A DNA stretch of 38,095 bases. Origin: a virus. The DNA lies in the IMG/VR virus record IMGVR_UViG_3300025117_000952, positions 1 through 38,095 of that record. One strand, written 5' to 3'. Each line of letters begins with the position of its first letter. The first letter of the stretch is position 1. The notes under the pieces were generated by a model. It was given only the letters and a program-made list of their open reading frames with translations. It was not told where the DNA came from and did no database searches. This document shows positions 1 to 38,095 of the stretch, piece after piece. Both the position numbers and the translations under genes were made by a program.

Positions 1-529
1 GAGCCGTATCGTCATCTATCTTACCTAGAATCTTTTTGACTTCACTAGCGGTTTTAGCTTTGACTAACTTATTAGTGACTCTAGAACTAGGTAGGAACGG
101 CACATCACCAGCGGCGGTCAAACCAGCCAGACCCAAGGCGGCTAGTATGCCACTGCCTGACTCTCTGGCCTGGCTGTAGGTACCTTGGATAGATGTGATT
201 GGCTGGTCACCAAAGACGGCTTTGAATAATTCCTGATTCCTGACTTCATTGGGATTGATAGTTTTTCCGCCAAGTAAGCTCTGGCCAAGTTGAAGTGTTG
301 GACGGGTAACATAAGTTTGGGCGACTTTTTGCGCCCCACCCAAATCTCTACGGGCAGTTTCCGCTTGGCCAGGCACCCCCAAAACATTAGCTGCCCCTAA
401 ACGGGTCAAGTTGTAGGGGGTAGTGGCGGCCTTACCGACATCACTTCCAAAATCACGAAGAAACCCGAATGCTCCGCCGCCAGGCTTTTCATCTCCCCGT
501 AATAGTTTATTTAAGAAGTAAAAAGCCAT
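1..529 (-). CDS. Partial late protein, 3' end beyond the window
   Basis: I do not recognise this gene. An open frame starts with ATG at 529 and stays open to base 1, giving 176 codons in the window. The ATG shares one base with the TAA stop of the gene before it (TAATG), and GGGG lies just upstream, which supports this start. The protein begins MAFYFLNKLLRGDEKPGGG, continues through a Gly/Ala/Leu-rich stretch with a possible weakly hydrophobic segment (about residues 127-140), and then becomes Lys-rich and helical. As the next gene after a helical internal protein and a transglycosylase-like protein, it may be another internal (ejection) virion protein. That role is inferred only from position. 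The missing C-terminus could change the reading. Confidence 0.7.
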   Translation of the reverse strand, partial: MAFYFLNKLLRGDEKPGGGAFGFLRDFGSDVGKAATTPYNLTRLGAANVLGVPGQAETARRDLGGAQKVAQTYVTRPTLQLGQSLLGGKTINPNEVRNQELFKAVFGDQPITSIQGTYSQARESGSGILAALGLAGLTAAGDVPFLPSSRVTNKLVKAKTASEVKKILGKIDDDTA

Positions 530-1692
530 TATTGCCCCGGTCTGGTATTTATGCCACCGCTACTTTGGGGGTTAAATAAACTTCCCCCAAATCCTGTAAC
601 CTTCCGAGGGTCAGAATAACCAAGTACATCAGTAATAGTTTCAGGCTTGGCAAATATCCGTCGTGGAGCTAGACGTCCCCCGACACTTAGTTTTGGACTC
701 TTATAGTAGTTACTGTAATGCTTTTGGAAGAAGTCCAAAATTTCCTTGGCAAAGTCATCAGGGGAATCGTTTTTAATCAAATGTGCCGCCCATAAATTTT
801 TTAAGCCTTTGTCTTGGTCTATGGTCGTTTGGACGTAAGCAATCGCTTTTTTATCATTTTTTTCCGAATCCTGCATAGCTTGGATAAACTGGTTAAGACG
901 GGTGTAGTCCGAAACGTATTGCTGGTCTTCGGGATTATCAGAGTCTTTGACAATTTCGGCTGGGCGTGTACCTGTTCTTTGCGATATAGTCGCAATATCT
1001 ACTTGGTTGCCTTGGGGGTCAAAGAAGTCATAGCCACCATCATCTTTGGGGACTTTTTTATATTTACTGAAATCGGCCATATCTTGTTCCAGTTGTTTGG
1101 CTTTGGCTTCCACCTCTTTTTGGTACTTGATTTGTTCCTCTCCGATATTAGTTAAAGCCCCAGTAGCAGCTCCGGATTGGGCTAGTTGAGAACTACTTCT
1201 AAAAAGATTGGCTATTTCTGGGAACTCACCTTGTTGTGCCGAAGCCGGAGGTTCGATATTTCGGGCACCCAATACAGCATTTCTAAGAGCTTGGACTTGG
1301 GCTGGGTCAAAACCAGCTGTCATCGAACTACCGGCACTGGGGTCGTAACTAGTACCACCGCCCGATGAAGCCGCTGACGGGCCACCTGGATAGGGGCGAT
1401 TACCCAGAGCACCAAATTTCTTACCTTGGTAAGAATTATTCTCGCCCCAATCCTTGTAACCTCTTTGCTGGAAACGCCTGAGAGCGTCCTGGATTTGCTG
1501 TTCAGGGGTGGCAATTGAAACTCTGGGGCTTTGGGACTGGAATAAACCATAGGAAGCGCCCCTGTCACCTATGGCTTCTGGTCGTCCGCCTGATTCACCC
1601 TGGATAACATAGAGCATTTTATCGACTTCCGAGGCCGGAAAGATGCTGGCTAGGCGAGCCCGCCATTGTTCAACTGCTGGGGAGTAGGCCAT
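529..1692 (-). CDS. Virion-associated transglycosylase-like protein
   Basis: The N-terminal 60 residues look like a lysozyme/soluble lytic transglycosylase (SLT) core: a helix ending IQGESGG with the candidate catalytic Glu33, then GDRGASYGLFQ at about 42-52, matching the family's E-S-G and G-L-x-Q pattern. Such domains cleave peptidoglycan glycan strands. In phage particles they usually open the cell wall during DNA entry. After a Pro/Ser/Gly-rich linker (about 90-125) the rest is helical and unrecognised. The start codon overlaps the stop of the upstream gene (TAATG), so the two are probably translationally coupled. The place among tail and internal-protein genes favours an entry role over host lysis, and no holin is seen beside it. 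The SLT call rests on motifs only. Confidence 0.68.
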   Translation of the reverse strand: MAYSPAVEQWRARLASIFPASEVDKMLYVIQGESGGRPEAIGDRGASYGLFQSQSPRVSIATPEQQIQDALRRFQQRGYKDWGENNSYQGKKFGALGNRPYPGGPSAASSGGGTSYDPSAGSSMTAGFDPAQVQALRNAVLGARNIEPPASAQQGEFPEIANLFRSSSQLAQSGAATGALTNIGEEQIKYQKEVEAKAKQLEQDMADFSKYKKVPKDDGGYDFFDPQGNQVDIATISQRTGTRPAEIVKDSDNPEDQQYVSDYTRLNQFIQAMQDSEKNDKKAIAYVQTTIDQDKGLKNLWAAHLIKNDSPDDFAKEILDFFQKHYSNYYKSPKLSVGGRLAPRRIFAKPETITDVLGYSDPRKVTGFGGSLFNPQSSGGINTRPGQ

Positions 1693-2975
1693 TATAGGAA
1701 ACTCCCGTAGGCATTGCGAGCCTGGGTCATTCGGGCTGGGTCAATCAAACTTTGTACAAATTCCTCAAAGAGTCTTTGCTGTTGCTTCCTCTCCTCAACT
1801 GCTAAAGCTTCTCGGTTCTGTTTATCAATCTCAGCACGTCTGGCCTCTTCAGTTACCGACCTAGGTGCGCCAGCGTAACCTTCGCCATGCACTGCGTAGT
1901 AAGAATCAATGTCAAACTTGGCCTGGGCTTTAGTCTGTTTAGAAGCCAGAGCCGCCGCTTCTTTTCTCTGGGTAGCCGTAGTCTTGGCACCGACTTCTTC
2001 TTGGCCTTTCTTAGTTTTGGCCAACTCGCCACTACGGGCCAAATCTTCCTGTCTTTGTTTGGCTTCTAGGTTTATCTGGGACTCTTCCTGGCCTTTTCTG
2101 GTCGTGGCCAGTTCCCCGCCCCGCATCAGGTCGCCAAGGGTGCGGGATTGGAACAGTTTTTGCTCGGTGCGGGCCTGACCAAAAGCTTCTTCTTGGCGGC
2201 CTTCAGCCGTGGCTTGGGCTTCCTGGCTGCGTTCACGGGCCCTACCTCCCAGACCACCAGTTAATCCCCTGCTGGATAGTTCACGGGCTAGGGCAATTCT
2301 TTCTTCATCGGCTTGGGTGCCAACGTCGGTTTGGTAAACATCGGCTTGCTGGTTGATATTGGCTATGTTCGTACCGACATCTTCAACCGTCCGGCCTTTG
2401 GTGATGTCAAAACCGGCCAGTGTATCAGTCAGGTTCTTTTCCAGCTGTCCCACGCTCAGACCTCTCGTTTGTTCAAGCTGTTGGCCAGTAGCTGTGTAGG
2501 CCGCCAAGGTATCCATTAAGTTCTTCTCTAAATCAGCTAGTTTTATGGTTAAGTCTTCATCGGTCTGTTTGCCTATAAGTTTATTAGACTCTTCGGCTTG
2601 TTCATTAGCTAGGTTAAAGGCTTGTTCACGCAGTGAGCGGTCTATACCTTCTTGTTTAAGAAAAGTATCCAGTAGCTTACTGTAGTAGGGATTAACGGCA
2701 CCTTCAGCGGCTTGTCTGGCTCTGGCCTGATTGGCGGCAATATCATACGAAGGCACCGGTGGTGGGGGCGGAGCATAGTATTGGGTAGAAGTCTGTCGTG
2801 GGGGGGTACTGTAACCGCTGTTTCTTAGAATTGGCGATGATACCGGAGCCGGTTTAGGTGGTTGATAAACTGGAATTGAAAAAGGCCCCAGTCGATTAAC
2901 CGACACAGTTCCACCACTAGTAGGAGGTATCCTGGCATTTTGGAGGATTTGGGTGATATTAGGAAAAAGTGCCAT
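1692..2975 (-). CDS. Helical, coiled-coil internal virion protein (putative)
   Basis: This 427-residue protein starts with a Pro-rich segment that includes a run of prolines near residue 68. From about residue 80 to 410 it is dominated by Ala, Glu, Gln, Lys and Arg in heptad-like patterns, so a long coiled coil is likely. There is no signal peptide or membrane segment. Two related motifs recur near 145-190 (LEKNLMDTLAAYTATGQQ and LEKNLTDTLAGFDITKG) and another pair near 285-325 (SGELAKTKKGQEE-like), suggesting internal duplication. Position next to a transglycosylase-like gene fits an ejection or internal core protein of a podovirus-like particle. The ATG has no Shine-Dalgarno sequence, but an AGACTATTG element lies 36 nt upstream. 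A short tape-measure-like role is the main alternative. Confidence 0.6.
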   Translation of the reverse strand: MALFPNITQILQNARIPPTSGGTVSVNRLGPFSIPVYQPPKPAPVSSPILRNSGYSTPPRQTSTQYYAPPPPPVPSYDIAANQARARQAAEGAVNPYYSKLLDTFLKQEGIDRSLREQAFNLANEQAEESNKLIGKQTDEDLTIKLADLEKNLMDTLAAYTATGQQLEQTRGLSVGQLEKNLTDTLAGFDITKGRTVEDVGTNIANINQQADVYQTDVGTQADEERIALARELSSRGLTGGLGGRARERSQEAQATAEGRQEEAFGQARTEQKLFQSRTLGDLMRGGELATTRKGQEESQINLEAKQRQEDLARSGELAKTKKGQEEVGAKTTATQRKEAAALASKQTKAQAKFDIDSYYAVHGEGYAGAPRSVTEEARRAEIDKQNREALAVEERKQQQRLFEEFVQSLIDPARMTQARNAYGSFL

Positions 2976-2984
2976 ACTGTTTTA

Positions 2985-3019
2985 TTAATAGAATAATGGT
3001 GATAAATCCACAATAGTCT
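2985..3019 (-). promoter_or_regulatory. AGACTATTG promoter-like element, copy F
   Basis: On the minus strand AGACTATTG is followed by TG, so TTGTGG (3008-3013) serves as a -35. A 17-nt spacer leads to TATTAA (2985-2990), 9 nt before the ATG at 2975. The downstream gene lacks a Shine-Dalgarno sequence, so transcription may start at or next to the ATG. The element lies just after the stop codon of the preceding gene. Confidence 0.45.
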
Positions 3020-3020
3020 G

Positions 3021-3764
3021 TTAGTTGGCCGATTCCTGCATAAGTAAATATTTTATGGTTTTAGTACCTGTACTGGCCGTACCACCGGTAGCCACGCAGG
3101 AACTTAGCAGGTAAATGTTGGAAGCGTCGGCATCGACTGAGTAAGTTATCCAGTTACAGACCGTGCCGCTGACATTGGTATAGGTTGTCCAGGGCAAGGA
3201 ACGAAAGCGGTTGGGGGTGTAGTCGGTGTCTTGGATAAAAGCCAGAACTGTCGGGATGAAAGTTAAGCCATGGGAAACGGTAACGGTTGTTGAACCGCTA
3301 GCGAATGAACCGGCTGCAGCCGTAGCCGTAGCATCAGTGGTCGTGGCCGTGCCGCTACTGACTATCTTAAAAATATTCTGGCTGGAGTTAAAGATTAACT
3401 GGTCATTGAGGGCGGAAGTGGCGTCGTAGCCGGACTTGGCTATTTTCAAAGCCGTCGAACCATCAGTAAATCTGCCGAACTGGGCGATGTTTATGCCACT
3501 GGTATCCAGTATCCTAAGACCGAACGCCCCATCATCTAGCTGGCCTTGGGTTATAACTGCGCTGCCGTCATCATCAAAGTAGGTTTGTTTGCCTACTCTA
3601 CCTTCCATTAAAATATTTCTCATTCGGAAAGCATCACTTATGGCTCCACTGATTTGGGCGCTATCAAAACGCATCTGGCTGGAAGGCACAGTCGCCAGCT
3701 TATCTACTGAACGACTCAGGAACTTGTCTAAACCCGAATCTTCCCAATCATATTTATCAGGCAT
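3021..3764 (-). CDS. Putative tail fibre or appendage protein
   Basis: I do not recognise a named family. The 247 residues fall into an N-terminal helical part (about 1-60), a central Gly/Asp/Ser-rich region resembling fibre-type repeats (GSTALKIAKSGYDATSALND near 100-120), a short Ala/Thr/Ser-rich stretch (about 138-158), and a C-terminal beta-rich domain with alternating Thr/Val and aromatic residues. This build is typical of phage tail fibres and receptor-facing proteins. The gene overlaps the end of the propeller-like gene by 8 nt, so the two are probably coupled in translation and assembled together. A stop followed by an AGACTATTG element ends this small group of genes. Function is inferred from composition and location. 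Confidence 0.55.
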   Translation of the reverse strand: MPDKYDWEDSGLDKFLSRSVDKLATVPSSQMRFDSAQISGAISDAFRMRNILMEGRVGKQTYFDDDGSAVITQGQLDDGAFGLRILDTSGINIAQFGRFTDGSTALKIAKSGYDATSALNDQLIFNSSQNIFKIVSSGTATTTDATATAAAGSFASGSTTVTVSHGLTFIPTVLAFIQDTDYTPNRFRSLPWTTYTNVSGTVCNWITYSVDADASNIYLLSSCVATGGTASTGTKTIKYLLMQESAN

Positions 3765-5679
3765 TGACAGAAACCTCAGCTAGCGTCCACCAAGTCGTTA
3801 TCCCGTTCCAGACCCCTGGGTCGCCGGTTTCATTGTGGACAAATTTAAAGTCAACATCCCGTCCCTCGATAATTTCCCCGCCAGTTGGAAACAACAGTTT
3901 CTCCACACTCTTGTTTACTTGGCCTAAAGTTCTAAAAGCTCCCCCATCAATGGAGTATTGTAGTTGAGCACCACGGGCATTCTCTGAGTCTACCAAAACT
4001 GACAAGTAGCGTTTGGTTTGGTCAGTGCCAAAGTTATTCCTACCCAACTGAACTTCCATTGGGATAGGGTCTACATGGTCGCGGTTAGTCGTTTCGTCAC
4101 GAAAGAGATTGCCTAGCTCGTCAGTGAAGTATGGCTTGGTGTAGCCGTGCATGGTGTGGTTGAACTGAAAACGGAACTCCCGTTTATGTTCCTCAGTCCA
4201 CCAAGCATTAAGGTCAAAGTCGTAACACAGGCGATAGACTTTTTTAGTTGAAACGGCAGTCGTAGTCGAGGTCGAGGTACTAGAGGTGGAAGATGAAGTT
4301 GTACTGACCGAGGTTGAACTGGTCGAGGTAGTTATGGTCGTAAATGAACTAGTACTGGTAGAAGTACTGGAAGTCGAGGTGCTGGAAGTAGAGCTGGAAG
4401 TAGAGCTGGTGCTGGTAGAGGAAGTGGAGGTGGATGTTGTTACGCTTTCTAGGGGCAACAATTCACCCACCGCCACTTTATATACCCGACCAACTGCAAC
4501 AGCTGAAGCTTTAGGAAAGTTAGTTTGGTTAATGGCTCTGATATAAGGGTCAATGGCCCGTGACAGTAACTGAAGCTGGCCGGTATTGTCGTTATAAGCC
4601 CAGACACCGGTGGTATGCAGCCAGATAGTCCAGGAGCCGATGTTTTGGATGGTTTCGTGCGACACACAACCGATTGTTTCGGAAACGGTAATCAGGTTGG
4701 CGCCGTCCCATTTCAAGAAAGAGTTTTTAGTGAACAGGAATAGCCGGTTGTTGTTCTTACCCCAACCAGTAAACTCCGGTTTGGCTTCACGGCCTGGTGG
4801 TACCCGTTCCCAATCGGCGGTCTCAGGGGTTTTGTAATCAGTATTCCAAAAGCGGGATAGTTTGCCCTTAGTACCGGTCAGCCAGATTTCATCATTGTCT
4901 TTGACATTAAGAGTGGCCATCTCAAAGCTGAAGCGGTTGTTTTTCTTATCAACTGCTACAACGCTCAAACCAGTAACTAGTTGGGCTTCGGTGCCACTTG
5001 AGTAGATGTCCAGTTGCATTCCTGGCTTGATGTAGCGTACCGAATCAACCCGTATATTTTGCAGCAGTCCGGCTTGGTCGGTCTGGACTTGGGTGATAAA
5101 ACCCAGCGGTGGTGAGGACTTATAGAAGCGGTCATGATAGTACTTGCCATTGACATAGCAGTTAATAGCGTAAAGCTCGCCGTTATATTCAGCGATGAAC
5201 TTAGAAGCTGGAGCCTTATAGACGTTACGGGTAGTAGAAGCACTCAACGTATAGTCAATGTTGGTTAGAGCCAGGTAGTTATTATTGGCCGAAGCGCCAG
5301 CGACATACATTTCGTCTAGGTCATTAAGCATTTGAAAGCGGCAACTGGCTGGAGCGTCAGAGATAATGGTAGTCAGTCCGCCATTACTGTCCAGGTAACG
5401 CAAGGTACCGGTTGTACCATCGGAATTATTGCTACCGACTATAACCTTGTCATTGGAACCATAACGGTAAACAAAACCACCGTAAGTATCGGTGCCGTTG
5501 CCGACTACTGCCACCCGTTCATAGCCATCACGCCGTTTAGCCGAACCTATTTTGGCGTTATAGATGGCATTCTTAGTCAGTTTGACTTCATTGCTTTTAC
5601 GCAGTAAATGGGAAGTGCCGATTTGGAGGCCACCTGATAAATCCAGTTGTCGGTTAGGTCTGGGATTATTACTAGCCAT
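3757..5679 (-). CDS. Propeller/nozzle-like tail protein with internal Ser/Thr tract
   Basis: A 640-residue protein of mostly beta character. It has repeated Gly/Asn/Tyr-rich strands (for example GGFVYRYGSNDKVIVG, then EMYVAGASANNNYLALTN, then LFLFTKNSFLKWDG), as in beta-propeller tail hub or nozzle proteins of podoviruses (T7 gp12-like or P22 gp10-like by architecture, not by proven homology). At about residues 412-475 (bases 4252-4443) the fold is interrupted by some 60 residues that are nearly all Ser and Thr. The chain then resumes with a structured domain containing KVYRLCYDFDLNAWWTEE. The tract is therefore an internal loop or spacer, unlike the C-terminal or near-C-terminal tracts of the other Ser/Thr proteins here. 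It follows the adaptor-like gene by two bases. Confidence 0.62.
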   Translation of the reverse strand: MASNNPRPNRQLDLSGGLQIGTSHLLRKSNEVKLTKNAIYNAKIGSAKRRDGYERVAVVGNGTDTYGGFVYRYGSNDKVIVGSNNSDGTTGTLRYLDSNGGLTTIISDAPASCRFQMLNDLDEMYVAGASANNNYLALTNIDYTLSASTTRNVYKAPASKFIAEYNGELYAINCYVNGKYYHDRFYKSSPPLGFITQVQTDQAGLLQNIRVDSVRYIKPGMQLDIYSSGTEAQLVTGLSVVAVDKKNNRFSFEMATLNVKDNDEIWLTGTKGKLSRFWNTDYKTPETADWERVPPGREAKPEFTGWGKNNNRLFLFTKNSFLKWDGANLITVSETIGCVSHETIQNIGSWTIWLHTTGVWAYNDNTGQLQLLSRAIDPYIRAINQTNFPKASAVAVGRVYKVAVGELLPLESVTTSTSTSSTSTSSTSSSTSSTSTSSTSTSTSSFTTITTSTSSTSVSTTSSSTSSTSTSTTTAVSTKKVYRLCYDFDLNAWWTEEHKREFRFQFNHTMHGYTKPYFTDELGNLFRDETTNRDHVDPIPMEVQLGRNNFGTDQTKRYLSVLVDSENARGAQLQYSIDGGAFRTLGQVNKSVEKLLFPTGGEIIEGRDVDFKFVHNETGDPGVWNGITTWWTLAEVSVNA

Positions 5680-5681
5680 GA

Positions 5682-6887
5682 CTACCTTCTAAATTTGGTT
5701 ATAGTCGAGTCTTGAGGTCTAAAACTTCTGGGGGTGCCCGCATCTTTTCGGTCAATGGTTTTGTAGCGGGCTTTTTCACGCTCATAGAGTCCTAGGTATC
5801 TATCTCCGTGAACGATAGTTGGGTCGGCTATAGCTCGTTTGCCCCAGTACATAGCCTTGCAATAGAGTTTATAAATATAGGGGGAAGGGGTTTCGATAAC
5901 ATCGCCTTCTGAGTCTATGGTCGTGAAGTACTTCCAGTAATGTAGGTAGAAAACATTAGAGCCGGTTGTTTTGGCGGGGTGTGAGAAGCGGAAGCGGTTG
6001 ACTGAAGTGTCCAGCGTCATAGCCACTGGTTTGTCATCACTAACTGTTGTAGAACTGACAGTGTTATCAGCGTACTTGTTGCGGAACTCCTCCATCGGGA
6101 TAACCTTGATAGTGGAGGTTTCATCGGTGTCGGGGTCAGTAGAAGTGTCAGTGAAGTTATAGTCTAGGCGGTCAAACTTCCACATAGATTGTTTGCTATT
6201 GGAGTCAGTTGGGAAGGCCAAGTAGTTAAGGTTGATTGTGCGGGTGTGGGCGGAACGGCTGTGCAGAAAAGTGTATGGTCTGGCAACATTGGCTTGCAAG
6301 TCGTCGTTGACATCGTTGAAGTAGCCCAAGTATTCCCTTCTGGTGACATGGACTTCTTGGGGGTCGCCGACTTCTTTGAGGATTTCATCTATAATATTGC
6401 CGACTTGTTCCCGCCGCCAACCAGTGGCTTTAATCGGGTCTGACTGGGCACTCTCTAAGGTTGATACGGAATGGTAGAAAGAGGTCTTGTAGTAGTAAGC
6501 TGAAGTGCCCTGGGTATCGTCATAAATAGTCTGGAGACTGAGGTTGTCAACATCCATATTTTTGGTGACCAGTAACGAGTAAGTACTGCCACTATCGGTT
6601 GAACGGTAGAATCGCACTTGGTCGAAACTCATCACATAGACTGGGTCGTCGGCTGAGTGGGCGTAAAGCGTCGTGCCAACGGTCAGGGTCAGGTTGTCGG
6701 CGTTGACGGCTGAAGCAGTCACTACTTCGGCGGTTTCGGTGCCCATCTCGCCAATCATAATCCGGTCATTGGCCGCAAAGCGGTCAGCGTTCTTGACGAT
6801 TATGGAAGTGACTCCGACGGAGTAGGGGTTGGCCAGGTAAGATTTTTCCCAGTGGGTAGTTTCTGGATTAAACACATTGATACGCAT
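5682..6887 (-). CDS. Head-to-tail adaptor or tail structural protein (putative)
   Basis: A 401-residue virion-type protein. The first 150 residues are beta-rich and begin by describing an Ig-like or fibre-like fold (SYLANPYSVGVTSIIVKNAD). From about 155 the chain has a helical adaptor-like segment (GWRREQVGNIIDEILKEVGD, then DVNDDLQANVARPYTF) that recalls head completion/adaptor proteins of podoviruses, followed by another beta region and a basic C-terminus ending TKFRR. The next gene downstream is the propeller-like tail protein, the order expected for an adaptor followed by a nozzle. The ATG has no Shine-Dalgarno sequence. An AGACTATTG element with a 17-nt-spaced weak -10 ends 6 nt before it, so a leaderless mRNA is possible. 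Similarity is by motif and context only. Confidence 0.55.
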   Translation of the reverse strand: MRINVFNPETTHWEKSYLANPYSVGVTSIIVKNADRFAANDRIMIGEMGTETAEVVTASAVNADNLTLTVGTTLYAHSADDPVYVMSFDQVRFYRSTDSGSTYSLLVTKNMDVDNLSLQTIYDDTQGTSAYYYKTSFYHSVSTLESAQSDPIKATGWRREQVGNIIDEILKEVGDPQEVHVTRREYLGYFNDVNDDLQANVARPYTFLHSRSAHTRTINLNYLAFPTDSNSKQSMWKFDRLDYNFTDTSTDPDTDETSTIKVIPMEEFRNKYADNTVSSTTVSDDKPVAMTLDTSVNRFRFSHPAKTTGSNVFYLHYWKYFTTIDSEGDVIETPSPYIYKLYCKAMYWGKRAIADPTIVHGDRYLGLYEREKARYKTIDRKDAGTPRSFRPQDSTITKFRR

Positions 6888-6893
6888 ATTTTA

Positions 6894-6928
6894 ACTATTG
6901 CCTATCTAATGTTTTCCCACAATAGTCT
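6894..6928 (-). promoter_or_regulatory. AGACTATTG promoter-like element, copy E
   Basis: Minus-strand AGACTATTG (6920-6928) supplies TTGTGG as a -35. After a 17-nt spacer comes AATAGT (6894-6899), a weak -10, then six bases and the ATG at 6887. There is no Shine-Dalgarno sequence. The -10 lies inside a near-duplicate sequence that flanks the neighbouring HNH gene. Confidence 0.42.
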
Positions 6929-6943
6929 CTACCCATACCACAT

Positions 6944-7429
6944 CTACCGAGCATATTCACCATGGAGATGTTTGGCCGCTCTGAGATAAACTAGTCTAGC
7001 TCCCAGCTCAGTTGGATAAGTCCCCAGATAATATTGTTCACCTTTAAATGCTATCCTTGCTTGCCACTTTTTACCACTAGTAGTTACACCCTTATATTTA
7101 CTTTTACTACCCAACTTTTTGGACCTCAAAATATAATTCTCAGCCTTCGTTACTGCCCGAAGATTAGACCGACGATTATCTAATCCATTACCATTGATGT
7201 GGTCACTAACCATGTCGGTCGGAGGATGTAAAATTGCTCTGTGCATATAAATACGCTTTAGCAATCTTTTATGGTTTTTATCATACCCTAGATGCATAGT
7301 CCTTGATGCATATCCTTTTCCTTCAGAATGACCAGAAGGTGAAAATCCCCACTTCCACTGACTCAACCATTCGAAGTCAACGTTATCGACTAAAGCATAT
7401 TTACCTTGAGTTAGTTTAATCTTTTTCAT
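6944..7429 (-). CDS. Free-standing HNH endonuclease with AP2 domain
   Basis: A 161-residue mobile endonuclease. Residues 1-27 form a shared N-terminal module (KLTQGKYALVD...FEWLSQWKW). An HNH nuclease core follows at about 64-96 with the metal/catalytic His in SDHINGNGLDNRRSNLR, then an AP2-type DNA-binding domain at about 110-161 (KYKGVT...YLGTYPTELGARLVY...HGEYAR). The domain order is standard for phage HNH-AP2 homing endonucleases, and the length is normal. A paralogue lies at 15386-15826. No Shine-Dalgarno sequence is visible, but a perfect TATAAT (7436-7441) ends six bases before the ATG, again compatible with a leaderless message. It is flanked by a 17-nt near-duplication, a sign of insertion into the fibre/tail module. 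Confidence 0.88.
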   Translation of the reverse strand: MKKIKLTQGKYALVDNVDFEWLSQWKWGFSPSGHSEGKGYASRTMHLGYDKNHKRLLKRIYMHRAILHPPTDMVSDHINGNGLDNRRSNLRAVTKAENYILRSKKLGSKSKYKGVTTSGKKWQARIAFKGEQYYLGTYPTELGARLVYLRAAKHLHGEYAR

Positions 7430-7447
7430 AACTTTATTATATATTAA

Positions 7448-8311
7448 CTATCGCCATTGCCTGATAGCCCCCCGTGGGTCGGCATTATCAATAACAGTTT
7501 GGGGGTTGGAGTTGATGTCTATAAGCGTGGTGGAGGTTGAGGTACTGGAAGTGGAGGTCGAGGAAGTCGAGGTGCTGTTAGTGGTGCTGGTAGATATGGA
7601 GGTGGAGTTAGAAGTGGAGGTGCTGATTGAACTTGAAGTGCTGGAGGTTGATTGGCTGGTGGTACTGGCTGATGTCGAACTGGTTGAGGTAGAGGTCGCT
7701 CCTACGGCTATAAAAGTCGCTACTACAGCTGCGTAAAGGGAACCAGCCCCTCCAGGCCACTGTGCTTGGTACTGGGCTTGGGCGGAAACAGTCTTGCTTT
7801 CTATGGATAGGGGGTGGCCGGACAAAGCCACTTGAGTATAGTTGGAAAAACCACTACCGACTCCCGTATCGCCTGAGTTGCCGCAAGTCACCCCGACCAC
7901 CAGTTCATCACCGTAACTAGTAACGGCTGTGTAACCGGAGGTAACGGGTGTTCCGCCAGCGGTTTGGCCACTTATTTTATCAAGTACTCCGCTGGTCAAG
8001 AGCCCTGACCATTCCTCAACTGCAATTCCCACACTGCTGGCTATGGAATACTCAATACTGATTGTATGCCCCGCCCCCCCGACTATATTAGGAGCGTACC
8101 AGATTTCGGCCGTGTTGCCGCTGGCTCCCGATTGTTCCCGTGCTATGGCTCTAGTGAAAGTATTGCCTTTATTATCACTGACTGTGATAGTCCCGCCGCT
8201 GGTAGAACCCTGCCCCGCCGCTATGATTAGAGTGTTGCCATTTGTACTGGTAAAAGAGTTCGTAGTCTGGGGCGAATCGCCTGTTTTAGTGATGGTTTGG
8301 ATAAGTGTCAT
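7448..8311 (-). CDS. Fibre-like protein with C-terminal Ser/Thr tract
   Basis: Residues 1-200 form a beta-sandwich-type domain with the pattern NTLIIAAGQGSTSGG...VSDNKGNTFTRA...TAEIWYAPN...AVEEWSGL. This pattern is familiar from extracellular and phage appendage proteins, but I know no defined activity for it. Residues about 203-265 (bases 7515-7700) are almost pure Ser/Thr with a few Ala, Asn, Gln and Ile. The chain ends in a short ordered tail, TTLIDINSNPQTVIDNADPR. The TTLID junction also occurs after the Ser/Thr tract of the 615-residue protein, so the two tails are related. The start overlaps the upstream stop (ATGA). A virion fibre or head/tail decoration is likely, and the Ser/Thr tract is a candidate O-glycosylation site. 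Confidence 0.62.
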   Translation of the reverse strand: MTLIQTITKTGDSPQTTNSFTSTNGNTLIIAAGQGSTSGGTITVSDNKGNTFTRAIAREQSGASGNTAEIWYAPNIVGGAGHTISIEYSIASSVGIAVEEWSGLLTSGVLDKISGQTAGGTPVTSGYTAVTSYGDELVVGVTCGNSGDTGVGSGFSNYTQVALSGHPLSIESKTVSAQAQYQAQWPGGAGSLYAAVVATFIAVGATSTSTSSTSASTTSQSTSSTSSSISTSTSNSTSISTSTTNSTSTSSTSTSSTSTSTTLIDINSNPQTVIDNADPRGAIRQWR

Positions 8312-9057
8312 CGGCTCACCCCTATAGTCGCATGAGGTTGGAGGTTGGTGATTATGCCGCTGGTTGAGCTGGTGGACAGAGAGCTGGAAGTCGAACTGGT
8401 GGATTGGGAGGTTGATGAGGTAGAAATGGAGGTCGAAATACTTGTACTGATTGATGAGCTGGTGGAACTAGTAGAGATTGAGGTGGAGGTAGAAGATGTG
8501 GAACTGGAAGTCGAACTGGTGGAACTGGAGGTCGAAGTCGTTGTCGCCCCAACGGTGTAATAAACGGTAATCCGAATATGGTCTATTCTAGCTGTTTCAT
8601 TACTACTATTAGTAACCGCAGAAAATGCCACACCAAAATCAGTATCATTTATATCACTTGTAGCCCAAGTTTCACCCCATTTATCAGCACTAGTTCCGTA
8701 AGATACATAGGCATCGGTAGTCGGCCAGCGAGTAGCTCCGTCAGCTTTATTAACCGTTCCGATAGTTCCATCAGACTTAACAATACTTACTCTACTGTCT
8801 GAGACATGGTCAGCCTGTGTGCCGACAATCCCGCTTCTTTCAACTTCTACTATGATTCCATCAATACTACTACCTGCCGCGATGGTAAAACCAAAGTTAG
8901 TAGCTTTAATGTAATGGGTAATATTACCGCCAATTTCGCTAGCAGTGGCTCTCACATCATCACTCGCTTGTGAATTGTTAGGAGAGTTCCAAGAAGTTAC
9001 ACCGTATGAACTATCATCTGCGGTAGCACTAGGACTTAGTGGACCCTGACTTGCCAA
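8308..9057 (-). CDS. Fibre-like protein with C-terminal Ser/Thr tract, TTG start
   Basis: Residues 1-170 contain a recognisable phage/bacterial beta-sandwich pattern: FGFTIAAGSSIDGIIVEVERS, then TDAYVSYGTSADKWGETW, then DFGVAFSAV and ARIDHIRITVYY. I recall this arrangement in many phage and surface proteins without assigned activity. Residues about 171-235 (bases 8353-8547) are nearly all Ser/Thr with scattered Ile, Gln and Leu, followed by a short tail ending ATIGVSR. The start is a TTG codon, chosen because GGGGGT lies eight bases upstream and no ATG precedes the conserved domain. The 3' end overlaps the next fibre gene in ATGA. The role is inferred as a virion appendage with a flexible or glycosylated stalk. 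Confidence 0.62.
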   Translation of the reverse strand: MASQGPLSPSATADDSSYGVTSWNSPNNSQASDDVRATASEIGGNITHYIKATNFGFTIAAGSSIDGIIVEVERSGIVGTQADHVSDSRVSIVKSDGTIGTVNKADGATRWPTTDAYVSYGTSADKWGETWATSDINDTDFGVAFSAVTNSSNETARIDHIRITVYYTVGATTTSTSSSTSSTSSSTSSTSTSISTSSTSSSISTSISTSISTSSTSQSTSSTSSSLSTSSTSGIITNLQPHATIGVSR

Positions 9058-9067
9058 AATCTACCCC

Positions 9068-10915
9068 CTAATTATTCCAAACATTAAAAGACGGTATGGT
9101 GACTCTAGGTATGGTCATGTAATCAATTAGGGTGGTGGAGGTGCTGGAACTGGTAGATAGTGACGATGAAGTACTGCTCGTGGATATAGAAGTAGACACC
9201 GAGGTGCTGGTACTGGACGTGCTAATTGAGCTAGAGGTTGAAGAAGTGGATAGTGAGGTTGAGCTAGATGTGCTAGAAGTCGAAGTACTCTGGCTGGTGC
9301 TGGTGGAAACACTGCTGCTGGTCGAACTAGTTGAAATGGAAGTACTAACTGAGGAGCTGGTACTACTCGTAGAAATAGAACTGGAAGTTGAGCTGGTCGA
9401 GGTACTGACGCTGGAACTCGTAGAGCTTGTGGAAATACTACTAGAGGTAGAACTTGTGGAAATAGAAGAACTTGTCGAGCTGGTACTGATGCTTGTGGAA
9501 ACTGAAGAACTGGTACTAGAGGTGGAAATACTGGAGCTTGTACTTATAGAAGATGAGGTACTAGAAGTGGAAATCGAGGAACTTGTGCTGCTGGTGCTGA
9601 TGGAAGTTGAAACTGAAGAACTCGTGCTACTAGTAGAGATTGAGGTTGAAATTGAGGTGCTAGTTGAGATTGATGAGCTGGTGCTAGAAGTTGAAGTTGA
9701 CTGGGAAGTAGAAATACTGGACGATGTGGAACTGGTACTAATTGAGCTAGAGGTACTAGAGGTGGAGATAGAGGTAGACACCGAGGAACTGGTAGAGGAC
9801 GTTGAGATTGAGGTAGAAACACTAGAGCTGGTTGATGATGTTGAAACCGATGAACTTGTACTGCTAGTAGAGGTAGAAATACTACTGGAGGTTGAACTGG
9901 TTGATATCGAAGAGCTGGTACTGCTGGTAGATATTGAGGTAGAGCTGGAGGTTGAAGTCGTAGGGGCTGAGTAAGTAACAGTTAATTGAGGTAACTGAGC
10001 CTCTGTGATAATATCCGCAAAACGGATGTTGAATGCACTATTGGCATTTGATGCCCAAGTACCGCCAAAAGTGCCATCAAAATCAACTTGGTGACGCATG
10101 GCAATCTTAGTAATGCCGGTTTTGTTGATAGCCCCGTAACCCGTAGCGTTCATGGCTATGGCGTTTCTAGTATCAGCGACATAGCTAGCGTAAGCCAAAT
10201 TCCCCCAAGAAGTTGAACCTACATTCCCATAGTCGCTATCAGCGATTGCACTGGTTGAAGCGATAGTTGACTCTACAATATAAACAGAGGGAGTTATACC
10301 TAAAGTCGTGGGCGCAGCTCCCTGAAAGTACATTTTAAAATCAGCGGCTGAAACAGTAGCACTAGCACCAATAGATGAGGTATCAAAACAGTAGTGAGGT
10401 CGTCGTATTTGCGACCACTGGTCGGTTGTGGTGGATGCTCTAACATTTAAGAAACCACCAGCATCACCCGTGGCACTGCTAGTATTACCAGCCCCAGCCC
10501 GAATATCAGTTAAAGTTTCGTCTACTGTCACCCGACCAGTATCACCATCTATCGGTGAGTTAGCCCCCGCTGCTGGACTGACGGTTAAAGTATCAAATTG
10601 AGCCGAGAACACCTCCATCGGACGGAACCTGTCAGCTATCAGCCAGTCCCAAAAGTGCAGGCTCCACCACATAGGTTTGAAAGTCTGATACAGCCAGTAG
10701 GCATACATATCGGGGCCATAAATTGTGGCCACATATTCATCACCGTCTTTGTGATAATGTGAACTTTCAGGAGTAATCCTAACAAGTTTCTCGCCTTTGG
10801 GCAGATTGCTTTTTAAGCGGAAGACCCTACGTCCCACCCAACTATTAGCAAATTTTAAGAGTTTATCTTGATGGAGTTCGAACCATTCTTTACTGAATAC
10901 TTGAATAGGTTGCAT
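9068..10915 (-). CDS. Large fibre protein with a ~280-residue Ser/Thr repeat tract
   Basis: This 615-residue protein has three parts. Residues 1-105 are an aromatic, basic N-terminal domain (MQPIQVFSKEWFELHQDKLL) possibly used for virion attachment. Residues about 106-317 form a beta-rich domain with FDTSSIGASATVSAADFKMYF and LPQLTVTYS, like the DNRLRE/CBM96-type fold of surface proteins. Residues about 318-597 (bases 9124-9964) consist almost only of Ser and Thr with regularly placed Ile, Val, Leu or Gln, in units such as TSSTSSSISTS. A short tail, TTLIDYMTIPRVTIPSFNVWNN-like, closes the chain. The composition resembles serine-rich-repeat adhesins that are heavily O-glycosylated. The gene follows a structured noncoding interval and has an AGACTATTG element 35 nt upstream of its ATG, with no well-placed Shine-Dalgarno. 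Confidence 0.68.
   Translation of the reverse strand: MQPIQVFSKEWFELHQDKLLKFANSWVGRRVFRLKSNLPKGEKLVRITPESSHYHKDGDEYVATIYGPDMYAYWLYQTFKPMWWSLHFWDWLIADRFRPMEVFSAQFDTLTVSPAAGANSPIDGDTGRVTVDETLTDIRAGAGNTSSATGDAGGFLNVRASTTTDQWSQIRRPHYCFDTSSIGASATVSAADFKMYFQGAAPTTLGITPSVYIVESTIASTSAIADSDYGNVGSTSWGNLAYASYVADTRNAIAMNATGYGAINKTGITKIAMRHQVDFDGTFGGTWASNANSAFNIRFADIITEAQLPQLTVTYSAPTTSTSSSTSISTSSTSSSISTSSTSSSISTSTSSTSSSVSTSSTSSSVSTSISTSSTSSSVSTSISTSSTSSSISTSSTSSSISTSQSTSTSSTSSSISTSTSISTSISTSSTSSSVSTSISTSSTSSSISTSSTSSSISTSSSISTSSTSSSVSTSISTSSTSSSISTSSTSSSISTSSTSSSVSTSTSSTSSSISTSSTSSSVSTSISTSSTSSSVSTSTSQSTSTSSTSSSTSLSTSSTSSSISTSSTSTSVSTSISTSSTSSSLSTSSSTSTTLIDYMTIPRVTIPSFNVWNN
9124..9964 (-). repeat. Ser/Thr codon repeat tract, ~840 bp
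   Basis: The coding strand encodes about 280 residues of TSSTSSSxSTS-type units (x = Ile, Val or Leu). At the DNA level the units are strongly diverged: AGT, AGC, TCT, TCC, TCA and TCG all serve for Ser. The plus strand is consequently open in a Val/Glu/Leu-rich frame, an artefact of the codon pattern. Shorter related tracts lie at about 4252-4443, 7515-7700, 8353-8547 and 29495-29665. Confidence 0.9.
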
Positions 10916-10922
10916 ACCTCAA

Positions 10923-10958
10923 AGTATGTTACCCAAGAGGTAGTTTTAACAATAGTCT
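10923..10958 (-). promoter_or_regulatory. AGACTATTG promoter-like element, copy D
   Basis: Minus-strand AGACTATTG (10950-10958) supplies TTGTTA as a -35. With an 18-nt spacer it is followed by CATACT (10923-10928), then seven bases and the ATG at 10915. GAGG sits only one base from the ATG, too close to act as a Shine-Dalgarno, so a leaderless start is plausible for the large fibre gene. Confidence 0.48.
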
Positions 10959-11097
10959 ATCACTAAGGCATTAACCCATCCTTCCCTGCTAAGGTGTTCT
11001 GGGGTGTTTCTTTTACGGATGTTAGTCTATCTTTATCCCTGTCGGTTAGGCTCGAATGGTTACGGTGTCCTACCTTAGTCTCAAGACCAACTATCTA

Positions 11098-11159
11098 GTG
11101 ATGGGGGGAGCAGGTTGCCAGTCGTAGGGTCGACGTTGCTGGCAGTTAGCTCCCATCAC
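11098..11159. other. 62-nt stem-loop or cruciform
   Basis: The arms GTGATGGG (11098-11105) and CCCATCAC (11152-11159) pair perfectly. After a GGG bulge (11106-11108), AGC pairs with GCT (11149-11151). A second stem, TGCCAG (11116-11121) with CTGGCA (11139-11144), encloses a loop that contains GTCGAC. It lies in noncoding DNA with no adjacent T-run, so it is not a simple terminator. Confidence 0.6.
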
Positions 11160-11258
11160 CACTACCTTAATGGAGTTTTATGGGTCTCCGAACCGTGGCT
11201 TGTAAAATTATGGTCACTTGACAAAGTGTGCTATTATAAAAGTATCACAAGAGCAACG

Positions 11259-11284
11259 CGCCACTATATGTGGCGTTTTTCTTT
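11259..11284 (+). terminator. Plus-strand intrinsic terminator
   Basis: CGCCAC (11259-11264), a TATAT loop and GTGGCG (11270-11275) are followed directly by TTTTT and CTTT on the plus strand. Read on the minus strand the stem is not followed by T residues. It would stop transcripts moving against the direction of all genes in the window. Confidence 0.6.
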
Positions 11285-11296
11285 ACCAAATTGACA

Positions 11297-11323
11297 CTAT
11301 TTGTCTTTCACAAGAGCAAATAG
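11297..11323 (-). other. Hairpin at the predicted start of the noncoding transcript
   Basis: CTATTTG (11297-11303) pairs with CAAATAG (11317-11323), and TCTT pairs with AAGA inside, leaving one bulged G and a four-base loop TCAC. Its 12-nt segment TCACAAGAGCAA recurs at 11245-11256, and both copies lie downstream of TTGACA on the plus strand. A short sequence has therefore been tandemly duplicated and has diverged. Confidence 0.5.
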
Positions 11324-11331
11324 ATACTTAA

Positions 11332-11366
11332 AGTAAACCACCCATTTATTTAAAAATCAATAGTCT
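11332..11366 (-). promoter_or_regulatory. AGACTATTG promoter-like element, copy C
   Basis: Minus-strand AGACTATTG (11358-11366) begins just after the stop of the GT-A gene. TTGATT, a 17-nt spacer and TTTACT (11332-11337) form a weak promoter. No start codon lies at the spacing seen for the other copies. This copy would instead start a transcript through the structured noncoding interval. Confidence 0.4.
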
Positions 11367-11367
11367 A

Positions 11368-12354
11368 TTAAAGGGGGGTGATAGTGTTTTCTGGGATGGC
11401 GTAGATTTCATCTGGATGCTTTGGGCAGACTGCTCGCTGGCCATCGTCAGTGTGCAGTATCTCGTCACACTGGGTACAGCGCACCCCCCACAAATCATGT
11501 ATAGGAACTTCTTCACCTTTTTTATTTAACCTCGTACCCCATTTTTCTTTTAAATCACCGTGGTGGAGTTCAGGCATAGCCAGTGAAGCAACATCTTCAC
11601 CTTCTTCTATAGAGCGGAAAGTAGTACTCCAATGGTGGAAGACCCACGATAGAGTAGTGCCTACACAACGGTAGCCAAACATACTGGCTCTGCACCCAAG
11701 GTCGTAGTCGTTAGCCGACCCTGGAAAAAAGTATTCATCTAGTAAGCCTACTTCAAGGAGTTTTTTAGTATCGACCACCGAACAGTAAAGGTTTATACCG
11801 TCTATAACCGACCCGGGCATAATTGTTAGATGTTCATTTACATAATGCTCTTCATTGACCAAAAAATTCCAGTCTTCGTCCGTATATTCTTCTTTGAAAG
11901 GTAAAATATAATGGTCTTCACCTTTAGGCTTCCCCACGCTCCAGTCGGGTAGTTTGATAGAACCTACATTAACAAGTAATGCGGGACGTGTAGGACTAGC
12001 CTTTTCGACCTTTTCAAAAGTGTCTAAGACTCCCTGAAACCAATGGTTTGAAATGAAGGATACATCGTCGTTCAACATACAAAGATAGGGAGTTTGAACT
12101 AAGGGAATAACTAGGTTAGTAGCTTTAGAATGCCCCAGATTACCTGTTCGGTATTGGTCAGTTAAGGGCGAACGGATTATCATTAAGTTCTTATATTTGT
12201 CTCTAAGATTTGGGTCTAAGCCTTTAGCTGACTGGTCAACGATGTAAACGTAATAGTTTTGAGGTGTATATTTGTAAAGTGTCCTTAAACAATCATGTAT
12301 CAATTCTCCACCCAAATAAGGAATTATAAATGTTATCATTTTAGGTTGTTGCAT
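11368..12354 (-). CDS. GT-A glycosyltransferase with C-terminal zinc-ribbon-like tail
   Basis: A family 2-like glycosyltransferase of 328 residues. It has the N-terminal nucleotide-sugar strand ITFIIPYLGG (about 7-16), VYIVDQS (36-42) and the metal-binding LNDDVSF (D96, D97). Further on come a receptor-side VGLLDEYFFPGSANDYDLGCRASM and an HHW segment typical of family 2 enzymes. The C-terminus carries CTQC (293-296), then Cys310 and His313, which may bind zinc. This tail is not part of ordinary family 2 enzymes. It has a GGAG eight bases before the ATG. It is the last gene of the sugar region before the noncoding interval. The substrate is unknown. The enzyme would act in the cytoplasm of the infected cell. 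Confidence 0.85.
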   Translation of the reverse strand: MQQPKMITFIIPYLGGELIHDCLRTLYKYTPQNYYVYIVDQSAKGLDPNLRDKYKNLMIIRSPLTDQYRTGNLGHSKATNLVIPLVQTPYLCMLNDDVSFISNHWFQGVLDTFEKVEKASPTRPALLVNVGSIKLPDWSVGKPKGEDHYILPFKEEYTDEDWNFLVNEEHYVNEHLTIMPGSVIDGINLYCSVVDTKKLLEVGLLDEYFFPGSANDYDLGCRASMFGYRCVGTTLSWVFHHWSTTFRSIEEGEDVASLAMPELHHGDLKEKWGTRLNKKGEEVPIHDLWGVRCTQCDEILHTDDGQRAVCPKHPDEIYAIPENTITPL

Positions 12355-12388
12355 TACTCAACTCCAAGTTTCTAATTGGATTTTTTCA

Positions 12389-12745
12389 CTAGGGAGCCTT
12401 AGTTATCGCAGCTCCCTGTTCGTACTTGAGAAACTCCATATCATTGACTTCCACTACATCACTCATCTCAAAACCTAAAAGTACTAGCAAGTCAGGCCCA
12501 AGCAAAATTGGTGGTTGTCCAGCTATCCATTGACGAGTTTTAGCTACCTCATCGAACAGATAAACCCTATCGCCATGTGTTTTAGTGCGGACTACCCGCT
12601 TGTCTTTGGGGAGTTCTCGTGGTGTTTCTTCTTTAGTAATGATTGGACTAACTGGTCCTGTAGCACTACTTTGAGCTGCTGCCGGATTGGCAGCCCATTG
12701 GTCAATTACATTATTGATTTGGCGTTTTAGTTCTTCGATGTCCAT
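12389..12745 (-). CDS. Hypothetical protein, 118 residues
   Basis: I do not recognise this protein. Residues 1-20 form a probable amphipathic helix (MDIEELKRQINNVIDQW). A low-complexity Ala/Ser/Pro segment follows (21-45), then a compact domain with charged strands and LGPDLLVLLGFEMSDVVEVND (about 82-102). The start is well supported by a perfect AGGAGGT six bases before the ATG, among the strongest ribosome-binding sites in the window, so high expression is plausible. It lies between glycosyltransferase genes. The strand pattern VYLFDEVAKTRQWI with later LLGPDLLVLLGF suggests a small KTRxWI-type binding domain of unknown ligand. A structural or accessory role is possible, but nothing in the sequence decides it. 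Confidence 0.65.
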   Translation of the reverse strand: MDIEELKRQINNVIDQWAANPAAAQSSATGPVSPIITKEETPRELPKDKRVVRTKTHGDRVYLFDEVAKTRQWIAGQPPILLGPDLLVLLGFEMSDVVEVNDMEFLKYEQGAAITKAP

Positions 12746-12756
12746 ATTAGACCTCC

Positions 12757-12849
12757 TTAAAATTCTATTAAATTATTAGCTATACAATATGACAATATCT
12801 CAATTTCCTTGGCTTCGTTCCACGTCCAAGGGAATATGATTTTTTCCAT
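12757..12849 (-). CDS. 30-residue micro-ORF
   Basis: A short ORF, MEKIIFPWTWNEAKEIEILS and ten more residues, starts one base after the stop of the upstream glycosyltransferase. GGAAAG, seven bases before the ATG, overlaps the upstream gene's last codons. Its own stop touches the AGGAGGT of the next gene. Tight packing and the ribosome site support translation, either of a real small protein or of a coupling peptide that carries ribosomes to the next gene. No function can be given. Confidence 0.4.
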   Translation of the reverse strand: MEKIIFPWTWNEAKEIEILSYCIANNLIEF

Positions 12850-12850
12850 C

Positions 12851-13819
12851 TTACTTTCCTTTCTTAATTATTTTATCCAGCTTTTTCATCATCTGAGGCA
12901 AGCTGTAGCCTTGGTCAATTAAATACTGCTTGTAAGAATGTGAGTCGTACTCACTGCTGGTAATCATATCTACTGCTTCATCTATACTACTCCAACAGAG
13001 TCCTGGCCACAAAGCGTCTGCCCCGAAGAACCTATGTAAAACTGGTTTTATTCCCTTAGCCATAGCCTCAGCCGTCGCCATAGAAAACGCTTCTTTGTGG
13101 GAGGCGTGTAACAGGTAATTCTTGTCCTCCAAAAACTCATCAACACTATCTACAAAATTGGTAAACTCAATATTTAGTTTGTGGTGTTCGACAAACTCAT
13201 CTCTGTAGGCATGTTCCCACTGATAATCTGACCTTTGTCCTAGCCAGTGGATTTTATACCGTTTGTCTATCTGTTTAAGCTTTAGGGCAATTTGTAGGAT
13301 TTCGGAGGTTCCCTTGCTTATCCAGCGCTCGGAAACAACTGCAATGTCAAAACCAGGTTTACGCTCTTTGAATGTCCAAGCGTCCAAGTCTACGCTGTGG
13401 GGGATGGTATGCACCCCTATACCTTTATGCCAGCCCATTAAAGTTTCTAGTTCTACTAGATTACGGATATGGGGGGCAATGAAAATTACGTCATTGATAT
13501 AAGTCCAGTCGATACTCATGTAATGTTGTTGCCAGACTTCTATGTCTATGGGACGGACGATAACTTTCTTGTTAGTCATATCGTGTCCTCCCAAACCCCA
13601 AGGTTTAAAGTTGGAATCATCGGCTAATATGGCTTCACCCGGATTTGTGGCGCTCAAGGTATTATTGTCAATTGTGTCAAAGAAAAGTACATCCGCCCAT
13701 TCCACTAACTTCGGGTCGTAATATTGGCTAAATTTAACTTCGTAGCCATTCTCACCCCACCAAGATATCATTCCTGAAGTGAATTTTAATAGATATGGGT
13801 CAAATAATGCGATTTTCAT
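12851..13819 (-). CDS. GT-B glycosyltransferase (family 4-like)
   Basis: A 322-residue GT-B fold enzyme. The N-terminal half is divergent (MKIALFDPYLLKF). The C-terminal half has the usual donor-binding landmarks: HSVDLDAWTF near 139-148 before the linker, DIAVVSERWISKGTSEILQIA as the first strand/helix of the second domain, then KNYLLHASHKEAFSMATAEAM with the E-x7-E motif that binds the nucleotide sugar. It probably transfers a sugar from a nucleotide donor to an acceptor glycan or protein. Start and stop are tightly packed: the ATG overlaps the nucleotidyltransferase stop in ATGA, and a 30-residue ORF begins one base after its own stop. The substrate cannot be read from the sequence. Confidence 0.8.
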   Translation of the reverse strand: MKIALFDPYLLKFTSGMISWWGENGYEVKFSQYYDPKLVEWADVLFFDTIDNNTLSATNPGEAILADDSNFKPWGLGGHDMTNKKVIVRPIDIEVWQQHYMSIDWTYINDVIFIAPHIRNLVELETLMGWHKGIGVHTIPHSVDLDAWTFKERKPGFDIAVVSERWISKGTSEILQIALKLKQIDKRYKIHWLGQRSDYQWEHAYRDEFVEHHKLNIEFTNFVDSVDEFLEDKNYLLHASHKEAFSMATAEAMAKGIKPVLHRFFGADALWPGLCWSSIDEAVDMITSSEYDSHSYKQYLIDQGYSLPQMMKKLDKIIKKGK

Positions 13820-14481
13820 TCCTTACCCGCTATATGATTAGCCACTCTCAAGAGTCCCTCGGAAGTGCCCATATCCCCAAAAAAACCCTTGTATTCCTTA
13901 ATATTAGCCCCGTTCTGAAGATACCAGTTGTGTAAATCTATCAGTTCTAACTCACCACGTTCGGTAGGCTTCAACCCTTTAATAACATCGTAAACTCGCT
14001 CGTCATAGTAGTAGGCAATAATAGCTCTCTTACCGATATCTCTAATCGGTTTCTCGATAATCTGATTAGTCTCGGGGTCCCAAACTGAATGGTTCTGTGC
14101 TCCCTCAAATTCGTGATAGTAGAGAGTGGGACGGTCTGAAGACTCAGGAGCCGGGTCAAAGTAGGCATCACCACAAAGCACAGGAAATGTCCCGTCCAGG
14201 GCAGTATGCCCTAAAGCATCGGCTGAGCCCTTTGGTTCGTACTGGGTCTCATAACTGACCGACATACCGTTAATCTCGTCCCGATAGTTCTTGAACATTT
14301 CTTGCACTCCTTTTGGCGAAGAGACAATCTTAACACTCTCTACTCCCATATCTTTCATGGTCTGGATGGGGTACTCAATCATCGGACGGTCATAAACCAG
14401 GAGGGTGTGTTTGTTCTGGTAATTACTAGCAGGGGCTAGTCGTGTGCCTTCGCCCCCTGCCAAAATCACGCCTTGTGTCAT
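13816..14481 (-). CDS. Sugar-1-phosphate nucleotidyltransferase
   Basis: This enzyme would couple an NTP to a sugar-1-phosphate, giving the activated sugar used by the neighbouring enzymes. The signature GGEGTRL (9-15), Lys24 in NKHTLLVYDRPMIEYP, the metal site CGDAYFD with Asp105, an IIEKP motif and GFFGDMGTSEGL near the C-terminus match the RmlA/RfbF class. At 221 residues it is shorter than typical RmlA (about 290) and lacks its extra C-terminal part. The usual Pro after the LL of the second motif is also missing (LLV rather than LLPV). The nucleotide and sugar (dTDP-glucose, CDP-glucose or GDP-mannose type) cannot be told from motifs. It overlaps both neighbours in ATGA, so it belongs to the coupled operon. 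Confidence 0.85.
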   Translation of the reverse strand: MTQGVILAGGEGTRLAPASNYQNKHTLLVYDRPMIEYPIQTMKDMGVESVKIVSSPKGVQEMFKNYRDEINGMSVSYETQYEPKGSADALGHTALDGTFPVLCGDAYFDPAPESSDRPTLYYHEFEGAQNHSVWDPETNQIIEKPIRDIGKRAIIAYYYDERVYDVIKGLKPTERGELELIDLHNWYLQNGANIKEYKGFFGDMGTSEGLLRVANHIAGKE

Positions 14482-15389
14482 AATTTCTCCCGCACAATCG
14501 TCAGTAAATCTAGGACTCTATTTTCTACCTTTAAGTAATTTTGGGCATATTCATAAGCTCCATCTCGGACTATTTGTAAATCTTCATCTGGTTGGGTGAG
14601 CAGACCTTCTATCTGTTTCAAGCAATCTTCTTTATTGTAAAAGTAACCTATATGATTATGGAATACGGTTTCACATAATGGCTGGTAACGGTGTAATACA
14701 AATCCCCCACAACACATTATCTGAGCCGCCCTGTCTGACCAATATCCAGCCTCGATTGTATGGTCGATAGACAGAATAATTTTAGCCCTAGCGTATAGTT
14801 CAGGTAGACCTTCATCCATGATTGGGGGGCGGACATCTTTGAACCCCTCCCAAGCATTAACTGAGTGGATTACAAGATTGAACTTCTCATCGACAGCCTT
14901 GAGGGTTTCATTTCGTTCATGGGCCCAATCTAAGTAGCTGCCCGTAAAAAGTACATCTATATCCTTCTCAACAGGGGTAGGATGTTTGTCTAGAAAGCTA
15001 GGAGAGAAGTCCTGTGACCACCATTGCCAGTTCTTATATTTTGAGTCAGCAATTCTCTTGGATAAGTATAAATCAGCCCCAGCGATTAACCTCTCACACC
15101 ATTCTTGTCCCCATATTTGGTAGTCAAATGCGGCGAAAACAATTGGACATTTGTACTGTTCCTTCAGTCTGGGTATCCAATCAATAGGGTATTGGTCGTA
15201 CTGAGCTATTAAAACAAAACTGATGGGTTTTTCTACGTAGTCAAAGTCTGGCAAAACTGAATGGTCGGTGCGGTCAATTCTAAAACAAGTATGCCCAAGT
15301 TCCTCCAAGGCATCTGCTATGTGATTTTCGTCCGTGATGGATGTATCCCAGCCAAGACCCAGGAAGTTGCCAGTAAATACTATATTCAT
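14478..15389 (-). CDS. GT-B glycosyltransferase (CgeB/family 1_2-like)
   Basis: A 303-residue protein with the layout of CgeB-type glycosyltransferases: an N-terminal Rossmann-like start (MNIVFTGNFLGLGWD), a central strand VLFTGSYLDWAHERNETLKA, and a C-terminal donor site IEAGYWSDRAAQIMCCGGFVLHRY followed by GYFYNKEDCLKQIEGLL. These proteins are related to family 4 enzymes but have a reduced N-terminal domain. In phages and bacteria they often lie in surface-glycan clusters. The ATG overlaps the HNH gene's stop in ATGA. AAGGA, eight bases upstream, lies inside the HNH coding sequence, so this start may predate the HNH insertion. Acceptor and donor are unknown. Confidence 0.76.
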   Translation of the reverse strand: MNIVFTGNFLGLGWDTSITDENHIADALEELGHTCFRIDRTDHSVLPDFDYVEKPISFVLIAQYDQYPIDWIPRLKEQYKCPIVFAAFDYQIWGQEWCERLIAGADLYLSKRIADSKYKNWQWWSQDFSPSFLDKHPTPVEKDIDVLFTGSYLDWAHERNETLKAVDEKFNLVIHSVNAWEGFKDVRPPIMDEGLPELYARAKIILSIDHTIEAGYWSDRAAQIMCCGGFVLHRYQPLCETVFHNHIGYFYNKEDCLKQIEGLLTQPDEDLQIVRDGAYEYAQNYLKVENRVLDLLTIVREKL

Positions 15390-15826
15390 ATAAGAATCCT
15401 TACCGTCTTTTCGTAGGCTAACGCTGCTTCTTGAGGTGTTTTAAATAAACCTATGTAATGATGTTTGCCTCGATGATTGATTTGAGCCATCCACCTCTCC
15501 TTACATTGGGTATGGCGAGTAACACCCTTGAACCCAGAAGTGTTGTTAGCCTGTCTGCCTCGATTGAATCCATTAATAGATTTATCTGCATATCTTAGAT
15601 TAACTAGTCTGTTGTCTAATCTATTCTGGTTAATATGGTCAACCAGCTGCCCTACTTTAGCATCTAGCAGTAGTCGATGCATGTAGAGCTTTTTCTTACC
15701 ACCATTGGCATACAGATTGCGCTGTGCGTATCTGCCATCAAATGTCCACTTCCACTGATTTAACCACTCAAAATCAGCATCATCTACTAGTGCAAATTTT
15801 CCTTGAGTTAGTTCTATTTTTCTCAC
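15386..15826 (-). CDS. HNH-AP2 homing endonuclease, C-terminally shortened
   Basis: A 146-residue paralogue of the HNH gene at 6944-7429. It has the same N-terminal module (KIELTQGKFALVDDADFEWL), an HNH core at about 49-81 (MHRLLLDA...VDHINQNRLDNRLVNLR) and an AP2 domain from about 97 (FKGVTRH...YIGLFKTPQEAALAYEK). The AP2 domain lacks the usual final helix end (the paralogue finishes AAKHLHGEYAR) and stops after EKTVRILI. The start is GTG with GGGAGG eight bases upstream. It overlaps the preceding glycosyltransferase stop in GTGA and the following gene in ATGA. The insert thus keeps translational coupling at both ends. It interrupts the sugar operon without breaking a visible gene. Confidence 0.86.
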   Translation of the reverse strand: MRKIELTQGKFALVDDADFEWLNQWKWTFDGRYAQRNLYANGGKKKLYMHRLLLDAKVGQLVDHINQNRLDNRLVNLRYADKSINGFNRGRQANNTSGFKGVTRHTQCKERWMAQINHRGKHHYIGLFKTPQEAALAYEKTVRILI

Positions 15827-16830
15827 ACTGTAGCCTCCCTAAAAAACTTACGCCAATTATCTATATGATGTTCCCACTGCCAATTTCGTAGTATCTCATC
15901 CCTGCCAGCTTCACCCATCCATCTACGCTTGTAGGGGTGGTCGCGCATATAAATTACAGCCCTTTTGACCTCTTTGGCTAATTCTTCACCCTTGTATAAA
16001 TAGTACCTTGGTTCATTGGGTATCATTATCCCCCCGCCAGCTTCAGTGATATGGTGGTCGATTCCCATGTCAGTCACGATTACCGGTTTGCCACAAGCTG
16101 CTGCTTCCAGAGTTGGGAAAGAGTAGCCATAGGAACTGTCTACACGCAACAGGACGTCTATTTGGTTATAAATATTAGGTATTCCTGTCCAAGACTTACC
16201 ACCGGCCACACAGCGGTCTAGGAAGTCCCTGCCACCTAGTTTTTCGATTAACTCAGGCGTACCGCCTTTGTTCACCCAAGACGAAGGAAAGAACATAATC
16301 CGAACACCCTTTAGGTTATAAAGCGGTTTAATAGTTTCCTCTATCATTCTGCGGGGGTTGCCGTAAGAACCTATCACCCCCACTCGGAGGACTTTATCCT
16401 CACGTTTGACTTTCATGGGTTGAAACAGGTTAGTGTCTATACCAAATCTCAAAGACCAAGTTTTTTTACCAGAATAATCACCAGCTTCCACAACCGGAGT
16501 AGTCAGCCCCAGATACTCGGCTCTCATCCAATCGCCTTCACCTGGTTCGTACATTATTACAGCCACTTTTTTGGAATACTTTTCGTGCTGGTCGTCAGCC
16601 AGTCCCCAGTGGGAGGGTAAAATTGGCACAATTAAATCGTAATCATCAGGGTTTCTTTCTAAAGGTGAAGTTTCGGGAAACCTATCTAAAAAGTTCTCAT
16701 AAGGCGGATAGGGAACCTGGGCTTGCTCTATGAAGAACTCATCCGAGAGGTAACGGATTAAGTATTCGTAGTGGGCTTCCATATACCAGCCCCCCTGTAT
16801 GCCTGGTGGTATAAGAAGTATTTTCTTCAC
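15823..16830 (-). CDS. GT-B glycosyltransferase (family 4-like)
   Basis: A 335-residue GT-B enzyme. It starts MKKILLIPPGIQGG. The donor-binding half carries LRFGIDTNLFQP (family 4 linker motif), VLRVGVIGSYGNPRRM, and VDSSYGYSFPTLEAAACGKPVIVTD, which holds the conserved E and Gly-Lys-Pro-Val-Ile near the nucleotide-sugar pocket. The C-terminal WQWEHHIDNWRKFF helix folds back, as usual in this family. It overlaps the MTase24 gene start in ATGA and the HNH gene in GTGA, so it is a member of the coupled operon. It probably extends or caps a glycan. Its specificity is not visible. Confidence 0.82.
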   Translation of the reverse strand: MKKILLIPPGIQGGWYMEAHYEYLIRYLSDEFFIEQAQVPYPPYENFLDRFPETSPLERNPDDYDLIVPILPSHWGLADDQHEKYSKKVAVIMYEPGEGDWMRAEYLGLTTPVVEAGDYSGKKTWSLRFGIDTNLFQPMKVKREDKVLRVGVIGSYGNPRRMIEETIKPLYNLKGVRIMFFPSSWVNKGGTPELIEKLGGRDFLDRCVAGGKSWTGIPNIYNQIDVLLRVDSSYGYSFPTLEAAACGKPVIVTDMGIDHHITEAGGGIMIPNEPRYYLYKGEELAKEVKRAVIYMRDHPYKRRWMGEAGRDEILRNWQWEHHIDNWRKFFREATV

Positions 16831-17357
16831 ATTCGTACCCGACCTATCTTATCGCCTATATTTTCCCAATTACTGTAATGCTCGTTAAGCCAGTCCATCA
16901 CCCCAGGAGAATCGGTGTCGTGGAAAAGTATAGTCCCGCCAGGTGGTACAAATCTTTCCCAATTGAGGGTATTTTCTTTGACCTCTTCGTAGGAGTGCCC
17001 ACCATCAATAAACAGCAGGTCTATATCGACATCCCAAAGTTCTGAGAACACATCGGCATCACCGTGAACAAAAAATCCTGGCTTTTTATGGCCTATAATT
17101 CCCTGGCTCTCAGCGAACGGCCCCCTGCCAATGCTCACTTTATGTGGGGGGACATCGTGGAAATCTATCCCGATAATATAAACGCCTTTTTTAGCATAGT
17201 GGTGAGCGACGGTCATAGACTTACCTTCATCTACGCCTATCTCCAGATATATCTGGCCTGGTTTGAGTTTACTAACTTCCTCCTTGAATACTTCATACTC
17301 GCCGAATACTCCCTGGATATGGTCTTTGATGTATTGGTCTAGTTGCTCTTTATTCAT
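16827..17357 (-). CDS. Class I SAM methyltransferase (Methyltransf_24-like)
   Basis: A 176-residue class I methyltransferase fold. Motif I is IYLEIGVDEGKSMTV (about 36-50) with the Gly-rich SAM loop, then GIDFHD and LLFIDGGHSYEEV (115-125). The IDGGHSY signature defines the MTase24 group, whose members include sugar O-methyltransferases and cephalosporin-hydroxylase-like proteins. The start MNKEQLDQ is chosen because it overlaps the upstream stop in ATGA; a longer frame reaching back to 17426 would lie inside the SDR gene. A paralogue, with DGDHSY in place of DGGHSY, is at 21282-21764. A role in O-methylating a sugar of the local glycan is likely from context. A metal site (HDT, as in catechol-type enzymes) may be retained in LFHDTDS. 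Confidence 0.78.
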   Translation of the reverse strand: MNKEQLDQYIKDHIQGVFGEYEVFKEEVSKLKPGQIYLEIGVDEGKSMTVAHHYAKKGVYIIGIDFHDVPPHKVSIGRGPFAESQGIIGHKKPGFFVHGDADVFSELWDVDIDLLFIDGGHSYEEVKENTLNWERFVPPGGTILFHDTDSPGVMDWLNEHYSNWENIGDKIGRVRM

Positions 17358-18250
17358 TGTAGCTTTTCTCGCCACCCCTGTAAAACAGATTGCATTGTCT
17401 GCTCTAGGCTGTAAGTCGGTTTCCACCCAGTCAATTCCTTAAACTTGGCACACGAGGGAATCTTGAAACTGAAATCTCCTGGGCGGTATAAAGCTTCACT
17501 TACTTTGGTCTTTATGGGCACTTTGGCGTTCTTAATTAGCAAGTCCATCAATTCCTGCATGGTTACGGAGTTATCGGAACAGATATTGTAAACATCTGGG
17601 GGGAGGTCTATGGCTAAACGGTAAGCCCTGACTATATCCCTGATATCGGTGTAGTTGCGAATAGTTTTAAGGTTGCCATGTTTTACTACTTCCCGTCTGC
17701 CGAGTTCACATTCCACTATCTGTTTGGCAAAGGCACTCTCGGCGTACATCTCACCCCGTCCGGCCCCGGCATGGTTAAAAGCCCGTGTAACCACGACTTC
17801 TAGTCCATAGACCTTGACGTACATCTGCCCCAAATAATCCATAGCCACCTTAGATATAGCATATGGAGAGGTAGGTTCCAGTAAGATATCCTCAGTTATG
17901 ACTCCATCACCGTTCATCGCTGTACCATACTCCTCGGAGGTTCCGGCTAGGTGTATCTTAGCTTTCACCCCTAATTGTCGAACGGCCTCTAAAATATTTA
18001 ATGAACCGATGGTGTTGACCTGGAAGGTTCTCTGAGGGTTGGTTAGGGACTCGGGAACGAACGCTTGTGCTGCCAGATGAAATATATAGTTTGGACGAAC
18101 GGCATCTATAGTATTACGGACTAATTCATAGTTTCTAATATCCTGTCCACTCCGTAAATTAAACCCATAGATTTCTATACCCTCTTTTTTTAATAGTTCA
18201 CATAAATATTGACCTACGAAACCAAAACCACCAAAGACTAAAGCTTTCAT
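17354..18250 (-). CDS. NAD(P)-dependent sugar dehydratase/reductase (GMD/RMD-like SDR)
   Basis: An extended short-chain dehydrogenase of 298 residues. It has the nucleotide loop GGFGFVG (7-13), HLAAQAFVPES (58-68), the active-site region GTSEEYG (103-109) and the catalytic Y130-x3-K134 pair in SPYAISK. The segment FNHAGAG...FAKQI...VRNYTDIRD-like order (FNH, AKQI, TIRNYTDIRDIVRAY) matches GDP-mannose 4,6-dehydratase and GDP-6-deoxy-lyxo-hexulose reductase (RMD). The shorter length fits RMD a little better. It would make or reduce a 4-keto-6-deoxy sugar nucleotide. The start MKALVFGG overlaps the PLP enzyme's stop in ATGA. A longer upstream frame to 18316 lies within that gene and was rejected. 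With the PLP enzyme and C-methyltransferase it forms a deoxysugar set. Confidence 0.83.
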   Translation of the reverse strand: MKALVFGGFGFVGQYLCELLKKEGIEIYGFNLRSGQDIRNYELVRNTIDAVRPNYIFHLAAQAFVPESLTNPQRTFQVNTIGSLNILEAVRQLGVKAKIHLAGTSEEYGTAMNGDGVITEDILLEPTSPYAISKVAMDYLGQMYVKVYGLEVVVTRAFNHAGAGRGEMYAESAFAKQIVECELGRREVVKHGNLKTIRNYTDIRDIVRAYRLAIDLPPDVYNICSDNSVTMQELMDLLIKNAKVPIKTKVSEALYRPGDFSFKIPSCAKFKELTGWKPTYSLEQTMQSVLQGWREKLQ

Positions 18251-19377
18251 TGATAAAACTCCTGAATAGTTTTTAACATAAAATCCAAATCCTTCTTCTT
18301 CAGGTACTGATGACAAGGAAGTAAAATCCCATGTTCCCCGATATACTCTGCGACTGGGTACTTTTTCTTTAAGTACGGTTTAGTTATCGGCTGGGAGATT
18401 AAAGGCATCATAGTGCGGCTCTGGATGCCCCGTTTTTCTAGGTAGACCATCAATTCGTCCCGTTTTTCGACATAGGCAGGAAAGAACATGAAGGAATGAC
18501 AATAGTAGGAGGGTATAACTGGATATTTTATCGACACATCTACTTCTGTAAAATGGGCATTGGCTCCACCTAGTCCCTTAGCGAGGTACAGCGCATTCTT
18601 CTGCCGCTTTTTTACCATTTCTTGCCAGTTATCTAGCCCACCCAGCCCTAAAGCAGCCTCAAGTTCGGTCATGCGGTCAGAGTAGCCATGTCGAGGGAAA
18701 TGGAAACGCTTCCAGATATGTTTGGGCTTGTCGTCTATCGTCAGATAGGACTCATCACGCCCGTGAAATAGTATGGAACGCATTGTAGTGGCGAGTTTCT
18801 TATCATTGGTTAAGATTAGCCCACCCACTCCAGTTACTAGATGGTGGGCGATATAGGTCGAAAAACAAGTTGTATCACCAACGTGCTTATTCACGAACAT
18901 AGTTTCACAAGAGTCAGTCACCACACGGAGTTTATATTTATTGGCAATTCTCATAATCTCGTCCATATCGGCTGGTTGACCCAACAAATGAACTGGCAGG
19001 ATAGCTACTGTTTTCAAGGTAATTGCTTTTTCAATTAGCCTAGCGTCAATATTAGCCGTTTCTTTTTCCACATCTACCAGTACAGGTATCAGATTATTCA
19101 TCAGTACGGCGTTCATGGTGGCCACGAAAGTCACGGCGGGAATAATTACTTCACTTCCATCTTTCCAGCCGTGCTTATCTTTGAGAGCGTGGAGGCTTAT
19201 CTTCAAAGCGGCTGTACCAGAAGAGGTAAAAATAGCGTATTTCGCACCATGAATTTCGGCAAATCTCCTCTCCAGCTCACGGGTCTTGTCACCATAAGTT
19301 AAACGACCAGACTTCAAAACTTCTTTTATTAAGCGTTTTTGTTTACGAGTGACTTTCCACTCAGCCAAAGGAATCAT
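18247..19377 (-). CDS. StrS-family PLP enzyme with His at the Lys position (3-dehydrase-like)
   Basis: A full-length (376-residue) DegT/DnrJ/EryC1/StrS fold enzyme. It has FTSSGTAALK (50-59), the PLP ring partner Asp155 in VVTDSCET, and the PLP-binding region CFSTYIAHHLVTGVGG at 171-186. In aminotransferases of this family a Lys stands where His178 is found here. The natural His variants ColD (GDP-4-keto-6-deoxymannose 3-dehydrase) and E1/RfbH-type CDP-sugar 3-dehydrases remove the C3 hydroxyl instead of transaminating, and they carry a similar AHH and DxC context. The gene is therefore likely to be a 3-deoxygenase rather than an aminotransferase. It overlaps both the C-methyltransferase and the SDR gene by ATGA. 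An exact residue alignment is needed to be sure. Confidence 0.82.
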   Translation of the reverse strand: MIPLAEWKVTRKQKRLIKEVLKSGRLTYGDKTRELERRFAEIHGAKYAIFTSSGTAALKISLHALKDKHGWKDGSEVIIPAVTFVATMNAVLMNNLIPVLVDVEKETANIDARLIEKAITLKTVAILPVHLLGQPADMDEIMRIANKYKLRVVTDSCETMFVNKHVGDTTCFSTYIAHHLVTGVGGLILTNDKKLATTMRSILFHGRDESYLTIDDKPKHIWKRFHFPRHGYSDRMTELEAALGLGGLDNWQEMVKKRQKNALYLAKGLGGANAHFTEVDVSIKYPVIPSYYCHSFMFFPAYVEKRDELMVYLEKRGIQSRTMMPLISQPITKPYLKKKYPVAEYIGEHGILLPCHQYLKKKDLDFMLKTIQEFYQ

Positions 19378-20588
19378 AATCTATGCTCCCCGTCTTTATC
19401 TAAAACATACGGATAGGGCATGATGAATAGAAGTTTACCGCCGTTTTGGATATATTCCTGCTCACGAGCTACGATTTCAGTCTTAAAATTCCAAGGAACC
19501 ACAAACATGGCATCGGGATTCATCTTTCTGGCTTCCACCTCTGATATGAGTTTAATATCGCTTCCTAACGTACGTAGACCCACTTTAAACGGGTTTCGCT
19601 CTGAAATGCAGGGGAGTTCCTTTTTACCAATCCCACATATCTGAAGCATTACGTTGCCCTTCGTGGATGCCCCCAAACCGATGACCGACTTCTGACTTGT
19701 AATGTAATCCCGAACCTTACTGGCGCTCTTTTCGATGGTATCAGCAAACTTTTTGTAGATTTTGGGATTCCCCAAGTACCATTCCTGTGGCCATACAATC
19801 CGCTCGTTTGGTTTATTGTGGCTGACTATAATCCTTAAGCTACCGCCATTAACAGCATTAGTTGAAGCGTCTACTATGTATAGTCCGTTCCGTTCAAACA
19901 AGGTAGTTAAGGTCTCTAAAGAATAATACTCCAAATGTTCATGGCAAATATCGTAGAAGTTCATATCCTTGATGGTGTCATAAAGATAAGAAACCTGAAT
20001 GATAGCCACGCCTTCTGGGTGAAGTAAAGTTTTAATCTCCTGTACAGCACGATTAGGGTCATCTAAATCATAGAATGTAGCTGTTGAAGTTATAATTTTG
20101 GCCTGTTTATAACCTATAAGTTTAGGGGTAGGGAAATAGTCAGTAATTATTTGAGTATTATAAGTAAGTGGATTCAATGCTGAACGGTCTATATTCTCAG
20201 CGGGGTCAACCCCTATTTTATGAACTGTGTGGGGGAACATCGTCAACATTAATCCGTCGTTACAACCAATATCTAACACATAATCATCAGGTGTAAGTTT
20301 AACTCTTGAACAAGCATCTCTGACCACATCTCGTAAATCTCGGTTCATCGTATCTGATACATTAGACCTATAAAAATAATTCTTGTAAAGAAGTTCGGGT
20401 TTAACAGTTTCTTTTAACTGGACTAATTTACATTCGCTACAGAGTAGGAGTGTCATCGGTATCTTAATGTGCTTCTTGGGTTGAACTTTTACGAACGTCG
20501 AGGCAATATACTGTGGTTCAAAACGCACAACTTCTTTTAAGTCTCCAGAACCGCATAACCGACAGTTAGTAATATCTTTATAATTCAT
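19374..20588 (-). CDS. Three-domain sugar C-methyltransferase (NovU/TylCIII-like)
   Basis: A 404-residue protein with the three parts of NDP-sugar C-methyltransferases. There is an N-terminal zinc site, C9-x2-C12 and C50-x2-C53. A class I SAM domain has VLDIGCNDG at 104-112 and ICHEHLEYYS (the H-E-H signature of this family) near 214-223. A C-terminal Rossmann-like domain has GLGASTKGNVML and, at its end, MPYPYVLD. Length and order agree with full-length family members, which place a methyl on C3 of 4-keto deoxysugars. Substrate specificity is not readable. It starts by overlapping the upstream glycosyltransferase by 11 nt and ends in an ATGA overlap with the His-variant PLP enzyme. Together they suggest a branched-chain deoxysugar. 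Confidence 0.88.
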   Translation of the reverse strand: MNYKDITNCRLCGSGDLKEVVRFEPQYIASTFVKVQPKKHIKIPMTLLLCSECKLVQLKETVKPELLYKNYFYRSNVSDTMNRDLRDVVRDACSRVKLTPDDYVLDIGCNDGLMLTMFPHTVHKIGVDPAENIDRSALNPLTYNTQIITDYFPTPKLIGYKQAKIITSTATFYDLDDPNRAVQEIKTLLHPEGVAIIQVSYLYDTIKDMNFYDICHEHLEYYSLETLTTLFERNGLYIVDASTNAVNGGSLRIIVSHNKPNERIVWPQEWYLGNPKIYKKFADTIEKSASKVRDYITSQKSVIGLGASTKGNVMLQICGIGKKELPCISERNPFKVGLRTLGSDIKLISEVEARKMNPDAMFVVPWNFKTEIVAREQEYIQNGGKLLFIMPYPYVLDKDGEHRL

Positions 20589-21285
20589 TTTTAATCTTCT
20601 GCCACTTATTACCGTCTTTAGCCATATCAGCTATATGAACCTCGGGATGTAAGTCCCACATCATATAACGAGTACCTGCGGATAAATGAGTTACTAAAGA
20701 TTTACAGGTTGGTGTCCATCTTAGACCAGCTTTATCTATACGGTCATAAAAAGCCGCCTCGCCAAATTCATTAAATAGACGGTCATCCCAGCCACCAGTC
20801 TTATCAAAACCTTCCCGAGTTATCATCAAACAACCAGCATCTCGCCCCCCGAAACTCTGGGCCTCCTTGTAACTCATCTCATAGGATTTTTTTATATATT
20901 CTCGAGTTTGGGGAAATTGGTCTGGGAAAACCACGTCGGCAATATCATTTTCTAGATAGTAACGCATACCCTCAAGCCAGCCTTCATTAACAAAAACATC
21001 TGGTTGTATGAAACATAAATAGTCACCAGTAGCAATTTTAGCACCTTGGTTGAGAGACTTGTAATATCCTACATCTTTTTCATTAATAATAAACTTGATA
21101 TCTTCTAATCTTAGAACCTTGAAATCATCTCGGATTCGATGGGTGGGAACATTATCGACTATTATAAGTTCGTACTCATCATCATTGGTAAACCGACGGA
21201 TATCGGCTAGACAACGGATAGTAATGTGGTTTTGCACTCTAGTGAAATCAAAACGACATAAAATTATAGAAGTTAATCCTTTCAT
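20578..21285 (-). CDS. GT-A glycosyltransferase (family 2-like)
   Basis: A 235-residue GT-A domain enzyme. It has TSIILCRFD at the N-terminus, ELIIVDNVPT (39-48), VGYYKSLNQGAKIATGDYLCFIQPD (the acceptor loop and metal-site strand; Q94 and D96 replace the usual DxD), and KTGGWDDRLFNEFGEAAFYDRIDKAG with the conserved Gly-Trp-Asp near the active site. It is short, with no membrane segment, and so probably cytosolic. It would transfer one sugar to a glycan. The ATG overlaps the MTase24 gene's stop in ATGA, while its own end overlaps the C-methyltransferase start by 11 nt. The replaced metal motif lowers certainty about activity. Confidence 0.77.
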   Translation of the reverse strand: MKGLTSIILCRFDFTRVQNHITIRCLADIRRFTNDDEYELIIVDNVPTHRIRDDFKVLRLEDIKFIINEKDVGYYKSLNQGAKIATGDYLCFIQPDVFVNEGWLEGMRYYLENDIADVVFPDQFPQTREYIKKSYEMSYKEAQSFGGRDAGCLMITREGFDKTGGWDDRLFNEFGEAAFYDRIDKAGLRWTPTCKSLVTHLSAGTRYMMWDLHPEVHIADMAKDGNKWQKIKNEL

Positions 21286-21764
21286 AGTTTTACGCTTACC
21301 ATGCCAGTATTAAAATCCTGTTTCTTATAGACTTTCTTTTTATACTTCAGCTTGTTGACGAACTTCTCGATTGCACCGGAGTCGGCGTCATGGAAAAACA
21401 CCCAACCCCCTTTAATTACAAATGGTGAAAAGTTGTCCCAGTCATCCTTTACACCTTTATAACTATGGTCACCATCTATAAATAGAACTTTAATGGGGTG
21501 GTTCCAGATTTTAACAGCTTCGTTGGACTCCATTTGAAAGAAGTTAGTACCTTTAATCTCGGGGTTATCCCTGACATCTATGCCAAAAACATCCCCCTTA
21601 AAATACCTACGGGCAAAGGCTAGTGATTTACCTTTATCGACTCCCACTTCAAGATAAACATCATTCTTACTAGACTTTATTAGAGCTGGGTAAATAGCCT
21701 CCATATCGAAGGTGGAGAATGCTCCTAGTGGGAGAGTGGCTTCAATCTTTTCAAAGTTCGGCAT
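21282..21764 (-). CDS. Class I SAM methyltransferase (Methyltransf_24-like), paralogue
   Basis: A 160-residue class I methyltransferase with VYLEVGVDKGKSLAFARR (about 36-53), the Asp loop GIDVRDN, and VLFIDGDHSYKGVKDD (93-108). The layout is the same as in the gene at 16827-17357, and the shared IDGxHSY and FFHDAD segments make the two clear paralogues. The protein is short even for its group, lacking an N-terminal cap. It overlaps the upstream glycosyltransferase stop by 14 nt and the downstream one by ATGA. O-methylation of a sugar is the most likely job given the neighbours; a hydroxylase-like member of the same fold is the alternative. Confidence 0.75.
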   Translation of the reverse strand: MPNFEKIEATLPLGAFSTFDMEAIYPALIKSSKNDVYLEVGVDKGKSLAFARRYFKGDVFGIDVRDNPEIKGTNFFQMESNEAVKIWNHPIKVLFIDGDHSYKGVKDDWDNFSPFVIKGGWVFFHDADSGAIEKFVNKLKYKKKVYKKQDFNTGMVSVKL

Positions 21765-22590
21765 ACTTTCCTTCCCATGGCGGATGATAGATTAGCTTAT
21801 CAGGTAATACCATGTTCTTGTTATACCAGACATCTGCTTTGGGTTCGTCATCTCTTGTATAGCCAAATTTATCACGATAGTAATCAAAATTACGTTGCCA
21901 AGCATCTTGATGCGAACCATCAAATGTACCTGACTTGTTAGAAAAGTGATACACCAACACATCCCGCAGGCGCACAGGTGTAATACCAGCGATATTAATT
22001 TTAGTCTGTAAATCCGTGTCAGAATTCGACCCCCATTCATCGTAAAAAGTATCATAACCACCAATCGTATCCCAAACATCCTTGCGAATGAAGAACGGTA
22101 GATTAAAACCAGTTTCCTCTTTGGGTAAAACCGCTTTGGACTTACTTCTGCTAACTAGCAGTTCAATGGATTCATTGACAAAATCTCTATTAAACTCCTC
22201 TATAGTAAAACCACCTTCAGCCTTCAAGAAGGGAGGAGCTGAACCAGCATTATTTACCGGCTCCACTAGATTAGGCGAGAATACCAAATGGTCAAACCTC
22301 AAATTCTTATCCCAACCTGGTGCGTAATACATATCCGAGTTAGACACCATGATGTAGTTGGTATCGGGTGCGACTATTTGGGCACCTATATTGGTAGCTA
22401 GGCATTGTCCTTGTTTAGGAGTGTGAATATGGTTGACCTTGAGATGTTTTAGGTCTGGTTTATGGGAGGTGCCGTTGGTGACCACGATTATCTGTCCCTC
22501 AAACCCGTTGTCCCTCAAACTGTTCACGCAGAGTTTCAGGTACTCGCCATCTACTTCAAATAGGGAGGGGATAACTATGCCTACTTTCAT
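21751..22590 (-). CDS. GT-A glycosyltransferase (family 2-like)
   Basis: A 279-residue family 2-type enzyme. It has VGIVIPSLFEVDGEYLKLC at the N-terminus, IIVVTNGTSHK (34-44), GQCLATNIGAQ (61-71) and the metal/donor strand IMVSNSDMYYAPGW (80-93). A later WGSNSDTDLQTKINIAG segment corresponds to the catalytic base region (ED in classical members; here SD-TD). It overlaps the GroES stop in ATGA and runs 14 nt into the following methyltransferase. No membrane segment is seen. The donor site is less canonical than in the gene at 26739-27617. Confidence 0.78.
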   Translation of the reverse strand: MKVGIVIPSLFEVDGEYLKLCVNSLRDNGFEGQIIVVTNGTSHKPDLKHLKVNHIHTPKQGQCLATNIGAQIVAPDTNYIMVSNSDMYYAPGWDKNLRFDHLVFSPNLVEPVNNAGSAPPFLKAEGGFTIEEFNRDFVNESIELLVSRSKSKAVLPKEETGFNLPFFIRKDVWDTIGGYDTFYDEWGSNSDTDLQTKINIAGITPVRLRDVLVYHFSNKSGTFDGSHQDAWQRNFDYYRDKFGYTRDDEPKADVWYNKNMVLPDKLIYHPPWEGKYAEL

Positions 22591-22868
22591 TCGACCTCCA
22601 GTATAGTGCCTAATACGTCAAAAACTGATATTAGAATAAAATCCTCATCATTCAGTTTTATAGAGGTTGCGGCGAACTCCTTATAAAGAATAGTGCTTTT
22701 AGGTTCAAAAATTAAGTCCGAGTCATCACCATTATTTATTACTTCTGCTAAATTATCTTTCCGGGTCTGTGCTTTTTCCGGTAATATAATCCCAGATTTG
22801 GTCTTAGCTTCTTCGGGCTTTATAACCCTTGCGAATAGATAATTTTTAGATGGTTTTATGGTCTTCAT
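22587..22868 (-). CDS. groES: GroES-like co-chaperonin (Cpn10)
   Basis: A 93-residue protein of the size of GroES. It has the N-terminal strand LFARVI, the mobile loop EAKTKSGIILPEKA (about 20-33) with the conserved GI-I-LP contact to GroEL, the connecting strand NLAEVI, and the C-terminal KEFAATSIKLND..FILISVFDVLGTI that forms the oligomer interface. Co-chaperonins cap the host GroEL chamber. Phage versions (such as T4 gp31) adapt it for large capsid proteins. No GroEL is seen here, so it would work with host GroEL. AGGAG five bases upstream of the ATG supports the start. It lies inside the sugar operon between a methyltransferase and a glycosyltransferase, an unusual setting. Confidence 0.88.
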   Translation of the reverse strand: MKTIKPSKNYLFARVIKPEEAKTKSGIILPEKAQTRKDNLAEVINNGDDSDLIFEPKSTILYKEFAATSIKLNDEDFILISVFDVLGTILEVE

Positions 22869-22875
22869 AATTCTC

Positions 22876-23391
22876 CTATATCTTTAACTTTACTAATACG
22901 CCAAGACTTTCAATTTCCTGCCTAAGCAGGCTGGTATCGGCTTCGGTTTTGTCCTCAAACAAGCGGGTGTGGAATTCTATGTCCAGTAAACTTAATCGCT
23001 GAATAGTGCCCTCATTAATCATCTTGCGAAGTACTGCGAATTCCGCCCCCTCACAATCCATCGAACAAACGATAGTTCCCTCTGGTAGTTCGGCTACAAA
23101 ACGGGAGAAGTCTATAGTAGGGACGGTTATTTTTCGGTCTGGGGATTTTCTAATGCTAGTCAGGTGGGAGGCATCATCCCGCCCCCCGATAGCGAACTCC
23201 GCCTCCCCATCCTCCACCCAGACAGCCTTTTTTATCCACTTTACCTTAAAAGGGAATCTCTTGATGGATTCTTTAACGTTAAGTTCAGTGTTGGGTTCAA
23301 AAGCGTAGACTAGCCAACCCTTATCCATAAGTGGGGCGTAGTAGTCTAGGGCTTTTCCTTGGTAGTAGCCACAATCTAACATAATTCTCAT
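22876..23391 (-). CDS. FkbM-type SAM methyltransferase
   Basis: A 171-residue member of the FkbM group (Methyltransf_21). It has MLDCGYYQGK in place of the SAM-binding first loop, VYAFEPN (28-34) as the defining motif, and MDCEGAEFAVLR (111-122) as the second signature with Asp112 and Glu114. The C-terminal part is shorter than in many members. FkbM-type enzymes O-methylate sugars and other small hydroxylated compounds. Given the deoxysugar genes nearby, a sugar O-methyl group on the local glycan is the best inference. The start overlaps the deacetylase-like gene stop in ATGA. Its stop lies seven bases before the GroES start. Confidence 0.82.
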   Translation of the reverse strand: MRIMLDCGYYQGKALDYYAPLMDKGWLVYAFEPNTELNVKESIKRFPFKVKWIKKAVWVEDGEAEFAIGGRDDASHLTSIRKSPDRKITVPTIDFSRFVAELPEGTIVCSMDCEGAEFAVLRKMINEGTIQRLSLLDIEFHTRLFEDKTEADTSLLRQEIESLGVLVKLKI

Positions 23392-23966
23392 CCGACTACC
23401 TCCGATACGAACCTAAAATCATCGGTCTGTTTAACTCTTTCTAATAGTTGGGGAAGGGTTTCGTCTATGCCATTGCCCATACACGACCATGTATGGGTAT
23501 GGACTGAATTCTCATTAACCTTATATACTGGTAGTTCTTTGGGACGACGATTATCGTTGTAGGCTTGGTCAGCTACCCACCAACCGTTGTCTAACAGCCA
23601 TTGGTAAATATCATCACTTATCTGCCAACCTGGAGCTTTGAATCCATGGACTAAGTAACGTCCCATTATCTTTTGGATACCTAATATATGGTTATTAAAC
23701 TCTTCGTAAGACATTTTTTCACATTCATAATTAGAAATATGAAAAATCCCATGGTATGCCAATTCAATCCATTCGTTATTCACAAAACTCCAGTCCAATA
23801 ATTCTGCAGTCATTTCACCTGGTATAGCAAATAACGTAATTTTAAATGCTGGATTAGCCTCTTTTAGTTTCAACAGTTCACCTCTACAGTCCCGTGATTG
23901 ACACATATCTGAAATGATGTGATTGCTTCCAAAATCATCACTGTCCCAGACTTGATAATCAGTCAT
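23388..23966 (-). CDS. NodB-like polysaccharide deacetylase (putative)
   Basis: A 192-residue protein with traces of the NodB/carbohydrate esterase 4 plan. There is a D-rich start (DSDDFG, with Asp10/Asp11 as metal and base candidates), the strand ITLFAIPG (43-50), a His-x3-His pair in AYHGIFH (H72, H76) and GFKAPGW...IYQWLLDNGWWVAD. The family's Zn site is Asp plus two His, so all three ligands may be present. Such enzymes remove N- or O-acetyl groups from glycans. The start MTDYQVW was chosen over a longer frame to 24044 because the longer start lies deep in the upstream gene. The 8-nt overlap then matches the operon style. Assignment is tentative. Confidence 0.64.
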   Translation of the reverse strand: MTDYQVWDSDDFGSNHIISDMCQSRDCRGELLKLKEANPAFKITLFAIPGEMTAELLDWSFVNNEWIELAYHGIFHISNYECEKMSYEEFNNHILGIQKIMGRYLVHGFKAPGWQISDDIYQWLLDNGWWVADQAYNDNRRPKELPVYKVNENSVHTHTWSCMGNGIDETLPQLLERVKQTDDFRFVSEVVG

Positions 23967-24651
23967 AATTAGCCAACTTTTCCAGCCATTCATTGGGGTA
24001 TTGTTCATTAAGTAATTTTGCATTCGACAAGATACAATGGCCACCGACTTTACCTTCTGGGGGGTCGAGAATATAACGCTGTGCCCAATTCTCCCCTAAC
24101 TCGTGGTAAAGCTGATTATAATCACGGTCAAAATCCTTCAATAGTTCAAAATCCATGTTTATAGAGTCGGCCACTGACTTTTCATAGTCTGTCCAAATAA
24201 GGTTAATACCGTACTTGGCAGTGGAACGAATCTTCAGGAACTCAGTAAAGTCAGAGTTTTTCACTCGCCTAGTTTTGATAAACTTGTAAGCAAATACGCC
24301 AGCGAAAAAACGGGTTTCTTTTTCACTCCCCCCCAACCATCTAGTTGCAGTACGAATAGATAATTCCAAGTCTGGGTGGCGACCCTCGATAGGTGAATGG
24401 ACTGCACCTGGTATTTGTTTAGTCGTACCGATTGGTAAAGTAGAATAGATGATTGTATGGGTGGATTTGAATATTTGTTGGTAATTTTTAACAAATTTCA
24501 CAAAATCTGGAGTGTAAGGAAAACAGATATGCAACACGTCAATAGGTGGCTCAATGGCTTTGGACTGTAAGTCTGAAGTTTGAGCATCAGTGAAAATGGT
24601 TTTAATCGCTTTACCAATCTCGCCCATACCAACAATTAAATGTTTATCCAT
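23959..24651 (-). CDS. Short NDP-sugar dehydrogenase-like protein
   Basis: A Rossmann-fold protein with GMGEIGKAI at 8-16, YSTLPIGTTKQI near 69-80 (cf. the ST-P-GT signature of UDP-glucose/GDP-mannose 6-dehydrogenases) and EGKVGGHCILSN near 199-210. The last of these retains the catalytic Cys206 in the GGHC motif of that family. At 230 residues it is about half the usual length (roughly 430) and lacks the C-terminal UDP-binding domain. It may therefore be a reduced active enzyme, a partner for another subunit, or a degenerate copy. Its overlap with the methyltransferase (8 nt) and the deacetylase-like gene (8 nt) places it in the coupled operon. Whether it oxidises a sugar nucleotide is uncertain. 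Confidence 0.68.
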   Translation of the reverse strand: MDKHLIVGMGEIGKAIKTIFTDAQTSDLQSKAIEPPIDVLHICFPYTPDFVKFVKNYQQIFKSTHTIIYSTLPIGTTKQIPGAVHSPIEGRHPDLELSIRTATRWLGGSEKETRFFAGVFAYKFIKTRRVKNSDFTEFLKIRSTAKYGINLIWTDYEKSVADSINMDFELLKDFDRDYNQLYHELGENWAQRYILDPPEGKVGGHCILSNAKLLNEQYPNEWLEKLANYD

Positions 24652-25255
24652 GTTCCACCTCTATGGCATATAAATCATGGAAAGCGTCTTTTCTGGGGAG
24701 GCGTTCGTGCGTCCACTTCAAATTCAGGGAGTCTAAATATTTTTCCCATTTTGGCTTGGAATACCACGCCCCCCAACCATCATCTCCATCATCATTAACC
24801 GGATTGTCCTCTTCCTTATCCATTAAGTGCCAAAAAGTAAAAATTGCCAGTCTTCTAGCCACTCGTAGAGCCTCCCTGACAGGTTTCTCATAGCCATTAG
24901 TATGTTCCAGCACATCTTGCATAATAACCACATCAAACGAGCCGTCCAAGTGCCTAAGTTTCCTAACATCACCTATAGAGAAAATTCTCATTGGTTTAAC
25001 CCGTTGGTTAGCTACTCGCACGAATCTCTCGGAATAATCTTCCCCCCTATATTTGACTGATGGCCCATGCTCTAAAAAATGGTTAAAATTCCAGCCTGGC
25101 CCGCAACCAGCATCCAACACCCACTCCCCACTTTTAAGATATTTGCCTATAAGATGTCTAAGGGGTGAGCCAACTCCCTCGCCATAGGTTTCCATATAGG
25201 TAGCAGCCGCTTCATCCGTACCAGAAAGTTTATCCCAGTAGTTGGGTTTGCTCAT
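24644..25255 (-). CDS. Class I SAM-dependent methyltransferase
   Basis: A 203-residue Methyltransf_11-type enzyme. Motif I is VLDAGCGPG (47-54), the acidic loop is YRGEDYSE (about 69-76), motif II lies in FSIGDVRKL (92-100), and motif III is FDVVIMQDVLEH (107-118). These are all the expected SAM-binding elements in the right order. The C-terminal part (WGAWYSKPKWEKYLDSLNL) could shape the acceptor site. It starts by overlapping the upstream glycosyltransferase-like gene in ATGA and ends in an 8-nt overlap with the sugar dehydrogenase-like gene. By context it methylates a sugar or glycan, but lipid or small-molecule acceptors cannot be excluded. Confidence 0.8.
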   Translation of the reverse strand: MSKPNYWDKLSGTDEAAATYMETYGEGVGSPLRHLIGKYLKSGEWVLDAGCGPGWNFNHFLEHGPSVKYRGEDYSERFVRVANQRVKPMRIFSIGDVRKLRHLDGSFDVVIMQDVLEHTNGYEKPVREALRVARRLAIFTFWHLMDKEEDNPVNDDGDDGWGAWYSKPKWEKYLDSLNLKWTHERLPRKDAFHDLYAIEVEHG

Positions 25256-25965
25256 AAAATAACCTCTCTCTTGAACATACCAACTAAATCGCCAGCCTCA
25301 GGGTCAAACTTGCCTAAATCATTAACGTAATCCTCAGTCGTCACATAAGTGGCATTAGGATTAAGATGAACCCTGTTACCCGATGAACCAGCCGACCAGC
25401 CCTGACCCCTACCCCTGCGCCAAAAGCCCAGAGATATTTGGGTGGAGAAATAGACCAAATCATTCTCCCATGTTTCCCCAACTTTCAGAACCTTACCTTT
25501 TTCTAAACTCTTCCAACCCAAGTTATCTATTAAAGATTGTAAATTTCGCAAGCGTATAACCGAGCCAGGTATATAAGCTATCTGAACGGCAAAGGGGACT
25601 GTAGACTTCTGCTCATGGTTAGGAATCACCCCCTCCATATAATTCTCCCCCAGTGAATAGCCATAAATCCTATTTGACCAATCATTGATAGCCGTAGCTG
25701 AGGACATTACCGCCAGCTTCCTGAAATAGGGGCTTTTTTTGAATAGCCCCATCTGGGAAGAAAAATAACCAGAATTAACCAGACAGTCAGCCTCCACCAT
25801 ACAAACAAAATTTTCATGTCCCGTCTCCAACTTCATAACAGTATCTATCCAGTTATCAGCCACTAGTAATTCCGAATCTATGTTCTTGAGTTCCCTGAAA
25901 AGATTCTCATAGGTCAGTTTGATGACGTTCGGCTCGTGTGAGTCTTTAATTATGACACTAAGCAT
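25252..25965 (-). CDS. GT-A-like glycosyltransferase (divergent)
   Basis: A 237-residue divergent GT-A-type protein. SVIIKDSHEPNVIKLTYEN resembles the first strand and helix of family 2 enzymes. SELLVADNWID and FVCMVEADCLVNSGYF follow, with E58-A-D60 as the metal motif. A later GETWENDLVYFSTQISLGFWRRGRG could be the region holding the acidic base. Similarity is weaker than in the neighbours. The start MLSVIIK is taken because GGAGAAA lies seven bases upstream and the overlap is 8 nt. An earlier ATG at 25998 would give 11 extra residues read from the upstream gene's end. It probably acts with the adjacent glycosyltransferases, but this rests on fold pattern and context. Confidence 0.62.
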   Translation of the reverse strand: MLSVIIKDSHEPNVIKLTYENLFRELKNIDSELLVADNWIDTVMKLETGHENFVCMVEADCLVNSGYFSSQMGLFKKSPYFRKLAVMSSATAINDWSNRIYGYSLGENYMEGVIPNHEQKSTVPFAVQIAYIPGSVIRLRNLQSLIDNLGWKSLEKGKVLKVGETWENDLVYFSTQISLGFWRRGRGQGWSAGSSGNRVHLNPNATYVTTEDYVNDLGKFDPEAGDLVGMFKREVIL

Positions 25966-26749
25966 TGAAATATTTCTCCACGTCTTTTTTAGAGGCATAT
26001 TCCAGTAACTGAACTTTATCGTCGCCTTGTTCTAGGGCTGGATGATAGATATCGTTGTGTCCAGTATCTTCGGGTTTGAAGCTTTCGGGGTAGCCCCAGC
26101 GGTCAGTATCAGGAGTGCCAAACAAGTGCAGGCAGCGCACTTCCGTAGCAAACGCCGTTTTATAGCCAGCTTCCCGTAATTTCCCGCATACATATTTTTC
26201 TTCCTGTCCTCGACCTGGCGCTTCACGGTGCCACCCCCCCACTCTAGAAGTAACTTTAGTATCCATTATCCGGTAGCTGCCACCCGGATGGGGAAAGTCG
26301 ACTATTAACTCGTTTTTCTTATCGGCTTTCTCGAAGATATTGCCAGTACCTATCATTACTTGGGTGCGGGCGGCAATAGCTTTATACTCGGGGAAGTACT
26401 GCATCAGTTCGTATAATTCTTCCAACCAGTCCTTATCACCCTTCTTGGGCATAATTAAACAGTCGTTATCTACACAAACGAAATAGTCGCTTTGGGTACA
26501 TTCTTGTAAAAGTAAATTCCGTGCCGCCTCCAATCCCAAGTTAGTCTTAATCGGGATAAATTCGTCTATCCAGCCATTGTCGTGGAGAGCTTCTAGTTTC
26601 TCTGGGGTGTCACTATTAGAACCGTTATCAAGTACCACTAATCGAAAGTTATCCCTGTTAGTGTTGCGGTGAATAGTACGGATGACCAGTTCGGTCATTT
26701 TGGGGCGGTTCCAAGAGACAATATGAATATCTAAAGGTTTAGTCAACAT
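25958..26749 (-). CDS. GT-A glycosyltransferase (family 2-like)
   Basis: A 263-residue enzyme. DIHIVSWNRPKMTELVIRTI is the usual first strand/helix, VVLDNGSNSDTPE (38-50) the nucleotide loop, LGLEAARNLLLQ the next conserved turn, and VCVDNDCLI (91-99) the DxD metal motif with D94 and D96. GGWHREAPGRGQEEKYVCG holds a likely GxGxEE catalytic region, as in classical family 2 members. The start MLTKPLD was chosen over the longer frame to 26863 because GGAGAAA lies about 10 bases upstream and the longer version would begin well inside the preceding gene. It overlaps the upstream gene's stop by 11 nt and its downstream neighbour by 8 nt. Confidence 0.82.
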   Translation of the reverse strand: MLTKPLDIHIVSWNRPKMTELVIRTIHRNTNRDNFRLVVLDNGSNSDTPEKLEALHDNGWIDEFIPIKTNLGLEAARNLLLQECTQSDYFVCVDNDCLIMPKKGDKDWLEELYELMQYFPEYKAIAARTQVMIGTGNIFEKADKKNELIVDFPHPGGSYRIMDTKVTSRVGGWHREAPGRGQEEKYVCGKLREAGYKTAFATEVRCLHLFGTPDTDRWGYPESFKPEDTGHNDIYHPALEQGDDKVQLLEYASKKDVEKYFNA

Positions 26750-27617
26750 TATAGATTTCTCCAAAGTGTTCATAGACTTCCTCATGCGCCCGTGGATACT
26801 GGATGTATAGAAGTGCGTCTTTACTTTCATCAGTTGGGTGGAGTGGTAGAGAGTGGTTGTCACGGGTTAATAAATAGAATTGATAAAAATCATCACCCCA
26901 AGGATTACCTAAACTAAGCCCATGCCTATATACCCCATCCTGGAATGCCCCTTCGGGGTTCTCGGTATAGGTATACTCCCAATGGTCTTTTTCAGGGTCT
27001 ATCTTCATGGGAAACTTAGAAGAAGCGGCAAACTGGTAAGGATTGACTTCATCGGGTATACGATATTTGGGGTCGCTGACCCACAACTCACGCTTAAAGA
27101 TAAACGACCCAGCCCCAATATGACCACTTCTGAACCATTCGTGTCCATCACCTTCAATTTTAGGTCTAAAAGTTCTTCTAATAGCCGTATGATGGTCTGG
27201 GTAGTAAACAATACTGCCAAAGTTAAATATCTTGTATTCTGGAAAGTCTTTGATAGCTTGGTTTAATTCTCTAAGATAGTGCGAAACGTATTCATCATCG
27301 CAGTCCATCCAGCACAACCATTCACCCTTAGCCTCTTCCATACCTCGATTACGGGCAATAGCTCTATTCTGGTTCTCCTGATGAATGACCCTAATCCGTT
27401 TATCGCTGTCAGCAAACTTTTGTAATATTTCAGGGGTGTTGTCGGTACATCCATCATCCACCAGTATCAGCTCCCAATCAGGAAACTGTTGGTTAATAAC
27501 ACTCTTAATTGCCCTTTGAACTTGTTTAGCCCGCCAGTGGCGGTGTTCAGCATCAGTCACACCCTCGTCCTTGGCGGAATATACGGGGATTATAATGCTA
27601 AACTTTGGCTTTGACAT
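26739..27617 (-). CDS. GT-A glycosyltransferase (family 2)
   Basis: The clearest family 2 enzyme of the window, 292 residues. It has FSIIIPVYSAKDEGV at 6-20, WELILVDDGCTDNTPEIL (48-65), NRAIARNRGMEEAKGEWLCWMD (84-105) and the DxD site D105-C-D107-D108. These match nearly all landmarks of inverting nucleotide-diphosphosugar transferases. The acceptor region beyond residue 170 (GSFIFKRELW, then QDGVYRHGL) is family-like but not diagnostic. It overlaps a 47-residue ORF by 20 nt at its start and the next glycosyltransferase by 11 nt at its end. Sugar and acceptor are unknown. A cytosolic enzyme is expected because no membrane segment or signal peptide is present. Confidence 0.9.
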   Translation of the reverse strand: MSKPKFSIIIPVYSAKDEGVTDAEHRHWRAKQVQRAIKSVINQQFPDWELILVDDGCTDNTPEILQKFADSDKRIRVIHQENQNRAIARNRGMEEAKGEWLCWMDCDDEYVSHYLRELNQAIKDFPEYKIFNFGSIVYYPDHHTAIRRTFRPKIEGDGHEWFRSGHIGAGSFIFKRELWVSDPKYRIPDEVNPYQFAASSKFPMKIDPEKDHWEYTYTENPEGAFQDGVYRHGLSLGNPWGDDFYQFYLLTRDNHSLPLHPTDESKDALLYIQYPRAHEEVYEHFGEIYNVD

Positions 27618-27741
27618 TTATTGTCCTATTCAAGATATATCTGGTTACTTCTTCTTTGGAACGAAACTTAATGGCTGGCTCACCATTAAAATAAACCCTA
27701 TAAATACCCGAACGGGATTTCCTAACTTTAAGTCTCTCCAT
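27598..27741 (-). CDS. 47-residue basic micro-ORF
   Basis: A short basic protein starting MERLKVRKSRSGIYRVYFNG and ending in NVKAKV. It overlaps the upstream GT-B stop by 14 nt and the next gene's start by 20 nt. A strand-rich pattern (GIYRVYFNGEPAIKF), with Arg/Lys in the first ten residues, suggests a small nucleic-acid- or sugar-binding domain or a coupling peptide. No strong Shine-Dalgarno is seen. Support comes from packing and sensible composition, so the call is moderate. Confidence 0.45.
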   Translation of the reverse strand: MERLKVRKSRSGIYRVYFNGEPAIKFRSKEEVTRYILNRTINVKAKV

Positions 27742-29029
27742 CACCTGCCTTTATAAGTGGCTCGATAAAGTCACGAAAGATTTTGTCTGGGTTTCTCTGA
27801 GTCCGAACCCATGTTTTGAAGCGTAAGACTTTATCGTTTTCTAAGTAGTACCTAACTGCCTTAGCCATATCATCATAATAATTATCAATATTCTCGTAGT
27901 TAGTGTTTATCTCACCGTTATAGCCCGAAATAGCGATGTTAGCCCCATCAAACTGTTTATAAATAGCATTCTTGCCGTAGATTTGGCGGAAGGGGGCAAA
28001 GTCTTGGTTCAAGATTACAAAGTTGCCTTTCAGTCCAGCTTCCTGGGCAATAAGGGAATAGGTTTCACTCTTGGAAGCCAGTAAAAAGACATTAGACAGG
28101 GTGAACAAGTCAAGTACTATTTCATGGGGGATTTCCATAGCTGCGATGTCGTCAAACTCGCTTATAAAGGTCAGGCACTCCTCAGCTCCCTGTTCCTGAG
28201 CCAATTTCTTCAAATCTTCACGGTAGACTACTTTATCATCACCGGTGGACTGAAAGTCACAGAAGATTAGATGGGCAGAAGTACCTATTCGTTTGAGAGC
28301 AGCTATCAGTCGGACATTGCCCTCGGCATACTTACCTCGGTCTAGGCGGATAGGCAGTATCATCAAAACTTCCACGTCACCCAGTTTCTTCTTATCATAT
28401 AAACGTTGGACTAGTGGGTGCATACTCTCGGTCGGGTCGGTGGAATGGGGCACCTCGACTACCTGGTCTTCTTCAAAGTTGAAATTGCGGGCGACTCTGG
28501 GAATATCATAAGCGTTGGGGTAGCAGATAATCGAATTAGCGAACGGCGAGTTAAGGGCTTCGGCGTATTTCGCCCCATACATATTGCGTTCCTCAGAAAC
28601 TATTGTCGGGTTAGTGGCTGAGTGTATCCAGTGGCACCACCGAATTGACGGGCGGTCTTGGGCTAGTTTGCGGGCGGCCAAGTTAAGAATCGTATAATCG
28701 GGTAAGAATATCAGGTCATGGGTGATAACCACCGCCCCATCAGGCAGAATGTCATTTAACTGCTGGTAGGCTAGGTCTACAATTTCCTCTATGTCTCCAG
28801 CCTGTTCGTTGGGGTCGTGAATAGCGAATGGGTAGGTCAGTTTGGTTTCTATCCCATAATGCGGTGTATCTTCTGGCGGTTCCCAGCCTTCGGCAGCTAT
28901 TAAAACAGGCTGATAGCCAGCCCGCTTAAGCATTTTAATCTGCTCTCCGACAACTAGAATTGGGCTAAAAGAGCGTAAGTAGGTGGAAAAATTACTTAGT
29001 ATAAATATCGTTTTGTTAGTAACGCCCAT
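27728..29029 (-). CDS. GT-B glycosyltransferase (family 4), first gene of the island
   Basis: A 433-residue GT-B enzyme and the longest glycosyltransferase here. The N-terminal half has FSPILVVGEQIKMLKRAGYQPVLIAAEG. The C-terminal half has VLMILPIRLDRGKYAEGNVRLI (start of the donor domain), FDDIAAMEIPHEIV and SNVFLLASKSETYSLIAQEAG with the E-x7-E donor motif. These features match family 4. The ATG has no Shine-Dalgarno sequence. A degenerate AGACTATTG-like element (AGACCATTG, at 29052-29060) lies upstream at a shorter distance than in the other copies, so its use as a promoter is doubtful. It is the first gene of the run of overlapping sugar genes, 44 nt after a structural gene. Confidence 0.83.
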   Translation of the reverse strand: MGVTNKTIFILSNFSTYLRSFSPILVVGEQIKMLKRAGYQPVLIAAEGWEPPEDTPHYGIETKLTYPFAIHDPNEQAGDIEEIVDLAYQQLNDILPDGAVVITHDLIFLPDYTILNLAARKLAQDRPSIRWCHWIHSATNPTIVSEERNMYGAKYAEALNSPFANSIICYPNAYDIPRVARNFNFEEDQVVEVPHSTDPTESMHPLVQRLYDKKKLGDVEVLMILPIRLDRGKYAEGNVRLIAALKRIGTSAHLIFCDFQSTGDDKVVYREDLKKLAQEQGAEECLTFISEFDDIAAMEIPHEIVLDLFTLSNVFLLASKSETYSLIAQEAGLKGNFVILNQDFAPFRQIYGKNAIYKQFDGANIAISGYNGEINTNYENIDNYYDDMAKAVRYYLENDKVLRFKTWVRTQRNPDKIFRDFIEPLIKAGDGET

Positions 29030-29072
29030 TAACCGAATTAAAGCACAAGGTCAATGGTCTGTAAAGGACTTT

Positions 29073-29417
29073 TTATTCTTCTCTATAATTAACTTGAATA
29101 AAAAAGTTATTATCAGCCCCTAGACTTGAATCCATCCTCAATACTTCGTTGCGGGCACCTTTAATATCGACTGGGACATATCCAGGTTGGGCATTGGCGA
29201 AAGTTGTATGAACAGTATTGGCACTAGTGCCAAACTCTAGTCGACAATAACCAGTAGTGGCTTCAGTCGTGATATACACCCCCTTAACCGCTAAGCGAGT
29301 TCCGCTGGTCGGAGTGATAATCGTTGTATTAGTCTGGTTAGTATCGTATTCAGCTGTAAAACTATTATCGTAATCTCGTGCATTAGCGATTGCTGTTTGG
29401 CTCTTATAGTTGGACAT
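29073..29417 (-). CDS. Small virion structural protein (putative decoration)
   Basis: A 114-residue beta-rich protein without a recognised family. It has alternating Thr/Ile/Val strands (NTTIITPTSGTRLAVKGVYIT) and a middle FGTSANTVHTTFANAQPGYVP, ending in NFFIQVNYREE. AGGAG, six bases before the ATG, supports a good start and strong translation. It sits between the Ser/Thr-tailed head protein and the glycosyltransferase island, in the head module, so a capsid decoration or head fibre base is likely. A GC-rich hairpin without a T-run (29452-29468) lies just upstream. It shows no Ser/Thr tract, unlike its neighbour. Function is inferred only from context and composition. Confidence 0.55.
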   Translation of the reverse strand: MSNYKSQTAIANARDYDNSFTAEYDTNQTNTTIITPTSGTRLAVKGVYITTEATTGYCRLEFGTSANTVHTTFANAQPGYVPVDIKGARNEVLRMDSSLGADNNFFIQVNYREE

Positions 29418-29451
29418 AATTTCTCCTTTAGCTTAATTAGCAAGGGCGGTA

Positions 29452-29468
29452 GGGCGGACAAGCCGCCC
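29452..29468. other. GC-rich hairpin upstream of a head gene
   Basis: GGGCGG (29452-29457), a five-base loop and CCGCCC (29463-29468) form a six-pair stem in the gap between two structural genes. No T-run follows on the coding strand, so it is unlikely to be a strong terminator. An RNA-stabilising or processing role is possible. Confidence 0.5.
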
Positions 29469-29491
29469 ATACAATCCCTTTATCACCCCTG

Positions 29492-30328
29492 TTATGGAGT
29501 GGTGGTCGTCGACGTACTGGTGCTCGATGTTGAGCTTGAAGTAGACGACGTAGAACTTGACGTACTGGATGTAGAACTTGAAGTGCTGGACGTCGAAGTT
29601 GTAATCGTCGTGGTAGACGTAGAACTTGACGTAGACGAAGTCGAAGTCGTAATCGAGTACTCAGGCACATCATTAAGCGTTGTGCCGTCAGACCAGTTGT
29701 CGTAAGCATAGGCGATGATGTAGGCCGTAGTGTTATCCGGCGCTGTCGCTGGAGTCACTAGGTTTCTCTCAATAGTATCGCTGGTTACGACAGTCGGTGC
29801 AGCCTGTAGGGTCAACGTACCATAAGGCGTAGTCCTCGAATAAACCTTAACTGTGGTGTTACTCGTATATAGCCTATGGTTGACTCCCAGAACATCTCGC
29901 GTGCCGACTGAAAAGGTCGCGCCAGTACCGCCTTGCTGGCCAATTACTACTTGAGTAACTGTCCTAAAGGCTAGGTTGCCGTTAATGATGGTGGTCGAAC
30001 CAGAAGCCGTATTAAACTTCTCGCTGATGGTCTTACCTTCAACATTGGTTCCGGTAACGGTGACGTGCGAATCCAGGATGTCGGCTGCTGTCCCGCCAGG
30101 TGTGACGGAGAGTGCCCGAGGCACATCAGGGTCAGTAAGACCCGTTGTGACTGTGGTTACCGTTGTAGCACCAGCTGTGGCTGCCAATACTGCGGTAGCC
30201 GAAGCAGCATTTACCTCGTTGGAAGTATCGGTGTAAGCATAGGTAATATTCCAAAGATTCTTGTAGTTAAACGTACCGCCAGTTCCACGATAAGCAAAAG
30301 GCCAGGTTTTAGCTCTGTAAATTGCCAT
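29492..30328 (-). CDS. Head-associated structural protein with C-terminal Ser/Thr tract
   Basis: A 278-residue protein. Residues 1-215 form a beta-rich domain with DVPRALSVTPGG, DSHVTVTGTNVEGKTISEKF and GTGATFSVGTRDVLGVNHRLY, a pattern I associate with small phage structural proteins found next to the major capsid gene. Residues about 223-277 (bases 29495-29665) consist almost entirely of Ser and Thr, ending TTTTP at the stop. AGGAG lies upstream of the ATG. The gene directly follows the capsid gene, so it may decorate the capsid or form short surface fibres with a flexible, perhaps glycosylated, C-terminal tail. Copy number and exact position in the particle are unknown. Confidence 0.65.
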   Translation of the reverse strand: MAIYRAKTWPFAYRGTGGTFNYKNLWNITYAYTDTSNEVNAASATAVLAATAGATTVTTVTTGLTDPDVPRALSVTPGGTAADILDSHVTVTGTNVEGKTISEKFNTASGSTTIINGNLAFRTVTQVVIGQQGGTGATFSVGTRDVLGVNHRLYTSNTTVKVYSRTTPYGTLTLQAAPTVVTSDTIERNLVTPATAPDNTTAYIIAYAYDNWSDGTTLNDVPEYSITTSTSSTSSSTSTTTITTSTSSTSSSTSSTSSSTSSTSSSTSSTSTSTTTTP

Positions 30329-30348
30329 TATTTTCTCCTTAATCCCCC

Positions 30349-30367
30349 GGGGCGCTTTGAGCGCCCC
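30349..30367. other. GC hairpin after the major capsid gene
   Basis: GGGGCGCT and AGCGCCCC pair perfectly around a three-base loop, 49 nt after the capsid stop on the coding strand. It is followed by CGGGGGATTAAGG, with no T-run, so it is not a classical terminator. It may protect the abundant upstream capsid message or reduce read-through. Confidence 0.6.
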
Positions 30368-30415
30368 ATCAGGTTTAGCTTAATTGCTATTATGTTGACA
30401 AACTTCCTAAAATGT

Positions 30416-31348
30416 TTAGGAATTGTCCCCAAGCGACCCGTAAACGCCACGCCAATCACTCCAACCAGGTCGGACACGGAAGCCATCTTTCCATTTAGCG
30501 ACATCGTTGTCGAAGTCGTACTCTGGACCCTGAAGGCCAGTGTCTAAGCGGTTAAAGTAGATTAGTTTGTGTTCTGAAGAGTCGAGCAAGAACCAAGCGG
30601 TATCTGAACCACCAGCGCCACTGCCAATGCGGTCCCAAACAATGATTCTCAGTCTTCCCTGGTAAGGGTTAATGTCGTTGTTGGCCGTACCGACTCGTAA
30701 GGTAGAGTCAAGCTGGATTTTGGCTTCTTTTTCAAGTGCCGGTGGGACTAACAAAATATCGGGGTTTATACCGACTAATTGTCCCTTGTCGTCAAGCGTG
30801 CCGCGCATCGCAACTAAAGCTGTTTCTAAACTGGCCTCGTTGAAGTCAGTCGTAGCCCGGTTGCTAATGTCAGTGCCACCATCGGTTCGGGTGTGGGTCG
30901 CACTAACTAACGCTCTTGCATCACCGGCTGTGAAGGTGGCTTTACCGCCACCACCGGATGTAAAGGCGAAGTTAAAGATGTCAGCACCAATTTGGTCTTT
31001 GGTACGCATCTTAGATTTGGCCAGGTCGGATGTACCGCGCTTCATTACTCCGAAGCGGTCATCGTCATACATCTCCTTGGAAATGGAAATACCTTTCGTC
31101 CATTTCTGGTGGGTGTAAGTCACATCGTATCCTTGTGCCCGGTCTTCGTAAGTAAGTGGTGAGTTTTCACCAGTTAGTACGAATTGGCTAAGACCAGATG
31201 CCGAACTTTCAATTTCTCGGTCTTTAGAACTGTTTTCAATGTTGAAAATGTTTTGGTACTGGGTCGGGACTTGCTTCAGCTCATCGCCGTAAATCTTACG
31301 GATGTTTGAGTTAAGCGTGTCCGCCCAGGCTGATTGTAATTCTGCCAT
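30416..31348 (-). CDS. Major capsid protein (HK97 fold, Mu gpT-like)
   Basis: A 310-residue capsid protein of the Mu-like gpT group (HK97 fold). It begins AELQSAWADTLNSNIRK. The first 60 residues contain the E-loop-like helix region. Then come SKEMYDDDRFGVMKRGTSDLAK (spine helix, about 90-110), NPDILLVPPALEKEAK in the A domain, and a C-terminal LIYFNRLDTGLQGPEYDFDND with RVRPGWSDWRGVYGS, which is characteristic of the group. It forms the icosahedral shell. AGGAG six bases upstream of the ATG supports strong expression. A stable hairpin follows. Context is textbook: scaffold, decoration protein, then this gene. Confidence 0.88.
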   Translation of the reverse strand: MAELQSAWADTLNSNIRKIYGDELKQVPTQYQNIFNIENSSKDREIESSASGLSQFVLTGENSPLTYEDRAQGYDVTYTHQKWTKGISISKEMYDDDRFGVMKRGTSDLAKSKMRTKDQIGADIFNFAFTSGGGGKATFTAGDARALVSATHTRTDGGTDISNRATTDFNEASLETALVAMRGTLDDKGQLVGINPDILLVPPALEKEAKIQLDSTLRVGTANNDINPYQGRLRIIVWDRIGSGAGGSDTAWFLLDSSEHKLIYFNRLDTGLQGPEYDFDNDVAKWKDGFRVRPGWSDWRGVYGSLGDNS

Positions 31349-31358
31349 ATTTTACTCC

Positions 31359-31832
31359 TTAAGTCGCCACCGGATAGAAAGCGTGTTCACGGATTTTGAA
31401 AATCCCAACGCTCGTATCGGTTTCCACGGGAGCGATTTGTGGATTGTATTCCAAACAAAGTAGTTGCCCCGTGCTTGCGGAGGTAGTACTGGTGTCGACC
31501 AATTGAGCACCAGTAGCCCCAATCAGGTCAAAATATGTCCCGACATGGGTTACGCCAAAAGTAGTTCCAACATTGTCGTTATCAATCAGATAACGCATCT
31601 CTGGGTCGACTATGACTTCAGCTTTATTAGTGCTAGCCGTGTTACCGGTAACAGTTTCATTGCAATACCCTACAAGTAGGGCACCAGCAATGGTAGCCGA
31701 AGTAATCTCGCCAGAAGAAAAGTAGACAAAGTCGCCTTTGGTGACTGTAACCGTATCGGTAACTATAAACTCCATAGTTGTATAGTTAGTGCCACCATCA
31801 GTACGACCAAGTAACTGTACTTGGACTGCCAT
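31359..31832 (-). CDS. Capsid decoration/stabilisation protein (putative)
   Basis: A 157-residue beta-rich protein without a firmly named family. VQVQLLGRTDGGTNYTTMEFIVTDT and VTKGDFVYFSSGEITSATIAGALLVGYCNETVTG suggest a trimeric decoration protein resembling the gpD/DUF2190-like folds often encoded between scaffold and capsid genes. The chain has no signal peptide. Ten bases separate it from the capsid gene and GGAG precedes its ATG, so the two are probably made together. A head fibre or head-closure role cannot be excluded. Confidence 0.62.
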   Translation of the reverse strand: MAVQVQLLGRTDGGTNYTTMEFIVTDTVTVTKGDFVYFSSGEITSATIAGALLVGYCNETVTGNTASTNKAEVIVDPEMRYLIDNDNVGTTFGVTHVGTYFDLIGATGAQLVDTSTTSASTGQLLCLEYNPQIAPVETDTSVGIFKIREHAFYPVAT

Positions 31833-31850
31833 GATTTACTCCAATTTTAA

Positions 31851-32696
31851 TTATTTAACGTAGGGTTCGAGTTCCGTCCGTATTTCAGTGTCAGTTTTAC
31901 CAGCGGCCCAGGTCTGTTTAGCGATGGCAATTTCAGCGTCAGTCACTCTGGACTGCTTGGCTTTGGACTTAGTGGCCGATACGGTCTTGCTCGATGCCGC
32001 CCGGTCTTTCAGGGCATTATCTAACTTGTCCTTATCATCCACTTTGTCATTTGGTTGCCAATCGAGTATGACAGCCGCCTTGGCATATAACTCTTTGGGA
32101 GGTGCCAGGCGTTGCTCAGAGTCCATAATGGTTCTACTGAGTTGGGCGACGGTGCGCGTAAAGCGCTGATACTCAACGGGGTCGGTAACTTGGGCATAAT
32201 GGGCTGAGAAGTCCGCGTAAGCACTTTTGAGTGCCTCGTCCAGATTTTGTTTCGCCCAAAGGCGCAACGGGTCGGACAAGTCAATCTCTTCAGCTTCCTC
32301 GGTCTGGTCTGACTTCGTCTGGGTTTTATCCAGCTCGGCTTTCAATCTCAGGGCTTCGCCCGTTGAATTGCGGTAAGCCAGTTCCAGGTTCTTGCGGTAT
32401 TCCTCCTCAGTATCGCCCGCGATACCAGAGAACTCTTTGACGAACGAAGTTTCTTCATCGGAAGTTTCTTGCGATTCCTCCTCGGATTCTTCGGTTGCGA
32501 CTTCGTCGGTTTGGCCTTCGTCGTCACTAGTTTCGGCTGACTCTTCTTCGGGTTCTTCGGCTTCGGGTGTTTCGTCCGACTCTTTCGAGCTTTCTACTTC
32601 GTCCTTGCCGTATTTTGATTCCCGGAGTAGCTCTTCAGCGTCTACTTCTTTGTCGTCGTCGACGACCTTCGATGCTACTTTGGCTTTTGTAGCCAT
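31851..32696 (-). CDS. Capsid scaffolding protein
   Basis: A 281-residue scaffold by composition and place. Residues about 12-95 are extremely acidic (runs of Glu, Asp, Ser, for example EEPEEESAETSDDEG). A central helical part follows (FSGIAGDTEEEYRKNLELAYR...ALRLKAELDKT), and the C-terminal third is basic and helical (RVTDAEIAIAKQTWAAGK). Such proteins help assemble the procapsid, bind the capsid protein through a charged end, and leave on maturation. No catalytic protease motif was seen, so if maturation cleavage occurs another protease is needed. A pair of hairpins lies between it and the upstream small gene. AAAGGA precedes the ATG. Confidence 0.82.
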   Translation of the reverse strand: MATKAKVASKVVDDDKEVDAEELLRESKYGKDEVESSKESDETPEAEEPEEESAETSDDEGQTDEVATEESEEESQETSDEETSFVKEFSGIAGDTEEEYRKNLELAYRNSTGEALRLKAELDKTQTKSDQTEEAEEIDLSDPLRLWAKQNLDEALKSAYADFSAHYAQVTDPVEYQRFTRTVAQLSRTIMDSEQRLAPPKELYAKAAVILDWQPNDKVDDKDKLDNALKDRAASSKTVSATKSKAKQSRVTDAEIAIAKQTWAAGKTDTEIRTELEPYVK

Positions 32697-32723
32697 AGTG
32701 TCCTTTCAGTTTGTCTTTCCAGG

Positions 32724-32765
32724 CCAGCTAAAGCTGGTGTTTGAGCACTTGCGAGAGGTGCTCAA
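32724..32765. other. Two consecutive hairpins between head genes
   Basis: On the plus strand CCAGCT/AGCTGG (32724-32737) and TTGAGCAC/GTGCTCAA (32741-32765, nine-base loop) form two stems. The second overlaps the stop region of the 81-residue gene. No T-run follows on the coding strand. They occupy nearly all of the 65-nt gap before the scaffold gene, so a folding or processing role in the message is possible. Confidence 0.55.
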
Positions 32766-33007
32766 GCATCAGATTTATTAACCTGTAGGTAAGTCTCACG
32801 GATTAAATCCAAAGTAATTTTGGATTGACGGGCGCGACCAGCCGAGAACCTGACCGTTTCCAAATCAGGCGCTGCCAAAGCGTCCTTACCTAATCCTTGG
32901 ACAGTTAAACGGTGCAGTCTCTTCAAAGCCGTGTAACCTTCGGTGTCATATAAAAGTGCCAGAGCTTCTTTTTCTTTGGCGGACAGTGAGTCCAGAACAC
33001 TCTTCAT
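32762..33007 (-). CDS. Hypothetical protein between portal and scaffold, 81 residues
   Basis: I do not recognise this small helical protein. It begins MKSVLDSLSAKEKEALALLYD, then GYTALKRLHRLTVQGLGKDAL and RARQSKITLDLIRETYLQVN. The whole chain is compatible with three or four amphipathic helices; it is basic and without Cys. The ATG at 33007 has no Shine-Dalgarno sequence. An AGACTATTG element with a TAGAGT -10 lies 33 nt upstream, so its message may be leaderless. Small proteins at this place in late operons often help assembly or portal/scaffold handling. That is inference only. Confidence 0.6.
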   Translation of the reverse strand: MKSVLDSLSAKEKEALALLYDTEGYTALKRLHRLTVQGLGKDALAAPDLETVRFSAGRARQSKITLDLIRETYLQVNKSDA

Positions 33008-33013
33008 AATCTA

Positions 33014-33048
33014 ACTCTATGCATAAATATTATTTAGTACAATAGTCT
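33014..33048 (-). promoter_or_regulatory. AGACTATTG promoter-like element, copy B
   Basis: The element (33040-33048) overlaps the portal stop codon. TTGTAC, a 17-nt spacer and TAGAGT (33014-33019) are followed by six bases and the ATG at 33007. No Shine-Dalgarno is present. Confidence 0.48.
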
Positions 33049-35230
33049 ATTCAGGGCTGGCGAAATTAGTCGGTTCTAAGTCAGCTACCTGGGCTTGAGG
33101 GATATCAAGTTCGGCACTAGGGTTGGGTGGAGGTAGTCCTGGCCCGCCAAAGGGTGTTTCCATACCAGGCATTCCTGCCGCCACTTCCGGTTTAGGCATC
33201 AGGCCGTGCTGGGACATCAAATCAGCCGCTGCGCCAGTAGCCGGATTAGCGTCGTGCTCTTCCATGATGTGGGCCATGATTAACTGCTTAATCTCATTGG
33301 AGGCCATCTTAGCCTCCTCGGTCTGGGTATACATCAGATGGACAAGTGTGTGGTCTTCAGAAGCGTTTTGAGTACCGGACAACGGTTGTCCGGCAGCCAT
33401 AACCATATTCTCACTCTCGGCCAGCATCATCATGTCCTTTTTATTCTCGACATTTTTCAGCCATTTTTCCGGTTTGATATTATTGACCGCCAGCACATCA
33501 GCCGTAGCCTGGTTGATATCCATAACCGCCATAGTCGCCGGGTTGGATAGAAGTAAGCCGAACATCTCGGTCTTTTTGGTCTGCTCGATAGCTTTGCTAA
33601 TCGGGGTGAAGATGTCAGCATCGACTGAAACGTCGAACGAACCCTTTAAGTATCTGGCATATTCAGGTTTAAGGGTCAAAGCCGAATTACCTTTGACATC
33701 TTCCATGCGCAAAGACTTCTTGCCGTCGTCATCAACAATGGCAAACTTCTTATTAGCCACTGAAATGGTACGGAAAATCTTCTTTTCCCGTTCTTCATTA
33801 TTCTGGGTGATTTTCTCCAGCCTTGGGGTTCCGTAAAACAGTTGGATATTGCTCCACTTCAACCGTCCGATGCGGATAACCGCATCCATCTCAGCGCTCA
33901 CCGAAATCAGATTAATACGCTTTAATATAGACTCTTTTTTAATTGCGGCCTCAGTCGCTGTGGTAGCAGCATTGGCTTCTAGCCTATCTTCAATACCAGT
34001 CCCTCGACGCATATCTTGGAGTAGTATTTCTTCGGAGCGGAAATACGAAGCCGGAACATCACCGTATTCTATTGGCACCAAGGCGTTTTGAATGGGCTGA
34101 CCACCGGTATCAACCGAAATTAGACCATGCGGGCGGGTAACCAAATCTTCGTCATCAATATCAAAGCTGGTATTGTGCATGAACATCTTGTTAATTTGCA
34201 ATTTCTGGCGGTCCATATTGAGGTTACGGATGGTTTTACGCTCTTCAGACAAGTAATGGATAATCTTGGGAATACCCAAACCCCAGAACCTTCCAGGTAC
34301 CCGGTACTGATAGACAACGGCCGCTGGCAACTCTTTATGTTTAGAGGGGAGGGGGCCGTCGTAGATAGTGACATTGTTGGCTACTACCCAGTAAGCGTCA
34401 ATACTGCGGTTGTAATAATGCAGGACTTCGACATCCTGCTCAGTAGTGTCTTGGGGTAGTTTGTAGTAGGAACGGTTGGAAGTATCACCGCCCTGAACGA
34501 CGTACTCGGTATCAAAAAAGCCGGACTTGTTCCCGTAAATACGGTGGAACTCCTCGATGTTAAGGATTTCCCGCCTGAACATATCGTTGGCTTCGTTGAT
34601 ATGTTTAGCTTTTTCGTCTATATATATCCACTCATTGGCCACCCACTCGGTATAATCATCGTCAAAATCAGTGATTTCTTTGTCGGTGTATTTAATCTTA
34701 CCGTCGTCATCGACTGAAACCGGGTCTTTAACCACCCGCTTATCAGTCCGCCAGTAATTCATCAGGAACGCAGTACCCCGGATAGCCGCCGCCAGCTTAG
34801 CCAGGAAATACTGGTAATCGTAGTCGGTATTGTTCATATTGTATTCCAGCACGGCGTTGGCGAACTCGCTTATCGGTTCGTCGGACTCTTCGGTTGGAAT
34901 AAGGTTAGGGCGGGATTTACGCTCAATAGTTTCCTGCATCTGAGCTTGGATGGCGGCGAAAGCATCAGGCAGATGCAGGTTAGCCCGCCAGTCGTCATCG
35001 ACACTCTCACGGAACATATTGTATTCTTTGTCAGCCAGCTCCCAGTCCTGCTCAGCCTCGGTCCTTAACGATTCATCACGCAGGAAATTAAAACGCTCAT
35101 AAACTCTGCGTCGTACCAGACGCTGACGCTTGTTGGGTTTATAGCGGTTAGCGTCCCGTGGTTCGGGTTCTAGTTGTCCAGCTTGTTTTTGCAGCCTGGC
35201 TAGTTTGGTTTCAAGTTCGGAGTCGGCCAT
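33047..35230 (-). CDS. Portal protein
   Basis: A 727-residue portal, the ring at one capsid vertex through which DNA is packaged and ejected. The length is close to that of P22 gp1 (725). An acidic/basic N-terminal helical part (about 1-80) precedes MQETIERKSRPNLIP, a typical portal turn. DDEYTEW-like clip/wing segments, FWGLGIPKIIHYLSEERKTIRNLNMDRQKLQINKM (the long stem helix region, about 312-345) and IEDRLEANAATTATEA follow. The C-terminal 80 residues are Pro/Gly/Met-rich (PGMETPFGGPGLPPPNP) and probably flexible. It follows terminase immediately, which strengthens the call. The ATG at 35230 has GAGG three bases upstream, a poor spacing, and an AGACTATTG element 35 nt upstream. Confidence 0.88.
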   Translation of the reverse strand: MADSELETKLARLQKQAGQLEPEPRDANRYKPNKRQRLVRRRVYERFNFLRDESLRTEAEQDWELADKEYNMFRESVDDDWRANLHLPDAFAAIQAQMQETIERKSRPNLIPTEESDEPISEFANAVLEYNMNNTDYDYQYFLAKLAAAIRGTAFLMNYWRTDKRVVKDPVSVDDDGKIKYTDKEITDFDDDYTEWVANEWIYIDEKAKHINEANDMFRREILNIEEFHRIYGNKSGFFDTEYVVQGGDTSNRSYYKLPQDTTEQDVEVLHYYNRSIDAYWVVANNVTIYDGPLPSKHKELPAAVVYQYRVPGRFWGLGIPKIIHYLSEERKTIRNLNMDRQKLQINKMFMHNTSFDIDDEDLVTRPHGLISVDTGGQPIQNALVPIEYGDVPASYFRSEEILLQDMRRGTGIEDRLEANAATTATEAAIKKESILKRINLISVSAEMDAVIRIGRLKWSNIQLFYGTPRLEKITQNNEEREKKIFRTISVANKKFAIVDDDGKKSLRMEDVKGNSALTLKPEYARYLKGSFDVSVDADIFTPISKAIEQTKKTEMFGLLLSNPATMAVMDINQATADVLAVNNIKPEKWLKNVENKKDMMMLAESENMVMAAGQPLSGTQNASEDHTLVHLMYTQTEEAKMASNEIKQLIMAHIMEEHDANPATGAAADLMSQHGLMPKPEVAAGMPGMETPFGGPGLPPPNPSAELDIPQAQVADLEPTNFASPE

Positions 35231-35238
35231 ATCCTCAC

Positions 35239-35273
35239 ATTAAGATATAGCTGGGTTAAAAGCACAATAGTCT
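35239..35273 (-). promoter_or_regulatory. AGACTATTG promoter-like element, copy A
   Basis: The element (35265-35273) lies just after the terminase stop. TTGTGC, a 17-nt spacer and CTTAAT (35239-35244) are followed by eight bases and the ATG at 35230. It could start the portal transcript at or next to the start codon. Confidence 0.42.
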
Positions 35274-35277
35274 GTTA

Positions 35278-36795
35278 CTAGTACCCAGTAACTACCGAGC
35301 GGGGTTTGATACTCATCAGGCGTTTTTTACTCGGCTTGTCGTCACTACCCCAACCTTTAGCATTGGGTGGGGAGGCCCGTTCGGCAATGGTAGCTAAACT
35401 ATCAATCATATCGTCGTGCTGGCCTCTGGGAAAATGCAGCAACTCGTATTCCAGCTCTATCAGTTCCGGGCACTCTTTTATATGGTAGATGTGGCCGAAC
35501 TCGTAAAACGGGGCTAGACCACGGATACGCTCTTCTTTAGATAGTTTATGAGAACGGATTTCCTCAACCGGCAGCCAGGTATTTCTACGCTTCATTTCGT
35601 TGTTCAGTTCCACGCCGATAGATTTTTGGGTGGCGATGGTTTCCAGGTAAATCCGCCCAATTTTAATACCTTGAAAGTCACGGTGGGTATAAATACGGAA
35701 TATCTCGTTAATAATATCGCCATAAGTCATCTTTTGGCGGGTGATATAGCGGACGTAAATATCCCTTTGGAAGTCCATACCGGCCAGTACCAGAGCAGCG
35801 TAGTCGGAGTAGGTACCTTCGTAGGAAGGGTCTACGCTCAAATACCAGTTTATAGGACGGCCTTTGATTTCTTCTAGGGTTTTATAGCGGATACAGTCCC
35901 GTTTGAAAACGGCTGTTTCGTCACTGACTGGGGAATTAAGATATTGGCAGGAAAAAAGATACCCTCCCAGTGATTCTCTCTGGCTGTCAAGGAACTCTTT
36001 GTTGAGGCGTTCGGGGAAGAATAAAGAACCATCCTCATTGTAAGCCCCTCTGACTAAAATGTTAAAACGGTTTTGCTGGAAGTCAATAATATACTGGTAA
36101 AGGTCGGTGAAGTCCCAATGAGTCCCCACCACCACCAATGGCCGTCCAGGGTCAAGTAGGGCTAATCCTAATTTGTAATGCTGGATAACCTGGTCTATCT
36201 GCTCGCGGTTGGTGACGTTTTTCTCGGAGTGCAAGTCATCCATAATAATCAAGTCGTAGTGCATCCCGGTTTTGGTGACGTCAATCCCGGCGGCTGAAAT
36301 AGTCGGTTCTTTTAAGGGGCGGGTGCGGCAGGGTAGAATCAGCTCGGAGTCCGTCCACAACCTAGCCTTACTCTTTTTCTCGAACGGATACATCCCATGG
36401 ATAGCCTTAAAAATTTCCCGGTACTTGGGGTTACCCATCAGATGCTCGATTATCTCCCGCATAAAAGCCTTGCTTTTAGAGAAGGTTTCAGAGTCGATTA
36501 AAATCCGGGCGTTGGGTTCGTTCAGAACATATTGGAGAGTCAAACCGATGGTTACGATTGAACTTTTGAACACACCCCGGGGTTCCAGTAGGAGAAGGAA
36601 GTTTTTGGACGGGTCGAACCCCTCAATATTACTTATACCCGGGTGGTTGGGCAAGACGGAAGTCGTGTAATCGCACAGTTCCTGGTGGACATGGGGCACC
36701 ATCTGCTCATACCCCAGCACCTCTTTGCACAGAAAGTATAGGTCAGTCCGGCAGCGGAGGGCTATTTTCTGAAGTGCCAGAGCTTGTAGGTCCAT
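35278..36795 (-). CDS. terL: Terminase large subunit
   Basis: A 505-residue DNA packaging motor. The ATPase part has LLLLEPRGVFKSS (67-79) as a deviant Walker A, LIIMDD at 182-187 as Walker B, and VVGTHWD at 222-228 as the coupling motif. The nuclease part has VDPSYEG with Asp322, YLETIATQKS with Glu386, and GQHDDMIDSLA at 458-468 with Asp461/Asp462. All three acidic positions of the RNase H-like nuclease are present. The protein cuts concatemeric DNA and drives it into the procapsid through the portal. The small subunit is not clearly identified; three short unknown genes lie directly upstream. The portal follows after a 47-nt gap with a promoter-like element. Confidence 0.93.
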   Translation of the reverse strand: MDLQALALQKIALRCRTDLYFLCKEVLGYEQMVPHVHQELCDYTTSVLPNHPGISNIEGFDPSKNFLLLLEPRGVFKSSIVTIGLTLQYVLNEPNARILIDSETFSKSKAFMREIIEHLMGNPKYREIFKAIHGMYPFEKKSKARLWTDSELILPCRTRPLKEPTISAAGIDVTKTGMHYDLIIMDDLHSEKNVTNREQIDQVIQHYKLGLALLDPGRPLVVVGTHWDFTDLYQYIIDFQQNRFNILVRGAYNEDGSLFFPERLNKEFLDSQRESLGGYLFSCQYLNSPVSDETAVFKRDCIRYKTLEEIKGRPINWYLSVDPSYEGTYSDYAALVLAGMDFQRDIYVRYITRQKMTYGDIINEIFRIYTHRDFQGIKIGRIYLETIATQKSIGVELNNEMKRRNTWLPVEEIRSHKLSKEERIRGLAPFYEFGHIYHIKECPELIELEYELLHFPRGQHDDMIDSLATIAERASPPNAKGWGSDDKPSKKRLMSIKPRSVVTGY

Positions 36796-36807
36796 AGCCC
36801 TAGTCTA

Positions 36808-36945
36808 TCACTCTATACCCTTCATGGCTTTATAGATTTTATTTGTATTCTCAATATTCTGGTCCCATGTAGTCTTTTTATCAGAATACTGAAGCACCAA
36901 CACTAAAATCTTTAGCCACTTTTCACTTTTCTCGTCCCAAGTCAT
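36808..36945 (-). CDS. 45-residue micro-ORF before terminase
   Basis: A short ORF, MTWDEKSEKWLKILVLVLQY and 25 more residues, starts with an ATG that overlaps the preceding gene's stop in ATGA, the coupling style of the whole window. It ends TGA at 36808, 12 bases before the terminase start. It is predicted helical and amphipathic (two Trp, several Lys), without a known match. Tight overlap and coding-like composition support it. It might be part of the packaging apparatus by position. Confidence 0.5.
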   Translation of the reverse strand: MTWDEKSEKWLKILVLVLQYSDKKTTWDQNIENTNKIYKAMKGIE

Positions 36946-37154
36946 GGCTTTTTCCTCCCCATCCATTTCATAAGCTGCACAACTTCCTTATCAGCTCCTT
37001 TTTTATGACTTAAATCTATACTTTTAAAATCATTCCGTAACAGATAGCCTCTTTCCAATAAATCATTCAGCATAAAAAATGTACTATGATGAGAACACTG
37101 CACTTTTACCATCCCCTCTCTAATCTCGACAACCATTGTGTGCTGTTGTGTCAC
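36942..37154 (-). CDS. Hypothetical protein, 70 residues
   Basis: A small protein that I do not recognise. Residues 1-15 form a strand-rich start (TMVVEIREGMVKVQCSHHS) with Cys and two His that might bind metal. A helix follows (FMLNDLLERGYLLRNDF), and the C-terminus is basic (LMKWMGRKKP). It overlaps the upstream zinc-finger-like gene and the downstream micro-ORF in ATGA, so these three genes form a coupled unit before terminase. A DNA-binding or terminase-accessory job would fit the place, but no motif proves it. Confidence 0.55.
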   Translation of the reverse strand: MTQQHTMVVEIREGMVKVQCSHHSTFFMLNDLLERGYLLRNDFKSIDLSHKKGADKEVVQLMKWMGRKKP

Positions 37155-37504
37155 TTCTTTTCCTTGGTTATAGAATTAATAATTAAATCCAAACCGTCAA
37201 CATAGTGTTTGGGAGAGCAATATTTCAGAAGCTTGAGATGAGTCTTAAACTTTTTATCACATCCTGGCAAAAAACACCCCCTTTCAAAAACCTTCACCCC
37301 AAAATTATAATAACCCGGTTTCTTGTCTTCGAATAACTGGTCTGTTCGGGTTAGGCTAAAATCGAATGTTCGGGTTGTGTGTTCGGGTTCTTTTTGTTCG
37401 GGTAAAGCCCCCATCTTTGTTCGCCTTGTGTAGGCCATCCGACATTTATCATCACAGTAGGTCTTTTTACCGGTAAGTTCTTTCTGACAATTTAAACAAT
37501 TCAT
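37151..37504 (-). CDS. Small Cys-rich, zinc-finger-like protein
   Basis: A 117-residue protein with two candidate zinc sites. The first is CLNCQKELTGKKTYCDDKCRMAY (Cys3, 6, 18, 22; treble-clef-like). The second is GCFLPGCDKKFKTHLKLLKYCSPKHY in the C-terminal half (Cys82, 87, 101; His105). Between them lies a Lys/Glu/Thr-rich linker encoded by DNA rich in CCCGAAC words. The protein is likely to bind nucleic acid, but the target is unknown. The ATG at 37504 lies exactly where transcription should start from a TTGACT/TATACT promoter (17-nt spacer), without a Shine-Dalgarno. This suggests a leaderless message. It begins the unit that leads into packaging genes, so it may be regulatory. Confidence 0.62.
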   Translation of the reverse strand: MNCLNCQKELTGKKTYCDDKCRMAYTRRTKMGALPEQKEPEHTTRTFDFSLTRTDQLFEDKKPGYYNFGVKVFERGCFLPGCDKKFKTHLKLLKYCSPKHYVDGLDLIINSITKEKK

Positions 37505-37530
37505 ATCTGGAGTATATAGTTCGGGCGAAC
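37344..37530. repeat. Five GTTCGGG words around a promoter and gene start
   Basis: GTTCGGG occurs at 37344, 37368, 37381, 37396 and 37519. The last is half of the palindrome GTTCGGGCGAAC (37519-37530), which lies in the spacer of the promoter at 37511-37539. Four copies lie inside the 117-residue gene. The arrangement suggests operator sites. Confidence 0.5.
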
Positions 37531-37539
37531 AAAAGTCAA
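37511..37539 (-). promoter_or_regulatory. Sigma70-type promoter with palindromic operator
   Basis: On the minus strand TTGACT (37534-37539), a 17-nt spacer and TATACT (37511-37516) lie directly before the ATG at 37504, with six bases between. The match to consensus is better than in any other promoter here. A GTTCGCCCGAAC palindrome occupies the spacer, so a repressor could block it. A leaderless transcript is predicted. Confidence 0.62.
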
Positions 37540-37591
37540 TAGATATTTTTTTCTACCGTACAAGGAATTATTTTTGGCTCAGACGAGGGGT

Positions 37592-37790
37592 AACGCTAAT
37601 CTACCTTAAAACAGGTATGGAGTAGCTCTCTAGGGTGGCTATGAGGTCTGATTGGGTGGCCTGTGACCCCTGTTGTAGTGGAGCACGCTACCCCTCCAAA
37701 CACCATTAAACAGTTCTACTTACACATTATTATATAAGGCTCTTAATACGCTACATGTAGTGGGGGGCATGTTACGCTTAGTGTTACGCT
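37592..37790. repeat. Five ACGCT words in noncoding DNA
   Basis: The noncoding interval 37505-37932 holds ACGCT at 37593, 37685, 37748, 37774 and 37786, all on the plus strand. The last two belong to GTTACGCTT repeats 12 bp apart, and a ten-base palindrome CTACATGTAG lies at 37751-37760. No gene is supported there. The words could be protein-binding iterons, but nothing identifies the binder. Confidence 0.35.
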
Positions 37791-37845
37791 TCTATCCCTG
37801 TTATGTTGGTTCGTAAAAGCACTATTGTACGACTGCCTGTTTTAG

Positions 37846-37871
37846 CAAAAAGAGCTATAAAGTATCAGCTC
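37846..37871 (-). terminator. Intrinsic terminator of the upstream gene
   Basis: On the minus strand GAGCT, a bulged G, ATA, a three-base loop and TATAGCTC are followed by TTTTT. The stem has eight pairs with one bulge. It lies about 60 nt after the stop of the partial gene at the right edge and separates it from the late genes. Confidence 0.6.
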
Positions 37872-37932
37872 ATGTATAAATAACACCTTAAAAGGGCTAT
37901 ATTTGGGTAGAAAAGTAGTTTCAATCAGTTAC

Positions 37933-38095
37933 TTATTCCTTATTACTCTTACTATCTACTAATACATTACTTGTAGGGGTGGGGTTTTCAGCACTCCGTT
38001 TGCCAAAAATCACACCAAGTAAGTCTGTTTCATTGCCATGTTCTAAAGCTACGGCTATCCTGCCTGAATCTACACTACCTAATGTTGATGGGGTG
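37933..38095 (-). CDS. Partial gene at right edge, C-terminal 53 residues
   Basis: An open frame enters at the right edge and ends with TAA at 37933-37935. The visible part includes GRIAVALEHGNETDLLGVIFG and a Ser/Asn/Lys-rich end. It has normal coding composition, is on the same strand as all other genes and is followed by a terminator. I do not recognise the protein, and its start lies outside the window. Confidence 0.55.
   Translation of the reverse strand, partial: TPSTLGSVDSGRIAVALEHGNETDLLGVIFGKRSAENPTPTSNVLVDSKSNKE

Follow-up and report, generated by a model that had tools for sequence, protein, structure and literature searches.

Glycosylation of phage virions is already a known phenomenon. 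In mycobacteriophages Che8, Corndog and Myrna, glycosyltransferases (GTs) encoded by the phage itself modify virion proteins, and glycans are reported at the C-termini of capsid and tail-tube proteins (Freeman et al. 2023, as related in PMC12619734 and PMC12363180). The serine-rich-repeat (SRR) glycoproteins of Gram-positive bacteria present long ordered Ser-rich arrays that are O-glycosylated intracellularly, and the GTs are encoded beside them (PMC7948813, PMC6973325).

The window described here, a 38,095-base IMG/VR virus contig, derives from an uncultivated, podovirus-like virus. As in the mycobacteriophages, phage-encoded GT genes are present. The protein encoded beside the capsid gene, a candidate virion protein, ends in a Ser/Thr tail near these genes, which may correspond to the C-termini reported as glycosylated in the mycobacteriophages. 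The capsid and major tail C-termini of Che8 carry no Ser/Thr tract, and therefore the array architecture, the island size and the built-in sugar pathway of the window differ. Single GTs are named as essential in the mycobacteriophages, whereas the window has about ten GTs along with its own deoxysugar synthesis, and its arrays extend over 50-280 residues on several proteins (more than 600 in the relative G007).

The parallel to SRR adhesins, which an earlier sequence-only reading of this DNA had drawn, is good as a functional analogy, as the window also places a long ordered Ser-rich array beside GT genes. It does not extend to kinship: GtfA and GtfB find no match, and the genes belong to a phage structural operon with no secreted adhesin. 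Neither SecA2/SecY2 export genes nor a cell-wall anchor were found among the window ORFs by reading and Pfam. The GTs of gtr serotype conversion are likewise phage-encoded. That conversion depends on membrane proteins, whereas no membrane flippase or polytopic GT is evident in the island of the window by hydropathy scan. Our searches of an open-access library turned up no paper that connects Ser/Thr tracts in phage proteins to islands of GT genes.

Ser/Thr tracts in the structural block

The minus-strand genes, read from right to left, are ordered as large terminase, portal, scaffold-like gene, major capsid protein and Ser/Thr-tailed protein, followed by the sugar island; beyond it come three further tract proteins, the adaptor-like protein and finally the tail protein whose tract is internal. 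The tract-bearing genes and the two structural markers are:

3757..5679, minus strand: tail protein, called nozzle-like for its place behind the adaptor; 71-aa tract at aa 409-479 (nt 4243-4455)
5682..6887, minus strand: adaptor-like protein without a tract; its synteny and sequence are conserved in distant relatives
7448..8311, minus strand: N-terminal domain of unknown family, 59-aa tract at aa 205-263 (7523-7699) and short C-terminal peptide
8308..9057, minus strand: N-terminal domain of unknown family and 66-aa tract at aa 168-233 (8359-8556)
9068..10915, minus strand: protein with a 281-aa tract at aa 316-596 (9128-9970), units [I/V/L/Q/T]STS(STSSS), codons fully scrambled
29492..30328, minus strand: capsid-adjoining protein with a free C-terminal Ser/Thr tail at aa 223-278 (29495-29662)
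30416..31348, minus strand: major capsid protein (phrog_371), a sampling marker independent of tracts and GTs

With a tract defined by at least 85% Ser/Thr in 30-aa windows, five proteins bear tracts of 56-281 residues at this content. Ser and Thr together make up 11.8% of the remaining proteins, and the chance expectation of such windows is about 1e-16. The sequence-only reading had spoken of five probable virion proteins; the tracts are borne out by computation, and the word virion comes from gene position (next to the gene of the major capsid protein, or within the adaptor/tail block), from which we infer that the tract proteins are part of the particle. No family model in PHROGs or Pfam names any of the five, and one tract protein of another phage (L196) is a tail protein. 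The nozzle label of the 3757-5679 product derives from gene order and a weak similarity (hhalign E 0.09); its AlphaFold2 model, built from four sequences, was unusable (pLDDT 32). The head-associated domain was modelled at pLDDT 65; no solved structure matched it under E 0.001, and its matches were all phage proteins without a characterised function.

Tracts are also present on much larger contigs. Three consecutive proteins at 0.4-10.8 kb of G136 (the 84.6-kb L428 contig) hold about 1,280 residues of ordered Ser/Thr tract of the STSISTSSTS type, and the very large phage contigs G013 and G023 (L157 and L171; 224 and 277 kb) encode Thr-rich tracts of more than 150 aa within proteins of 1,200-2,300 aa.

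The residue order of the tracts is strict. In the longest tract, built from [I/V/L/Q/T]STS units with or without STSSS, all 34 of the 34 I/V/L/Q residues occupy the S_STS context (2.1 when shuffled), and the dipeptide TT is seen once against 13.9 in shuffled sequence. The tail-protein tract keeps 29-31 of 33 residues between relatives in which the remainder of this protein is 60% identical, and 6-7 of its Ser positions have switched between the TCN and AGY codon boxes. The identity of Ser and Thr is kept although a single mutation often separates their codons. The tracts use codons as the remainder of the genome does, and at the DNA level copies of one unit are no more alike than random codons would make them, both within one tract and between proteins. 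Conserved order with randomised codons therefore places the protein order, and not DNA repetition, under selection. The scrambling suggests selection against DNA repeats, or repeats that are very old, and it is in its own right a clear and checkable example of repeats that selection maintains in the protein and not in the DNA. Scrambled codons under kept protein repeats are seen at 9068-10915 and in tracts of G003, G007, G008, L132, L167, L194 and L238. Tracts of one genome also have a common dialect (0.80 vs 0.45, p<0.001), which is mostly a matter of the S:T ratio, with order contributing about 0.05 more (p=0.011).

These results bear on whether the tracts are real at all. Some contigs caught by the DNA pattern of the tracts are indeed microsatellites, and the tracts might be taken for such repeats, for assembly artefacts or for a wrong reading frame. 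The genome-like codon use, the sharing of unit DNA at the level of random codons and the conservation in independent contigs refute this explanation for the window tracts, and we give it practically no credence.

They bear as well on the alternative that the sequence-only reading had set beside its own proposal, by which the island alters the surface of the host, for instance to exclude other phages, with the tracts acting as flexible spacers. Three of the five tracts are indeed flanked by an N-terminal domain on one side and a short C-terminal peptide on the other, as spacers could be. The Ser/Thr tail of the 29492 protein, however, is a C-terminal end (exactly 56 aa long in the window as well as in three relatives, 51 aa in a further two, and preceded by a domain of 43-79% identity), and the tract of the tail protein is an insertion that splits two conserved segments. 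These two tracts are not linkers, because the tail joins nothing and the insertion interrupts a conserved stretch. A spacer needs composition alone, yet the order of Ser and Thr is conserved; a simple flexible linker does not fit.

The sugar island and its candidate acceptor

The island lies between the head and tail genes. Its genes are co-oriented on the minus strand, and neighbours mostly overlap by a few bases. Those relevant to sugar synthesis and transfer, along with one conserved protein, are:

11368..12354, minus strand: glycosyltransferase GT2 (PF00535)
12851..13819, minus strand: glycosyltransferase, GT4-type (PF00534/PF13692)
13816..14481, minus strand: sugar-1-phosphate nucleotidyltransferase, RmlA-like
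14478..15389, minus strand: glycosyltransferase (PF13524)
15823..16830, minus strand: glycosyltransferase (PF13524)
16827..17426, minus strand: methyltransferase (PF13578)
17354..18316, minus strand: NDP-sugar SDR; best solved relative, GDP-6-deoxy-D-lyxo-4-hexulose reductase
18247..19377, minus strand: DegT-family sugar enzyme with His at the PLP-lysine position
19374..20588, minus strand: NDP-sugar 3-C-methyltransferase family (D-mycarose 3-C-methyltransferase/TcaB9-like)
20578..21285, minus strand: glycosyltransferase GT2
21282..21764, minus strand: methyltransferase (PF13578)
21751..22590, minus strand: glycosyltransferase GT2
22876..23391, minus strand: FkbM-type methyltransferase
24644..25255, minus strand: methyltransferase (PF08241)
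25252..25998, minus strand: island protein with no family match, kept in relatives
25958..26863, minus strand: glycosyltransferase GT2
26739..27617, minus strand: glycosyltransferase GT2, with a homologue even in L296, which lacks GT 27728
27728..29029, minus strand: signature GT of the system, with a GT4-type E-x7-E motif; Pfam score below cut-off

The sequence-only reading had described a co-oriented operon of about ten GTs with activated-sugar enzymes and several methyltransferases, and this description is borne out by ten GTs, deoxysugar enzymes and five methyltransferases. Nine of the GTs match Pfam GT families; the tenth, GT 27728, is recognized by its E-x7-E motif and a weak PF00534 match. 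The motif, SETYSLIAQEA, lies in the C-terminal half, and its E322 and E330 are invariant across ten homologues. The other enzymes are an NTP-transferase, an SDR dehydratase/reductase nearest to enzymes that act on GDP-4-keto-6-deoxyhexoses, the DegT enzyme and five methyltransferases, among them the C-methyltransferase. A histidine at the site of the PLP lysine, as this DegT enzyme has, is a mark of ColD/E1-type 3-dehydratases. From the gene content, the likely product of the island is a branched deoxysugar. The DegT gene (18247-19377) next to the 3-C-methyltransferase is a possible phage-encoded route to a branched dideoxy sugar.

Several other features of the island were recorded. Its G+C content (11000-28000) is 0.38-0.46 against 0.45-0.50 in the flanking structural genes and its GC skew differs too, a composition as if it had been acquired from elsewhere. 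A GroES/Cpn10-like gene lies within it at 22587-22868 and is 84% conserved in G003. Of two conserved genes without a Pfam match (23388-24044 and 23959-24651), the first resembles a polysaccharide deacetylase and the second an NDP-sugar dehydrogenase, as judged by eye. Two related genes, homing-endonuclease-like by eye, are found among the tract genes (6944-7429) and inside the island (15386-15826), and homologues sit at other insertion places in relatives (G003, G099). A promoter and terminator scan gave no signal above chance level.

What the island decorates can be approached through what accompanies it. Modification of the host surface would agree with the resemblance of most island enzymes to polysaccharide-synthesis GTs, and phage serotype-conversion genes are well known. 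The island, however, differs from systems exporting glycans to the cell surface in that it encodes no protein with a clear transmembrane segment in a simple hydropathy scan, and no clear flippase, polymerase or GtrA-type protein; it is also inside the late structural block in every relative read. Together with the C-terminal tail and the insertion in a conserved protein, the lack of a clear membrane protein weakens this alternative, and we judge it improbable. The GTs could instead glycosylate modified bases of the phage DNA, a common role of phage GTs according to PMC12619734. Among the island proteins and ten non-island proteins of the near-complete relative G003 that were scanned, none was found to be a base-modifying enzyme, and this explanation gives no reason why about ten GTs and the pathway to a branched deoxysugar should stand next to tract genes; we regard it as very improbable. 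With neither a clear membrane protein nor a base-modifying enzyme found in these scans, the simplest interpretation is that the sugars go onto a protein of the cytosol, and such a protein is probably the acceptor. The late structural operon supplies a candidate beside the island.

The identity of the GT that begins the chain was approached by comparison. The check for GtfA/B- or OGT-like enzymes, proposed by the sequence-only reading, came out negative: the island GTs gave no match to GtfA/GtfB in NCBIfam up to E=0.01, PF13844 occurs in 0 of 40 tract contigs, three close relatives included, which rejects a GT41/OGT initiator, and no GT here matches known protein O-GT models. GT 27728 and the GT2 at 26739 would be the best candidates for the first transfer. 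That GT 27728 is the only possible initiator is weakened by L296, which lacks it and has a tract, an island and a 26739-like GT2.

Co-occurrence of tracts and island

Three samples were used. Sample (a) was drawn by the capsid protein, a choice that takes no account of tracts or GTs, and a contig had to extend at least 3.5 kb downstream of the capsid gene. Among its 39 contigs, 37 have neither trait, two have both and none is split. Sample (b) consists of 80 loci drawn by GT 27728. A tract is present at 61 of them, and where the capsid gene and its downstream region are in range both traits are found in 51 of 52; the one contig that departs from this, L441, has the island and no tract and is truncated about 1.5 kb beyond the GT. 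Every one of the 112 tracts shares the strand of GT 27728, and the nearest tract is upstream of it in 57 of the 61 loci (median distance 486 bp). At L428 and L416 no tract is in range of the GT, but tracts occur elsewhere on the contig. The pairing proposed earlier thus holds, with 0 of 39 split in the capsid-drawn sample and 1 of 52, an incomplete contig, in the GT-drawn one. As for relatives with a single trait, which the sequence-only reading had named as counter-evidence, none is split in the 39, but L398 and L433, from other lineages, carry GT 27728 and no tract within their 31 and 27 kb. Independence of tracts from the island is what host-surface modification predicts, and tract presence instead tracks the island.

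Sample (c) was drawn by the tract DNA pattern, with chance-match contigs as controls. A first version of the pattern gave mostly chance matches, and these became the controls; a dereplication on unmasked DNA joined contigs through their tracts and was discarded. A GT2 is present in 15 of 36 dereplicated tract contigs vs 2 of 30 controls (p=0.0015). By total tract length the counts are 1/12 at 40-60 aa, 2/5 at 60-100 aa and 12/19 at 100 aa or more, the last against the same 2/30 giving p=3e-5. Proximity of tract and GT in this tract-drawn sample is weak (p=0.09).

The independence of these cases matters for a further explanation, in which the tracts assemble by themselves into ordered fibres, or form adhesive brushes, and function without sugars, the island being inherited with them by chance or having another target. 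Strict units and kept Ser/Thr identity could indeed mean packing and not an acceptor code. On the capsid tree, 45 members have both traits, 35 neither and one each is of the two mixed kinds. About two trait changes are needed, and an independent-pairs test has no power. The pairing in the capsid family therefore amounts to one long shared history and not to many repeats, and shared ancestry could explain it there. Part of sample (c) is also one broad lineage, since six of its contigs, read whole, have the island order of the window and distantly similar terminases (22-34% identity); the capsid gene is recognisable in three of the six.

Against unglycosylated fibres, GT 27728 accompanies tracts in contigs without a match to the capsid protein of the window (G031, G037, G120 and the 224-kb G013), and long tracts are enriched in GTs outside the capsid family too. 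When contigs with GT 27728 or the window's capsid are left out, GT2 is found in 7 of 28 tract contigs vs 2 of 30 (p=0.07), and in 5 of 12 with long tracts (p=0.014). Among relatives whose proteins are down to 30-40% identical, the tract sequence and even the bearer protein differ, and the tracts and the island remain together. This persistence despite turnover is an argument for function, and the unglycosylated explanation appears unlikely to us.

The sole hint of a host is a capsid relative in a named genome, an Eremiobacterota MAG; it is 35% identical, and both tract and island are absent there. In this MAG prophage (L277:11035-13545) an 836-aa fibre-like gene and a few others replace the island and tracts between the capsid and adaptor genes. 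No homologue of the tract proteins or of the GTs tried was found in any named phage. In G003 (3300025087_001438) and G007 (3300005546_000013), both classed linear, each contig starts and stops inside one and the same gene, which points to circularly permuted genomes of about 52 kb that are complete or nearly so.

A proposed model for glycosylation of the virion

We consider phage-encoded O-glycosylation of the Ser/Thr arrays on the virion to be a fairly probable explanation of this locus, and we infer that the sugars are attached to the tract proteins. Late in infection, a head-to-tail transcription unit would make the tract proteins together with the enzymes of the embedded island, which would build an unusual nucleotide-activated deoxysugar. 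The GTs would then place sugars on Ser/Thr and lengthen the chains in the cytoplasm, either ahead of particle assembly or as it proceeds. One or two head-adjacent GTs (the GT4-type 27728 and the GT2 26739) would probably start the chain on the tracts, and the remaining GTs and methyltransferases would extend and cap it. The tracts would serve as acceptor arrays in which Ser/Thr order matters, placed as a tail on a head-associated protein, as an insertion in a tail protein and as long stalks on fibre-like proteins.

Ordered Ser/Thr stretches beside genes for making and attaching sugars argue that an uncultured, widespread group of bacterial viruses probably coats its own particles with sugar chains. 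Such a coat might, as the sequence-only reading suggested, serve to evade antibodies, to bind hosts or to stiffen fibres. A broader proposal, which we hold tentatively and at a little under an even chance, is that many phages with unrelated capsids possess self-contained mucin-like systems. Dedicated GTs would read a Ser/Thr code, the arrays would move between particle proteins and stay tied to a GT island, and they would be maintained as protein and not DNA repeats through codon scrambling.

Should virions indeed be glycosylated by their own islands, heavy glycosylation would be common among uncultured bacterial viruses, with the phage bringing the whole pathway, its own sugar included. Many unannotated tract proteins and phage GT genes would be explained, and the islands would be a source of new protein O-glycosyltransferases. 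The interest of the system is that it is seemingly widespread and that an order conserved over scrambled codons raises a question sharp enough to be tested: why the exact order of Ser and Thr would be kept although either residue could carry the sugar.
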